Assembly: GCF_000149955.1 (NCBI RefSeq)
Contig: NW_017264850.1
Span: 1-64,000, forward strand
Length of the DNA stretch: 64,000 bases
From: Fusarium oxysporum f. sp. lycopersici 4287
Lineage: Eukaryota; Ascomycota; Sordariomycetes; Hypocreales; Nectriaceae
Reading direction: 5' to 3'
Below, piece by piece: positions 1 to 64,000 of the stretch. Positions within the stretch are counted from its first letter, which is position 1. Each line of letters begins with the position of its first letter. The notes beneath the pieces are model-generated. The model was not told the DNA's origin. It did not search any database and saw only the letters and a program-made list of their open reading frames with translations. Both the position numbers and the translations under genes were made by a program.

Positions 1-623
1 TCTATCTCGCCCTATCTTTTTTTGCGAAGGACTCCGCCACGACGGCACTTCCGAGTGACGCTGCAGGCGAGATGAACCACGCCGTGATGGCTCGGCATAA
101 CCCCATGGTACCATAAGATGGGGACTTTGCGCAGCCAATATTACCGACCAAGCTGCCGATGAGGGAGATGAGAAAGATCGGGCGGCGGCCGTAGGTCTGT
201 CCAAGTGGTCTCCAGAACAACGGTGCGGCTCCAAGAACAACGATGAAGAGCGATGTAAGATAGCTAGCGCGCTGAACACTGATGTGAAAATCCTCGGCAA
301 TATCGACAAAGCCCGACTGGATTGCCGCGGCAGAGAATGTTGCCATCATAGAGTGGAATGACACGAGGAGTAAGTTCACCGTTCTCTGTGAGTGCGGAGG
401 ATGAATCAGATATCCATCTCTTGTAGGTGCTTCATGGGGTTCGAAAATATACCTTCCATTTCGGATGGTCGAAAGTCTCGACATTATCATCCAAATTTCC
501 TACGTCGACAGAGTTGTTCTCATCCTGTTCATGTAAATGTTAATAAAACGACGATGCAAATTCAAGGGATTGAAGCATACTACTTACATGTTGCTCGGAG
601 TGATCTACCACTGGTTTCGCCAT
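1..623 (-). CDS. MFS transporter, N-terminal part (runs off left edge)
   Basis: Membrane drug/metabolite:H+ antiporter of the major facilitator superfamily; only the first ~175 residues are in the window. I read exons 588-623 (start codon at 621-623, 12 codons) and <1-499, joined in phase 0 through an 88-nt intron with GTAAGT donor and TAG acceptor. Visible: hydrophilic N-terminus, first membrane helix (VNLLLVSFHSMMATFSAAAI), a second helix, and the loop GQTYGRRPIFL, which is the MFS motif A between helices 2 and 3. This layout fits the DHA1 family of fungal multidrug or metabolite exporters. Substrate cannot be told. It lies near aromatic-catabolism-like genes and is transcribed away from them. 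The family call is firm; the first small exon is a prediction. Confidence 0.8.
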
Positions 624-1348
624 GGTCTTATCGCCTCAGGGGGAGAGTCTGATGCAATGTCTTGGAACTGCCAGATAGTCAGTACTGGTGGCAATGATTG
701 AACAAGACTTAGATTTAGACACTCTTTATAAGACGAGACCCCGGAGATTCGAGACCCCATACCGCATCTTGCAATGCAGAATGGAGGCAGTGATCTACCC
801 CTGAGCGGATACTGACCAGTCGGAAGCTGATAAGCCGGTGGTAGGAATCTCAAGTCTGGGGAACCGGGGTAGACTAATAATCTATCTGGGGAACTGGACT
901 CTCCCCGCATTTGGCTTCAGAGCTACGTAATCAAACGGCTATATCGGCATCTTTCTAGCAGCAAAGCATATGGTAGGGGATTACAACATAGCTCTAACGG
1001 AAAACATTCTAGCCAGAAACCAGGGATCTATCTGGCCGGACATATTGCTCCCGAAGGTTCGGAAACGCAAGGCGAGGAGAGGTATCAAGTATGCCACCTG
1101 CGGTGACACCTATCTGGCTGCATGCACTGGATACTACGCCACGACAGGCTTCCAGTCAGTTGGGAGGTGGTATGAGTCTATGAGATAATGGCTTCGATGT
1201 ATTCAAAAAAAAACATTTTCAATGGAGATTTAAGTTCCTAAACCTTGTTTCACTATAGTAACACGATGGGCTAAGTGTTTGATTGGAGTCTTGCCTCGAT
1301 TGAAATTGGTTACTTTTGTACCATGATGGAAAATACACAATATCGGAT
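624..1348. other. Intergenic region, no supported gene
   Basis: About 725 bp between the MFS transporter start and the stop of the DUF3500 gene. A 72-codon open frame at 970-1188 and a 101-codon frame on the other strand show no domain, no intron context and no codon pattern suggesting a gene. No CCTCGG element is present. Confidence 0.5.
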
Positions 1349-2709
1349 CTAGTTCCCTCCTACCCATTCATAATTCTGAGTTTTGCCTGTGATTTGTGGC
1401 CTAAGAGCCATGCCATAATCTCCTCCATTGGGCATCCTTAGCAGAGTGTGAATGTGAAATCTTTTCGGCTCCTTATTGGTTAAGAAAACGCCCGAGTGAT
1501 GATCGAATTCGATGATGACTACAGGGCTTTGAAGACGATAGTAGAAAGGGTCGTCATCGTTGAAGCCGCCAATCCAGCAAAAATAAGTTTCATGATACCA
1601 AGAGCGGATTTGTGATAGACGACGTCTGCGTGCCTGCTCGGGGAGATATAGCAGGTATTCCGAAGCAATTTGAGTAACGAGATCCTGCAGTTCTATCGGT
1701 AGGTCGGAAACATGAACACCTTCATATGGGACAACTCGGTTATCGCGATATGCCCCGCAGAGGTGTCGCTGATCATCGTGGTTCCAGCGGCCTCGGGGCA
1801 TCGCTGGGTCCCTCATTAGCCGGTATATCTGCGCGCGAGACTGGAATTCTTCAGGAAGGCTCTGCATAAGTTGGAGCCCCAAGCTCTCTTCACGTCTCAT
1901 GATCTGCGTGCCGCTGAACTGGCCTTCGTCAATAATGTTTGGTTCGGCGCCTGTAAACCAGGGCGAAAGAATCATCTGCCTTTTATAGAAGAAGGCGTTT
2001 AGGCAGAGGTGATGACCATAGAACGAGAACCCCCAAGGACTTTCCAAAGAGACCGAACCAAAGAAAGCAAAGTTATAAGAAAACTCATTCATGATGGTTG
2101 GAACCTGGATAATCTCGCCTAAGAAGCCGTTGATACGCATAGCGGCAACGGCCTTCTCATAGCCCTCGGGAGATAGTGAAGCCTCTAAAAGCCCCATAGC
2201 TGCTTCGCGGAGATCCTGGGTTATCTCGTCGAGACGAATGCCCTTTGGGCTTAGCAGAAACTCTGGATTTGACCAAGTCCTCCATTCCGGAGAGTCAATG
2301 TGATAGTGAGAGTGTGTCTTTTGCTCTTGTGTCATCTTAGAGATGACCAAGTTGGCTGCTCTCACTATCTGTTTAATTGGCACATCATCGTCTTCAAGCT
2401 TATACAGGTCTCCCCTAACATTGCCTAGGGTAGTTTGCAGATCAGTATAACCGGGCCTTTCTCGGCAAATATGGCTTGTTACCAACCGTCGTTTGTCACG
2501 CCCTTGTACGGCTCGGTAAGTAGCTCTTTCCAATGCAGATACAACCCGTGGAGCCAAGGGGGATTCCCGTTCTTCTTGAAGGCGTCTGCATATTCATAAG
2601 CATCTTGCTTGCGCATAGACGTGAATCTGTCAATGCTTAAATCAGGAATGAACTCGCGAAAGGGAGTTTGATGGGTATCTGTGAAGACGTTCTCATTGCT
2701 TGGAGACAT
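1349..2709 (-). CDS. DUF3500 family protein
   Basis: Protein of the DUF3500 family, of unknown biochemical role. Two exons, 2483-2709 and 1349-2414, give 430 residues; the 68-nt intron (GTAACA donor, TTAG acceptor) restores the frame, though a neighbouring acceptor 11 nt away is also possible with a different donor. Family marks are near the C-terminus: a VVIIEFDHHSGVFLTN block followed by HIHTLLRMPNGGDYG, typical of DUF3500. A central aromatic-rich part (GFSFYGHHLCLN) also fits. No signal peptide or membrane segment is evident. Start chosen at the first ATG of the long upstream frame. Distance from neighbours suggests its own promoter. Function unassigned; I do not infer one. Confidence 0.75.
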
Positions 2710-3058
2710 TGTCTATTAAGATTGGGGGCTGGTTGGAAGTTGACTTGTGATGTGAAGCTGTCGTACTAGGTCAAACCGGATGACTTTACATATTCCCTAC
2801 CTAAATACATATACTTCCTTCAATTAGTCAAGCGCGACTCCAAAACATCCCGGTCGTCCAATCGGAACGAAGATAACCTGCCCCAGCTCAGAGTCGGGTT
2901 CGGGTAATTAAATTTTGATTGGATGAGCCCAAATTTTCCTTCCTACTACTCCAAGCATGGGAGCGGAATGCTGTTGTAATCGGCGACAAATAAAGAGGGC
3001 AACAATTGTTGTCAGAACTCTGAGCAACCCGTTCACGACAACAAGTTCCCAACTCAAG
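2710..3058. promoter_or_regulatory. Divergent promoter region, DUF3500 gene / FAH gene
   Basis: About 350 bp separating two divergently transcribed genes, so it must hold both promoters. I see no clear TATA box, no CCTCGG site and no repeat. Confidence 0.4.
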
Positions 3059-4166
3059 ATGTCTGCAAATCTGTTCAAACGTGAGTTTATTGAACAAGCG
3101 AAATATCCAGTTCGTGAACATTCTGACCAATGCAGGTCTTGTCCGCTTTGCGCCGAGATCAAACACTTCAGGTATCCTAATCGGACAGCCTGTGAAAGAC
3201 GAAATTGATGTCGGTTTGGCTCTCCGTAATGACACTGAAGTCCAGGTCGACGTCTTTTCAGGAACGTCAGTTTTAAATCCTGGCCAGAGCACTGGAAAGG
3301 TTGAGATCATTCACAAGATATTCTCGCCGCTGGCGGCTAACGAAGTTGGCACTATTCGCTGCATCGGGTTAAACGTGAGCAGCTCTTGACTTGTCAGATG
3401 GATGCAACAGACTACTTACACTATTTGCATTTAGTATAAGCGACATGCGGACGAAGTGTCAATGGAGCTGCCGCCAATCCCCACAATGTTTATGAAGCCG
3501 AGTACCGCGCTTGGAGACCCCTGGCCAACGCCGACTCTTATTCCTAAGATTTCGCAGAAGGACGGTACTAGTGACTTTGAATCAGAACTCGCTGTTATCC
3601 TTGGTAAGACCGCCAAGAATGTCTCGGAGGCGGAGGCAATGGAGTACGTTTTGGGATATTCTGCGTGCAATGACGTCTCAAGTCGTGAAAGCCAGCTTGC
3701 CCAGAGCCAATGGAACTTTTCCAAGGGCTTCGACGGTGCTTGCCCAATCGGTACGTGATCCTTTCTCTGCTCGGAGTTCAATACATGTTTGATACTGACC
3801 GCCGGCATAGGGCCGACACTTGTCTCTAAAGACTTGGTTCCAGATCCTACCAAGTTCAGGATTCGAGGATCGAAGAACGGAAAGGTCATGCAAGAATCCG
3901 AGCTTGAGTAAGGTTTTCGTCACTGGTTAAACAGATCTCTTAAGCTAATGTCGGGCTGCAGTGACCTGATCTTTGGGATTCCCCAGCTCATTGCCTTCCT
4001 TTCGCAGGGCACCACTCTGCCTGCTGGCACGGTCATTATTACAGGAACCCCTGCAGGAGTGGGTATGGGAAGAACACCTAAGGAGAGACTTGACGCTGGA
4101 GACGAGTTCCATGTTGAGATCCTGCCGCATATTGGTACCTTGGTTAGTATATTCCAGAACGAATGA
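3059..4166 (+). CDS. Fumarylacetoacetate hydrolase (FAH) family enzyme
   Basis: Metal-dependent C-C hydrolase, isomerase or decarboxylase acting on beta-dicarbonyl acids from aromatic ring fission. Five exons, 3059-3080, 3136-3374, 3435-3750, 3811-3907 and 3962-4166, fit in phase with consensus splice sites (GTGAGT, GTGAGC, GTACGT, GTAAGG) and give 292 residues, normal for the family. Catalytic-domain marks: NDVSSRESQ with preceding YVLGYSACND, the E/E metal region FESELAVILGK, and the C-terminal block LPAGTVIITGTPAGVGMG, characteristic of FAH proteins. No targeting signal is seen, so probably cytosolic. It lies beside a salicylate-hydroxylase-like flavoprotein and a regulator, which suggests aromatic catabolism. 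Exact substrate cannot be read from sequence. Confidence 0.9.
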
Positions 4167-4507
4167 TCGCTTGGAATGGTAGCATGACAGGCAGACACAC
4201 ATCGAACTAAGCATAGCCTTTCTGTTTCTGGGCTTTTTATATTATAAAACATGACATCCTAACTTTAGTGGAAAGAACATCTGAATAATCCATAATTGTC
4301 ATTTCATGTCTAATCTAGTTTATGAGTCGCTATCCAGAACACTTAAAATTGGCAATATTTGATGTAATAGAAGGCTCACCGTTCTTTTGTTATTGAAATA
4401 TAATGTTGTATAAGTGTTTGCATAAGTCGTCAATTGTTGCTGTTATTTTTATGAAAAGAAAACTCTCATAAAGATCATCTAATAATAGTACCGTCATGAC
4501 TCTGGCT
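4167..4507. other. Convergent 3' intergenic region
   Basis: AT-rich 340 bp between two gene ends facing each other (FAH gene on + and the 120-residue gene on -). Presumably holds both polyadenylation regions. No repeat or motif seen. Confidence 0.4.
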
Positions 4508-4997
4508 TCAACTATCCAATAATAGAGGAAATTGTTCCTTTAGATGCTCAACTACAGCCTGAGGTCCACCCTCGACCTGCAACCCCTGAGGTATAGCGTA
4601 TGTCTTGATTCCAGGGATGATAGATTTCGCTGTCTCCCTCATCTCGGTACTCTCTTCCTCCGTCCACATAGAAGCGCAGCACTACAGGATATTAGCAATG
4701 AATTGGAAATGAAGTTGTGGTGGCTGTCAAGATACGCACAAGAATGTCTGGCTTGAGCTCCTTCACCTTAGATGCTACCTCGCTTTTATCTGAAACGCTT
4801 GTCAACATCGCCTCTAGGATTATCTAACCATCCAGTGATGCGTCCCTGCCAAACGTACCAAAGCAATTGCCAACATGCTCGATTCTGTAGCGAGTCTTGA
4901 GTTCCTCAACAACTTGGCCAATGACCTTCTTGGCTCTCTCAGGCACATTGTTGACAGTGAGAAGGCGGAAGGTTCTGCTGGGAGTTGATGCAGACAT
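4508..4997 (-). CDS. Conserved-looking small protein, 120 residues, function unknown
   Basis: Not covered by one long open frame, but three exons (4859-4997, 4740-4789, 4508-4681) join perfectly in phase with consensus introns of 69 and 58 nt (GTACGT...TTTCAG and GTGCGT...TGTAG), which is strong evidence of a real gene. The product starts MSASTPSRTFRLLTVNNVPE, has an alternating beta/alpha look (RLLTVNN, then an amphipathic helix, a CCASMWT strand-turn, TYAIPQGLQV, and a final helix) and ends LLLDS. This resembles a compact Rossmann-like fold, but I do not recognise the family. No signal peptide, membrane helix or metal motif is visible. It converges on the FAH gene, which makes a link to that pathway possible but unproven. 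Confidence 0.65.
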
Positions 4998-5684
4998 GAT
5001 GAGAGAAAATGGCTTTTAGATCTTTGAAAAGATGGGGGGAGTGAAAGGCTTCTTTTGGGTCAGATATTATACACGCCAAGCCCACGTGCTACAGTGTTGT
5101 ACTCCACTTGAGTCTACCCTAAAGAGGCTTCTGGGACTTGAACGTTCCGGCGATATCATGTCACCAAGGTCCGGCCCCGATGTCGGGAGCCATTTCGCTT
5201 CCCTGGAAGCATAGAATGGGAGACTGCTGAGGGAGTCGGTTTCCGAGCCGCGCGTACCTGCGGAGAGATGGCTAGCTTCGTTGTGCATGCTGACGAGGTT
5301 CCCATTGGCCGTCGGGTAGACTCAAGCCGATTGGCTAGGAGCCCACAACCCGGAGGCTACCCTGTCGCCCCAGATAAATTCATTGACCAGAAACCCGAAA
5401 GTCGCTATCGGAATTCGACAAGTAAAATTTGGATCATACGTAGTATTTGTTCCGTTCAACCGGGTAGAGTAAGTGACCTCTAATTACGCGCTCAAATCAA
5501 CGAGCGACTCTCTATTCCCCATGACTAACTGTTGCAAGCAGATACCAGACCCCCCATCAACGCTTTTCCCACTAAGCCTCCCGCGTTCTCCCAACATAAA
5601 CCATCCATTATTCGATTGAGTTGGTGTAATTTGATCTCTCAATCAAATTCGACACTTAGTACCTATCGTCAGAGATACACCAGC
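4998..5684. promoter_or_regulatory. Intergenic promoter region with one copy of a dispersed ~75-bp repeat
   Basis: About 690 bp between the divergent small gene and the flavoprotein gene. It contains, around 5105-5178, a segment closely matching one at 12096-12168 upstream of the P450 gene (see the repeat entries). An open frame beginning at 5532 continues in frame into the flavoprotein, but its residues look like untranslated leader rather than protein. Confidence 0.5.
5105..5178 (+). repeat. Dispersed promoter repeat, copy 1
   Basis: Starts with CACTTGA, includes AGAGGCTTCTGG, and ends with a nearly invariant 24-base block beginning ATATCATGTCACC and ending GGCCCCG. The same blocks in the same order occur at 12096-12168 with a few substitutions and one small gap. 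Seen directly by comparison of the two stretches. Role unknown: shared regulatory module or remnant of a mobile element. Confidence 0.75.
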
Positions 5685-7081
5685 ATGTCTCTAATAGACT
5701 CTCGAGTTGTTATCGTCGGTGCAGGCATGGGCGGCCTGACCTGCGCGTTAGCGCTGGCAAAGAAAGGGTTCAAAGACATTGAGGTCTACGAAAGTGCTTC
5801 TGATCTAGGATTCGTTGGCGCTGGTATCCAACTGGCTCCTAACCTAGTTAGAATCCTGACGCGTCTGGGGTGTTGGGATTCTGTAGGGGCCGAGGCAACA
5901 GATGTCAAGGAGACCAGCATCAGGGGTGAGTGAAAATGCACCTTTTTGGAAATGGGTCGTTACTGAAAACTACTTGCACAGATGGCGCTTCTAATAGGGA
6001 GCTGACACATGTCTACATGCCCGACATTCGCAAAAAGTATGGGTATCCCCATTGCACGGGACACCGGGCTTCCTTGGCCGGAAGTCTCTACGAGGGTTGC
6101 AAGAAGGAATCTGGCATTAAATTCAAATTTGGACATACCCTCCAGAGCGTTGATACTTTCTCGCCAGATGTCAAGTTTACCGTCAAGCCAAGGGACGGCG
6201 AGGCGTACCAGGCCACTGCGGATGTCTTTTTGGCAGCGGATGGCATCAAGTCCGTTGCACGCAGCGCACTCCTCTCGCAAGCCGGAGTTGTCATGGACAC
6301 TGAAGATACTGGACAGGCTGCCTACCGTGTTCTTCTGTCTCGGGAGGACATGGCTTCCGACCCCGAGATGATGGAGCTCCTAGACAGTAATCAGGTCACT
6401 CGATGGATTGGTGAGAAGCGACACTGGATCGCCTACCCAATTGCGTCCCGTACCATCTACAACATGTCATCCATCCAACCTGACACGAATTTCGCAGACG
6501 CGCCATCCATGACTTATACAACCAAGGGCTCCAAGAGCGCCATGCTGGATGTCTTCTCCGACTTTTGTCCTCTTATCCAGCGTATGCTGAATCTCGTCCC
6601 GGACGGTGAGGTCTGCGAATGGAAATTGCGCTCGCACAAGCCCTTACCCACGTGGAGCTATGGTTCTCTAGCCTTGATGGGCGATGCATGCCATCCCACC
6701 CTGCCCCATCTCAACCAGGGAGCGGCACAAGCTGTTGAAGACGCCGTTGTCCTAGCCGAGGTGCTTGCCAGAGTACCTGTTAGGTCACCCGAGGCCATTA
6801 ACAGGAGCCTCAAAGTCTATGAGCTGCTGCGCAAGGATCGCACGACGATGCTCGTTGACCTCGCAGCGCAATCCGGAAAGGCTCTCCATCTCGGCGAAGG
6901 AGAGAAGAAGGCGGAGCGCGACAGACTGTTTGCTGCAAATAAGACCAATGGCGGCAAAGTACCGGATAAGTGGGCGTCGCCAGAGGTGCAAGAGATGATC
7001 TATTCACATGACTGCATCAGTTTAGTTGCCGAGAAGTTTGATGAGCTGTATCGTGAGCTCGAGACTAAGCCCAGCGCGTGA
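5685..7081 (+). CDS. FAD-dependent monooxygenase, salicylate-hydroxylase-like
   Basis: Class A flavoprotein hydroxylase, which hydroxylates (or decarboxylatively hydroxylates) aromatic or related rings with NAD(P)H and O2. Exons 5685-5925 and 5982-7081 (56-nt intron, GTGAGT...ACAG) give 446 residues, the usual size. Landmarks: ADP-binding VVIVGAGMGGL at residues 8-18; an LAADGIKS block (the DG motif) near residue 190; ALMGDACHP, the GD motif that binds FAD ribityl, near residue 315, followed by GAAQAVEDAVVL. I prefer the ATG at 5685, directly before the dinucleotide fold, over in-frame ATGs upstream such as 5532. No signal peptide. With the neighbouring FAH hydrolase, MFS transporter and Zn2Cys6 regulator it suggests an aromatic acid pathway. 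Precise substrate unknown. Confidence 0.9.
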
Positions 7082-7109
7082 CAAGTTCTTTTATTTCAGT
7101 TAGTTTACA

Positions 7110-9769
7110 TTAAATGAACCCTAGTACATCAAATTCGTTTGGCCCAAAGTTTGGCCCTAACCAGTTCCCATAAATTAGGTCATTTTCGTTGACCTGTGTA
7201 AAGAAATCGATGCTATCATCCAAGATGAGACTGGGCCCGCTCGTACTGCCATTCTCCACTGTTGGTAGTGTTTGGCCGCTTGGAATCCCCCGTGCACCCA
7301 CTGGGATCGTGTCCGCTGGCTCGAGTTCTGCTGCTTTATCGCCTGGTCCTAGTGCTATCAAGGTCAAGATGTTAGTAAACAATAATTATCACGCGAAGAA
7401 GGCCTTGCACATAGACTCACACATTCCTCTTAACAGCTGAACATATCGAAATATACGGCGATATGCGTTGATGCTCATAGCACTTGCCACACCGATTGCC
7501 TTCAAAGTGCCCAGACACTCATTCAACAACTCATCCATTGAGTTCACAGACGAGACTTGTTTCGTGATGAATTCTGCACCTTGGCATCCCGAGGCAAGCC
7601 AGAAACCGAAAACGTGCAATGTGGTTGTTAAAGCTGGGGCAACTCTTGGTTAGAAGGGGCTATGATATTGGTTCACAGGCGTCCTCACCACAATAGTTGC
7701 AAGTCCACCAGATCGCATTCTCTCGAAAGAATGGTTCTTGCCTTTGTAAAATGTCGCTGATCAGTCGGTGGAGCTCTAATACATGCTGGAAATCGGCTTT
7801 CAGTATAGCGGCAATATTATCTCGCAGGAGCTCTGAATCGCAATCTGGTGATTTCCTGGTGATTGAGCGCAGCACGGCTACGAGAAGAGGCCCGCATGTC
7901 ATCAATTGCGTTCGGTAATAATAGATCGCGAGCAATATCGTGGGTCGAGATGCTTTGAAGTTAGCAGGCGACCAGGCATCGCGGTCTGCGATAGTCTCCA
8001 GGATTCTAGATGGCAGGGCGTTTTGCCGCCAACGGCCCATCTCTAATGAAAGCTTGGTAGTCTTCTCCAAGAGCTCGTGTAGGCTGAGAGGAGTCACAGG
8101 ACTCATGTTAGAATCGTGAACTTCCTCCAAGGCTCGTCCCATAATCTGATGTAAAGTTCTTGGTTCTGTCAGTCACGTTGTGCTCTTCGTTCAAAGGAAT
8201 ATTCTTACGTTAGGTCGCGGAAGTGATCTACCATGCTATTGCGATAGGACGAATCGATGTCATCAACATAACTCTTGGAAGAAAGCAGTTCCACAAGTTC
8301 CATACGAACGTGGGATGAAGGTATTAAACAAGGCTGACCGAGAGCGGAAGAAACAATTCTGCTTATTATTAACAAGATTGACTCCGTGTAGTTATCTACA
8401 TACTAACCTATCCTGATTCACCACGGCAAACCAAAGCCGGGATTTGAGCTCTTTTTCTTCAGGCACATTATGACTGTAAGAAATCGGAGCATGAAGTCCC
8501 AATTGATAGGCGACTTTGACTGAAAGACAGTGAATTGTCAAGCTTTCAGTAGAACGTTGGCTGTTCTGCTGATACAGAGCCAGGAGCAAAAGCGTCTGAA
8601 CTGCCAAATATCAGTGATTTGTAAGTCTCATTTGTGGACAATGCTACACACGTAACCTCGAGCTCGACACGCAAAGCGCTTCAGGATCAAGTAAACCCAA
8701 TGTCTGGCGGTAGTACGTCTCTGGTGAGTGCTCCTGGGTAACAGACAGGGCGAAAGCAAACACTATGTTGAGTAATGCCAGCATCGGCCTTATTGATCTC
8801 GGAGTATTGCCAGCTCTGTTCAACACCTCATCGAGACCGGATATCAAACTAGCTTCACTGATGTAAGGAAGCAGGCTCCCTACAGTGTCAGAGAATTGAA
8901 TTATCCATCTAACAGCGATTTGACGCTCAGGAAGCAAGTCAGTGCCAACACGATCAGTACCATATCCTGGAACTGAAGAGGAAGGGGGGTCTGGTAGTGG
9001 ACCGTATTCCGTGTTAGCCTGACTATTCCGGAGACGCTCAGGATGGAGGAGAAGGCCGGAACTCGTCCCAACTTTGGTAACGATTTCATTTAGAGACCAG
9101 AAGATTGCATGGTTCGAGCTCGATCCTAGGATGTGATTAATAGACTGTGACCCAGAATCAGAGTGAGTAGCGCGTATCTACCAAAGTAGCATGACCCGGA
9201 TGGACGATCAAAGACACCAGCTGCCAACACATCAATTCGCGGCTCCGCTTGTCGACTGAGATTCTCTTGGACACTGCATGTTGGTCGCCGAACTGAGCTC
9301 ACACTCGCCGGTGTATGCACGGCGCCGCCTTCTCCTGTGGGTGTTCCAATTGACTGAAACGACAGTTGTTCTTGTTGCTCCAGCGTGATGCACGATGATC
9401 CCGCAGTTGATTGCTGCTGGGGTTCTCTGGCACTGTTTCTTGACCCTGAAGTTGCCCTATCTCTCTTGTCAGAATACCCAGCCATCAACAAGCAACACAA
9501 TGCGCAGAGCTACAAGACTGACCGACGTTCTGCTCGGCGATTCAAACGTTTATCTCCTCCAGTATGAGAGTAGACACAGACCAGATTGTGCTTCTCACAT
9601 CTTTGGCATCTGGGGTTACTACTGTCGCACTTACGATGCCATTTAGCTACTTAAGATGAAAGAGCAGACCATGCATATGTTCTCTTACCTTGGATTTGGA
9701 TTGCCGACATGGGTCACATGCGATAGCAGCGCGTGGTCTTTTCGTCACTGAACGGCTGCTATAATTCAT
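7110..9769 (-). CDS. Zn2Cys6 fungal transcription factor
   Basis: Nuclear DNA-binding regulator. The Zn2Cys6 cluster is split by the first intron: exon 1 (ending at 9689) carries ACDPCRQSKSK and exon 2 (from 9629) carries CDSSNPRCQRCEKHNLVC, together C-x2-C-x6-C-x6-C-x2-C-x6-C. Downstream frames match a fungal_trans regulatory domain: LGLHAPISYSHN with KSRLWFAVVNQDR around 8390-8600, and helical C-terminal segments around 7660-8142. At least seven introns are implied; I did not fix every boundary. Start taken at the ATG ending at 9769, close to the zinc cluster; an in-frame ATG ends at 9892. The stop at 7110 is only 28 nt beyond the stop of the convergent flavoprotein gene, which is a plausible target by position. 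Confidence 0.85.
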
Positions 9770-10025
9770 TGCGCGGCTTGGACGCCCGAGTGCATTAAGG
9801 AACGAAGAGCCCTGCAAAGGAGCGAGCGGGGGTCTGGCCTCCAGCCGAAGATTCGCGGGTGAGTGTTGATCCGCGTCGCCCCACTTCGCCACCGTGTAAA
9901 CGACGATGCCTAGCAGCCCTATCTCTAGAAATCCTATTTCCTGCCGTTGTCCGGGTTAGACGTCATGAGTATGGATTGTTTTAATAAGTATTATAAAGGG
10001 AGTCTAGCGATTAAATATCTTATCT

Positions 10026-10080
10026 TTAATATTAACTTCTTTAATTCTTTAAGTACACAGATTAAAGAAGTTAATATTAA
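10026..10080. repeat. Perfect 20-bp inverted repeat (hairpin)
   Basis: Arms 10026-10045 and 10061-10080 are exact reverse complements, separated by 15 nt. The arms are AT-rich. The right arm ends 2 bp before the stop codon of the unknown gene at 10083, so on that transcript the hairpin would open the 3' untranslated region. It could be a 3'-end structure or the core of a small degenerate transposon. Confidence 0.85.
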
Positions 10081-10082
10081 CC

Positions 10083-11243
10083 TTAAAGCCTTTGACTCCG
10101 AACATTCCTTATGTTACTCTTACCGCCCTGAGGGGCAGGGTTGGGGTTAGATACCTTTGGGCTGTTAATTGTAGCCTTATATTCGTCCATGTCGTCTTCT
10201 TTAAAATCACCCTCCTTGTCTTCCATCTGAGTAACTTCACCGTATTCGTTGGCCATACTTCCCCTGAGAACTTCCAAAGCTTTCTGTGTTTTGGTCTCGG
10301 GGAGTCTGTCCACTTCGATGTGGCTGTCGACTTGGAACTCTAGAAAGTCTCGAATCTCGTCCTTGTTGAATAGATTGGGCCTCGGGTTCTTTTTCGCCTC
10401 GATGGCTTGCCAGAGCTCTCTGGTTTCTTCCGAGTACACTCGGGCAACCTCAAGGACATCCATGACCCAGACCTGTTTAGCCACTGTTCCATCAATCATA
10501 TCCTTCAAGAGTAGCCAGAGTTTCTTCAGCAGTTTGTTGGGGTACCGTGCTCTGACAGTGCTGTTGCCCTTTTTCCACTCATACGACCTCACAAGTTTTG
10601 CATCCTCAAGGTCATGGTAGGCATTGCTCTTGACGAGCTGCTCAAGCTGTGTAAGATGTTTCTGCTTGATCTCCGAAAGCCTCTTTTCACGGATAGTGTT
10701 GTACTTGGCCATGGCGCTTTCGATGATGTCGTGCCAGCGGTCACGCTTGACAGCCTCATTTCTCTCGCCAATCCAGACGAGAAGGGCGATGGCGCCCATC
10801 GCGACGGTAGTGCCTCCTGATACAACAGTCAAGGTGCCACCAACGGCCGACACCAAAATGGTCAGGAAACCAGAAGCAACCTTTGTGGCGAAGTGATTGT
10901 TGGCTTGGATCTTGTACTTGTCACTGCTTTTCGCTACATGAGCGCCAGCGATGTAGTCAAAGCCCGATTCTAGAACCTTTTCAACCAGTTCTTCTGTCGC
11001 CTTTTCTTTAAGGGTGTCAGCCAACCATTCAATGGCACTCAAGGTTCCTGACCCGGTTAACACGGAGCTTGCAGCTTTGACGCCCACTTTGGCCACGGAG
11101 GCAGCCCAGCTCTCGTTTTCTTTCTGGTACAAGGCCCACAAGGCCCTTCTGGTAACAAGAGCTGGTTTAAGCTCTTTCGTGTTAGGCTCACTCCTCCATG
11201 TCCCGACTTCGGTCGCCGCCTCATCATCAGTCATCCAAGACAT
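10083..11243 (-). CDS. Unknown protein with a hydrophobic glycine-rich hairpin
   Basis: Single uninterrupted frame of 386 residues from the ATG at 11241-11243 (an in-frame ATG at 11339 adds a poor leader). I do not recognise a family. Residues 1-120 are helical and charged (KEKATEELVEKVLESGFDYI). Residues ~122-158 form a hydrophobic Gly/Ala/Thr-rich stretch (ASGFLTILVSAVGGTLTVV, then AMGAIALLVWI), enough for a membrane hairpin. Then comes a long Lys/Glu-rich helical part and an acidic, disordered tail ending in basic residues. Such a layout is seen in membrane-perturbing or scaffold proteins, but that is only an analogy. No intron, unlike most neighbours. It sits just outside the CCTCGG-bearing region. 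Confidence 0.7.
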   Translation of the reverse strand: MSWMTDDEAATEVGTWRSEPNTKELKPALVTRRALWALYQKENESWAASVAKVGVKAASSVLTGSGTLSAIEWLADTLKEKATEELVEKVLESGFDYIAGAHVAKSSDKYKIQANNHFATKVASGFLTILVSAVGGTLTVVSGGTTVAMGAIALLVWIGERNEAVKRDRWHDIIESAMAKYNTIREKRLSEIKQKHLTQLEQLVKSNAYHDLEDAKLVRSYEWKKGNSTVRARYPNKLLKKLWLLLKDMIDGTVAKQVWVMDVLEVARVYSEETRELWQAIEAKKNPRPNLFNKDEIRDFLEFQVDSHIEVDRLPETKTQKALEVLRGSMANEYGEVTQMEDKEGDFKEDDMDEYKATINSPKVSNPNPAPQGGKSNIRNVRSQRL

Positions 11244-12391
11244 GGTGGGGAATTTTAACAAAAAGTTGAAACTATGGTAGATAATTGATTTGATGAATTT
11301 TGTGGTTTTGGTCAAGGTAGCGCAATAGTAATGGATCAAATTAGAGCTGTAGTTTCGGTCATAAGATGGGATGTAAATGCGCCTACATGCAGTCTCTTAT
11401 ACATGCTAAGTCAACCCAAAAGATAGCAGCAGCTGGCCTTCATAGTCACGCACACGAGCGGGGATTCCGGAACTATTGGTGACTGGCTGGCTGGCCTGCG
11501 TTAATAGTTCAGCTCGGCTAACAATGTCTCAGTCTACTAGCGCTCTTATTTGCTGTATTAGTTGCCTTTCCCCTATCTGTATATTATTGCTACCAAAATC
11601 GGTTGCTAGTAAACGAGGCTATTGGTTGAAATGACAAAGTCTAGACCCAAATCATTGGTTCTGATTGGATATCCTGGTTGACCAGAGTGCCGTTGTGCCG
11701 AACAGCGATGTGATTGTGATTCTGAACATGTGATAGCTTTCACGTACGTTTCGCCCAGTCCGTTATTGGGAATAAAACCTCTGAAGGTGAGTTGTTCAGA
11801 TTCTGGTATGTATCCTAAAGTGGATGGATTTGGCTTTTACGGCGCTTCGACCGCGCCATTTGATTTAAGGCGGCGGCACGAACGGCTGGGAGTTTAGTGT
11901 CCGATTATGCCATTGACATCGGCCTAATGTTAATCCGGCGTCAGTCTAATACACAACGTCATAGACGGTGAAAACACCAACCCTTGTTCACTGGTAACAA
12001 CTTCACGAGAGGTATTAGAACAAGCAATCAATGCCCGAAATGGATAGTAAAATTAAATTCTAAAATATTTATTAATACTGCCAAGTCTTTATTTCACTTG
12101 ACTCAACTCTGAGAGGCTTCTGGTACTCTGGGGTTCTGGTAATATCATGTCACCAAGGTCCGGCCCCGCCATAACCTACACCAAACTGCCGAGGTCACTG
12201 AATGAAAACCCCCTCGGCTTTTCCAGTGTTGTTGGTATCTATAACCATTAAAGAGAAAGTATTATATAATCTAGGCAATGGCTGTAAGCTAGACAATACT
12301 ATTAGATTTACCAAGTGTTGCATTCCTATCTGGTGATTTCATTCTCAAGTCGATTCTTGATATCTCAAAACGTTAACAAGTCTTTAAAAGC
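11244..12391. promoter_or_regulatory. Long divergent intergenic region; left border of the CCTCGG-bearing cluster
   Basis: About 1.15 kb holding the promoters of the unknown gene (-) and the P450 gene (+). The second copy of the dispersed repeat lies at 12096-12168. CCGAGG at 12189-12194 and CCTCGG at 12212-12217 form a 7-bp inverted pair (GCCGAGG ... CCTCGGC) about 180-200 bp before the P450 ATG. These are the first such sites from the left end in non-coding DNA. The remainder shows no gene. Confidence 0.65.
12096..12168 (+). repeat. Dispersed promoter repeat, copy 2
   Basis: Matches 5105-5178 block by block (CACTTGA at the start, GAGAGGCTTCTGG, then ATATCATGTCACC through GGCCCCG). It lies about 225 bp upstream of the P450 start, while copy 1 lies about 510 bp upstream of the flavoprotein start. 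Confidence 0.75.
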
Positions 12392-14131
12392 ATGTCTCGT
12401 TTGGTAGGATTCCTTATCAACGCCAGAAGTCCAAGTACTTGTATATTTCTTCTATTCGCCAGCGTAAGTGGAACATTCTCAAAGACCTCTAACACTTTGA
12501 ATCATGGTGCAGAAATACCGAACTAACATGCATTGACCGCCGGTAGCTGGTGCTATATCTCATCGGCAAGATAACATATAATGTTTTCTTCCATCCTCTT
12601 CGCAAATTTCCAGGCCCCATTCTATGGTCTATGACACAAATACCTTTCTCCCTAGCATGGACTTCCGGCGCTGGTCACAAGAAAATATACGACTTGCACC
12701 AAATCTATGGCGATATCGTTCGTGTCGCCCCCAATGAACTTAGTTTCGGCTATCCGGAGGCTTGGGAAGACATTATGGGCCATCGAAAACGTGGACAGGC
12801 CGAAAATGGAAAGGATCCCGATTTCTGGAGAGGCAATGACATCTACACTCTGGTAGGGTCTGATCGTGACAGGCATAGTAGGCTCCGAAAGATCTTGTCG
12901 CACGGATTCTCTGCACAGGCCATGATGGAACAGCAACCAATCTTCCAACGCTACGTGAACCTGATGATGAAGAAGCTTAGAGAAGCTTCGTCGAGCGGCC
13001 AATCTGTTGAGATGACTCAGTGGCTCAACTGGGCTACTTTCGACATGGCGGGAGATCTGATATTTGGCGAGTCCTTCGGCTGCCTCGAAAAGGTAGAGTA
13101 TCACTCATGGGTGAAACTTCTGTACAAACACATCGAAGGTTTTGCTGTGTCTACAGCCTTGATTAGATATCCCTTCGCCGACACCATCATTAAGCTCATG
13201 ACCCCCAAACATGTCGCTCGAGACATCAAAGCCCACAGTGATTTCACAAAGGCACAAGTTGGAAAGCGTATGGCTTATGAAAACCCCCGACCGGACTTTA
13301 TGGAGTCAATGATAAGAGCGTACGAGAAAGGTGTACGATTAGCCACCCTTACTCTACTACAAATGCTGACAGGTCTCTCTAGCATGTCAATCATGCAGAG
13401 CTCCTCGCCAACGCGCATAACTTGATCATCGGCGGCTCGGAGACAACTGCAACCACTCTTGCAGGCACTATATATCTGTTGGCTACACACAGACCAATCC
13501 TGATGAAGCTCTATGCAGAAATAAAGGAGCGGTTCCGGAGCGAAGAAGAGATTGATCTTCTCAGTGTTCAAAAGCTCGAATACATGTTTGCAGTCTTGCA
13601 CGAGGGACTTCGCGTTTACCCAGCTGTACCAGCCGCAATCCCTCGTAAGACAAGCGAAGCGGGTATGATAGGAAAACACTACGTTCCAGCCAATGTAAGT
13701 GCATGACTCTCCGTTCCATGCGAGCATTGACAGCTGCTCACACTTATGCTAGACCATCGTTTCCATTTGGCCGTGGCCCATGTTTCACAACCCCAAGTTC
13801 TTCAAGGATGCCGAGGTCTTTGTACCTGAGAGATGGCTTGGCGATCCCAAATATGCGGACGATAAAAGAGTTGCAGTGCAGCCCTTCTCTGTTGGCCCCC
13901 GGAACTGCATCGGTAAAAAGTGCGTCCCAAAACCTTGGACACTGTACTACAGCGCTAACCTGCTTCAGTCTGGCCTACGCCGAGATGCGCCTGATCCTTG
14001 CTAAATTGATATGGAACTTTGACATCGATCTTGACTCTCGTAGCGAGGGATGGTTGGGAAAGAACACTGCGTTCCTTCTCTGGGAAAAGCCAGAACTCTG
14101 GGTTCGCCTCACTCCGCGATCTGATATCTAG
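12392..14131 (+). CDS. Cytochrome P450 monooxygenase
   Basis: Heme-thiolate monooxygenase, ER-anchored. Five exons (12392-12463, 12547-13332, 13383-13694, 13753-13919, 13969-14131) fit in phase and give 499 residues. Hydrophobic N-terminal anchor, then the proline hinge HPLRKFPGP. I-helix oxygen-activation motif GGSETTAT at ~303-310; ExxR as EGLR at ~360-363; PERW at ~415; heme loop FSVGPRNCIG at 435-444 with Cys442 as thiolate ligand, continuing into the exon-5 helix LAYAEMRLILAK. The pattern resembles the CYP65 group (trichothecene C-15 hydroxylase and relatives). As first gene of the CCTCGG-bearing region it may perform the opening hydroxylation of the cluster substrate; that role is inference. 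Confidence 0.93.
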
Positions 14132-14727
14132 GTAGACGAGTAGCCAAATCATCGACCTTGGGATTGTGGATAAGGGCTGGGTATTGGACGGGGCCGAGGT
14201 TATCAAGAGCTTCTTGAACTAGTGTGTAAACGAGTTATGAGTGGCCCAGGAAGAATGTCCGAGGTTGTATTCGAATAGTGCGAGAAGTTTGGAAGGCATT
14301 TTTGTTACTGAAGTTGTGAAGCTGATAAAGCTGACGGCTGATGCTTGCCCCGCGCGTCTTACCGCAAAGCTTTAAATTTTGTGATATCTATCTGTAGCTT
14401 CGTGCCGTGTCTCAAAGCTCGTCTTTCACCCCGACCTTTGTTTCCATGGCATTAGTCAAGACTCCAGGCAACCTGGAAGGACACCTAGGATAAAACCTCA
14501 ATCTGATAGCAGCTACTTTAAGCCATAAATATGTATATGAGTCGGTATAAACCCGTCTATTAAGTGTCTCTACCACGCTGTGAGTATTTGTATAAACATG
14601 AAAAACAGAAACAGCGGGACAAGAGAAAATGCAAACTTGCGGTGCGATTGAAATGTATTTCCACCGGTGGCTTGATTGGTAGGATATCTCATTGCTTGAT
14701 ATAGCCTTCTTGCCATCCCGATTCCTC
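14132..14727. other. Convergent 3' intergenic region with two CCGAGG sites
   Basis: About 600 bp between the ends of the P450 and acyl-CoA dehydrogenase genes. CCGAGG occurs at 14194-14199 and 14259-14264. Being 3' to both genes, these copies are less likely to act as promoter sites. No gene seen. Confidence 0.45.
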
Positions 14728-16182
14728 TTAAAGTTTTGCCGCGTTCAGTGCCTTCGTCTTTGACTGATACGCTTTGACAAGCTGACGAATAGCCAAATCA
14801 AACATGACGTCTTCAGTTCCTCCGGGGATCCTTGCAGCTGGTACCTCTCTATAGATCTTCTCCACCAGCTCTCCCTGCCCCGTACGGGTATAGCCATTAC
14901 CTCCAAAGAGCAGAACTGCACAGCGAGCACATTCATCAACGACCAGCCCCGCTTTGGCTTTGGCCAGTGCAACCAGACCTCCCAGACTCTGACGCATATC
15001 TGGGTCCTCAAGGTTGGAAAGCTGGTAGACCAACTGCTCTGTCCAGGCTGAGATCGATTCGAGTTCTGCACCAGCCCTGGCTAGGCGATTGCGGACGACT
15101 GGTTGGTCCATTAGAGGCTTTCCAAAGGCCTCGCGCTTGAGAACATATGCGAAAGCTGCTGAAAGAGCTGCTCTGGCTGAGGAGACAACACCAATAGAGA
15201 TTGCAAGTCTCTCGTGGTTGAAGTTCCGAGTAATCATCTTCATACCCTGACCTTCCTACCGCCAGACAAATTAGTGGGCAAGGACATATTAGAAAGCGAA
15301 AAAGCTCGTACCTGACCGATCAAATTCTCAATCGGAACTTTGACATCCTCGAGATCAATGAAGGTGGTGCCGCTTGTTGTCCCACCGCTTGTTTTCATTC
15401 GGCGCATGGTGACTCCTGGATAGTCGAGTAGTGGAACTACAAGAAGCGACAGACCTGAAGCTCCTGGGCCTCCTGTACGAACGGCCATGGTAGCATAGTG
15501 CGACCAGATGCCGTTTGTTATCCTAGATTTCGCAAACGATTCGGTAAGCATACTCTTGACTCATGCATGGGTTAATAAGAATCGGACCAACTGACCACTT
15601 CTTCTCTCCATTCACGATATAGAACTTTCCGCAAGGACTCCTCTCAGCAGTTGTGGTGATATTGGCCACGTCACTACCGGCGTCAGGCTCAGTGATGGCG
15701 ATGCAGATCCTCTTCTTCCCCTTGATCAGATCCGGAAGTAACTGTTTCTGCAGCTCCGCGCTACCATATAGGATGATAGGAGGCATACCGTAGGCCATGC
15801 CAGTGGACAAGGAAGAAGCCGGACCACCAATGCCCATCCTGCGCATTTCAGTGATGTAGATGGAGAAGTGCATGTAATCGAAATCTTCAATCTTGAGACC
15901 CCCTGCGAGCTCAGTGATGCCGAGCCTCTTTAGCATGGCAATTGGCAGTGGTGCGGGCAAATTGGGAATGAGCATGTGGTGCTTGGAGAAGGTCTCAAAG
16001 ACATGATCAGGGACGCTTCCTTCGGTCTCCCATTGTAGTGCATGTGGTGCCAAGTGCTCTGAGATGAAATCGCGGCATGCTTTTTGCCATTTCCTATGAG
16101 ATTCGTTGTAGTAAGGTGATGGTAGACCGTTGAGCCATGGGGGTTCAGAGAATGGCACTGGTATGGATAGCGCTGAGCTCAT
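14728..16182 (-). CDS. Acyl-CoA dehydrogenase with peroxisomal PTS1 (AKL)
   Basis: FAD enzyme introducing an alpha,beta double bond into an acyl-CoA. Exons 15596-16182, 15312-15522 and 14728-15255 join in phase (GTCAGT...CTAG and GTACGA...GTAG) to 441 residues. ACAD marks: ITEPDAGSD with CIAI before it (middle beta-domain), GEKKWITNG, and C-terminal helices with FGGNGYTRTGQGELVEKIYR. At the MCAD/SCAD catalytic position the sequence reads IPGGTED, lacking the usual Glu; a Glu in FNHERLAIS sits where isovaleryl- and long-chain-CoA dehydrogenases keep their base. The C-terminus NAAKL ends in AKL, a good PTS1, so I infer a peroxisome. It is divergent from the MDR gene across a CCGAGG-bearing promoter. 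Confidence 0.9.
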
Positions 16183-16631
16183 GATGGAGCAATTGACTTT
16201 GGGCGGAATGAAAGATCGGAACAGAGCCAGTAAAAGGGATTATCGATACAAAAAGGTATTTTGGATTAATCTGCAAATCTTGACAGGTAAAGATACAGAG
16301 ATACAACGTTGATTCAGGCAGTAGATGAAGGGTGTCTGTTTGTATGATGAGCTATTGAAGGATAAACCATTCTTAGTTGCCGAGGGCCGATGCCCAACTC
16401 CCAAGCACGAAAACGATCAATCTGTATTGTTATGCACAACTATGAGAAGTTAACATCATTAATTTACTTGCACAAAGCTCTGTCCTTCCATCGCCGCGTC
16501 TCCAACGCACTATTCGCTTCTCTATCAAGACTATTGCGCTATAAGTCTCTCGCCACGCTCCAGCCTCGAGAGGCATCAGGTGGCGTTGTACAGCAGATAG
16601 ACGCAAGTAAATCTTCAGAAGCAGTGTCGAA
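16183..16631. promoter_or_regulatory. Divergent promoter, acyl-CoA dehydrogenase / MDR reductase
   Basis: CCGAGG at 16380-16385, about 200 bp from the dehydrogenase start and 250 bp from the reductase start; a single site could serve both genes. No other motif seen. Confidence 0.5.
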
Positions 16632-17905
16632 ATGGCATCTCGTGGCATACAAGCTGCACGGTTCTTCAGTTCTGCTGCCCCGTTACGAACACTACACTGC
16701 ACCAGCGGCAAAACCACCATGAAGGCCGTAGTCATTAATGGCGATCAAGCCCGACTCGACCATAGCCGGCGTTTGCCAAGACAAGCAGACGACATGCTCC
16801 TCGTCCGACCAGTCTCCGTGGCACTAAACCCAACAGACTGGAGACACATTCGGGGCCGCAGAGCAAAAGACGGCTGTATAGTAGGCTGCGACTACGCAGG
16901 CATTGTTGAGTCAGTCGGGTCAGCCGTTACCAAAAAATGGAAGCCAGGCGATAAGATATTCGGCGTCGCCCATGGAGCAAATCTTGTCAACCCTGATGAT
17001 GGAGCCTTTGCCGAGGTGATATCTGTTATTGGAGACTTGCAGATGAGGATGCCGGATTCACTGAGCTTCCAACAAGCTGCGACTTTGGGTCTGGGAACAG
17101 GAACTGTTGGACAGGGCCTTTTTCAGAAAAGCTTGAAGCTGAAACTACCAAGTCCGTCAGTGTCGGACGTGATCAGGCATGATGAGCCGGTTCTAATCTA
17201 CGGCGGCGGTTCTGCGACTGGGGCACTGGGCATTCAATTTGCCAAGGAGTGAGTCTACAATCCATTACAATGTCATACAATACAGATGTGATATTGACCG
17301 ATTTGATGTGATAGAGCTGGGTATACGGTCATCACAGTCTGCGCGCCCGACCAATTCGAGTACGCCAAGAACTTGGGCGCACATTTCGCCGTCGACTATA
17401 AAGATCCCGAAGCTGGACCCAAGATCCGCGAATACACGAATAACAAGCTGCGACTTGCATGGGACACCATCAGCATCCAAGACTCGGCGCGCATATGTGC
17501 TGAAGCTCTTACTAGCTCCTCATCAGCAAACCCTGTATATGGAAGCCTTCTTCCGACCAAGAACCCACGCGCAGACGTGACCTCGATCGCGACAGTGTTT
17601 CATACAACTTTTGGTCGGAGCTTCAATTTCGGTGGACAGCATATGCCAGCTAGCAAGGAAGACTATGAGTTCGGCAAGTCATTTTATGGTCTTGCGGAGC
17701 AATTGATAGCGCAGGTTCGTTGTACCCCAACTCTTCGAGGAATGATTCATGCTGACTAGACCTGCCTACCTAGGGCCGAATTCGACCGCATCTGGGCCGC
17801 GTTGGAGAGGGCGGATTGAAAGGTGTGATAGATGGCTTGGCTGAACTGGAGGCCGGCAAGGTCCAGGGCGAGAAACTTGTCTATAATGTTGCAGATACGC
17901 CTTGA
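16632..17905 (+). CDS. MDR-family NADPH-dependent enoyl reductase / alcohol dehydrogenase-like
   Basis: Zinc-free medium-chain dehydrogenase/reductase of the type that reduces enoyl or quinone double bonds. Exons 16632-17248, 17315-17714 and 17774-17905 join in phase to 382 residues. The GroES-like fold is seen from MKAVVINGD (residue ~31) through SVALNPTDWRHIRG and GCDYAGIVESVG; the NADPH motif is IYGGGSATGALGIQFAKE, continuing in exon 2 with AGYTVITVCAPDQFEYAKNL. Zinc-ligand cysteines of alcohol dehydrogenases are absent. The pattern matches fungal LovC-like/ToxD-like reductases. The first ~30 residues (MASRGIQAARFFSS) could be a weak mitochondrial presequence, or translation may start at the ATG at 16722. 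Possible role: saturating an enone or enoyl-CoA. Confidence 0.85.
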
Positions 17906-18132
17906 AGAAGTCTACTTCCCAAGTTCATCTTATGTAGTTACTGAGCAATAATAATGAGAGCCAAACCTACAGCATTCATTTCTATTGATCCCTAAATTTC
18001 AGAATGGAACGTTGTATGCAGCTATGAAGAAGCTCTTTAGAGATAGGAACTCACAGCTGGTATTTGATTTTTTATTATCTAGAGCCATCTCCTCGTCTGT
18101 CCACCCTTCTCCTCAATAAGAATATACTTGAC

Positions 18133-19086
18133 TCAAAAGCTCTTGCACGCGGCAAGGCGGTTAGCAAAAGCCCTTTTTACAACAGCAGAAGTAGGTGCAA
18201 ACCGCTGAAAAGCATGCGGAACACCCTCATAAATGTGAAGCTCGGTAGGAATATCCGCCTCGATAAACCGCTGAGCATAAGCAACATCCTCCCGGAGAAA
18301 CATATCAAGCCCACCACAATCGACATACAGAGGAGCAAGCCCCTCGAAGTCCTCTAGACGTGCCGGAGCGGCGACTGGTGGCACTTTGTCGGTTTTGTAA
18401 AGGTCTCCCAGGTATGACATCCAACCCGTCAAGATATCTTGGTAGCCGAAAATAGCGAGACCGCCAGTCGTATCCTTCTCAGTGCGATCGTCAAGCATAG
18501 GATAGATGAGAATCTGTTTCGCTAGTGGAGGAGATAACTGCCTGTCCCTAGCAAGGATGGCCAAAGCCGCTGCCAGTCCACCTCCCGCGCTTTCACCCAT
18601 GATAGCGATACGCGTTGGGTCAAGGCCGAGTGCAGAGGCATTTTTCTGGACATGGAGTAAAGCAGACCAGCAGTCCTCCAGCGGGATGGGAAAAAGGTGT
18701 TCGGGAGCGAGTCGGTAGTCAACCGACAACATGGGGACCCCAGTGGCAGAGACGTAGGCTGCTAGTGTTGCGGAATAGTCGCTTGCGCTAGAACATGTGT
18801 ATCCTCCCCCGTGAATATGAACGATACCAGGCCCGCGCCGTTCAAGGTCACTATTCCTCTGCCGAAAGTGCAGGATCTTCACTTTGAACCCATCTGACGC
18901 TTCAGTGGAATGGACCTGCATCTCGACATTCTCTGGTAATGCTTGTTGAGCGCCTGGTCCCCGAATGAATTCTTCTATTCTTTTTCTCCTACTTTCCACG
19001 TCACCAACTGGAAAGACATGCTTGTGTGCTTTGATTGCAGTAGCACCTAGCTCATAAAACTCAGGGTCGTATTGAAGACGAGACAT
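18133..19086 (-). CDS. Alpha/beta-hydrolase-3 (HSL-type) esterase
   Basis: Serine esterase or lactone hydrolase, intronless, 317 residues. HGGG oxyanion-hole motif at 92-95 (HIHGGGYT), nucleophile elbow GESAGG with Ser166, acid Asp261 in CGGLDMFLRED, and His291 in GVPHAF: a complete catalytic triad of the hormone-sensitive-lipase family. No signal peptide, so intracellular; the C-terminus CKSF is not a clear PTS1. A clear paralog lies at 55518-56483 (same start MxxxQYDPEF, same motif spacing). Next to a Baeyer-Villiger monooxygenase it is a good candidate for cleaving the resulting ester or lactone; that role is inference. Confidence 0.9.
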   Translation of the reverse strand: MSRLQYDPEFYELGATAIKAHKHVFPVGDVESRRKRIEEFIRGPGAQQALPENVEMQVHSTEASDGFKVKILHFRQRNSDLERRGPGIVHIHGGGYTCSSASDYSATLAAYVSATGVPMLSVDYRLAPEHLFPIPLEDCWSALLHVQKNASALGLDPTRIAIMGESAGGGLAAALAILARDRQLSPPLAKQILIYPMLDDRTEKDTTGGLAIFGYQDILTGWMSYLGDLYKTDKVPPVAAPARLEDFEGLAPLYVDCGGLDMFLREDVAYAQRFIEADIPTELHIYEGVPHAFQRFAPTSAVVKRAFANRLAACKSF

Positions 19087-19996
19087 GACGAATTGAGCGC
19101 CTCTTCGGGAACGGGTGTTACTGTCAAGCTGTTTCTTGCTGGTGTTGGGTCAAACCGATTGAAGTCTTCTCCTCGAGAGACAGGGTTCTCTTAACAAGTT
19201 GACTTCATCTGCTGTTGTCGGTTTAACAGGGCCCCAGAGATTCCTGTCGGCTATAACTGTAATCTAATGTAATACCCCACATCGCGGCACCTATGTTGAT
19301 AGCCTCGGGTCTTCCTCTCTCAATGATGAGTGGGAGCATCCTCGGATAAAGACAAAGACTTGGATCTCTTTAAATCTTATCAGCAGTTTAACAATGAATT
19401 TTATCTATATGAACTGAATGGCAGCGAACTATGTTCAATAACATCAACTTGTAATATCTCACGACTTGTAAAATCTACACTCGTATATTCGCTATAGTCA
19501 AAGGATAGATGCCTTGTCGAACCATTCAAAGAATAACTAGGGGTCAAAGGGATTGGAGGCCTTCTAAAGATAATTACACAGCTCATTCCAATGCCACCGA
19601 TATTGCCTTGTTTCAGGTCGCAATACTGTAGATAAAGGTCATACAATGGCGAGCAAACAAATACGCGTAACGTACTTTGAGCTCAAGCGCCCTGTAACTG
19701 ACCCACTCGCCTAGGGATCTAGTGCAAATCTCGGCGATCATCAACCTACAAAGGTATGGTATGTTTACACTGCAGTGACTTTGTCTGGCCGGTTACGCTC
19801 AATACCAACTGGTCTCGGCCCTGTGCGCAACATCGCACTCCAAGGCCAAGGTCTCAGAAACTATAACCGAAAGCGTCGAAGCCCATATTGATAAAGCCAT
19901 GGGACACTGGACTACTAAGAAAAGAATACGTCTTATTAAACATCGACGTTGTCATCCATTACAGCAAACACGTATCTAGCACTACTGGCACCAACT
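19087..19996. other. Intergenic region with two CCTCGG sites
   Basis: About 900 bp upstream of the esterase gene and downstream of the Baeyer-Villiger monooxygenase gene. CCTCGG at 19303-19308 and 19340-19345, about 220-260 bp upstream of the esterase ATG. Small open frames on both strands (for example 19401-19646) look random. Confidence 0.5.
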
Positions 19997-21949
19997 CTAC
20001 ACCGACTTGATCTCGACACCTTCGTGCCTACCATTCTCCCGCCAGGCCCTCAAAATGTTATTGTAGTCCTCCTGTCCTTTACCCCAAATCGACGTTCGAG
20101 CCATTCGAGCAAGCTTCTCTGGATCCCTGACATTCTCAAACTCCCCCTCGGCGTTGATGTAGCTGGGCGTGCAACCCGCCGAAGCTCCAAACATGTGAGC
20201 CTGACTTACAATCTTTTGCGCCCATTTCTCCTCCGCATCTTCGGTTGCCTCGATGGTAAAGTTGTACTCATAGCGTTTGTCGCTGGAAGCCTTGGACCGA
20301 GTTTCCTTGGCGCCAGTGGCCACGATGTAAGCAAACTGCTTGGCGGCTTGCTCGGCGATGAATGTGTAGTTGGGATTCCCACCGCCTTGGATGAAGCCTG
20401 GCCAGAACATGTTTGGGAAATCGTGGCTCATCATTCCATGTAGCGTTGTCACACCAGAGCTCCATTTTGCGTCTAAATCGGTCCCGTTGCGGCCAAGAAC
20501 TTTGATCCCGACCCTGCCTGGTGGACTGTAGAGAAACGGACTCTTGTAGCCTGTGCTTAGGACAAGTACATCAATATCAAAATGTTCTCCTTCAACAACG
20601 ACCCCGTTCTCCGTGATCTCCTGAACGCCTCGTCCATCAGTATCAACAAGATGTACAGAGGGGTTGTTGAATGCGTCGAGATATTCGTCGTGGAAGCACG
20701 GTCTCTTGCACCAACCGGAGTACCAAGGCTTCAGCTTGGCTGCAACCTCCGGGTCCTTGACCAGATCATCGATACGCCCTCGCACTTTGCTTTGTCTCTT
20801 GAGGTCAAGCTCCTCCAAGTAGGCGTAATATTTCTGTATCTCCTGCGGCGTCTTTGGATCATAGCCGGGTGATCCTGATATCGCACTGTAAGATGGCATA
20901 TTGGTCCAGCTATCGTTGACGAGGTCGAGCGCCGGTTTGGGATTATGGTTATTCACATGGGCACAGTAGTTGAGACATCTCGCCTCCCACCAGCCAGGTT
21001 TGTTAGCGATCTCGTTCTTGAACAAGTCTTCTTCCGTCTGGCGGTTATATCTGGCGGCCACAGCAGACGCTGTCCGCTGAAAGACATAGACCTCCTTGGC
21101 CCATTTCGCTAGCTCGGGCAAGATCTGGATGGCTGAAGCCCCCGTACCGATGAGTCCAACCTTCTTGGCTCTCAGTCGTGTCATTGATGGATCATCTGGG
21201 GTTCCCCCGGTGGCGTTGTAGTCCCAACGAGCAGGGTGAAAGCAGTCCCCTGTGAACTTTTCGATTCCCTTGATCCGAGGGACTTGAGGAACCAGCATGA
21301 GGCCTGTAGTGAGGATGACGAACCGGGATGTCACAGTAACAGCTTCATGCTCTTTGCCACCGTGCACGAGTTCAGCGAGTTTCATAACCCACTCTTTTTT
21401 ATCGTCGTCCCAGATACATTCGTCCATTCGAGTCCGAAACCAAACTCGGTCTGTCAAGCCATATTTCGCGGCTATCCGCTCAAGATGCATCCGAATCTCC
21501 TTCCCGGTCGAATACTTGTTCTTGGGCATGTACCCTGTCTCCTCAAGTAGAGGCATGTAGATGTAACTCTCAACGTCACACATGAGTCCAGGATAGCGGT
21601 TCCAGTACCAAGTACCACCCCAGCCTGCTGCAGTGTCGATAAACTGAAGATTCTCAGGCTTGATCCCAGCCTCCACCAGTCTCGCTGCGAAGAGCAGAGC
21701 GCCTATTCCGGTACCAACAATTGCGAAATCGCAACTGTCCCCATTTGTAGCGCGTGGCAGTTTATCATATGTTGATTGATCTGCCCAAGGATCCTGCTTG
21801 AAGTGATGGAATTTTGCAACGCTGTACAAGTCGGTGAATTGGCTGAGGCCGTCACTGCGCAGCCGCTTGTCGTGTTCCTTCTTGTACCGCTGTTTGACTT
21901 CAGCAACGCTTGTCGCAAGTACGCCATTTGACTCTGCGGATGGGCTCAT
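19997..21949 (-). CDS. Baeyer-Villiger monooxygenase (BVMO 1)
   Basis: FAD/NADPH type I Baeyer-Villiger monooxygenase, which inserts oxygen next to a ketone to give an ester or lactone. Intronless, 650 residues, within the long-form fungal range. First Rossmann motif GTGIGA at 79-84 (FAIVGTGIGALLFAARL); BVMO signature FTGDCFHPARW near residues 222-232, matching FxGxxxHxxxW; second Rossmann motif GLIGTGASAIQ shortly after; C-terminal MSHDFPNMFWPG block. About 70 residues precede the FAD fold. No membrane helix or PTS1 (ends EIKSV). Three CCTCGG/CCGAGG sites lie within 320 bp upstream. Its neighbour is an HSL-type esterase. The ketone substrate is unknown. Confidence 0.93.
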   Translation of the reverse strand: MSPSAESNGVLATSVAEVKQRYKKEHDKRLRSDGLSQFTDLYSVAKFHHFKQDPWADQSTYDKLPRATNGDSCDFAIVGTGIGALLFAARLVEAGIKPENLQFIDTAAGWGGTWYWNRYPGLMCDVESYIYMPLLEETGYMPKNKYSTGKEIRMHLERIAAKYGLTDRVWFRTRMDECIWDDDKKEWVMKLAELVHGGKEHEAVTVTSRFVILTTGLMLVPQVPRIKGIEKFTGDCFHPARWDYNATGGTPDDPSMTRLRAKKVGLIGTGASAIQILPELAKWAKEVYVFQRTASAVAARYNRQTEEDLFKNEIANKPGWWEARCLNYCAHVNNHNPKPALDLVNDSWTNMPSYSAISGSPGYDPKTPQEIQKYYAYLEELDLKRQSKVRGRIDDLVKDPEVAAKLKPWYSGWCKRPCFHDEYLDAFNNPSVHLVDTDGRGVQEITENGVVVEGEHFDIDVLVLSTGYKSPFLYSPPGRVGIKVLGRNGTDLDAKWSSGVTTLHGMMSHDFPNMFWPGFIQGGGNPNYTFIAEQAAKQFAYIVATGAKETRSKASSDKRYEYNFTIEATEDAEEKWAQKIVSQAHMFGASAGCTPSYINAEGEFENVRDPEKLARMARTSIWGKGQEDYNNILRAWRENGRHEGVEIKSV

Positions 21950-22648
21950 GATGGGCTTGTGGTTAAGTATGGGGATATGTGCTTGGTCCGTTTTGCAAAG
22001 GTAATCTTCCCATTTATTAAAAAGGTATGCACAGGCGTTGATAAGGAATCCGCTTTATCTTATTATTAAACATCCTGCTAGTTCACGACGCTCTGGCATA
22101 GCTCCAATTATGTTGCCCTTCGGCGTGCCCTCGGTTATTTCACTACTGAAACCTCTACCGAGGACGTCGGAGGTCCCTAAGGGCAGTAGTCAGTGGTAAA
22201 GCTTGATGGGTTTTAATCTGCGTCCATGTCTTAACTAATTTGGATATGCATCATGTTCAATAGTGACCTCGGCATTGGGCAATGGAATAAATGGTATGTT
22301 GCCTATTACAAGAAATGGCATAGAGGCAATTTTGCAGCGATAATGATCTGGTGCTTCGGTAATAAAGGCTAGGTCACCCCAACATCTTGAATCAGTGAAT
22401 AGCGAAGTGAAGTTTGTCTTTTCATGGAGTCCAGGTCATCTGTTGTTACTCTTGGACCCAAAGTATATTACGATCCATTTCCTAAGGTATATACATACAG
22501 TGATTGGAATCTAAGTTACCTATACTTACTCGATAATCCACGGCAAAGATATGGGTATCTTTGATTAATAAATTGTGATATGTGTTTAAATGATATTTGA
22601 GCCATATTACAACCATGAACAATAACCCAGTAGTTTCCCAATATCCTA
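21950..22648. promoter_or_regulatory. BVMO 1 promoter with three CCTCGG-type sites
   Basis: CCTCGG at 22129-22134, CCGAGG at 22158-22163 and CCTCGG at 22267-22272, at 180 to 320 bp upstream of the BVMO 1 ATG. The first two form an inverted pair (CCTCGGT ... ACCGAGG). The rest, towards the sugar-transporter stop codon, shows no gene. Confidence 0.6.
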
Positions 22649-24240
22649 TCAAGCAGTGTTATCGCTCTCTGACTTTAATACATCTTCTCGAGGCACCAGA
22701 GCCACCATATCCGTATCTCCAAAGACCGCCGCAATTTCTTCAAGAGGCTTTCCCAGTGTATCAGGATAAAACCATACAACAACCGCAGCAATAGCATCAA
22801 TAACAATAAAAATAATATAGAATTTCCAACCGATCGATTCAAAGGCAGTGGGTGCTGACTGTAGCCAGATAATGCTCGTCACACATAGACTACACATACC
22901 AAGAGCATAACCCTCACCCCGAAGAAATGTTGGCCAAATCTCCGCAATGTAAGTGAAACCAGGGCCTTCTACAAACAGACCAAAACAAGTGACGTTCAGG
23001 AAGAGGAACGCTGTGCATGCAATCAATCCTGGCTGATAAGTCGTTCCGAGGTAATGTTTCTGGAGGGCAGCTTCGAAAATGACGGTAATTCCGCAGGTGG
23101 CGAATCCGAAGCACAGCAGCTTGTTTCGTGGGAATTTGTCGATAAAAAACATATTCGCAGTGTTCATGACCCATCCACATAATTGGTAGCCACCCTGCAT
23201 TTGGAGTACCGCAGAACTGCTAAATCCGAGGCTCTTGTAAATAAGGCCGCCATAATCTGTAAGAGCAATCAGTATCCGTGTCTACGTGAGCGCAGAGAGA
23301 ACTTACTGTTGACAACCAGAGCACCCGAGCTCATCTGCGCAAAGGTCAAGAAAATAGTCATAAAGAAACGTTTTCTAAAAGAAGCTCGTTGGAAGATCTT
23401 GAGGTAGTTCCCGGATATTGACTTTGCGGACTCTGCGTTATCGAGGTGGACTTGTCGCTCGATTTGATCTAGCTCATTCTTCGCATAAAGATGGTTGGGA
23501 TCTCTTGGGTCTGAGTGAAGCTGTCGAAGGACATCCCATGCCTCCTCCTTCCTGTCATTGGATAGCAGATATCGAGGTGACTCTGGTATCCAGTAGATTC
23601 CGAGCAGAAGTAGCAGAGGAAACAATCCAGCAAGCCCCAGCGGACCACGCCAAGTATCTTTACCACCACTAGTATAGTAGAAGAACCCGACACCGGTGTA
23701 GGAAGCAACGGTGTAACCAGTATTGATCATTGCGGGGTGTATCTGCACCAGCATGCCTCTTCTGTGAGGAGGCACCAACTCGGCCATCCACATAGGAATT
23801 GTAGACAGCATCTGAAACGATCCCCACCCCTGAAAGACCCTGAAAGTGATGAACATGGCGATGTGATAAGAGGCAGTTATAAGAGCACTTGATATAAGGA
23901 TGATCAGTGCAGCAAGTGCAGCAGACTTCTTGCGCCCATATCTGTGTGCAAAGTAGCCACTGAAGATTGACCCAAAGGCTCCGCCGGCGTAGAAACCGCC
24001 GTTGGTGGCCCCTATGAGTGCAGTCATGTCTGACGTTGCACCTAGTTTCATGGTTGCATACCACGAGGGCTGGGATAGGGTAGTGGCGATGATGGAGGAG
24101 GCGTAGCCCATGGATGCAGACCCAAAGCCAAGGAACACAATTATGAATATGATGCGTGGCTTGAGGCGAGGAATAATTGCTTCACCTTCCAAGATGGAGG
24201 CTTTGCGAAGGCTGGTCTCGTTTGTTTTCTCACGATCCAT
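22649..24240 (-). CDS. MFS transporter, sugar-porter family
   Basis: Plasma-membrane H+ symporter of the MFS sugar/general substrate transporter type. Exons 23307-24240 and 22649-23256 (50-nt intron, GTAAGT...ACAG) give 513 residues with 12 predicted helices. Sugar-porter motifs: HRYGRKKSAAL between helices 2 and 3, RVFQGWGS, then IPESPRYLLSNDRKEEA at the start of the central loop, and VEGPGFTYIAEIWPTFLRGEG in the second half. Length and motifs agree with lactose/quinate/hexose transporters, but such proteins also take up other polyols or acids, so substrate is open. Three CCTCGG sites upstream tie it to the cluster; substrate import is the natural inference. Confidence 0.9.
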
Positions 24241-24830
24241 TGCTATATGCGTAGCGTGATCCGAAATGATTATTAGTTTTCTTGGGAAAATTTTACTTAA
24301 CAGATCAAAGAGAATCAGAAAGGTCGGACGTAGGATAGTTCCGCCTGGATACTTATACCATTCATCCTCAATATCCAGACAGCCACCAAGGCATTAGTTA
24401 CTTCTATGATATTCTCCTACTAGACGACGGCCTCGGCGCTCAGACTCAAAAATGGTTGTTGTTCCACCTCGGGCAACAAACATGTTCTGTGGTATTGAGT
24501 TCCTCTAGCTAAAAGGTTAGTTTATTCACGTTTTTAGGACCTCGGGGCCAGCTGGGAAACTAAGATTTTCAGACACTAATGCTTGCCAGAATCCGGGGTA
24601 ATCCGGGGTAGGTCAGAGTAGTCCCAGGCGAATCAAGAAGTATAGAGCAAGTGGGCACTGTAAAACAGAATGAAGTTGTAAAGAAGTCTATAAGAGCATG
24701 CTGGTCAACGTATTAAGATTCTGCTCTATCAAAGTCTTGCTTAGAATAATGACGATTATTATTTAAATGCTTTTAGTGTTGCCCTTGAACTTATATGATT
24801 CCTAAATAATTCGGAACGGTCAATGGCTGG
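24241..24830. promoter_or_regulatory. MFS transporter promoter: three CCTCGG sites and a 10-bp tandem repeat
   Basis: CCTCGG at 24431-24436, 24467-24472 and 24540-24545, all in direct orientation, 190-305 bp upstream of the transporter ATG. Immediately beyond, the decamer ATCCGGGGTA occurs twice in tandem at 24591-24600 and 24601-24610; its first nine bases recur at 51399-51407. CGGGG/CCCCG are typical half-sites for Zn2Cys6 or C2H2 regulators. The remaining 200 bp is 3' flank of the regulator gene. Confidence 0.6.
24591..24610 (+). repeat. Tandem decamer ATCCGGGGTA x2
   Basis: Two exact adjacent copies of a 10-base unit, about 350 bp upstream of the sugar-porter gene. Probably a regulator-binding site; no known factor is claimed. 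Confidence 0.8.
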
Positions 24831-27142
24831 CTAATAGTAATTACTTTGCAAGGGCAATATCTCTCTTTCCTGCAGCCCGATATTGGTCACAGGGAAAAAG
24901 TTTGGATCGGCGTCAAAGTGAACCAAGGCTTGCAAAAGGTTTGCCTCGGCGTCAAAGTCAGTCCATGGGTCATTGAGAGGATCAATGAAGAATTGACTTT
25001 CAATACTGCCGCCATCCATCTGTAGTCCTGTCGAGCTTTCTCCCCCTGTTGCGCCATCGGACTGTGTACCGATAGGCAGACTTCCAATTGTCTCAGGTGT
25101 GATCAGCGAGTTTGACGCATTCAACGCCATTCGACCACCGGCTTCAGGAATCTGACTGCCCTTTTCAACCACTGCATGTCCTTTCCTGGCCTGCTGCTTT
25201 CTTTGCACAAGTTGCCCTGATGTCGAATTATTTGTAGAAGTGAGGTTCAACATGGGGATGTTGACGTGAGTTCTCTGGATAACAGCTTCGAGAAACCATA
25301 TGACATGGTCTGCAGAAGCGTACATATCCCTGAGATACTGAATAGCCTGCCAGCACTGATAAAACTGTCCGATGGAGGCATAGCGGGCTTCGTGTCGAGA
25401 TGAGCCAATGTCGTTGAGATGTATGAGAATGGCAGATAGAAGTGCGGGAATGGCCGAGGTAGACGCGAAGCGTAGTTGGTCTCGTTGATGCAAGTCATAC
25501 GCAACCTGTGTGATTCCTCCAGCAGCGTCAGCAATCTTTTCAGCAGATCTCTTTGTGTTTATATTATCCTCTGAGCTGTCGCCTGACCGTTGTGCCTGGG
25601 GTCGATGAAGGATGGCTGTTGAAGTGAGGTATATCATGTACAACAGAGCCTGATGCAGATACAAAGCCGAGCGACCTTGAGGAATTTCCGGTCCCTGTTG
25701 GTATTGGTCCGCCTTATAACGACATGGCGATTCCAGATTCTGTATCCAGCCGCGCAACTTGAGGTCACACTTCTCCATGTCCTGCATCTGCTGGGCAGAC
25801 TTCTTTGGTACGACCATCATTGTGATTTTTTCATCGGCTTTTGAGATATCATTGCTCAAGACAGAATATTGGCTAAACAGAATATCCCCGATGCGCACGC
25901 AGAGTTTTGTCAACTCAACAAAGCAAAGCATAAGCCCCTTCTGAATTGCGGAGTCTGTTATCTGCATATTCCCAAGAAACCTCGTAACAGCATCATTGAA
26001 GGGGACCATCTCCAAGTCCTCTACTGTTAAGTTGGGAACGTTAAACGTGTCGGGCCTTATCCGAGCCGGCCTTCGAATTCCCAATGCTAGAAGCCGATCT
26101 CGTACGTAACAGGACCACCAGATCCTTTTCCGTCCACGTTTCGCTTTGACGCTGATATCAAGCTGTTCGGGGTTCCGATGTATCCCCATGATATGGATTT
26201 GCGACAGCGCCATCCCCGTCCAGTGCCATGTGTCCTTTTCGTCATCGGCCCTCTCATACCAGTATGTCATCAGAAGAAGCGCTTGTAGACGAGCAATACG
26301 ATCGGGTTCTGCATCGAGATGGTAAAGAAGGCGAACTTTCTCAAAAAATTCTTTCCGCATTGCCTTGCGATTCTCATATCCCCTTTCAGTACAGTAGTCG
26401 GAGTCGATGTAGACAACGGCGGCAAACATAATAGCCTGGAACAAAAGGAGGCTAACTTGCGAGTTGCCATCCCGCCGAGCAACGGATGACAGGAAGTCCG
26501 GTAGGTCGACTACTGGCATGAAAGGATGCACGTATAGTATATGGAGTCGGAATAACTCGCATTGGAGCTCATCGTCAGGGATCCTCAGGCAGCCTTTGCC
26601 TGTGAGGTACTCGAGATCGATGGGCTTTAGGTGCGAGGGAAGAGGCCGAATGTATTGTGGCAAGGTCTGCGGATAGTTGCTAGGTGGCGCTAGAGGTAGC
26701 TGAATGGGCGCGGCGGCAGAGTTATCGGCGCTGTCTCCCTGCCCATCATCGTCCCGTAATACGCCTTCAAGACCTGTTGAGCATCGTCAGCCAGACTGTG
26801 GCAGTTTCTCTCTGCGATCGATGTCAATGAATTCTTGCCTTCAAACGTGAGAGAGACCGGAAACTCCTCTCCAGCATTCGAGCGCTCCGATATGGTGTCT
26901 GCCGTCCTGCTCGCTGCAGTTCTACGAGGTTTTCCAAGAACACAGCCCAGGTTATCGAGGCGACAGTTAGTGCATGGCTGGCCTTGTACGGTGACATCAC
27001 AACGAACTTTGCGACCACGACAAGACAGACAGGCCCGGGGAGCAGATCGTTTCGCAGAAGAGTCAGGTGGTTTATCGTCTCTTTTCCGCTTGGTCCCTGT
27101 CCTATCGGTATCTTGCTCAGCTCGTGGCGGCGATGGCATCAT
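24831..27142 (-). CDS. Zn2Cys6 transcription factor, CTF1-beta/FarB-like (regulator A)
   Basis: Nuclear activator resembling cutinase transcription factor 1-beta and the FarA/FarB regulators of fatty-acid and peroxisomal genes. Zn2Cys6 cluster at C38, C41, C48, C57, C60, C67 (RACLSCRGRKVRCDV and CTNCRLDNLGC). Fungal_trans domain: ILYVHPFMPVVDLPDFL, then LLLMTYWYERADDEKDTWHW and the RRIWWSCY-like RKRIWWSCYVRDRLLALG. The frame is restored by joining 26839-27142 to 24831-26773; the only phase-consistent join I found uses a GC donor (G|GCAAGA) with a CTGAC branch point and CAACAG acceptor, giving 748 residues. A paralog is at 59629-62208. FarA/FarB bind CCTCGG, which is abundant throughout this cluster, so it is the likeliest local activator. 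Confidence 0.88.
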
Positions 27143-28425
27143 GACAATGATCAGATTGAATCGGGCGGCTTTATCATCAATGTTACAGAGATGCCTGACT
27201 TCCAGTAGACTTTCTGAGAACGGCCTGCTGGGCTCTCACGTGCCATGATCAGACTGGTGATACAGGTGACTGGGGACAGCAGCCTGAATGCTGTGCCCAC
27301 TAGCCAGCAAGATCCTCGGCAATTGCCTACTTTGAGCAAAAGGGTACTCTCGTCAAAGAACTATGACTTAAGGAATCAATTAAACGGCAGTATATTAGAA
27401 TCTGAGTTGCCTAAGCCCGGCTAATAAAGACCCAGGACTCCCCGACCTCTTATTTCTGGAGCAGATTTGTCTACCAGGCACGATTCATTATATCTAGTTA
27501 TCCAACTACAGCCAGGCCAGACTCAATTGTTTAGGAAACAATTGAAAATCTCGACAGTGGTCGGAAGACGAAGAACTCTCGCTCACATTGGACTAACGTG
27601 GCTTGGCTGCCGTTTATAAATATAATTATAATCGTCGTTTCATTCTTTATCTGCCATTTATGCAAAGACTTTAGGCGATTTAGAGCTGTATCTACAATTT
27701 CTGCATTTTTACCTGTAAATCCCGTATTCATGGCCTCGGCGATTCCCAACATGTTGGTAGTTGCCTCGGCTATGAGGTTATGAAACAGCCGGATCGTTAA
27801 CACCCGAACACCTCTCGCAGCGAAAGTTGTACATGTTGATGTCATATCTTGTTAATAACCCATTTAGGAGAGAATTTACTGAGAATACCTTACGATAGGG
27901 AAGGTTGGTGCTTGTCATGGCTCCACGGCTAAAACATGGAGAGGAACTTAATATGAATGGTGGACTCCAGTCCTAGTTCTTAACTAAGATTAAACAGTTA
28001 ACTACTCATATATACTATATTTAGATACATAATTATACTCCTAGCATTATAAAGAGCATAAGTAAAGAAATCCCAAGGTCTCTTAGACCTAACTATCGGC
28101 AAACCTCGGAAGTTATTATAAATCTGGACTCATTTAAACTACCATTCGCTCTCAATTTTGAAAGGAGTTTCACTGGAATATGCCATTTATTTTTGAAATA
28201 TAGAGTGGTTCAAGGTCAGATATGTAATTGGGGATAGCCCTTGTGCAGGCCGAGGTGCATACATGCTTGAGTTTCGGCTATAGGAGCATTTACAGGATCA
28301 GCATTATCATGAGTAGTGATATCTATAGAACACACTATCCAATATCCAACGTTTAGGTTTATACAGCCCTGTCAAAGAAAACGCCCTGAATTCCCATATC
28401 AGTACGCATAGAGCAAATACACGCA
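27143..28425. promoter_or_regulatory. Long divergent intergenic region, regulator A / mitochondrial carrier, with five CCTCGG-type sites
   Basis: About 1.3 kb. CCTCGG at 27314-27319, 27734-27739, 27764-27769 and 28104-28109; CCGAGG at 28250-28255. The site 170 bp from the regulator start could allow autoregulation. The stretch 27850-28110 is AT-rich and holds a short inverted repeat (AGGTCT/AGACCT at 28076-28090). Open frames at 27531-27845 and 27598-27783 overlap on opposite strands and look random. Confidence 0.55.
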
Positions 28426-29418
28426 ATGAGCCTTGCTTCAGAGGATAAGCTGGCTAACAGATCATTACCATACAGCGAGCATCTCGCAGCTACTTTGAGG
28501 CCTTTTGTCATTGGCGGTGCGTCGGGTCTCGTTGCTACAACATGCATTCACCCTATCGACGTGATCAAAGTGCGACTGCAGCTCGCAGGACAAGGCCGAA
28601 GCTCGCCATCGGGCTTGTTCTCCGTTACCAGGGGCATTGTATCGCAGGGCAGGCTATTGGACTTGTATCAGGGAATATCTGCAGGCTACTTACGACAACT
28701 CGTCTATGGGACAGCCCGTCTGGGTTTCTTTTACACATTTGAAGATGCGTTCAAAAGGCGAGCATCAACGCAGGATCGAGACATCAATTTTGTGGAGAGA
28801 GGGGTAGCGGGGCTCCTGGCTGGTGCCTTAGGATCCTTAATTGGTACCCCAACAGAAGTCGCGTTGATTCGCATGCAGAGTGATGGGATGAAGCCACGAG
28901 CCGAACGCGCCAACTACCGTTCGGTTTTCGACGCTCTATCCAGAATCACTCGAGCAGAGGGCATTCGAGGACTCTGGAGTGGTACAACTCCTACAGTCAT
29001 ACGAGCATGCTCAACAAACTTCGGTCAACTGACCTTCTTTTCCGAAGCCAAACATCAGCTAGCCAGACATACCGAAATGCCGCCCTATACGCAGTCTCTT
29101 GCAGCCGCGGCAATCGCGGGCACGTTTGCTGCCATCCTAAGCTTACCGTTTGACTTTGTCAAAACACGCATGCAGTGGCAAAACAAGCAGGTAGGAGGAG
29201 GAGTGCAGTATACTGGTTTCCTTAACTGCATCGTCATGGTTGCAAGAACAGAAGGTTTGGCGGCATTTGGTCACGGTTTTGTGCCGTATTTCTTCAGGAT
29301 TGCTCCTCATGCGTGAGTTTTGAATCAGTTTCCTTTTACTCGTAAGCACTGACTGGATTACTACAGGGTCATTATGCTTACAGTATCGGATTACATCGCA
29401 AGGTGTTGGGTTAAATGA
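28426..29418 (+). CDS. Mitochondrial carrier, oxoglutarate/malate-type
   Basis: Inner mitochondrial membrane solute carrier (SLC25 family). Exons 28426-29312 and 29367-29418 (54-nt intron GTGAGT...ACAG) give 312 residues, the family norm. Three repeats are visible by their signature PxD/ExxK/R motifs: HPIDVIKVRLQLAGQG, TPTEVALIRMQSDG and LPFDFVKTRMQWQ, each followed by the aromatic/G-containing second half (LYQGISAG, LWSGTTPTV, FGHGFVPY). The second-repeat form with RMQSDG is typical of the 2-oxoglutarate/malate carrier. In this cluster it could export or import di- or oxoacids linking peroxisomal or cytosolic steps with mitochondrial acyl-CoA enzymes; that is inference. CCGAGG lies 170 bp upstream. 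Confidence 0.88.
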
Positions 29419-29950
29419 CATGCTGGGGGGCTCATCGAATTCTTTTGCATATAATATCTAGGTTTGTGTTGCTCTTCAAATGTCTTAATTTTATCGAGGC
29501 TCTCCTGAGTGTTTGATGATCTCTACAAAGAAGAAAACTATTCCTGTCTACTTTGTCAACTCAAGTAATCCTTGCATGAATGTCGTTTAGCTTCTTTGCC
29601 GTATAGTTCCTCTGTGCTCTGTTCGTGACCGCAGAAAGAGTGGCGATAGCCTTCTGGCACATCATATTCCACGGGACATGCATCAGGCCTGACAAACTTG
29701 TTTAGGCCTTTCCCTTCGCTTCGGGTATCATTCTCGTAGGGTCATGCGTTGGGAGCCTCATCCCGAGGGAACTTAACAAGCCGGCAACGGCCTTGTTCTG
29801 CCATTTGCCACTCGAGTGCCGCTTATTACCGACAGGTCTTAGCATTCGCAGCCTCACTTAAAAGACTACTGATCAATATGGCTGAGGGCCTTGAATGGTC
29901 CTATTCACATACCCACTTTGCTCCAAGGGCATTACAAACATTCCATAACA
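29419..29950. promoter_or_regulatory. Promoter region of the mitochondrial acyl-CoA dehydrogenase
   Basis: About 530 bp, with CCGAGG at 29763-29768, some 190 bp before the ATG at 29951. A short frame at 29749-30102 overlaps the gene start in another phase and is not supported. Confidence 0.5.
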
Positions 29951-31282
29951 ATGGCCAGAATGCGAACTCAAGTATTTTCCATTGTTCACTTCACACGACA
30001 CTCTCTGTCTCTATTGAGAGGTCGCTCGAGAAGGCCCTTTTCCAAAGCGAGAACTTTCCCCGTCAGCCCAGCCTTGAGACAAATCCACTCTTATGCCACT
30101 GAATACCTCCCCAGCAACCTTCCAGAATGGACTGATTCCCAGCGATCTGTCCGTGAGGCTATTGCAAAGATCTGTGCTAAATACACTGACGAGTATTGGC
30201 TCGAGAGAGACACGGAACACAAGTTTCCGTGGGAACTTTACAACGACCTAGCCTCCAACGGCTGGTTGGGTATCTGTCTTCCTGAAGAGTATGGTGGTGC
30301 TGGTCTAGGCATCTCGGAGGCTGCCGTTATGCTCCAGACTATTTCAGAATCAGGGGCGGGTATGAACGGAGCATCATCGGTCCATATGAATATCTTTGGC
30401 TTGGAACCAGTTGCCAAGTTTGGCACAAAGGGACAGAAGGAACGTTGGCTGGTCCCTCTTATTCAAGGAAAAGAGCGAGCATGTTTCGGTGTCACGGAGC
30501 CAAACACAGGACTTGACACCCTACGTCTACAGTCATCGGCCACAAGAGATGGTGATTTGTATCGCCTAAAGGGGTCTAAGATCTGGATATCCACTGCCCA
30601 GGTGGCTGAGAAGATCCTCATTCTCGTCAGAACAACTCCTCTCGACCAGGTCAAGAAGCCGAGCCACGGCCTCTCGCTCTTCTACACCGACCTAGACCGT
30701 TCTGCTGTGACTGTCACCGAGATCCCCAAGATGGGTCGCTCAGCAGTTGACAGCAATACTCTTTTCTTTGAAGATTGGAAAGTCCCCGCCAGCGACATGA
30801 TAGGTAAAGAGGGCGAGGGATTCAAGATGATCATGCATGGAATGAATGCAGAGCGAGTTCTCGTGGGCGCCGAGGCATTGGGAATAGGCTACGCAGCGTT
30901 ACGACGCGCGAGCAACTACGTCAACGAGCGTGTGGTATTCGGTAATCCAGTTGGCAAGTACCAAGGAATACAGCACCCCTTAGCCGAATGCTGGATGAAC
31001 CTAGAGAGTGCGCGATTGATGATATATCTCGCCGCGCGTTTGTATGACCAAGGGCATGTGGATGGTGAATATGCAAACGCAGGGAAGTATCTCGCCTCCG
31101 AAAGCGCATTCAAGGCAGCTGAGAGAGCCATCTTGTCTCATGGAGGAATGGGTTATGCGAAGGAGTATCATGTTGAGCGGTATCTCAGAGAGGCTATGCT
31201 CTCGAGAATTGCACCCATTAGTGGAGAGATGATTAAGAATTACATTGGTCAGAAGGTTCTTGGACTTCCTAAGAGCTACTAG
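29951..31282 (+). CDS. Acyl-CoA dehydrogenase, probably mitochondrial
   Basis: FAD acyl-CoA dehydrogenase, intronless, 443 residues from the ATG at 29951; an in-frame ATG at 29891 precedes it. The N-terminus MARMRTQVFSIVHFTRHSLS is Arg-rich, amphipathic and lacks acids, followed by RRPFSKARTF: a good mitochondrial presequence. ACAD marks: YGGAGLGISEAAVM, CFGVTEPNTGLDT, KGSKIWIST, and LSHGGMGYAKEYHVERYLREAML. The Glu in MNAERVLVGAEALG occupies the isovaleryl-CoA-type catalytic position, while the MCAD position reads ISGE. No PTS1 (ends PKSY). A branched short or medium acyl-CoA is a reasonable substrate guess. It heads a run of four same-strand genes (to 38995), each with its own promoter. Confidence 0.9.
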   Translation: MARMRTQVFSIVHFTRHSLSLLRGRSRRPFSKARTFPVSPALRQIHSYATEYLPSNLPEWTDSQRSVREAIAKICAKYTDEYWLERDTEHKFPWELYNDLASNGWLGICLPEEYGGAGLGISEAAVMLQTISESGAGMNGASSVHMNIFGLEPVAKFGTKGQKERWLVPLIQGKERACFGVTEPNTGLDTLRLQSSATRDGDLYRLKGSKIWISTAQVAEKILILVRTTPLDQVKKPSHGLSLFYTDLDRSAVTVTEIPKMGRSAVDSNTLFFEDWKVPASDMIGKEGEGFKMIMHGMNAERVLVGAEALGIGYAALRRASNYVNERVVFGNPVGKYQGIQHPLAECWMNLESARLMIYLAARLYDQGHVDGEYANAGKYLASESAFKAAERAILSHGGMGYAKEYHVERYLREAMLSRIAPISGEMIKNYIGQKVLGLPKSY

Positions 31283-32071
31283 GCAGGTTTCATAAAAGAC
31301 ACTATTAATAACTAGCTATAAGTTACAGCATATACTACTCCTGCTGCTGCATTACCTCTTGAATTATTATGGAGTTTGACAGGTTTAGAACGCGTCTTGA
31401 CTGTGGGTAAATGGTATTAAAACCGACCTCAGGGGGCAAGAAAACATCTTATCTTGAGATAAGGCACCAAGAAGGTCTAGTCTAAGACCTACTAAGTCTC
31501 TCTTAAATTTACCAAAATCCTCTTATTACCTAGGATATTAAGTCTTATGTTTTCTTGCCTCCCCTTAACTCACCAGGTAGTGCGAAAACAATATCTCATC
31601 GATGAGAGATTTGAGGTGCGTGATAAGCGATAAATCTAATAGTGATAACAAACTAAATTGTTAACCTTGACTTGTACTGAGCATCCTGTGTCATTCAAAT
31701 TACAGCAGGATAGGTGCTTAAGAGACAACGGCAAGATTTCAATTTCGCCTGATTAGATTGACCATCACAAAACAAAGTTTTTTTTATCAAATCATAAACA
31801 TTGTTACGCTGTTGGGCAGTGCCGAGGTTGTGCGATGTTGAGCTTATTAGAAGGCCTAGGAGGGACCCATGTCCAGCCATAAATAATGACCGAGGTCTTT
31901 GTGATACATGTCAAGATTTTCAACATTTCTGTAAAGGAGGGTCTACAATTTATGGGATATAATTATATGTGCTGAGGTGTTTTCGCTATCAATAGATAGA
32001 GATGGAGTAATTGAACAGTATCCAAGCCTTCGCATTCAAAATATTGAACAGGCCTGATAGCAATCATTATT
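31283..32071. promoter_or_regulatory. Intergenic region: MITE-like element, then CoA-transferase promoter with two CCGAGG sites
   Basis: The first half holds a ~125-bp element with terminal inverted repeats (31435-31559, separate entry). CCGAGG occurs at 31822-31827 and 31890-31895, 180-250 bp before the CoA-transferase ATG. No gene. Confidence 0.55.
31435..31559. mobile_element. MITE-like element with 13-bp terminal inverted repeats
   Basis: 31435-31447 (GGCAAGAAAACAT) is the exact reverse complement of 31547-31559, and G/C runs just outside extend the symmetry imperfectly (GGGG at 31432-31435, CCCC at 31561-31564). The interior is AT-rich with a smaller inverted repeat (AGGTCT ... AGACCT). 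No coding capacity. Size, termini and interior fit a miniature inverted-repeat transposable element; I found no clear target-site duplication. Confidence 0.55.
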
Positions 32072-33694
32072 ATGCATCGAGTAAGCATACGGCCTTGTAG
32101 CTATGCCAAGGGCATCACTTGGACCGCACGATGGGAGCTCTCGAATCGGCCGTCGAGAGTGAGGTCGTTTTCCAAACAGAGCACTACAGATAACGCCCAG
32201 AGCCCTGGCGCTCTCACAGGGTTGAAGATTCTGGACATTTCCCGAGTGTTGGCAGTACGTTGAGTAATATCCTCAGCTACAACCCGGAGCCTAGCTAACA
32301 TTGTACTGTTATTTCGCAGGCTCCATTTTGCACACAAATCCTTGCGGACTATGGTGCAGATGTGATTAAAGTCGAAACAGTTGGTAAAGGAGTATGTGCT
32401 GCCAAAATGATCATTGAGATATTCCCTTTTAACTTTGACTAATACTTAAGATTATTGTTTCTAGGATGATACCAGACATTGGATGATGCCAGGAGAGACC
32501 GAGAAATGGAAGAAAGCTGCCGGTCCCATGTCGAATTATTTCTCAGCCGTAAACCGCAACAAGCGATCAATCACCCTTGATTTAAAGCAGCGTGAAGGAA
32601 AAGAGATTCTAAAGAAGCTAGCCGGAAATGCAGATGTCTTGTAGGTCTCCAGCAGATAGGTGTTGTTTCTCCCTGTCTCGACAATTTCACGGTTACCTGT
32701 ACAACTCGACACTAACCAGTCTATAGGATTGAGAACTTCAAACCTGGCACTATGGACCGATTGGGCCTAGGATATGAAAGCCTCCAAAAAGAGAACCCGA
32801 GGTTGATATATGCGAGTATTTCAGGTAAGTGGCCAGTCTTATCTGCGTTGGTGCAAGTCAGCTGACACTGACCGAGGCTATGGCACGACTGGTCCATACG
32901 CCAACCGAGGAGGATACGATCCGATAGCAGCAGCGGAAGCAGGACTTCTTCATATCACTGGCGAAAGGGATGGTCCTCCTGTACGCACCGGAATTGGCAT
33001 GGTCGACATGGCAACTGGCCTGTATCTCCATGGCGCCATACTCGCTGCTGTTTATGCCCGCGACCGCGATGGTACTGGCCAAAGAGTGGACACGTCACTG
33101 TTCGAGGCCCAACTCAGCCTGTTGACGAATGTCGGACTTTCCTGGCTGAATTTAGGTATCGAGGCGCAGCGCTGGGGTTGTCAACATCCTAGTATCGCCC
33201 CCTACGATGCTTTTCAGACTAAAGATACATATCTTGTCTGTGGCGCAACTAACGACGCCCAATTTGCAGCTCTCTGCAAGCTCCTGGGCCTTGAAGATCT
33301 AATCACAGATGACCGTTTTGCGACGAATCCCAAGCGAGTGGAAAATCGTCATCTGCTGGGTCCGATCTTCAATCAGGTTTTCCTGACGCGAACGACAAAG
33401 GAGTGGGCATCTGTGTTTGACAAAACGGGTCTGCCGTTTGGTCCAATTAATAACATGGAACGAGCATTTGAACATCCGCAGACTGTAGCACGGGATATGA
33501 TATCCCATGTGAGACTGGACGCGGCGGAGTCGGGCGAGATACGACTCATTGGGCCGGCGGTGAAGTTCAGTCGAACGAGGACGAGCTTGCAGCGAGCACC
33601 TCCTCGCCTTGGGGAACATACGTCGGACTTGTTAGAGGAGCTGGGTATAGAAAAACAGGAGGCAGCGAACTTAAAGAAGAAGGGAGTCATTTAG
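32072..33694 (+). CDS. Class III CoA-transferase, SUGCT-like, probably mitochondrial
   Basis: Family III (CaiB/BaiF) CoA-transferase moving CoA from a donor such as succinyl-CoA to a carboxylic acid. Five exons (32072-32254, 32320-32391, 32465-32640, 32727-32824, 32877-33694) join in phase to 448 residues. N-terminus [20 protein letters not shown] with later [10 protein letters not shown] looks like a mitochondrial presequence. Fold marks: [72 protein letters not shown]; the nucleophilic Asp is in [10 protein letters not shown] (about residue 220). Human SUGCT, which accepts glutarate and 3-hydroxy-3-methylglutarate, is the closest type I recognise. With HMG-CoA lyase and acetoacetyl-CoA synthetase next door, activation of such a diacid is plausible. 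Confidence 0.85.
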
Positions 33695-34047
33695 TCTAGC
33701 AATGATTATCTTAGTTGCAGCGATTCAACCTGCATAGTGAGATAGGAGGGTGCAATGAATGTCCGGTGAAATCAAATCGTTGCAGTAGTTCCCGCTGTGC
33801 CAGGAAGAATCTCTGTGAAAAGAATGGCTAGACCTGTCGGCTTCTGGTACCTGTGATAATTGCCTCGGCAGCAGCTAGGAAACAGTTTGCTGGTGACATC
33901 CACTCGAATTACTTGAAATAGTCAAGTATTAGGACCATCCCCTAATTTAGGAGTAACAATGTCCATATCATTCCGTCGCAGCAATCAAGTAAATAAAATC
34001 TCATCATTTGGGAGACTGACCCATACTCGATCTCGACTTCTTCAACG
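33695..34047. promoter_or_regulatory. Acetoacetyl-CoA synthetase promoter
   Basis: CCTCGG at 33863-33868, about 180 bp upstream of the ATG at 34048. Nothing else recognised. Confidence 0.5.
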
Positions 34048-36566
34048 ATGAATGCACCTGCGAAGACCGCTCTCTGGAGCCCGCAGAACTTGAACGAGAC
34101 AAATGCAGTTAAGTTCATCAACCACGTCAATGAGAAATCTGGCCTGAGATTGCAAACATACGAAGACTTGTACAAATGGTCGGTAGGAGACGAGACCATC
34201 AAGCATTTCTGGACTCAGGCGTACGCATGGCTTGAGATTTCAAGTAGTGGGACAGATGATCTCACTGGAGAAGTCGCATGTTTCAACCCAAGCGTCTGTA
34301 CCTCCAGGAAGCCTTTTGGTCTTTATTAACAATGCCAAGGACTCACTCTCCAACCTCATGTTTCCGCCTCCAAAGTTCTTTCCAACCGCCACTCTCAATA
34401 TTGCCGAGCTAATTTTCCGAGGTCGCAAGGATACAGACATCGCTATCTATTTTAGCCGAGAAAGCCTCAGCGACGTCGAGAAAGTAACTTGGGCTTCTCT
34501 GAGAGAACGCGTACGAAAGCTGCGCAGTGCATTAGTGAACTCGGGAGTTGTTGCCGGCGATGTCGTCGCGGCCGTCATATCCAACTCTGTCGACGCCATC
34601 GTTATCTGCTTGGCAGCCCTGTCAGTTGGCGCACTGTGGTCTTCAACCTCGTGCGATATGGGAGTTGGTGGGATAGTTGACAGATACTCACAAATCCGGC
34701 CAAAGATTATCTTTGCAGACCAGGGATATGTCTACGCTGGGAAAATCATCGATCTCAGTGATCGAATTCGGCAATGGTCTAGCGAGCTTCGGGAGCGAAG
34801 CGATATGTTGGCGCAGGTCGTTGTGATTCCAAATCCGAACCTCAACTCAATTCCTTCACATCAGCCAAACACATACACATTGGAAAATTTCTTGAAGGCT
34901 GACAGAGGAGACCAGTTGCTATTCGAAATCATTCCTTTTTCACATCCAGCCTTTATTCTCTTCTCATCTGGAACAGTTTGTGTTACGAAAGCTATAGAAA
35001 AGATCGAGCGGCTGATCATGACACATAGACTGGCCCACCAAAGTGTATCGTTCACTCAACGGGAGTAAGAAAGCCCAGATCCATATTTTAAACGGAGCTT
35101 ATCACGATACTAGGGAGTAGCCTTGAAAACCAAGGTCGATTCAGTCGTTCAACACGATATCCGCAAGACTGATATTGTATTTCAATACACAACTGTACGT
35201 CAACCTGCAAATAGTGGTAAGAGCTCTAACGCTAACTTTATTTGAGACATCATGGATAATGTGGGTTTTGAACCTCATGAATCTCTCTTGCGGCGCCGCA
35301 ATGCTGTTGTACGATGGCTCTCCTTTTCACCCGCGCCCCAGCATATTATTAGAGCTGGCACAAGCTTTCAAGTGAGTATCAGATACCTTCAATATCGAAT
35401 TTGGAAGTCGTACTAACTTACCACCAGAGTTAGTGTGTTCGGGACATCGCCGAGATATCTCTCCACGCTCAAAGGCCTCGGCATTACACCAAGTAAGACC
35501 ACTCTGAAATAGCAAGTACTGGTGGAGTTAAAGCTAACCGTTTGCGTTCGCGCCAACGACAGGACGTGACTTCGATCTCAGTCGCCTACGTATCATGCTG
35601 TCAACTGGATCTGTGCTCTCCGCTGAGTTATATGAGTGGTTCTATTCCATTGGGTTTCCTCCTTTAGCCCAGTTGATCTCGATGAGCGGAGGAACGGACA
35701 TTGCAGGATGCTGTAAGAAAGAAGAAGACTCCGAGGCTATATCCTGAGGTCACTAATATGTTGAATAGTTGTATGTGGAACGCCTATGTTGCCGGTGTAT
35801 GCCGGGGAGATTCAATGCAAAGCTCTCGGCATGGCAGTAGACATCTACGATTCTGGGACAGATGAGCATGTGTCAGTGGAAGAGCTTGGTGCACCAGGCG
35901 AGCTGGTCTGTGCAAAAGCCTTTCCGAGTCAACCACTTGCCTTCTTAGGGAAGGATGGATACAAGCAATATAAGGCTTCTTACTTTGAACGCTACGGGCC
36001 AAGTGTATGGTGCCAAGGAGATTTCGTTCAACGGTCACCAGCTACGGGAGGAATTTTCATGCTTGGACGATCGTGAGTCTAGTCCCAACTTCTCACACAG
36101 TTTGCAATTTGAGACCTAACGCGTGTGCAGCGATGGCGTCTTAAATCCTTCCGGAGTGCGTTTCGGTTCCGCAGAAATTTATGCAGTTATTGAAACTATT
36201 CCAGAGGTCTTGGACAGTATCTGTGTTGGCCAGAAACGAGAAGTCGATATAAACGAAAGGGTACTACTGTTTGTCAAGATAAGACCTGGCGCATCTCTCA
36301 CATCACATCTCAAGAGCCATATAAACAGCGCTATCCGGGATCGGTACTCGCCACGGCATGTACCAGCATATATCTTCGAGGTGGATGACATTCCATACAC
36401 AGCTAATGGAAAGAAGTGCGAGATCAATGTGAAGCACGCGATCAACGGGAATAAGTTTGCCGTGGCCGGATCAGTGGCAAATCCGGCAGCTCTCAAGGCT
36501 TATGAGAAGTACCGAGATCTGCCTGTAGAGGGGCCAAGAAAAAGTAATATTGTCTCAAAGATCTGA
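34048..36566 (+). CDS. Acetoacetyl-CoA synthetase-like acyl-CoA ligase, PTS1-like SKI
   Basis: ATP-dependent ligase converting acetoacetate (or a similar oxoacid) to its CoA ester. Nine exons join in phase: 34048-34243, 34293-34975, 35029-35064, 35114-35194, 35247-35371, 35428-35492, 35563-35712, 35769-36072, 36131-36566, giving 691 residues; only the first intron is ambiguous. The AMP-binding P-loop SSGTTGPPKCIVHSTG is rebuilt across the exon 2/3 junction; a continuous reading would make it seem broken. Other marks: MWVLNLMNLSCGAAMLLYDGSP, LSTGSVLSAELYEW, SMSGGTDIAGC, and ANGKKCEINVKHAINGN with the C-terminal catalytic Lys region. N-terminus FWTQAYAWLEI fits the AACS N-cap. It ends in SKI, an acceptable PTS1. 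It would recover acetoacetate released by the HMG-CoA lyase next door. Confidence 0.88.
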
Positions 36567-37006
36567 GGTATTGGAGCCAGGCAAAGTGGGAAGTTGAGGA
36601 CGAGAGAATTCAATAGATAAACTCATGGGGACCTGATTTAGCATTTACCAATTACACTTCATACAGTCAAGTCTTGACTTGGCATTGAAGGTCTGTCGTG
36701 ACATATTATGATATCTTCTTCCTGTTCACACTTCGTGCATCGTCTAGAAACTTTATCTAGTTGATAGAGGTGATTATTGACTTAACGCGGGTATTAACGG
36801 CTTTTGGTTGGGTTAGTCGCCTCGGTTATGCGTCCTAAGCATGGCACCCTCGGTCGAATCATGATATGTTTCACAACACAGAGCACAAAGAACGTAGAAT
36901 GAGTCAAGTGAAAAAGAAAAATTCTTTTATAATTCAATGATTTATTTGACAAGACCTCAACGTATTGTATACCTCCACTATCACAGAATCACATCAATCA
37001 AACACA
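36567..37006. promoter_or_regulatory. HMG-CoA lyase fusion promoter
   Basis: CCTCGG at 36820-36825 and 36848-36853, direct copies 28 bp apart, 150-190 bp upstream of the ATG. Nothing else recognised. Confidence 0.55.
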
Positions 37007-38995
37007 ATGGGCACCTTGACGAAAAGCGCGAGATCACTCCCACTTCTAAAGAATGGTCTAAGACATAATTACAATGTGATTAATATTTCGTCTTCGAAAG
37101 GATTCCGGCGTTTCTCCTCTTTGAGGTCAGACGTACAGATCGTTGAGGTTGGGCCAAGGGACGGACTACAAAACATCAAAGCATCCATCCCCACAGCGAC
37201 CAAAGTCGAGCTGATTCGCAGACTCGCCGACACAGGATTAATCAACATCGAGGCCACTTCCTTCGTGTCTCCAAAATGGGTTCCTCAGCTTGCCGATGGA
37301 GCCGAGGTCATGAAGGAGATCCTTGCGCGCCCTGGCCACATCTACCAATCTCGTCAAATGAACTACCCCGTTCTGGCACCGAACCTCAAAGGTTTGGAAA
37401 ACGCGAGCCGGGCTGGGGCAAAAGAGATTGTGGTCTTTGCGTCTGTGACGGAGGCGTTCAGTAAGGCAAACCAGAACTGTACCGTTGAAGAAGCACTTCA
37501 ACAATGTGAAGCTGTCACCAAGAAGGCGCTGAGCCTCGGTATCAGAGTTCGCGGGTAGGCATAACCTTTAACTTCTGGGTTAATCAACGACCGATTGCTC
37601 ACAATTACTATAGTGTCATTTCTTGTATTTTCTCAGACCCATTCTCGGGCCCTACATCACCAAGCGCTGTTTTGCCAGTGGTGAAAAGGTTACTGGAGAT
37701 GGGCTGCTACGAAGTTGGCTTAGGAGATACTCTCGGTGTCGGTACCCCGAAGAAGGTCCAGGACGTTCTCGACAAACTCCTTGCCGAGATATCTCCCAAC
37801 AGACTTGCTGGTCACTTCCACGACACCTATGGCCAAGGAATTGCGAATATCGTCCGTGCCTACGAGATGGGTCTTAGAAAGTTTGACAGTAGTGTTGCCG
37901 GCCTCGGTGGCTGCCCTTATGCGCCTGGAGCCCGAGGCAATGTTGCGACCGAGGACGTTATCTACACTCTGGAGAACTCAGGAATCAGTACCGGTGTGGA
38001 CTTGAATAAGCTTTGCAATGTCGGGCAATGGATATCCAAGGAGATTGGCATTCCATATGGGAGTAGGGCGGGTGCCGCTTTGGTTGCCAAGAGAAGCAAC
38101 ACTATCTCCAGCTCAGGCACGCCGAAACCTACACCTCCAAAACAACATCGGTCATGGAAGATTGTGGAAGACACTGGAGAATATCGTGTCTCTCGATCGG
38201 GTACCGCCTTGAAAGTCACCCTGACACGACCGAAGAATGGAAATGCCTTGACTGATTCCATGCTTGAAGGTCTGACCGTCCTTTTCAAGAAGCTTCCTCA
38301 AGACCCATATGTATATCATCTCGTGATTGAGTCAGAGGGCAAGTTCTTCTGTACGGGCATGGACCTTAGCGGAAACACTGACACGGCCAACGGCTCCGAC
38401 GATGGCAGCTACTACGCCAAGGTTGCTGCATTGTATGAAGCCTTAGACCACGTTCCCCAGACCACCATCGCCGTCGTCGACGGGCCATGTTTCGGCGGCG
38501 GAGTTGGGTTGGCGTTCACTTGCGATGTTCGGCTTGTATCCCCCAAAGCGCGTTGGACACTCAGCGAGATCAAGATTGGGGTCAGTCCAGCCGTGATTTC
38601 AAAGTATCTCGTGCGGGAATGGGGTGCTTCTATCGCTCGTGAAGGCATGCTCTCTGGAAGGGAAATACGTCCAGAAGAGCTCGCTCGGGTAGGGAGCCGT
38701 TCATGGAATAAGCAGCGATGAGTCATCGTTGACAACGCTACTGGACAACTATCTAGATCAGCTGGATAAATGTGCTCCTCGATCTGCAGCTATTAACAAG
38801 GAACTCACAAGAATGGCCTGGTTATCACCGGACAGTGAGAAGCAGGCGAGTCTGGTCAAGAGGACATTCGCCAACATGATGGTCCCCGGATCCGAGGGGG
38901 AGCATGGAATTAGGCAGTTTCAAAAGAAGGTCAAGTCGTTCAGCTGGAAGGATTTTTGGGGAAACAAGAGCCCTTTAGAGAAGTCCATCTATTGA
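37007..38995 (+). CDS. HMG-CoA lyase / enoyl-CoA hydratase fusion, frameshifted near C-terminus
   Basis: Two-domain enzyme. Exons 37007-37554 and 37614-38995 (59-nt intron); about 642 residues if one surplus base is ignored. N-terminus MGTLTKSARSLPLLKNGLRH with GFRRFSS looks mitochondrial. HMG-CoA lyase domain (~45-330): VGPRDGLQN (catalytic Arg-Asp), GHFHDTYGQG (metal HxH), AGLGGCPYAPGARGN (catalytic Cys): all key residues present. Then a Pro-rich linker and a crotonase domain (~355-620): EGKFFCTGMDLSG and DGPCFGGGVGLAFTCD (oxyanion holes). At 38690-38697 the frame stops in SRSWNKQR while the +1 frame resumes AVHGISSDESS and continues to EKSIY, so an extra base interrupts the tail. A 3-methylglutaconyl-CoA hydratase plus HMG-CoA lyase would run the last two leucine/isoprenoid steps. 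Confidence 0.85.
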
Positions 38996-39339
38996 TTGCT
39001 TTCACACTGAGAGTCTAAATATTTAGCTTGAAATGTGTGAGGAACGAATTAGTTGAACACTCCAAGACACACTCATTGTTGCCTTCTTTACCTTTGTGTC
39101 GGTATTTGAAGCATATCTCGATCCTCCAACCTTTGTGTGTAGTAGCTACCTTGTCATACACCTCCATGACCTATGAATCTTAAAACGCTGCGGAACTGTT
39201 CTACACAGTAGGTGCACGATCATATTACAAAATCGATTAGCCATCTACATGTGACTTCTGGCCTCTATTTTAGTTGTAGTAGTAGCAGGTTTGTATCAAT
39301 GCCATGACCATTCAATTACTTAGTTGCTAATCTGGGATT
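38996..39339. other. Convergent 3' intergenic region
   Basis: About 340 bp between the ends of the HMG-CoA lyase fusion (+) and BVMO 2 (-). No CCTCGG site, no repeat, no gene seen. Confidence 0.4.
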
Positions 39340-41316
39340 CTACCTGAACTCAAAATCGTCAAAGTTAGGCTTCATTACCATACTGTGGTAATCATACGTA
39401 AACCACGGAGCATTGACACTCTGCCTGCCAAAGCGGTTAACATAATATCCACTCCCTTCCATTTCCCAGATGAGCTCCTTGGCCTTCTCATCAAGCTTCG
39501 CATTATACTCATCGAAGACGTCTTTGCGACACTCAATCGACTTCTTCCCGTTCTCGATCAGATGAACAATGGAGCTGGCTACATAACGAGACCAGATCTC
39601 TCCCCACGAGTAGAACCCTCCTGAGCGCGGTTGGTGGTTAGGACCGTAAAGGGAGAAGAAGTTGGGGAAACCGGGCATTGTGAGACCAAGATATGAGCGA
39701 GGACCATCCTTACTCCAAAGATCCTCCAGAGTGGTTTCATCTCGACCGATATACTTGCAAGGCCAGAAGTAGTCTGATACTTTGAACCCGGTTCCAAGGA
39801 TTACCACATCAAACTCGTGTTCTTCGCCACTCGCAGAGACTATTCCATTTTCTGTAAACTTATCGATATCCTCAGCAACAAGTTTCACATTGTCGCGACG
39901 AAGCATATCGTAAAAGCCATTGTCTACCACAAGCCGACGGACCAATGGAGGATAATCAGGGAGAATCTTCTCCAACAGACCCGGTATTCCCTCGGACTTA
40001 GACTTGATGTACTCGGTAAGATTCTTGCGGGCAAGGTCATTTCTCTCATTGACGATACCTCCCTTGGCTCTCCATTCTTGATCATGGGTCTGCATGTACT
40101 GTAGTTGTTGAGATGCGACGTGGGCGGAATAACAGAACCAGTTCCAGTAATATGGCATCTTGTTGAAGATGAAGCGTACCTCGTCGTCTATCTTGGCACC
40201 GTAGCCGTCCATGTGCATGATCCAGTTTGGCGTACGCTGAAAGACAGTGAACTCTTTGGCCTCGGAAGCGACTCTGGACGCAAGTTGGGTACCAGTTGAA
40301 CCAGTGCCAATAAGAGCCACTCGTTTGTTGCGATAATCCACGCTATGATCCCACTTCGCCGTGTGAAAGACTGGTCCCTTGAAGTCCTTCAGGCCAGGAA
40401 AGTCTGGCAGGTTTGGTGTGGCAAAGAGACCGCTACCACTAACAATAGCATTGCATTTGATGTTCTCAACCTCGCCGTTCGAATTCCTAACTGTGAGGTC
40501 CCACTTGCTTGTGTCTTCGTCCCAGACCGCCCTGATAACCTCACGATTGAAGTGGAAGTGATCCTTGACCTTGTACTTTTCCGCGACGTACTCGAGGTAT
40601 CCTCGTGTCTCTCCTGCTCTCGCAAAGTATTCTGACCACGGGTAGTTCTTGAGAAACTTGAACTGGAAGAGATAGCTTGAAGTATCGACCCTTGCATCTG
40701 GGTATGTGTTCAAGAGCCATGTGCCGCCGATGCCTTGTTGACGCTCGAGAACCTCAAAGTTGAGACCAAGGTTCTTGAACTGAACCGCGGCAGCGAGACC
40801 GCTTATACCAGCCCCAATGACGACAATCTGAAAGTCTGCGATAGCCTCAGCCGAAGGCTTTTTGTCGCTCCACTTGGCGTTCCTGGGAAACTCTTCAAAG
40901 GCCAGTTCCTCGTAGTTGTAGTTGAACTCGACATCTTGGATTGATTCGTCTCCAAAAATATCCAATAGCTTTCTGGTCTCTTCCTTTGAAGGGGGAGGTG
41001 GAACAGCATCGTCAGATTTGCGCTGCGATAGATAGTTGAATGCAATCTCTTTGAGAAGTGGTGCGTCTTCATCGGATAGAACGTGAGAAAACATGGCGCC
41101 TCCACGGATGGCGCGACGGCAAGTGCTCATCTTGGCCAGTCGGGGATCGCCTGTGACCTGTAGCAAAGCAAGTCGAAGGGCATTTAGATTAGATTTGTCG
41201 ATAGCCTTGCGAATAAAGTCATCATCGACTGGCTTGTTGCCGTTGAGTTTCCCGTTGACAAGCCGGGTATCGTGGGCAACGGCATCTCTGGCCATTTCGA
41301 CTACCGCCGTAGACAT
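39340..41316 (-). CDS. Baeyer-Villiger monooxygenase (BVMO 2), long N-terminal extension
   Basis: Type I BVMO, intronless, 658 residues. A ~160-residue helical extension precedes the FAD fold, as in 4-hydroxyacetophenone monooxygenase-type enzymes. FAD motif GAGISG at 168-173 (IVVIGAGISGLAAAVQF), BVMO signature FKGPVFHTAKW at 312-322, NADPH motif GTGSTG at 337-342, and a C-terminal FFSLYGPNHQPRSGG block. No membrane helix, no PTS1 (ends FEFR). The architecture differs from BVMO 1, so the two are not recent duplicates and may act on different intermediates. It shares a divergent promoter with the acyl-CoA ligase, carrying two tandem CCGAGG sites. Confidence 0.93.
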   Translation of the reverse strand: MSTAVVEMARDAVAHDTRLVNGKLNGNKPVDDDFIRKAIDKSNLNALRLALLQVTGDPRLAKMSTCRRAIRGGAMFSHVLSDEDAPLLKEIAFNYLSQRKSDDAVPPPPSKEETRKLLDIFGDESIQDVEFNYNYEELAFEEFPRNAKWSDKKPSAEAIADFQIVVIGAGISGLAAAVQFKNLGLNFEVLERQQGIGGTWLLNTYPDARVDTSSYLFQFKFLKNYPWSEYFARAGETRGYLEYVAEKYKVKDHFHFNREVIRAVWDEDTSKWDLTVRNSNGEVENIKCNAIVSGSGLFATPNLPDFPGLKDFKGPVFHTAKWDHSVDYRNKRVALIGTGSTGTQLASRVASEAKEFTVFQRTPNWIMHMDGYGAKIDDEVRFIFNKMPYYWNWFCYSAHVASQQLQYMQTHDQEWRAKGGIVNERNDLARKNLTEYIKSKSEGIPGLLEKILPDYPPLVRRLVVDNGFYDMLRRDNVKLVAEDIDKFTENGIVSASGEEHEFDVVILGTGFKVSDYFWPCKYIGRDETTLEDLWSKDGPRSYLGLTMPGFPNFFSLYGPNHQPRSGGFYSWGEIWSRYVASSIVHLIENGKKSIECRKDVFDEYNAKLDEKAKELIWEMEGSGYYVNRFGRQSVNAPWFTYDYHSMVMKPNFDDFEFR

Positions 41317-41703
41317 ATAATTGATGGGGTGAAGTCAGGAAGATTATCCGGTGATGTTATCCTGGTCTCGAGCTTGTTTCGAGATAGAAATACGTTACAC
41401 CTTGAGGTAATCGCAATACTTGGTATAACTGAAGCCCAACTCAATGATATATATCTAGCATTAGGATTGATCTTAATATCTTTCTTACTGACGAGATCTT
41501 ATAATTCATCCCTTCATACTCAATTATTGTAAAGTCAGTTCCGAGGCCCGAGGCTAATCCTATTCTCAACGGATAGAGACGTATGAATAACGACTGAAAG
41601 AGCAAAAAAAAAAAACGACATCACGTAACGACAAAACACGAACAATCCTATAGCCAAGCATAACCTTGGTGGTCCAGACCTCATCGCATAAGCAAGAAGC
41701 AAG
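41317..41703. promoter_or_regulatory. Divergent promoter BVMO 2 / acyl-CoA ligase with tandem CCGAGG
   Basis: CCGAGG at 41541-41546 and 41548-41553, direct copies separated by one base, about 230 bp from BVMO 2 and 155 bp from the ligase. A poly-A run at 41607-41616 follows. Close tandem sites suggest cooperative binding, serving both genes. Confidence 0.6.
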
Positions 41704-43628
41704 ATGCTTCTCCGATCTCAATACCCAGACATTGAGTGTAAGCCAAAGTTGCAATTACTCTGTGCACTTCTCCAAAAATCGTAGCTAACGCGGCTGGACC
41801 AAAATAGGCCCGACAGACTTGACCGTATGGGAGTGGGCCTTTGAAGACAAGAGATACTCCCCCTTATTCAAGAACCCGCCTGGCGAAATCGCAGGATTCA
41901 CAGACGCCGTAACGGGCGAGCGTCTAGACTTTGGACAGGTGAAAGAGCATGCAACGTACACATCGTCAGCTCTGGTCCACGAGCTGGGCATGAAGGTGGG
42001 AGATACTGTCTCACTCTTCGGACATAACCGAATATGGTATCCGGTAACTATGTTTGCTGTGTTAAGAGTTGGTATGTGATTCTATCTCTAATATGTCCTG
42101 GCTATTTGTATCGGTTGCAGAAATTAACCCGAGTTCTAGGTGGCAGGATTAACGGTGCATCCCCATCTTACACTATTGGCGAAATGGTGAATGCTCTCAA
42201 AACAGCTGGGACCAAGTATATAATGACCGTGGCGAGCTCCATCAAGATGGCGAGCGCAGCTGCTAAGGGAGTTGGTATCCCTTCTGAGAGAATACTGTTA
42301 ATGGATGGGGACCTCGAGGGTTACACGTCGATTCAACAGCTCTCAGTAATTGGAAGGAATTACGGTCTTGATAGACAAGTCCCATACTACTCGATCCCGG
42401 CCCGGTCAGACAAATGACGTCTGTGGCTATCTGAATTTCAGTAGTGGGACAACTGGGCTTCCAAAAGCTGTAAGCCATCGATCTCTCTATGACTTATGGG
42501 GTGGCTTACAGATCTAACCAGGTCATGCTTTCTCACAAGAACATCATCGCCCAATGCCTTCAGCTCGCAGATGTTGCAGGCCCCAAGAAGAAGCGTTTCC
42601 TCGCTTGCTTACCACTATTTCACAGTGCGATGCCATTTATGCCAACGTATCCCGATACAGCTAACAGTGGGGTAGTCAGCGGTCTTGTGAGATTCCTCCA
42701 CTGGCCAATTGCTAGTAACGACGAGTGCGTAATGCTGCCGCAATTCACCATGGAGAACGTACTCGAGGCCATCGTGAGATATCAGATAACTGATTTAACT
42801 CTGGTACCTGCCATTGTAATCAGGCTTATCAACGATCCCATCGTCGACAAATACGACCTGACAAGTGTAAAGGTAATTGCCTGCGGCGCCGCTCCCGTGG
42901 GGACTGAGGTTATTCAACGACTTCACGACAAGATGCCATGGACTGGATTTAGACAGAGCTATGGGATGACGGAATCGTGCTGCTGCTTAAGCACTCATCC
43001 ACCCGAGTTTTACGACTACAAATATGGCAACAATGCTGGAAAGTTGTTGGCTTCCACTGTCGTGAAAATCGTTGATGTGGACACGGGTAAAGAGCTTGGA
43101 CCAAATGAGACGGGAGAGATCCTCGCCAAGGGCCCGCAAATCGCCATGGGCTATCTGAATAACGCCAAGGAAACGGCCGAGACATTCGGTGCCGATGGAT
43201 TTCTGCGTACAGGGGATATTGGAAAGATTGACAGCCAAGGGTTTATTCACATCATCGACCGAATAAAGGAGATGATCAAAGTCAAAGGCCAACAAGTCGC
43301 TCCAGCTGATTTGGAGCAAGTCCTTCTAGGCCATCCATACGTGGCAGACTGTGCCATCTTGGGGATACCTGACGCTTACAGCAGCGAGATGCCAAAGGCC
43401 TTCATCGTTTTAAAGAGCCATGTCGCGCCGAATGTTGCGGTCGGGCATGAACTTATGCAGTATGTTAAAGAGAGACGTGTGCGGTACAAATGGGTCAAGG
43501 AGGTTGAGTTTGTGTCTGAGATCCCGAAAGGTCCAAGTGGTAAGATCTTGAGACGGTTACTGCGAAACACTGATGGAAAGATTTCGGGACGAGTGGTGGT
43601 CAAGGATGTTTCCCCTGCTAGACTTTAG
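41704..43628 (+). CDS. Acyl-CoA ligase, 4-coumarate-CoA-ligase-like, PTS1 ARL; apparent frameshift
   Basis: ANL-superfamily ligase activating a carboxylic acid to its CoA thioester. Exons 41704-41737, 41808-42071, 42140-42469 and 42522-43628. The short first exon encodes MLLRSQYPDIE, the usual start of fungal 4CL-like proteins. Marks: P-loop SSGTTGLPKA (exon 3 end) joined to VMLSHKN; QSYGMTESC; GFLRTGDIGKID; IIDRIKEMIKVKGQQVAP; catalytic Lys in GPSGKILRR. At ~42402-42406 the frame breaks in a GGCCCGG run: one surplus C separates YYSIPA from GQTNDVCGYLNF; without it the protein has ~577 residues. It ends in ARL, a PTS1 variant, as in other peroxisomal 4CL-like proteins. Probable entry point of the hydroxy or branched acid into CoA metabolism. 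Confidence 0.85.
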
Positions 43629-44179
43629 CGGCAAAGGGGCATTGCTTGTTCCCCTATTAGTCTCCCATTTTCCGGCAAATAGTTAAGCCGAGCCCGCGAT
43701 GTCCCTTTTTTCAGTCGGCAATTAACTACGGGTCAATCTATAGATAGATTCACGTCATGAGATGGCCCACATATTGTAATTACACTTAGTGTAACCAGCC
43801 CAACATGGTCCTTTGCTTCCAGTCTGTTCCTGTCAACGTGACGAATTCGGCATCAACCTGTTAAAAACATGCATCTGTATATTTTCAAGAGACGAAGTAT
43901 TCCGAAATGGTTACTCACATATTGCCTACGTATAAGCACAGCGAGAAAGTTATTTACCGAGGCAAAAGGTCTTTGTTGAAATTGAAACGATTTAGCCTAC
44001 CCTATCCTCGCGAGCCTCGGTAAATATCACGTCCAAACCAACGACATATGTAATTAATTTATGACCTTACTCTGTATACTCAACATGATAAAATTTACCA
44101 GAATCAAATTCTTGTAGACTGAGAGATCATTTCTTGACAAAAAACAGCTATCTTGGATCAACTTTTGACAAACACGACA
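43629..44179. promoter_or_regulatory. SDR promoter with 13-bp inverted repeat containing CCGAGG
   Basis: 43951-43963 (TATTTACCGAGGC) and 44014-44026 (GCCTCGGTAAATA) are exact reverse complements 50 bp apart, each containing the CCTCGG core at 43957-43962 and 44015-44020. They lie 155-230 bp upstream of the SDR ATG. This is the most extended CCTCGG-type symmetry found in the window. Confidence 0.75.
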
Positions 44180-45276
44180 ATGTCATACATCGGAGAGGCG
44201 GCTTATATTACGGGTATGTAACTGCAAACAACGGAAGCGCGTAAGGAAAGACTACCCTCTACTAACATTTTGTGCTCAGGCGGTGCCAGCGGAATCGCCA
44301 AATTTCTCGCTGCAACGCTCGTTAGTAAGGGGTGATTACCTGCAAGCCAATCCCAGCCCAGTCATGTTGCTAATTTCACCGCCACAGCATGAAAGTTGTG
44401 ATAGCCGATCGTAATCTTGAAGGCGCCGAGGAAGCCTGCGAAGAGTTCAATAAAGGAGCTCAAGTAGCGTGGGCTGTTCAGGCCGATGTTGGTGACTGGG
44501 AGTCTCAGAAGCAAGCCTTTGAGGTCGCTGTGGAGAAGCTTGGCAGGGTGGATTATGTTTTCCCCATTGCAGGGATAACAGAACGACCCTGGAACGCGAA
44601 GCAACCGAGTGGGTCTGGGTTTGTTAAGCCAAATCTGTTTGTCTTGGACGTAAATGCTACTGGGGCTCTGTATACTTGCTCTCTTGCAATTCAACAGTTC
44701 AGAACCCAGGAGCCTGGAAAGTACGGCTTCCGTGGAAAGAGTAAGCTTCACCTATACTAGAATTCTGAGAGGAATCTGACATGAATATGTAGTTGTTGTT
44801 GTATCCTCAGCTTGCGGTTTCTACTGCATTCCCAGCTTACCTATCTACACCGCGGCGAAACAGTAAGGCCAACAAAAAATTGACTTGGGAAAGAGAATGC
44901 TGACCCCAGCAGTGCGATGGTGGGATTTGTACGGACACATGGAAAGCTCCTACCAGAAGAAGCTATCACGCTTAACGCAATTTGTCCTACGATTGTCAAA
45001 ACTGGCATTTCAACTGGCGACTTTTATGACAAAGCCGACGCGAAGGGCCTCCTGATTACAGTTGAAAGTTTGGTGAAGGCCTTTGAGAATTTGCTGGGAG
45101 ACTGTGAAACATCTGGTGAAGCTATTGAGATTTTACCAGGCGATGACGGGTCTAAGATAAAGGAGCGGTCGGAGTACAGTAACGAGAAGTGCAAAGTGAG
45201 TTGTGAGATGGTTGAGGAAAGAACATATAATGCATTCAAAGCTTTAGAACTCAAGGCCAACGAGCCAAGGTCCTAA
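44180..45276 (+). CDS. Short-chain dehydrogenase/reductase (15-hydroxyprostaglandin-dehydrogenase-like)
   Basis: NAD(P)-dependent alcohol/ketone oxidoreductase. Five exons (44180-44213, 44280-44331, 44388-44740, 44793-44862, 44913-45276) join in phase to 290 residues. Cofactor motif TGGASGIAKFLA at 11-22; acidic residue in VVIADRN suggests NAD preference; NAG-equivalent altered to PIAGIT; catalytic Ser152, Tyr165 and Lys169 (VVVSSACGF, YTAAKH). Family similarity is to 15-hydroxyprostaglandin dehydrogenase-type SDRs. No PTS1 (ends EPRS). Role by context: oxidising an alcohol formed by the P450 or by ester cleavage to a ketone for a Baeyer-Villiger step, or a hydroxyacyl step; this is inference. 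Confidence 0.88.
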
Positions 45277-45824
45277 GATAGACGTATAATTTTAGTTTAC
45301 CTGCTGGATTGACTTTATTTTGTTTCTAAATCTTTTCGAGAAATTCGTCACGGCTTTCCATTTTTTCTTTCATATAAACGAACTAAATTACATCTTGGAA
45401 CAATGTTGCCATTGAGAGTATCGATTGACCTGTCTAAGTCTTAGTTGGCAGCCCAGGCGTATGAACCAGGACTGTCGCGTAAATGATGCTCCTACCCGAA
45501 TCATAGGTAGAGGTTGGTTCCATCCTATGAAGCCGTAACGTAATTCAGCCATATTGTCACGCTGTACTCTTCAGTGCGAATCTTTACTGCTCTGACGTAT
45601 CCCGTGAAGCAGGGCTGGAACCACAGAGGGTCGTTTAGCATCGAAACCCAGACTCGGCCCGAGGCACGGCACCAACACCTGTAAAACCATGCAACGATAC
45701 GGATGTTACAGTAGCGATCTGATTATATACAAGACCAATAAATGCTTGATAGAATAAAACCTATGGTCAATACAAACATTGTCGTTAAGCAGCCCACGGA
45801 AGAAAGATATTAGGATCAGCAATC
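45277..45824. promoter_or_regulatory. Promoter region of NTF2-FMO gene
   Basis: CCGAGG at 45659-45664, about 160 bp upstream of the ATG. A short imperfect repeat of CGGCCCGAGGCACGGC character surrounds it. No gene in these ~550 bp. Confidence 0.5.
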
Positions 45825-47912
45825 ATGCCTCAAACAAACACCAAGGACTATGATGATGAAGCCATCCGCCCACCGCATTCTGATACCAGAATTGGCTGGG
45901 CTGGGGTGCCGCTGTCCCAAACCTGTGGATACTACGGTCACATCAAGCGCGCAGTCCTACCAACAAACTCAGAACTTGGCTTCACGCCAGACTACGGGTC
46001 TGTTGATGCTGCCAAAGTCGCTGAGGAATTCATTCACGTCTTCGCCAAGGCGGTAGAGGCACAGGATGTAGATGCTATTCTTTCAGCCGTCCACGAGAAT
46101 GGCTACTGGAAAGACGTCGAACTTCTCACATGGGATATCAGAACTCTGCAGGGCCATGACAAAATTGGCACCATGCTGACAGAACGACTTTCCAAGACTG
46201 CAATCACGAATATTCGACTAAACCCTCATGTTCCTGCAACGGTGGAAACACTTGGTCCAGATCTCTCATTTATTCTTCTTCATTTCGAATTCGACTTCGC
46301 TCATGGCACTGGCGTCGGCGTTGCCCGTCTTAGCCCGTTCAAGGCCAAGACAGGCACAGCCACTGATCTGGCTGATGCCAAATCATGGATGATCTACAGC
46401 GTTGGCACCGCCATAGAGACAGTTCATGGTTGGGATGCAGAGTACGGAGACAAGGAAAGGTACCAGGCCGGCAAGTACCATGATCCTTTAGGTAAAAGCC
46501 GGACCTACCAACAGATAAGGGATGATGAAGCGGCTGGCAAAGAGGGATTTCAGCCAACAGTGGTCATCATAGGCGCTGGACACACCGGCCTATCTATGGC
46601 GGCTCGCTGTAAAGTCCTGGGAATACCACATCTCATCATAGAAAAGGGCGATGGCCCCGGCTGCAGCTGGGCAAGTCGTTATGCGTCGTTGTCTTTGCAC
46701 GGCCCAACATTCACCAACCATCTACCATATTTGCCATTTCCGCACTGGTTCCCTGTGTTTCTACCCGCTCAGCAGTTGGCGAAGTTCTTGAAGAACTACG
46801 CAAACATCATGGACTTGAATATCTGGGCAAACTCAACCCTTGACGGAAAGACTGCCGTGTACGACGAGGACGAGGGCAAGTGGACTTTGACAGTCACACG
46901 CCAAGATGGAACGAAGCATATTCTCCACCCCCGACATCTGATGATCGCTACGGGTATTTCCGGAACTCTGCCAAACATCCCCGAGGTGCCCGGCGTGAAC
47001 GACTTTCGCCAGAACGGGGGGATAATCACTCATTCATCACACCATCGCACGGACCCTGAATGGAAAGGAAAGCGAGCCATCGTTGTAGGCGCCGCAACAT
47101 CCGGCCATGACATCTCGTTCGAGCTGACCGAGAATGGCTGCGATGTCACTATGATCCAAAGAAGCGCAACACATGTCATGTCCGTGGAGAAGAGTGTCCG
47201 ACACCTCTGGAAGAGCCGCGAGAAGACGGGCAGACGAGAAGGTCAAGATATCGACATCCTCGACCAAGCCAACTTTCTGAAGCACTCTTACCCAGTGGAG
47301 TACGAAGTAATGCCACGGGGACAGAAGATAGCGCGGGAAATCGACGCGGATCTGCTACAGTCGCTAAGAGATGTTGGATATCGTCTCCACGATGGCTACC
47401 ACGGCGGTGGCGCATACTCAATGTTTCCGTTTGACCAAGGTGGCTTCTACTGGGATACAGGATGCTGCAAGCTCATTGCTGATGGAAAGATCAAGCTGGT
47501 GCACTCCGAAATCGAGCATTTCACAACAGACGGTGTGAAGTACAAGGACGGCTCATCCCAAAAGGCCGACGTTGTGGTGTTTGCAACAGGATACATGAAC
47601 TCCAAGAGCGCAATTCAAGCTCTTCTAGGCGAAGAAATGGCTAAGAAATGTCACGAGCGCTGGGAAAAAGGAAATGCCTTCTTTCTCGGACCAGAAGGTG
47701 ATTCCATCATCAACTACTGCCCTCTCCCTCAGAAAGGTTTGTATGCCATGTTTCATCAGTTTGCCTTTTGTCGTTTCCACTCGGCGCGACTCGCTCTTCG
47801 CATCAAGGCGGAGGAGTTGGGGATTGATGTCACGCCGTATGGGAATAAGCCGCTTGGACCTCCTAGCACGGCAGCTGGACAACAGCCACGGCCCGAGGGC
47901 GTCTCGCTCTGA
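45825..47912 (+). CDS. FAD/NADPH monooxygenase with N-terminal NTF2-like domain
   Basis: Class B flavoprotein monooxygenase (YUCCA/FMO-like), intronless, 695 residues. Residues ~60-205 resemble an NTF2/SnoaL-like alpha+beta domain (VAEEFIHVFAKAVEAQDVDA ... GYWKDVELLTWD). FAD Rossmann motif GAGHTG at 250-255, FMO region PHWFPVFLPAQQ, LMIATGISG, then NADPH motif IVVGAATSGHD near 415 and the ATGY motif (VVVFATGYMNSKS). The strict BVMO signature is absent; the corresponding segment has GIITHSSHHRTDPEWKG, a partly similar H...W pattern. Hence it may be an N- or S- or Baeyer-Villiger-type oxygenase; related fungal proteins are usually unannotated. No PTS1 (ends GVSL). CCGAGG upstream ties it to the cluster. 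Confidence 0.9.
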   Translation: MPQTNTKDYDDEAIRPPHSDTRIGWAGVPLSQTCGYYGHIKRAVLPTNSELGFTPDYGSVDAAKVAEEFIHVFAKAVEAQDVDAILSAVHENGYWKDVELLTWDIRTLQGHDKIGTMLTERLSKTAITNIRLNPHVPATVETLGPDLSFILLHFEFDFAHGTGVGVARLSPFKAKTGTATDLADAKSWMIYSVGTAIETVHGWDAEYGDKERYQAGKYHDPLGKSRTYQQIRDDEAAGKEGFQPTVVIIGAGHTGLSMAARCKVLGIPHLIIEKGDGPGCSWASRYASLSLHGPTFTNHLPYLPFPHWFPVFLPAQQLAKFLKNYANIMDLNIWANSTLDGKTAVYDEDEGKWTLTVTRQDGTKHILHPRHLMIATGISGTLPNIPEVPGVNDFRQNGGIITHSSHHRTDPEWKGKRAIVVGAATSGHDISFELTENGCDVTMIQRSATHVMSVEKSVRHLWKSREKTGRREGQDIDILDQANFLKHSYPVEYEVMPRGQKIAREIDADLLQSLRDVGYRLHDGYHGGGAYSMFPFDQGGFYWDTGCCKLIADGKIKLVHSEIEHFTTDGVKYKDGSSQKADVVVFATGYMNSKSAIQALLGEEMAKKCHERWEKGNAFFLGPEGDSIINYCPLPQKGLYAMFHQFAFCRFHSARLALRIKAEELGIDVTPYGNKPLGPPSTAAGQQPRPEGVSL

Positions 47913-48513
47913 GGCACGTCGTCTTTGCATGTTGGCGGGGGTAGATGGAAACGAAGAGAGGGTAGCTCTTATTCCCAACAGTACTTGCAGGATATTAGAA
48001 ATATACTTCATAACTATGCACTCATAGTTCTCTCGAATATAGAAGCTTTTAATCCTCACATTTACATTTACTAAAGAAGATTGGCGCTCCTTGTGAAATA
48101 ATGAGAGCCTCAGTTTAAGTATAGGCTGAACTATGTCCTGAGAAATAAAAAAGTCAATAAACTAAAATCGTGCAAGTCTAAGATGTCTCTGTATAGTTAT
48201 TTCAAGTTTGTGAACTTATAAACGTGAATCGCTAACTGTTACCTGCTTCTTGGTGTTTTTTTTTATTTACCCTTGATAGCCTCGGGTTTTGCACTGTTCT
48301 GAATCCAACGCTAACCAAGAAACCGATAAATCCACAATCGTGATGTAATCTTTTGTCGTATCAGGTTAAAGCCAGGGCAAGGAAGAAAATCTTATAATAA
48401 TCCAATGTTTATATCAATTAGTAAACTAATACAGTCTATAATTCATCAGACCGCACTTGCTGTTATCGACATCTGTTCCTGTTATCAAGAGTCACAAATA
48501 ACATACCATCAAC
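47913..48513. promoter_or_regulatory. Thioesterase promoter region
   Basis: CCTCGG at 48280-48285, about 230 bp upstream of the thioesterase ATG. Otherwise AT-rich with no gene. Confidence 0.5.
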
Positions 48514-49685
48514 ATGTCTGCATACGGTCCTGATGACAGTGGAAGCAGAGAGCACCAAAATAGCAGATCTCACATCGAGGATGTTGTTTCGCTACGCTCC
48601 TTGAAGGAAGATGATTGCTTCACAAACAGAGGCCGTTTGAACTGTCCACCATGGGCTCGTGGCGTGTACGGAGGTCAAATCATGGCCCAGGCATTATTGG
48701 CTGGATATGAGACCGTGACAGCCGAGTTCATGGTGCACAGCATTCACTGCCACTTCCTGAAGGCGGCTCAGCCTCAGACTTCCGTTGTTTACCGCGTGGA
48801 GCGAGTACGCGATACGAGAAGCTTTGCTACGCGCATGATTCGAGCTACACAAGAGGATGAACTTGTATTTTATGCAACGGCGAGCTTCGCAAAGAACCAT
48901 ACGTCGCAGAAGAGCAAGAGTCTTCTTCAGCATTCTGTGTCTTTCCCTCAAGGGCAGAAGCTTCCCTCGCGTCCACTTGTTTTCGATGCAGACTCCGCAT
49001 GCCCATGCTCTCTCCCAACATGAACACAAGCGCTTGCTCATTGATGGAGCTTGGATTGGTGATGAAGAAGTATGCGAGAGTTAGATGGAAAAGAGAGACA
49101 ACTGTTATAACAGTTAGAGGACGTATCGCAAGCTCACCACTACGATCTGCCAAAAGTGAACATGAGTTCTCATGCAGTAGCCAAAGCTTGAGGAACATGT
49201 TGGAGAATACGGCTGATGTCGACAATGACGATCATGATAGCAATCATCACGCCCACGCCGCGGCATTGCTTTACATGTCAGACAACTATTTTCTAGCCAC
49301 CACTTTCAGAGCCCATGACGCCTCTCGGTTCTCCAACCCGACATCAGACTACTCTGACTCATCCACCATAGGGCATCGGTCAAAAGGCACTGAAGGAGTC
49401 ATTGACGCATTGGCATTAGAGGAGCTAGAGGACAATCAGGGAGCGCCTAAAGATGGAGGACAGGTGACTATGGCGGCTTCCATGGATCATACTGTGTACT
49501 TCCACAACCTGCATCAACTACGAGCTGATAATTGGATGCTCGTTGAGATGGAAAGTCCTTGGGCGGATGATGAAAGAGGATTGGTGATTTCGCGTACCTG
49601 GAGCCACGATGGAACATTGCTTGCCACGTGCTTTCAGGAAGGCGTTGTTAGGCTGGCACAGCCTTCTCGTTCGAGTAGATTATGA
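48514..49685 (+). CDS. Acyl-CoA thioesterase II (TesB/ACOT8-like), disrupted; PTS1-like SRL
   Basis: Double hot-dog thioesterase hydrolysing acyl-CoA in peroxisomes. First hot-dog: CPPWARGVYGGQIMAQALLA, VHSIHCHFLKAAQ and RDTRSFATRMIRATQ, in the frame that ends at 49023. Second hot-dog: AALLYMSDNYFLATTFRAH, MAASMDHTVYFHNL and DNWMLVEMESPWADDERGLVISRTW, in another frame to 49685. Between ~48950 and 49090 no single frame is open and I find no intron of acceptable size, so at least one indel is needed; a stretch of the third frame (ALSQHEHKRLLIDGAWIGDEE) also looks protein-like, hinting at two. The last residues are SRL, a known PTS1. Could free CoA or release an end product. Confidence 0.7.
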
Positions 49686-49953
49686 ATAATAGGTCTATCT
49701 TATCGAATGTACAAGGCACTTCAATCTACTACTTGTGACTGGCTACAGAGACCTTACTTGGAAGCTATTCCGTAACTCAGACAAGATCAAGGTGCTGCTT
49801 GCACAATGAAGGTCTGCTATTATCGGCCGTGTTTCTGTCCAACAAAGTGCTCAGAAAGTAATTATCATTCGCTCGTCAACTAAGTGACTTGAGTAACTAT
49901 ATAAATGGTGAACAGGAATCTGCTGATGTCAAGAAGAGGCACAACTAGCTAAT

Positions 49954-51069
49954 TTAATAACCAAGTCGGCCTAGGCCGTTGCCTGTGAATTCGGCAAAGA
50001 AAATAGCATCTTCATGCTGGTTGTTGAGATCGCATGGACCGCTCAAGCTCGTCGGAGTCAAGTACTCGACCAGTTTCTTTGTCTTGGGATCGTATTGCCC
50101 AACACGATTGCCCAAAAAGACCAGATTTCCCTCCACAAAGTAGACCTTGCCATCAGTGCCTACTCTAATAGGTCCAGGCAGAGACAAAGCAGCAGATGAG
50201 CCAATGCTCAAGGGATTGCCAACAAAGGTAGCGTTCCCAGCCGCCCGAATATCATTGATGAATATCTCCGTCACCTTTCCTGTCTTGACATCGATGGTTC
50301 CAAAGTTTCCGCCAAGGGTGCCTGTCCACCAAATCAGACCATCGTCATCTGTGGCGACACCCTGGACCAGAGATAGAGGTGTAGGAATCGTGTATTCCTT
50401 GATCTCTTTGGTGTGAACGTCAATTGTGCCCACTCGATTGCCGACGATCTCTGAGAAAACCATGGTAGAACCTGGACCTGGCTGAATGATGAGCGGGACC
50501 GAGAGTGGATTCGGTAATGGAAAGAGGCTGTATTCAAAGGTGTCAATGTCGATGCGACCAATGGCATTAAGACCAGCAGCAGTGAACCAGGCCCCACGAT
50601 CACGATTCCCCGACACATCGATCGTGACGCGAATACCAACAGGAAGATTATCCACGGCAGCGATATTGGTCCAAGGAAACGGGTACTCCGTCATGCTCCC
50701 GTCCTTGGGATCCAAACGCACCATAGCGTTCCCGGCTACTTCGGAGAACCAAAGATAGCCATCTGGCATAAACTCCATCCCGCTCGGGAGCCCGACTGGG
50801 TTTTTGAGGGGGAACTTCTTCTTCTCTCCGCTTGTGACGTTGACTCTCAGAATGGCGTTTCCCGCGATGAGTTCCACCCAAGCGATGTCGAGCTGGTCAG
50901 GATGGAACTCGGTCTCACAGGGCGTTGAGAGAAGTGGTGCTCTGGCGTACTCAACGATGCCGTTGGCGCGTTTCAGCATCTGAGGTCCATAACTAGCGTG
51001 CTCGGCTTGAATAGCCATGGCCGTAGCCAAAGGCAGGACTGGCAGGACGGAAGTAAAGAAGGTCTTCAT
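49954..51069 (-). CDS. Secreted beta-propeller protein, streptogramin-lyase (Vgb)/SMP-30-like
   Basis: Intronless, 371 residues. N-terminal signal peptide MKTFFTSVLPVLPLATAMA, so secreted. Repeated propeller blades with NxV/xWFSE-like strands: GMEFMPDGYLWFSEVAGNAM, STMVFSEIVGNRVGTIDV, DDGLIWWTGTLGGNFGTIDV, GKVYFVEGNLVFLGNRVGQY, IFFAEFTGNGLGRLGY. Virginiamycin B lyase and SMP-30-type lactonases share this fold. In a cluster with Baeyer-Villiger enzymes an extracellular lactone-acting enzyme is conceivable, but catalytic residues cannot be assigned from this family resemblance. CCTCGG-type sites lie 215-240 bp upstream. Confidence 0.8.
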   Translation of the reverse strand: MKTFFTSVLPVLPLATAMAIQAEHASYGPQMLKRANGIVEYARAPLLSTPCETEFHPDQLDIAWVELIAGNAILRVNVTSGEKKKFPLKNPVGLPSGMEFMPDGYLWFSEVAGNAMVRLDPKDGSMTEYPFPWTNIAAVDNLPVGIRVTIDVSGNRDRGAWFTAAGLNAIGRIDIDTFEYSLFPLPNPLSVPLIIQPGPGSTMVFSEIVGNRVGTIDVHTKEIKEYTIPTPLSLVQGVATDDDGLIWWTGTLGGNFGTIDVKTGKVTEIFINDIRAAGNATFVGNPLSIGSSAALSLPGPIRVGTDGKVYFVEGNLVFLGNRVGQYDPKTKKLVEYLTPTSLSGPCDLNNQHEDAIFFAEFTGNGLGRLGY

Positions 51070-51648
51070 GATGTAGACGGCGAGGCAGTAACGAATATTG
51101 AGAATCGCAAACAGTCGGTGTCAGTCGGTGAGTAGAAGTGCCGTGAGAGTAACAAGTTAGAGTCGTATTGGATATGGGCCATTCTTTATAGTTCAACCTC
51201 AGGTACGCAAGGCCTGGTTTAAACTTCTCTACCCCGCAATGCCAGGCTAGACCTCACCATGATCTTTCATATCATAATCCGATACCCGAGGGGACATTTA
51301 TCTCTCCTCGGCGACAGACAATTCTATTCCATATGTGGCTTAGTCTAAGCAGGGAGACATAACACTTGACGACCTACATGGACGTGCCTGACCCAGAAAT
51401 CCGGGGTGCATGAAGGATCCTTGCAGTAGTGGATATTTCTCCACATTGAGAACCCAAAGCAGACAAGTGCTAAGTTACAGGGTATCTCGCTCATATTCAT
51501 CTCATCAAGTTTCTGCCAGTCTCTCCTCTATAAATTTAGGTCCTCTCTGTATCTCTATTGATAATAAAACTCGGATAAATAAATAACTTGCTTTCATCTA
51601 TTTTCAAATAATGTTCTACGGCTTTATTGCCAGTCCATATGCCTCCCC
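51070..51648. promoter_or_regulatory. Promoter of the propeller gene: CCGAGG and CCTCGG pair, third ATCCGGGGT copy
   Basis: CCGAGG at 51286-51291 and CCTCGG at 51306-51311 form an inverted pair 20 bp apart. ATCCGGGGT at 51399-51407 repeats the nine bases found in tandem at 24591-24610. The last ~200 bp are 3' flank of the thiolase gene. Confidence 0.55.
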
Positions 51649-53103
51649 TCACAAATTCGCAACAGCTCGAATTCTGTCAGCCGTTTCCCCGAGAGCAAAG
51701 TCGTTTCTGTGTTTCTTGCTCCTGACTCTTTCGGCATCATTGGAAGTTATCCCTCGGGCTTCAACCGCTGGATTATAACCGAGCCAGCTATGTTTAGCCA
51801 CCTCACCATCGCTAATCTTGATGTTTGCTTGTCCATCGGCGCGCTTATACACGTTAACAACCACCGCGCCTCCGAGGCCAAGATTGTGCTGCAGCGCGAC
51901 GCGTGTTTCACTACAAAGTCGCGTATTGGCCCACCCGCGTAGCTGCCAGGTCAGCTCAGCACATTGAGCCAATCCCGTAGCTCCAATTGGATGGCCTTTT
52001 GAGATCAGACCGCCAGATGGATTGATCACCATCTTGCCCCCAAATGTAATATCTCCTCTTCGGACCATCTCATGCGCCTTTCCTGGCTCGCAGAAGCCGA
52101 GGGCATCTAGGAGTAGCATCTCGTTTGCGGAGAAGCAGTCGTGCAATTCGCATACCCGGATATCATTCGCTGCCACGCCCGCTTCAGCTAAAGCTGCTTT
52201 TGGCGGCCCTTTTGTGACATGTCATACCCGACGAGCTCCATTGCACTATTACCAAATGTCTTGGGGGAGTCGGTGCAAAACGCCTGCCCAGCCATTAAAA
52301 TGGCCTGTCCTTTGAGATGTGGCCGGGTAGCGAGGAACCTTTCCGACACAATGACTGCAGCTGCGGCCCCGTCGCTGGTTGGGCTGCATTGCAGCTTCGT
52401 CAGAGGCGAGTAGATGGTAGGTGAGTCCTGAATCTCCTTGAGGCTGTATTTCTGCTGGAACTGGGCGTAGGGGTTGCGCTGCGAGTGCTCATGCGAAACG
52501 CGAGCAATTTCTGCAAAGTCCTCTTTCTTTGCCCCATATCTGGTACAAATCTTGTTAGCTGTAATCTACAAAAACAGAAAAACATGGGTGGTTTGATCTG
52601 ACTTACTTTGTCATGTATTCTCGGCCTGCGTTTGCAAAATACTGCACCGTCAGAGGAGAGTTTGAAGGCTCAGCCAACTCTCGCATCTTGGCGGCAAAGC
52701 GACCACTTGAACTGGGTCTATCACTCCAGACGCTCTTGAGACTTCCGGGATTCATCTTCTCGAATCCCACCACGAGCACGCAATCGGCCTTGCCGCTCTG
52801 AACAAGCGTACGAGCCAGATACAGGCCGACAGATCCCGTAGCGCATGCATTGCCCGTGTTGACGATGGGAATGGATGACATGCCAAACTGGTAAAATACG
52901 CGCTGTCCCGAGGTTGAGTCTCCATAGGCAAAACAGGCCACGCCATGCTCAACGTCGTCGTAGTTGATCTGGGCGTCTAGCATGGCTTTAATGCCGGCTT
53001 CGTAGCCTAAGTCTGGATACTGGCGGAGACCACGGGGCTTGATAAACTTCGTCATGCCAACACCAAGGACATAAGCCTTGCTCGATCGTGTTTCGCTTGC
53101 CAT
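51649..53103 (-). CDS. SCP2-type thiolase; apparent frameshift
   Basis: Thiolase of the SCPx/sterol-carrier type, which cleaves 3-oxoacyl-CoA including 2-methyl-branched chains. Exons 52607-53103 and 51649-52539 (67-nt intron with GCTAAC branch). N-terminal [10 protein letters not shown], active-site Cys in [18 protein letters not shown] motif in [10 protein letters not shown], and the second motif [13 protein letters not shown] with [13 protein letters not shown]: all catalytic features are present. At ~52203-52213 the frame changes between [10 protein letters not shown] and [14 protein letters not shown]; eight bases lie where six are expected, so a 2-nt insertion or 1-nt deletion is implied. 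No SCP2 lipid-binding domain follows, and the end VANL is not a clear PTS1. Likely cleavage enzyme of the branched-chain spiral. Confidence 0.85.
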
Positions 53104-53707
53104 GGCTTCGTCGTGTCGCGAGGGTGGCGTGGAAAGAATAATGTGATATCGATGGTTTGATGTAAAAGCTATGTTTCATTCATACATGGAATCGTGTCCT
53201 TGAACCTATACAAAAGGGCTTGATTCAAGTTCAGTCTCTGATTTTGAATCCATCAATTTTTGAATTCATGAATATATTCTTTCTACAGCGTTCAGAAGGA
53301 TAATTTGCCAATATGAATTGTGTGTAGTGGGGCGTCTCACACCTAGGGGCCGAGGTGACGTGCTGTAGATATACTCAGAACTCCTCGGTTTATGACTACA
53401 TACCTGGCAATCATCAGTATTCGTGGCAGTATATGGTCTCATAGCGCTGGGAGTGGCCTGAGAATTCCATCGAATACGGAATACGCACTGGACGAATAAT
53501 ATGATGTCCGAGTCCAACCTCGGCTATATGAGGTACGGCCAGCTCGAGATCAATTCACCAGTCAAGACTTTGGTGATGATTTGTGACATACAATCCTAAT
53601 CCAACGTACATCATTGATTGCCATAAAATCGATAGGTTTCGAGATCTGCGCTGATACGAGAGCGCTTCCTGTTCATCTGACTTCCTTGATCTCGACTTAG
53701 GGCCATT
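53104..53707. promoter_or_regulatory. Divergent promoter thiolase / kinase with three CCTCGG-type sites
   Basis: CCGAGG at 53350-53355, CCTCGG at 53383-53388 and 53518-53523; the first two are inverted. Distances are 250-420 bp from the thiolase start and 185-360 bp from the kinase start. Confidence 0.6.
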
Positions 53708-55112
53708 ATGGGGTCACATCAAGATACTGAGGCTCGTAGCCGTCATGATCTCGATGACGAGGCTCTGGGAAGCCATTTACTCTCATCACAAGAAATGCCC
53801 AATCTAAAACTTCCAGTCACAACATCCAAGATTGGATATGGCCAAAGCAATCCCACTTACTACCTGGATGACGCTGCGTGAGTACCTGAATGGTGAACCT
53901 TTACGTCAGATATCTTAATCTGCGTCTAACTAATAGAGCACAGCGGAGTAAGATACATCTTGAGAAAGAAGCCTGTTGGGAAGGCCATCAGCCCGGTTGC
54001 CCACCAGGTAGATCGTGAGTTCAGAGTATTGAAAGCTTTGGGATCCATTGAAGGGTTTCCAGTTCCCAGGGTGTTCACATTGTGCAATGACAGCTCTATT
54101 ATTGGCACCCCATTCTACGTTAGTTTAATAAATCTGAATGTTTATTCTTCATGCTAACTTGGATATTCAGGTCATGGAATTCGTCAAAGGGAGAATCATC
54201 ACGGATACGGACATGGAAGAGCTTTCTCCAGATGAAAGACGGCAGGCGTATGTCTCGGTGCCACTAATAGAATATGTGACTTGAAATTCAGCTAACGATG
54301 TTGTTGCTTGTAGATGGTTCTCCGCTATCGAGACTCTGGCTTGGCTTCATTCACTGGATCCAGACATGATTGGACTTGAGGGTTACGGCAAGAAGACGGG
54401 ATTCTATGCTCGACACTGCTCCACGTGGAGTCGCATTGAGTTGCAGCAAGCTGCTGTCAAGCATGTTAAGACTGGAAAACCTTTGGGTCGAGCTCATAAG
54501 AGGTATGACGAAGTGGTAAGATATGTGCGAGAGAACGTACCGTCAGATCGACACGCGATTGTCCACGGAGACTTCAAATTCGATAACTTGGTATAGTCCC
54601 TCTTCCACCTTCGTAAAGCAGACGAATTGCTAACAGCTTCCTGCCAAAAGGTCCTTCACCCAACTGAGCCAAGAGTTATTGCTATTCTCGACTGGGAACT
54701 GTCCACCATCGGCCATCCACTTATGGACCTCGTCTTCTGCATAAGTCCTTTCTTCTCTGACTATACCAAGAGTGGAAAATCGTCCCTGTCACTCCAGGAC
54801 TCCCCATACAAGCTAGAACATCGAGCAAGGTCGGGTATTCCTGAGCCAGATGAACTTCTGGCCCGCTATGCGGAGATTGTGGGGTTCGACATGCGCCAAG
54901 ATAACCGAGGTAAAGACTGGGATACCGCGATAATCTTTCACTACCTTCGAGGAGCAACTATAGCTCATGGAATCCAAGCAAGATCTATTAGTGGACAGTC
55001 CAGTAGTAGCTTCAGTCATCTCTATTTCTCAAAGACTAGGCAGGCGATTGAAGCAGCTCTGCGCCGTATTGAATCCCTGAAGGATCAGCAAACATCAGAA
55101 AGCAAGCTTTAG
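53708..55112 (+). CDS. APH-family kinase like the ACAD10/ACAD11 N-terminal domain, PTS1 SKL
   Basis: Aminoglycoside-phosphotransferase-fold small-molecule kinase. Five exons (53708-53877, 53944-54118, 54171-54247, 54314-54590, 54651-55112) join in phase to 386 residues. [12 protein letters not shown] is the glycine-rich ATP loop, YILRKKP holds the ATP Lys, [14 protein letters not shown] and [11 protein letters not shown] follow; catalytic HGDFKFDN at ~225-232 and metal-binding [12 protein letters not shown] at ~245-256. This pattern is that of the kinase domain fused to acyl-CoA dehydrogenase in ACAD10/ACAD11, which phosphorylates 4-hydroxyacyl-CoA so the dehydrogenase can remove it; bacterial LvaA is analogous. 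Here it stands alone, ends in canonical SKL, and a PTS1-tagged dehydrogenase is in the same cluster. Substrate by inference: a hydroxyacyl-CoA. Confidence 0.88.
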
Positions 55113-55517
55113 ACTTTTGAAACCCCTTTCTAATTTCGATACTACATTTAAAAAAGGCTTAAATACCTGAAACTGCTTGAAAATTAATGGTAATAAGGCT
55201 GGATAAACTGAAACAAGTGATGGTGAGCCTATCTACTGTAAAGTCTAGAATCACCTCGGCAACCCCACGCTAACATTTCAACAAAATGGCGCACAGTCGT
55301 AACTACAGAATGACGTTCAAGAGTATACTACAAGATATGTATCTCTACGGTTCCGAACTTTCTAATTATGATAAATAGATAGAGAACAGCACATACTAAT
55401 TATTGAGATTGCCTCAACAACCCGTCTCATATCTCCACGAAATAGATGTAGTTACCTCACTAAACAGCATCTCATTTCTTTCAAATTCAAGAAAAAACGA
55501 CCGCTGCATAATAATCA
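55113..55517. promoter_or_regulatory. Promoter region of esterase 2
   Basis: CCTCGG at 55254-55259, about 260 bp before the ATG at 55518. No gene in these ~400 bp. Confidence 0.5.
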
Positions 55518-56483
55518 ATGCCTCTTCAATACGACCCCGAGTTTTGGTCTGTGTTGGAGCCGCTCGTTCCAGTACTGTTCAAGCGAGAGCCGCTTTCCCT
55601 GGATAATATCAAGGCTGGGCGGGAGGCACGAGAAGCTGGCATGAGGGCACTCTTTGACAGGTTGGACATCTGTCCAGAAGTGGAACAAAGATCGTTTGAA
55701 GTGAAAGCTACTGATGGTTACATCATATCGATTCTCGCTCTCACCCCAACAGTTTCTCGGTCCGACCCTGGACCCTGCCTACTACACTTCCATGGAGGAG
55801 GCATGATATTAGGGTCCGCAGAGATTCAAGCAAGGCCACTAGCACAATTGGTCAGCGCAACATCAGTGCCTGTGTTCAGCGTCAACTACCGGCTGGCGCC
55901 GGAGTTCAAGGGAACCATTCCTGTTCAGGACGGCTACGCGGCTCTACTTTGGCTGAACAGTAAAGCGAAGGAGTTCAGTGTCGACCCGAGCAGAATCGCG
56001 GTGTTAGGAGAGAGCGCAGGTGGTGGTGTTGCCGCTGGTGTTGCATTGATGGCTCGAGATAAGGGATTGAAGCCGCGCCTAGCTAAGCAGATCCTCCTGT
56101 ATCCCATGATAGACGACCGAAATATGGTTGCCAACGAAGCGATGGAGCCTCTTGCATTTTGGAAGACTGCAGACAACGCAACGGCCTGGACTGCGCTCCT
56201 CGGAGATCAAGCAGGCCAACCGGAAGCTCCCATCTCGTACTACTCGGCTCCTGCTCGAGCTCCGAGTCTAGCTGATCTTCCGCCAACATATATCGAAGTT
56301 GGAGGTCTTGATATATTTCTGCAAGAGAATGTCAATTATGCCACTAGACTGCTGGCCGAAAATATCCCTACCGAGTTGCATGTGTATCCAGGTTTGCCTC
56401 ATGGCTTCGAGATGATCGCACCAAACATTACCGCTGCAAAGAAGGCCAATGAAAATCGCCATAGAGCTATAATGGGTATCTGA
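55518..56483 (+). CDS. Alpha/beta-hydrolase-3 (HSL-type) esterase, paralog of 18133-19086
   Basis: Intronless, 321 residues. HGGG at 92-95 (HFHGGGMI), Ser166 in GESAGGG, Asp in VGGLDIFLQEN and His in GLPHGFEM: a full catalytic triad at nearly the same positions as in the first esterase. Shared MxxxQYDPEF start, VNYRLAPEF, LAKQILLYPMIDDR. It lacks a signal peptide and a PTS1 (ends IMGI), so cytosolic. Two diverged copies at opposite ends of the cluster suggest cleavage of two different esters or lactones, matching two or three Baeyer-Villiger-type enzymes. Specificity unknown. Confidence 0.9.
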   Translation: MPLQYDPEFWSVLEPLVPVLFKREPLSLDNIKAGREAREAGMRALFDRLDICPEVEQRSFEVKATDGYIISILALTPTVSRSDPGPCLLHFHGGGMILGSAEIQARPLAQLVSATSVPVFSVNYRLAPEFKGTIPVQDGYAALLWLNSKAKEFSVDPSRIAVLGESAGGGVAAGVALMARDKGLKPRLAKQILLYPMIDDRNMVANEAMEPLAFWKTADNATAWTALLGDQAGQPEAPISYYSAPARAPSLADLPPTYIEVGGLDIFLQENVNYATRLLAENIPTELHVYPGLPHGFEMIAPNITAAKKANENRHRAIMGI

Positions 56484-56716
56484 ACCTCTGATGTTAGAAA
56501 ATTGATAGTGTTTGAGTTTGATCTTAGGCCACACAAATTGGGGTGCAGTCAGGTGGCAATAGAGAAACAACGACGAGATAGTGTGATAGGCCTGTCTTCC
56601 TTGCAAGGGGATATTTGATGCAATTGAGTAACTCATTCTGGTATCAGTAGGTCTACTCGTATAAAGGGTTGACGTCCGTCAACAGTGTATACATCTCTTC
56701 TTTCCAGTCCGTAAAA

Positions 56717-57962
56717 TCAAAAGTCGAAAGCGTCAAGAACCTCGTGATCGTCCATCATTGTACATATGCGTCCAATAAAACATAGACATGCCTCTTCCGT
56801 CTGCATGTCAGGCAGGTTCTCAGAAGGTGTAAGAGTAAGCGTCCAATAAGCCAGTACACCGAGTGACTGTCTCCGCAGCTCAAGCCATGCTTCCTCAACA
56901 CTAACACTAGGGCCTCCGTGCTTTCTGAGCTCTGACACATACATCTCAACCATTTTCATGCTCCCACTGACGGCGCTTCTCTGCACTTACAGCCGTACCC
57001 AGGACGTATGCGAGGTCACGAGACCAGTGTCCTCTTGCAACTGTCTGGCCAGTCTGTCAGGCCCATATGTCCATCAGGTGTTATATACCAGTTGCCTTGA
57101 GGAGAACAATCATGTCAGCGTCTATAGCAACAGGGGGTAGGCCTCGGTCTATAACTTGGGTCGGAGTCACATACCGAGATGAACATCTCCATGAACCACC
57201 GTCGCTGGGAGCGCAGCATTACGCTCTACTGACTTGAGCGTACAAGGCCCAAATTTCATTCTGCCTCGCAAATAGTCGTGGGGGAATTACCGACTTTGCA
57301 GCCCTGAATCCGTTGACGCACATGGTCTCGAGGCCAACTTCGATCAAGTTACTGATCCGGTCTTTATAGATGAGCAACCGTTCGAAATCGGGATGTTGAG
57401 ACTGATAGTACTGGCTATGTAACTTTGCCAACATCTGAACCTGCTCGGCGAACTGAGCTTTGGTTAAGCCTGTCTTGTAGTTGCAGAATGTGGTCTCTTG
57501 GCCCATATCTTTTAAGATCACAATGGCGGCCCATGATTTTGGATCATAGCCAGCAAAATATGCCCACGGCGCCTCAATGTTGAGCTGAGGTCGTATGTGA
57601 TTATAGAAGCAGACCTCGCTGTAGGTACCTCCCGCGGCCAAGACGATGCGATTCTCTGCAGAATGAGCTGCCTTGCAGAAAACTGAAGTTGGGAGCTTGT
57701 GTGCTCCAAAGCCTTCCCATTCGATTTCGATACGACGTCGATTTGCAGATCCATCATCTTTTGGACCTAAACTGAAGCTCTTGATAGTTGATCTAAAAAC
57801 ATCTCGGGCCAAAGTGGCGGTCAGCCATTCTTTAGTGATAGCTTCATATGAGACAGGGATATCTCCATATTCTCTTGGGACTGGAGGATTGAGCTCCTCC
57901 TCTTTGCAACTTCGTCGAACATGCTCGACGATATCCTTTCGCAGTGATCCAATTTGTGACAT
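56717..57962 (-). pseudogene. Second APH-family phosphotransferase, frame broken three times
   Basis: Small-molecule kinase of the APH fold, distinct from the one at 53708. Residues 1-~245 are open (57962 to ~57240): MSQIGSLRKDIVEHVRR, VFCKAAHSAENRIVLAAGG, AAIVILKDMG, QMLAKLHSQYY. The catalytic loop VVHGDVHLGN and metal motif GLTDW follow across an intron at 57096-57174, then ARGHWSRDLAYVLGTA and a helical tail EEAWLELRRQSLGVLAYWTL. To connect these, surplus bases must be skipped near 57236-57242 (WALY to LKSVERN), at 57047-57052 (GGCC run after GLTDW) and at 56953-56956 (a run of four A/T). Three insertions within ~300 bp suggest a pseudogene or local sequence errors. It is divergent from the racemase gene. 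Confidence 0.75.
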
Positions 57963-58347
57963 CTGTCTGGCCTTCTAGTGTTGAGGTAGGTCTCTCAATG
58001 ATCAAACGTCTCTCAATGATGTTGGCTTAGAAACCATGCAAGTTTATATGGCCTATCCTCCTCGGCAACCTTCCCACTGTCATGGTTTCAGGCTGGGTGC
58101 CCTCGGGCTCTCGCCCGTGTTCCTACATGCTGAGCCAGTCGGTTAGGTTTGACAAGGATTACGGTTAATGCAACTCGCTCTTCACCATTGACATGCCGAT
58201 CTTATAATTATACTTGTTTTGGAATGGGATATGGCTAAGAAAAGCCACACCAAAAAGAACAGACATAATAACATTGTGTACCGGCACAAAGTCAAGGCCT
58301 TTGTTCACTCGCAAGTAATTAAATATATCGCTCTTCGTATGATATCC
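57963..58347. promoter_or_regulatory. Divergent promoter second kinase / racemase with two CCTCGG sites
   Basis: CCTCGG at 58060-58065 and 58101-58106, direct copies 41 bp apart, about 100-140 bp from the kinase start and 240-290 bp from the racemase start. Confidence 0.55.
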
Positions 58348-59566
58348 ATGTCACCTCTTACAGGCCTGCGAGTCGTGGAGCTTGCAGGTCTCGCCCCAGG
58401 TAGGTTTGGCCGTCGAGTCTAATCCCATCCCAAGTATAACGATCCCTGCAATTAAGTCTGACTTGATATGTGATTTGTTAGGTCCCTTCTGTGGGCAGCT
58501 TCTCTCTTCATATGGTACCTCGGTTCTCCGAGTCGATCGCGCAGGTGTCTACGAAAACCAGGACATTCTGACATCCTACAAGTCATCTATTGTCTTAGAC
58601 CTCAAGAACAGACATTGTATCCGCCTCCTCAAAGGCCTTCTCGATAAGGCTGATATCCTGATTGACCCTTTTCGACCTGGCGTTCTCGAAAGACTGGGCT
58701 TATGCCCCAGTTCTGTTCTTCTCGTCTCAAACCCACGTTTGATCGTGGTGCGTATTACTGGTTTTCGCCGCGATGGTCCATATAAGGATATGGCCGGGCA
58801 TGATATCAACTACCTGGCTGTCTCTGGTGTGTTGAGTAAGCTTGGAAGTAGCGGACTACCACCATCGGCGCCTGGTAACCTCCTCGCAGACTATGCAGGG
58901 GGAGGTTTGGTTGCCTTTGCAGGTGTTCTCATGGCCCTTTATCATCGAAGCTCGACAGGCAAGGGCCAGGTAGTCGAAGCGAGTATGGTAGATGGCGTCT
59001 CATACATAGGAACCATACCGCGACTGAGGTCCGACGAGCCTGCTTGGAACGGCGGAAAGGGAACCAACCTGTTAGATGGAGGTTGCCCTTACTACCAATG
59101 TTATGAATGTAAAGATGAAGGACGGTACATATCTGTTGGCGCACTGGAGCCTCAGTTCTTTGAGAACCTTCTCCAAGGCCTGGGATTGACAAGCGACAAC
59201 ATTTTAAGCCCGGGTCTGCGGCGCGAGGACAAGCGTTCGTGGCCACGGATGCAAGAGGTATTTGTCAAAACGTTCAAGGAGAAGACACGCGAGGAATGGG
59301 AGCACATATTTGACGGTTTGAACGCATGCGTTGCCCCTGTTATCGAGGACAAGGAGATGGAAGAGGCGGGTTACGAACAGCGACCAATAGTAAACCTGAC
59401 TGCCACGCCGGCGAGACCGGTAGACACACAGTGGAAAGGCAAGCGGCTGAGTCCGGGTCACGGCGCAGAGGAGACATTGAAGACGTGGATGAACTGGGAG
59501 CATGGTGAAGACTATGCGATTGATCAAGGAGTATATCTGTTGCGTCCAGTGGATTCTAAACTTTAA
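58348..59566 (+). CDS. Alpha-methylacyl-CoA racemase, PTS1 SKL
   Basis: Family III CoA-transferase-fold racemase interconverting (2R)- and (2S)-2-methylacyl-CoA, needed before peroxisomal beta-oxidation of methyl-branched acids. Exons 58348-58399 and 58482-59566 give 378 residues (an ATG at 58339 would add three). Start LRVVELAGLAPGPFCG and DPFRPGVLERLGLCPS are AMACR hallmarks; catalytic His124 in DMAGHDINYLA and Asp154 in NLLADYAGGGL are both present; GKGQVVEASMVDG follows. The C-terminus DSKL is a canonical PTS1. Its presence is the best single hint that the cluster substrate carries an alpha-methyl branch, as isoprenoid or sterol-side-chain acids do. Some fungal AMACR-like proteins are true CoA-transferases, so activity needs testing. 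Confidence 0.9.
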
Positions 59567-59628
59567 CTCAGGTTCATTTCCAGAGCCACGTCGGCACAAG
59601 CCAATAGTATCAACGAAGGAAAACTATA

Positions 59629-62208
59629 TCATATAAAGTTCGATAAGTTCACAGTCATTAGACTGTCTGCATCGCCTTCAGTGTTGAGAAGAGTTGGCAA
59701 CAGTGTCTCAACATCGCACCAAGACCCTGGGAATGGCGACCCGGCCAAAAGATCACTCATGTCGGTAGTAGTCCAGCTTTCCATTACCATATTTGGAAAT
59801 TCCATCGGTACTCGTGGCTGTTGGGCCACTGTAACTGTCCGACTGCTATCGTCTTGACCTAAGCCCGGCTCCTCTGCCGCAGAGTCTTGGTTCCAGTTGC
59901 CCGAGGTGCTCGGGCTCGGATACATGCAACTTGCCGCAACGGTGTTAGGTCCCATATCTAGCCGAGGCTTATACGCCGCGTTTTCGCGTTCTCCAAACTT
60001 GCTTCCCCCGGTCGGTAAAGTCCAGGGAACGTGAAGACCAGTGTTCTTTAGTATCGAGTTGAGAAATTGCATGGCGTAGTCCGCAGATGTATACATCTCT
60101 TGTAGCTGCTGAAGGACGTTTACGCACTGGTAGAGGCGTCCGAGACTGAGACTCCGGGCTTCCTCGTCGTCTGAGCATGTGTTGAAGAGATGGACAAGAG
60201 TGACAGCGAGATAGGCTGGAACGGCAAGGGTCGGTAGGAAACGCAGTTGGTTATCCCGCTGTAGGTTGAAGGCCAATTTGGTCATCTCGACTGCTGTGTC
60301 CGTTACATTTCCCCTCGATACTGTGCTGCCATCATTTCTCGCACCATCGTTGTTGGAGCCGAAGCAGAAGACCTGCGGCCTATGGAGAGCACCCAATGCC
60401 GTTAGGTAGACCATTCGAAGCTGGGCCTGGTGAAGTCGCAATATCTCATCAGCATGTAGCTCGTCGGTCGTACTAGTAACAGGCGGCCGTGATCCGGTCT
60501 TGGCAGTGTAACGAGAGTGGATGTTCTGACTCTCAAGCCAACCTTTGAGCTCGGTACTGCGTTCAGAAAGTGATTTGGCTTGCTCTGGGGATCTATCGGG
60601 CCGCCCAGTCAATTGCTGACTGTACTCAACCCCTCCGAGGTAATTGCCCATAACCGTGTACAAGGTGTTGAGAGTACGTCCAATGTAGACGCATAGACTA
60701 CTTAGTTCAATGCACATTATAGCCAGACTTTGTCTCTTTTCTGAATTTGGATATGTGGCCTTCAAGTCCTGGAACAATCTATCCAGGTTTGTCGATGGGG
60801 AGCTGAAGTCAAAGTCGTCTAAGGTGAGCGGCTTGACGTTGTAATCATCCTCTCTTAGACGCGGCGGATTCCGTAATCCAAGGGCCAGTAAACGGTCCCT
60901 CATCAAACAGCACCACCATAACCTTCGACGGAGCTTCTTCTCTTGTTGCGATATTTTCAGGTGTTCGGGATCTCGATGCAAGCCCCCAACTTGGGCATTT
61001 GTCAAGGCGATACCCATCCAATGCCACGTATCCTTGTCATCGTCTGGGCAATCATACCAGTGACTCAACAGCAGAAGAGACTGAATCAACGCCATGCGAT
61101 CCGACTCATAATTTAAACTGTAGAGAATCCTGACACGGTCGTAAAAGTCTTTCCTAGCCGCTAGTCGTGAAGCATAACCTCTTGAATGCAGAGTCTTGAG
61201 GTCCACAAAAGTGACGCTGACAAAATTGACTGCTTGGAATAGCAGAAGGCTGATGGGGTTACGGCCGTTGTTGTGAAGGATAGCGCCAGCATATTCTTCG
61301 ATATCGAGGATTGGCAAGAAGGAATGAACCACTGTGATGTAAACACGTAGCAGTTCATCTCTAAACTCTGGATCTGGAATCGACAAGCACAGTTTATGTG
61401 ATAAATAGTACATATCTCTATTATCTAGGTGTTGAGGAGGGGGTCGGATGAAAGCTGGTAATGATGTTGTGATTCTTTCTGGCTGGGATGGTGCAAAAGG
61501 TCCACTGGAGGTTCTCATCTCTTCTACATAGTCGAATGGAGCGTCGAGGTTCACGCCTTGCATGGGCGCAGGCGGTTCTGTGTTTGACGGCTGGTCGTCA
61601 TGGACCTGAACGTGGATTTCATCCATGGGCTCTCCGTCAGCGGGTTGCTGTTGCTGGTCTGGACACGGCAAGTCAGTTCACTGTTTAGAACCACGAAAGC
61701 ACACACAATAGTACATACCGAATACAGAAATTTCGGTCGCATTGAGTGGTTGAGAACGAGACCGGGGGTCTTCATCCTCTGGCTCAATTTCTGCCTCAGC
61801 GTCGGGTTCATCGGGTTCAGATAACTCTTCTGGCTCAAGAGACTCCGGCACTGCAGCAGGTAGACATGAGGTCACAAATATCGGTGGGGGCGAACCAGAA
61901 GAGCGGTCGCGAGCAGCGGGCGGGTTCGAATTGCGGCGACGCTGGCAAGAGGCGGCGGTAGGTCTCCGACCCCGATTTGACTCTTTCAGAACGCAATTAA
62001 TGCTGTCAAGTCGACAATTCGTGCAAGGAACACCTCCATCGGTGACGTCGCAACGAACTTTACGGTTTCGGCATGATAGACAGGCCTTGGATGAGCGTCT
62101 CTTCCACGGGCGCTGGCCATCGCAAGGGGCGCTTCGTTTTGCTGACGATGCTGTTGCCCGGTTGGACGGGTCACCGCTCGGCTGGGAAGAGGGAGGTTGC
62201 GAAGGCAT
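59629..62208 (-). CDS. Zn2Cys6 transcription factor, CTF1-beta/FarB-like (regulator B)
   Basis: Paralog of regulator A (24831-27142). Exons 61719-62208 and 59629-61658 (60-nt intron, GTATGT...TCCAG) give 839 residues. Zn2Cys6 at C43, C46, C53, C62, C65, C72 (KACLSCRNRKVRCDV, CTNCRLDSINC), same spacing as regulator A. A strongly acidic stretch (~residues 120-150, many Glu/Asp/Pro) follows and could activate transcription. Regulatory domain: RVYITVVHSFLPILDIEEY, LLLLSHWYDCPDDDKDTWHW, RRRLWWCCLMRDRLLALGLR. The intron position differs from regulator A, indicating old divergence. By family, the target would be CCTCGG, found in nearly all cluster promoters. It closes the cluster on the right side. 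Confidence 0.9.
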
Positions 62209-63068
62209 CTATGCAACAGAGATAAAAGGATATAGGGGAGGACTGGCGATGATTCCAGGCAGAGTGACAGCCTTGTAAGGCGCTGGCAAGCGATCTTGGC
62301 TGGGTATCAGGAGTCTGGAGTAAAGTGGAGGTGAACAACCTGCGAGGGGGTTCCAGGGGCTGGATTCTCAAGGCACTCCCTATAACAGTATGATAATGCC
62401 AGAGATGATTGGGTAACACGCTGTGCTTGGACCTGGTCCTTGGAGCTGGTAAGCTAATTGCACTAATTTAGAGCGAACGCTCTGATACGCGGGGCCCCGC
62501 GTTCTAGCTTTAAGGGGTATAGCAACAGGCGCATCTTCCCCGCATCCACCACAGCTTTGAGCTTACTGTAGCTGCCGCTCCGACAGATAGGTCTGTGAGC
62601 CAGCAGTAATTCTTAATGTAAGCTATTGCTCATATTCAAGGTTAAGATGTTTATAAGTCTAATAAAATAGGTCTGTAGAAAGCACGCAATATGACAGATA
62701 GAAACAAGGATGTATTTTAGGAGGTTTAATACTAATAAAGTTATATTATTCCAAGTACCAGAACCAAGGATAGTTCGTCGATCCAACCTTTTCTGTCAAT
62801 AGCCTGGTCCAGAACAGGGATCAAGCCAACCCCTCAATTCCCAATACAGACCCACGGTGCCAGTGGTTTTTAGTAGCCGAGGGCCGAGCACACAAACTAA
62901 GCTGGATGGTCATCTCTTGTCCACTCTTTATCGCCATGTGATGTCATTCAAACGCTCGAGACTCTGCTTGAGGATCAAACTACCGACACCTGTAGCTTGT
63001 AGCTAGCGCCGTTGGTCAAATGCCGTTCCGTAGGGCCCATCGAGCGGTATGTGATCTGCAAATGTGCA
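62209..63068. promoter_or_regulatory. Regulator B promoter and right border of the CCTCGG-bearing region
   Basis: A perfect 16-bp GC-rich palindrome (ACGCGGGGCCCCGCGT) lies at 62487-62502, 280 bp upstream of regulator B. The last CCGAGG site is at 62877-62882. The rest, up to the stop of the truncated regulator at 63069, shows no gene. Confidence 0.55.
62487..62502. promoter_or_regulatory. 16-bp perfect palindrome
   Basis: ACGCGGGGCCCCGCGT reads the same on both strands. Flanking GAACGC (62474-62479) and GCGTTC (62499-62504) also pair. Contains CGGGG/CCCCG half-sites; possible regulator-binding site or a cruciform. Confidence 0.6.
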
Positions 63069-64000
63069 TCAGAGCACTTCCTGGTCGTCGTCTGCGAAGT
63101 CTTCCATGGCTTCACTAAAGAAGACCGAGTTTAAATGTGAGTTCCCTCTAGTTGAAGAAGAATGCGAGTATGGTTCATCTTCGTGCCGACGATGTTCTCT
63201 AAGCCATTGCGGAAAGTCTTCTTCGGCCGGGCATCGACCGCGGGCAAGCGAGAATTCAACCGCCAAGGCGATGCGGAGATACATCCGTGGATCCTTCAAG
63301 AGCATGTCTGTCCAAATATCACTGCTCCAAGATTCTTCAATCAACGTGGCTGGTCGCACCACATGCTCATCAGCACCATGAGAAGAGGCAGTATAGGTCG
63401 GTAGCGGTACACTAATCTTGATATGCTCCACGATGCCTCGGATGTACTTTATGGTGCTTGTCGCGTTGTCGTAAAGATGATTGAATTGGTTCATGACATC
63501 GAGGTGCGCATCCAGATCCCGTTGTGTGTCACCGTCTGAATTCTGAATATGAGATTGTAATAAAAACCAGATAAATGGAGTTGCTGCAAAACTGATGCTG
63601 TGGAGGAAGTCTGATTAGCGCGGAGCCTTATCCAGCAAGGGTTATGTTGTTTGACTAACAAGGTCACTGGGAGGTATTGAACCAAACCCGAATCTTTGAG
63701 TTCTATCATGTTCTCTGTAATACTGCGCAAACAGCAGCCGAGACTTTTATGCGCAACAATTCTTGCATTTGGCGGATCGTCAAGCTGTTCTCCCTCGAGA
63801 AAATCCCTGCTGAGTAATGTGTGATTATAGAGTGATGCCTTTGCAGCGCTGTCATCAAGTACCTATTAGTCGTCTAGCACAATCACATGGTAGAAGCAGG
63901 GGAACAACTCACTGATAGTAAGTGCAAAGAACGTTGGAAAACAGTATTAGTGATTCATGAGCTCCAGTGATGAGGGTAGGTAATTTGAACATCGCATATG
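63069..64000 (-). CDS. Fungal transcription factor, C-terminal part (runs off right edge)
   Basis: Only the C-terminal regulatory part is in the window. Last exon 63069-63597 encodes FAATPFIWFLLQSHIQNSDG then DLDAHLDVMNQFNHLYDNAT, ending DDDQEVL. It joins in phase, through an intron at 63598-63659 (GTTAGT...CACAG), to an exon with FLEGEQLDDPPNARIVAHKS and MIELKDSGLVQYLPV; a further exon towards 64000 encodes MFKLPTLITGAHESLILFSN. This helical layout (alcohol, aromatic and FLLQ-type stretches) is typical of the C-terminal half of Zn2Cys6 regulators. The DNA-binding domain lies beyond the window. The junction near 63830-63900 could not be fixed. No CCTCGG link beyond the one at 62877. Confidence 0.65.

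Follow-up and report, generated by a model that had tools for sequence, protein, structure and literature searches.

The fungal terpenoid-detoxification enzymes characterized so far all come from Grosmannia, according to PMC8120277, which also implicates two BVMOs of G. clavigera (CMQ_6956 and CMQ_7007) in limonene detoxification. This species carries a terpene-responsive cluster of 30 genes, five of which have homologs in Ophiostoma piceae (PMC3680317); CMQ_6959, an acyl-CoA ligase three locus tags from one of the BVMOs, is upregulated 1107-fold on monoterpenes (PMC4368105). Two further systems bear on the present locus. The CCTCGG box is the CTF1/FarA/FarB site, and cutinase genes of Fusarium are under CTF1 control (PMC5068947); the acyl-CoA dehydrogenases of the ACAD10/11-LvaC type carry the residues R626/H634/R637/D753 (PMC12440821).

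The cluster described here is located on contig C66 (NW_017264850.1) of a genome from the Fusarium oxysporum complex, where about 28 adjoining genes span 12,392-72,410; the window, i.e., the whole stretch of DNA analyzed (64,000 nucleotides), covers the first 64,000 positions of the contig. On balance, we consider it probable that these 28 genes, which share a CTF1/Far-type box, form a dedicated catabolic cluster for a cyclic, methyl-branched isoprenoid, combining ring opening, peroxisomal branched-chain beta-oxidation, and an HMG-CoA end module. It is similar in size to the 30-gene Grosmannia cluster (Wang et al. 2014; as described in PMC3680317, PMC8120277, and PMC4368105) and shares with it two BVMOs, an acyl-CoA ligase, and beta-oxidation. 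The Fusarium cluster differs in having an ACAD11-type kinase and an SUGCT-like gene, neither of which is mentioned in the parts of the Grosmannia accounts available. For a plant-associated Fusarium, a putatively co-regulated and compartment-tagged cluster of this kind, with two BVMOs and a fused HMG-CoA lyase-hydratase, presents a whole testable pathway.

Gene content and conservation

The initial annotation had placed a catabolic supercluster at 12392..62208. The cluster is real and the enzyme classes named are present there, as borne out by Pfam and NCBIfam, but the right end was set too early: four further genes (TF3, ACAD3, a FOX2-type hydratase/dehydrogenase, and an SDR) extend the run to 72,410. 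The predicted genes within the window are as follows.

12392..14131, +, cytochrome P450, 5 exons (PF00067; exons match the P450 portion of A. nanangensis P0152 at 58-65%)
14728..16182, -, ACAD1, acyl-CoA dehydrogenase, AKL C-terminus (PTS1) (PF02771 and PF02770 on first exon, PF00441 on last)
16719..17905, +, medium-chain dehydrogenase/reductase, MDR (PF08240 on first exon)
18133..19086, -, alpha/beta hydrolase 1, Abhydrolase_3 (profile match; 40% identical to hydrolase 2)
19997..21949, -, BVMO1 (PF00743; closest solved structure 5mq6)
22649..24483, -, MFS transporter, sugar-transporter family (PF00083)
24831..27246, -, TF1, Zn2Cys6 regulator, 5' exons uncertain (PF04082; zinc cluster read)
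28426..29414, +, mitochondrial carrier (PF00153, 3 stretches)
29960..31282, +, ACAD2, acyl-CoA dehydrogenase (PF00441/PF02771/PF02770)
32072..33694, +, class III CoA-transferase, SUGCT-like (last exon: PF02515; 9br7, E 5.2e-70)
34256..36566, +, acetoacetyl-CoA synthetase (TIGR01217, 596.8 bits, cut-off 520.9)
37007..38995, +, HMG-CoA lyase - enoyl-CoA hydratase fusion, HMGL-ECH (PF00682 and PF00378; same-architecture homologs)
39340..41316, -, BVMO2, N-terminal extension of ~150 residues (PF00743)
41704..43628, +, acyl-CoA ligase, ARL C-terminus (PTS1) (PF00501/PF13193)
44180..45276, +, SDR (PF00106)
45825..47912, +, FMO-like flavoprotein, extra N-terminal domain (PF13738/PF00743; 8acs, E 4e-80 over 79-675)
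48502..49685, +, TesB-type acyl-CoA thioesterase, SRL C-terminus (PTS1) (PF13622, PF20789; two-piece match to TIGR00189, both pieces under cut-off; span gives ORF bounds)
49954..51069, -, Vgb-lyase-like beta-propeller protein, secreted as judged by eye (PF24684)
51649..53103, -, SCP2 thiolase, type 1 (PF00108, PF22691 on two pieces; 6hsj, E 4.2e-39)
53708..55112, +, ACAD11-type kinase, APH family, SKL C-terminus (PTS1) (PF01636; 8v3v, E 1.5e-58)
55518..56483, +, alpha/beta hydrolase 2, Abhydrolase_3 (profile match)
56653..57974, -, second kinase-like gene (reads HGDVHLG, as judged by eye; library searches with the gene models gave no match)
58339..59566, +, alpha-methylacyl-CoA racemase-like, SKL C-terminus (PTS1) (PF02515; 2g04/1x74, E 7.7e-70/4.9e-67)
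59629..62208, -, TF2, Zn2Cys6 regulator (PF04082, PF00172; TF1 paralog, 38%)
63069..64000, -, TF3, 3' part, the gene running to ~65.5 kb of the contig (PF04082, 25.8 bits, cut-off 23; zinc cluster)

Domain scans used the largest exon alone for many genes and covered several in part. The ring-oxidation set (P450, SDR, MDR, and three FMOs, two of these of the BVMO class) lies where it had been placed, as do both hydrolases, the SCP2 thiolase, the thioesterase, and two ACADs, to which ACAD3 is added beyond the window. The end-product recovery enzymes, the sugar-type MFS transporter, the mitochondrial carrier, and two Fungal_trans regulators were also recovered. Two claims needed adjustment: the CoA ligase is accompanied by two CoA-transferase-III proteins, one racemase-like and the other nearest succinate-hydroxymethylglutarate CoA-transferase (SUGCT); and the presumed NTF2-FMO is an FMO by Pfam, its NTF2-like part being indicated by similarity to 8acs and not by a Pfam match. 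The ACAD11-type kinase, the second kinase-like gene (~57 kb), and the secreted Vgb-lyase-like protein were absent from the earlier list.

Linkage was followed in other genomes with BVMO1, the kinase, and HMGL-ECH as anchors. Among the 120 matches listed per anchor, a contig (judged by equal length) is shared 8 times by BVMO1 and kinase, 7 times by HMGL-ECH and kinase, and 4 times by HMGL-ECH and BVMO1; such sharing is seen in several ascomycetes, rarely for all three anchors at once. Homologs of all three lie inside ten locus tags in A. nanangensis, and in many species they occupy separate contigs or distant tags (for example, S. stenoceras, C. psammophila, and HMGL-ECH of F. falciforme). Some of the linked BVMO homologs share just 48-54% identity and so may not be orthologs. 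A genome search found no second copy of any anchor, the next-best matches being an HMG-CoA lyase on C1 (42-56% by exon), kinases (42-50%), and a BVMO (31%); no sister cluster was seen in the 50 and 30 kb inspected on C69 and C63.

CCTCGG box and regulators

All 28 modelled genes have CCTCGG or CCGAGG within 1 kb upstream, at no more than 500 bases in 27 cases (the TF2 box is at 669). The box occurs in 22 of 22 promoter intervals versus 1 of 7 other intervals (Fisher 1.5e-5), and ranks first among 2,080 hexamers (39 observed versus 3.16 expected). Cluster intergenic DNA holds 41 CCTCGG sites, versus a mean of 3.9 and a maximum of 10 in 300 shuffles, and has a density of 2.5 per kb versus 0.29 in the right flank and 0.70 in the left. 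Cluster gene bodies also carry the box (48 sites, 1.05 per kb), as do 55 of the 162 pieces from other loci (a third), and it is tied to no single substrate. The presence of the box in all cluster genes and promoter intervals gives sequence support to the proposal that the genes form one regulon.

TF1, TF2, and TF3 each combine Zn2Cys6 and Fungal_trans domains and have one zinc-cluster pattern in common. The arrangement resembles the CTF1/FarA/FarB regulon of ascomycetes, with an upstream CCTCGG box and peroxisomal beta-oxidation genes, but here the box spans one contiguous catabolic cluster with three putative regulators of its own; the common box makes the regulon limits and the regulators open to direct test.

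Predicted pathway and the ACAD11-type kinase

Strict peroxisomal PTS1 signals end 5 of the 27 C-termini read (ACAD1, ligase, thioesterase, kinase, and racemase), all of them CoA-ester enzymes or the kinase; weaker PTS1-like ends are found on ACAD3 (TKL), SCP2 thiolase (ANL), FOX2 (THL), and acetoacetyl-CoA synthetase (SKI). The ACAD2 N-terminus is arginine-rich and by eye resembles a mitochondrial presequence. PTS1 ends occur in none of the 120 BVMO1 homologs listed. These ends, together with gene families, linkage, and motif, are direct observations, and support the proposed course from ring oxidation through alpha/beta-methyl-branched beta-oxidation to HMG-CoA recovery.

From these we infer an order of steps and the compartments of untagged proteins. 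The P450, MDR, and SDRs would produce a ring ketone, which BVMO1 would convert to a lactone for opening by an Abhydrolase_3 enzyme; BVMO2 and the second hydrolase may carry out the same two steps on a chain ketone. The PTS1-tagged CoA ligase would activate the acid, and a branched-chain spiral of racemase, ACAD1/ACAD3, FOX2, and SCP2 thiolase would shorten it in the peroxisome, with release by the thioesterase. A remnant of the 3-methylglutarate/3-methylglutaconate type could then be imported by the carrier, charged by the SUGCT-like enzyme, and dehydrogenated by ACAD2, after which HMGL-ECH would hydrate and cleave it to acetyl-CoA and acetoacetate, the latter recovered by acetoacetyl-CoA synthetase.

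The racemase, FOX2/MFE-2, and SCP2 thiolase (the last frame-broken), with several PTS1 ends, recall mammalian peroxisomal branched-chain beta-oxidation (AMACR, MFE-2, and SCPx); in contrast to that system, the cluster has acyl-CoA dehydrogenases and no oxidase, and its genes are linked on DNA. The end module resembles the last steps of leucine/isovalerate degradation in its methylglutaconyl-CoA hydratase-type and HMG-CoA lyase-type domains. Here, however, these are fused and in the cluster, with another HMG-CoA lyase on C1, and neither methylcrotonyl-CoA carboxylase nor any carboxylase or biotin family was matched in the scanned cluster genes. HMGL-ECH ends in KSIY, whereas 45 of the 120 homologs listed have PTS1 ends (42 of these AKL), making its mitochondrial site uncertain.

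The kinase is nearest ACAD11, and its HGDFK.DN motif is kept in alignment to 8v3v, with the catalytic Asp and Asn present; 43 of the 120 homologs listed have PTS1. The R626/H634/R637/D753 motif was absent from ACAD1, ACAD2, and ACAD3, leaving the kinase without a partner dehydrogenase inside the cluster; among 20 PF00441 loci it was found in the ACAD frame only on C5 and C4, where CCTCGG lies ~230-380 bases before the starts as read. The system thus resembles ACAD10/ACAD11 and bacterial LvaA-LvaC in its HGD..DN kinase domain and in the ACAD11-type dehydrogenases of the same genome, but the kinase is a separate protein in a BVMO cluster and the dehydrogenase is encoded outside it. The kinase chemistry predicted is that the SKL-tagged enzyme would phosphorylate 4-hydroxyacyl-CoA from ring opening, and the dehydrogenase on C4 (ending NAKL) would convert the product to enoyl-CoA. 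Tentatively, then, three Far-like activators encoded in the cluster may drive the 28 genes via CCTCGG, with this split peroxisomal kinase and a core-genome dehydrogenase channelling Baeyer-Villiger-derived 4-hydroxyacyl-CoAs into beta-oxidation by phosphorylation and phosphate elimination. None of the reports listed by literature searches links ACAD11/Lva chemistry to the breakdown of ring terpenoids; the cluster adds a candidate route for 4-hydroxy acids, described in the literature from mammals and Pseudomonas.

Substrate and alternative readings

A monoterpenoid is a plausible candidate substrate; the initial annotation favored monoterpene-type ketones. That the locus is the Fusarium version of the G. 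clavigera limonene/monoterpene-utilization cluster, acting on p-menthane monoterpenoids, is possible but doubtful. The BVMOs and induced ligase of the G. clavigera terpene cluster (PMC3680317, PMC8120277, PMC4368105) favor it, and a menthone-like route to 3-methylglutarate would account for two BVMOs and two esterases. The parallel drawn in the initial annotation is partial: HMGL-ECH has a G. clavigera homolog 65% identical (known at species level rather than cluster), and the 120 best matches listed for BVMO1 and for the kinase, some of them unnamed, include no Grosmannia-named entry. The 2014 abstract of Wang and colleagues reportedly names an epoxide hydrolase in the Grosmannia system, but this family had no match in the scanned cluster pieces, several genes being scanned in part.

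BVMO1 (99% to F. oxysporum BKA60DRAFT_638663) is by far nearest 5mq6 (E 9.9e-172, runner-up 2.8e-54), a monooxygenase acting on bulky polycyclic ketones, which leaves larger terpenoids or steroids as candidate substrates; BVMO2 matches phenylacetone, steroid, and cyclohexanone monooxygenases. It is conceivable, at rather low probability, that a diterpenoid, triterpenoid, or sterol-derived ketone is ring-opened by BVMO1 and its branched side chain trimmed, as in bile acids, by racemase, ACAD, FOX2, and SCP2. AMACR, MFE-2, and SCP2 thiolase are indeed the mammalian sterol side-chain set, but complete steroid ring breakdown would need more ring-cleaving enzymes than were found, and a 3-methylglutaryl-type end module would suit small isoprenoid units.

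The CCTCGG boxes, also upstream of the core ACAD11-type genes, the PTS1 ends, and CTF1 control of cutinase genes (PMC5068947) would also fit ordinary catabolism of fatty acids (hydroxylated, alicyclic, or of the cutin/suberin type), the cluster then being no more than an accessory beta-oxidation set under Far control. We regard this as unlikely: straight chains need no two BVMOs, P450, two esterases, racemase, or HMG-CoA lyase, and no second copy of any anchor was found in the genome.

The frames of HMGL-ECH (near 38.69 kb, tblastn frames) and SCP2 thiolase (near 52.19 kb) are broken without room for an intron, and the ~57-kb gene is probably frame-broken, as judged by eye; the first two breaks may be error or decay. 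A cluster disabled by decay in this strain, suggested also by full-length HMGL-ECH homologs in F. proliferatum and others, seems improbable: the large single-exon genes (BVMO1, BVMO2, FMO, ACAD2, and the two hydrolases) have uninterrupted reading frames, the kinase is 100% identical to FOMG_09925 of another F. oxysporum, and changes at short base runs are a frequent assembly error too.

A biosynthetic tailoring cluster is highly improbable: secondary-metabolite clusters often include P450, FMOs, BVMOs, MFS, and Zn2Cys6 regulators, but terpene, polyketide, and peptide synthase families are absent from the scanned pieces, and CoA-ester catabolism and end-product recovery predominate. Families, motif, PTS1 ends, and linkage point to breakdown, as first proposed.

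Gene content and extent of the cluster

The 28 modelled catabolic genes lie on a contig (NW_017264850.1) of 162,807 bases, one of 71 in the 61.2-Mb genome; its bases 1-64,000 make up the window. Gene models were predicted by a splice-aware script with short introns and no transcript input; 5' ends are approximate for the three Zn2Cys6 regulators (TF1, TF2, and TF3) and for the third acyl-CoA dehydrogenase (ACAD3). Families were assigned with Pfam and NCBIfam, often from the largest exon alone, and by comparison with solved structures. The enzyme classes named in the initial annotation are present: a P450, two BVMOs, a further FMO, SDR, MDR, and two Abhydrolase_3 hydrolases; a CoA ligase, two class III CoA-transferase proteins, two ACADs, an SCP2 thiolase, and a TesB-type thioesterase; and a fused HMG-CoA lyase-enoyl-CoA hydratase (HMGL-ECH), acetoacetyl-CoA synthetase, an MFS transporter, a mitochondrial carrier, and Zn2Cys6 regulators. 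Its end of the cluster at 62208 does not hold; four genes continue to 72.41 kb, beyond the window, and this extension supplies the hydratase and hydroxyacyl-CoA dehydrogenase missing from the initial set.

Cluster genes discussed individually (contig positions)
19997..21949 (-), BVMO1
37007..38995 (+), HMGL-ECH
49954-51069, secreted Vgb-lyase-like beta-propeller protein
53708..55112 (+), ACAD11-type kinase
63.07-~65.5 kb, TF3
66.13-~67.6 kb, ACAD3
68.12-70.99 kb, FOX2 (two SDR domains and an MFE-2 hydratase-2/MaoC part)
71.61-72.41 kb, SDR

Also absent from the earlier list are the kinase (53.7-55.1 kb), the Vgb-lyase-like protein, which has the cluster control box and no obvious place in a pathway, and a gene near 57 kb, called kinase-like by eye because profile and structure searches gave no family or structure match. 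BVMO1 is 99% identical to a Fusarium oxysporum protein, and the kinase is 100% identical to one from F. oxysporum f. sp. melonis. A leucine-degradation cluster was ruled out, as the cluster genes scanned gave no carboxylase match.

Frame changes that leave no room for an intron occur in HMGL-ECH (near 38.69 kb) and the SCP2 thiolase (near 52.19 kb), and one is probable, by eye, in the 57-kb gene; these breaks reflect either assembly error or decay. Full-length HMGL-ECH relatives are found in the homolog list, which was obtained, like the Pfam result, with a model that has a wrong intron and drops about 40 residues.

A promoter box shared by the modelled genes

The proposal of a single regulon is supported at sequence level by a box, CCTCGG/CCGAGG, found upstream of 28/28 modelled genes (within 500 bases in 27) and enriched relative to both shuffles and flanks. 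The 16.4 kb of cluster intergenic DNA contains 41 sites (mean 3.9 and maximum 10 in 300 shuffles), or 2.5 per kb. The flanks are poorer in it, with 0.70 per kb on the left and 0.29 on the right; cluster gene bodies hold 48 (1.05 per kb). CCTCGG ranks first among 2,080 hexamers (39 observed, 3.16 expected), and by k-mer count CCTCGGC occurs in 19 of the 28 promoters; across 30 shuffles no 7-mer reached more than 13. Of 52 upstream distances from box to start, with sites shared by divergent genes counted twice, 32 fall between 140 and 300 bases.

The box is present in every one of the 22 promoter-bearing intervals versus one of seven others, although the Fisher value (1.5e-5) is overstated because the former have a greater mean length (624 bases versus 379); the non-promoter interval 14,132-14,727 contains two copies. 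Among control pieces of 560 bases the box occurs in 13-34% overall (55/162 at other loci, 20/159 in the right flank, 6/20 in the left flank, and 17/89 and 11/53 on contigs C69 and C63). Paired CGG/CCG sites in promoters show no clear excess (best 7, 2.2 expected).

The regulators CTF1-alpha/beta (Fusarium) and FarA/FarB (Aspergillus), which bind CCTCGG, control fatty-acid and peroxisomal genes (PMC5068947). TF1, TF2 (38% identical paralogs), and TF3 have in common the zinc-cluster pattern ACLxCRxRKVRCxV...CxNCRLDxxxCV and are putative binders of the box.

Possible kinase chemistry, predicted compartments, and a candidate route

The best solved relative of the kinase is the ACAD11 kinase domain (8v3v, E 1.5e-58). 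In ACAD10/11, phosphorylation of 4-hydroxyacyl-CoAs is followed by conversion of the phosphate to enoyl-CoA by the dehydrogenase part; LvaA/LvaC of Pseudomonas perform the same conversion (PMC12440821). ACAD1, ACAD2, and ACAD3 were ruled out as partners, as the dehydrogenase residue signature is absent from them. Among 20 loci with PF00441 matches, it is found in two elsewhere in the genome, on contigs C4 (ending NAKL) and C5, each with CCTCGG some 230-380 bases before the start as read. Kinase-dehydrogenase phosphate chemistry is thus possible in this fungus, the pairing of the cluster kinase with such an enzyme being putative. The genome also encodes two further separate kinases of ACAD11 type (on C1 and C5), one of which, on C5, lies less than 5 kb from a dehydrogenase; judged by sequence, the separate genes may be a split fungal version of ACAD10/11.

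Strict PTS1 ends occur in five of the 27 C-termini read, that of the 57-kb gene being left out: ACAD1 (AKL), CoA ligase (ARL), thioesterase (SRL), kinase (SKL), and racemase (SKL). The chance of five is 5e-9 from composition or 7e-6 with an assumed 1% background. Weaker ends are found on ACAD3 (TKL), SCP2 (ANL), FOX2 (THL), and acetoacetyl-CoA synthetase (SKI). Among 120 listed homologs each, PTS1 is present in 43 for the kinase, 45 for HMGL-ECH, and none for BVMO1. The HMGL-ECH of this cluster carries no PTS1; its basic N-terminus, a feature shared with ACAD2, resembles a mitochondrial one by eye, which makes its compartment the weakest point. A mitochondrial carrier is encoded within the cluster.

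One class III protein matches alpha-methylacyl-CoA racemases and the other succinate-hydroxymethylglutarate CoA-transferase (9br7, 5.2e-70). This SUGCT-like transferase, the carrier, ACAD2, HMGL-ECH, and acetoacetyl-CoA synthetase could form an end module for a C6 remnant of the 3-methylglutarate type. On paper, a menthone-like route with two Baeyer-Villiger steps and two ester hydrolyses would yield such an acid.

Relatives, known systems, and surroundings

In three lists of 120 homologs, contigs taken as shared on equal length link BVMO1 and kinase in at least eight cases, HMGL-ECH and kinase in at least seven (one contig match, of 4,854 bases, may be coincidental in length), and HMGL-ECH and BVMO1 in at least four. 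Among the matches listed, two named species, Aspergillus nanangensis and Dactylonectria macrodidyma, have all three on one contig.

Homologs of BVMO1, kinase, and HMGL-ECH with close locus tags
A. nanangensis: FE257_004004 (kinase), FE257_004008 (BVMO), FE257_004013 (HMGL-ECH)
Penicillium lividum: N7490_005054/_005064
F. ambrosium: CDV31_012264/_012271
F. nematophilum: ACJ41O_005607/_005608
Sporothrix eucalyptigena: SEUCBS139899_002994/_002998; HMGL-ECH on another contig

The A. nanangensis BVMO model (FE257_004008) is fused to a P450 matching that of the cluster. At least one of the three genes lies apart in S. stenoceras, Cladophialophora psammophila, and F. falciforme, and linked BVMO homologs are 48-54% identical in A. 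nanangensis, D. macrodidyma, Clonostachys, F. nematophilum, and F. falciforme; the association thus recurs but is modular, with orthology putative in part. Searches with HMG-CoA lyase, kinase, and BVMO, and of parts of C69 and C63, found no second copy in this genome. A sister cluster, suggested by ACAD1 paralogs on C69 (63% identical across a single stretch) and C63 (42%), was rejected for the parts covered, 50 kb of 266 kb and 30 kb of 107 kb, similarity there being limited to ACAD, P450, and general BVMO.

The nearest known system is the terpene cluster of Grosmannia clavigera, the study of which reportedly names an epoxide hydrolase. Ophiostoma piceae has homologs of five of the 30 genes in that cluster (PMC3680317); two G. 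clavigera BVMOs are implicated in limonene detoxification (PMC8120277), and an acyl-CoA ligase is upregulated 1107-fold by monoterpenes (PMC4368105, Table 3). The Fusarium cluster appears to work in the manner of this one and is a candidate member of the type. No Fusarium cluster of this make-up is described in the open-licence literature searched; the regulon is clean and testable and the kinase unexpected, within a known kind of system.

To the left of the cluster (1349-7081), DUF3500 (1349-2616, -), fumarylacetoacetate-hydrolase-family (3059-4295, +), and FAD_binding_3 (~5.3-7.1 kb, +) proteins are encoded, which may be a small aromatic-degradation group of their own; a 32% relative of the last lies at 103 kb of the contig. 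A predicted protein at 9934-11243 (-) has no Pfam match. An imperfect short palindrome (10026-10080) and an 83% repeat pair (5105-5179 and 12095-12168, the second copy directly before the P450) are possibly remnants of small mobile elements; a Fusarium miniature-transposon end sequence gave no match. Outside the cluster, a stretch of the contig at ~97.7-99.7 kb has only 30% G+C, perhaps degraded repeats. P450 matches score identically on C3 and C6 and on C3 and C15, which suggests recently duplicated segments in the genome.
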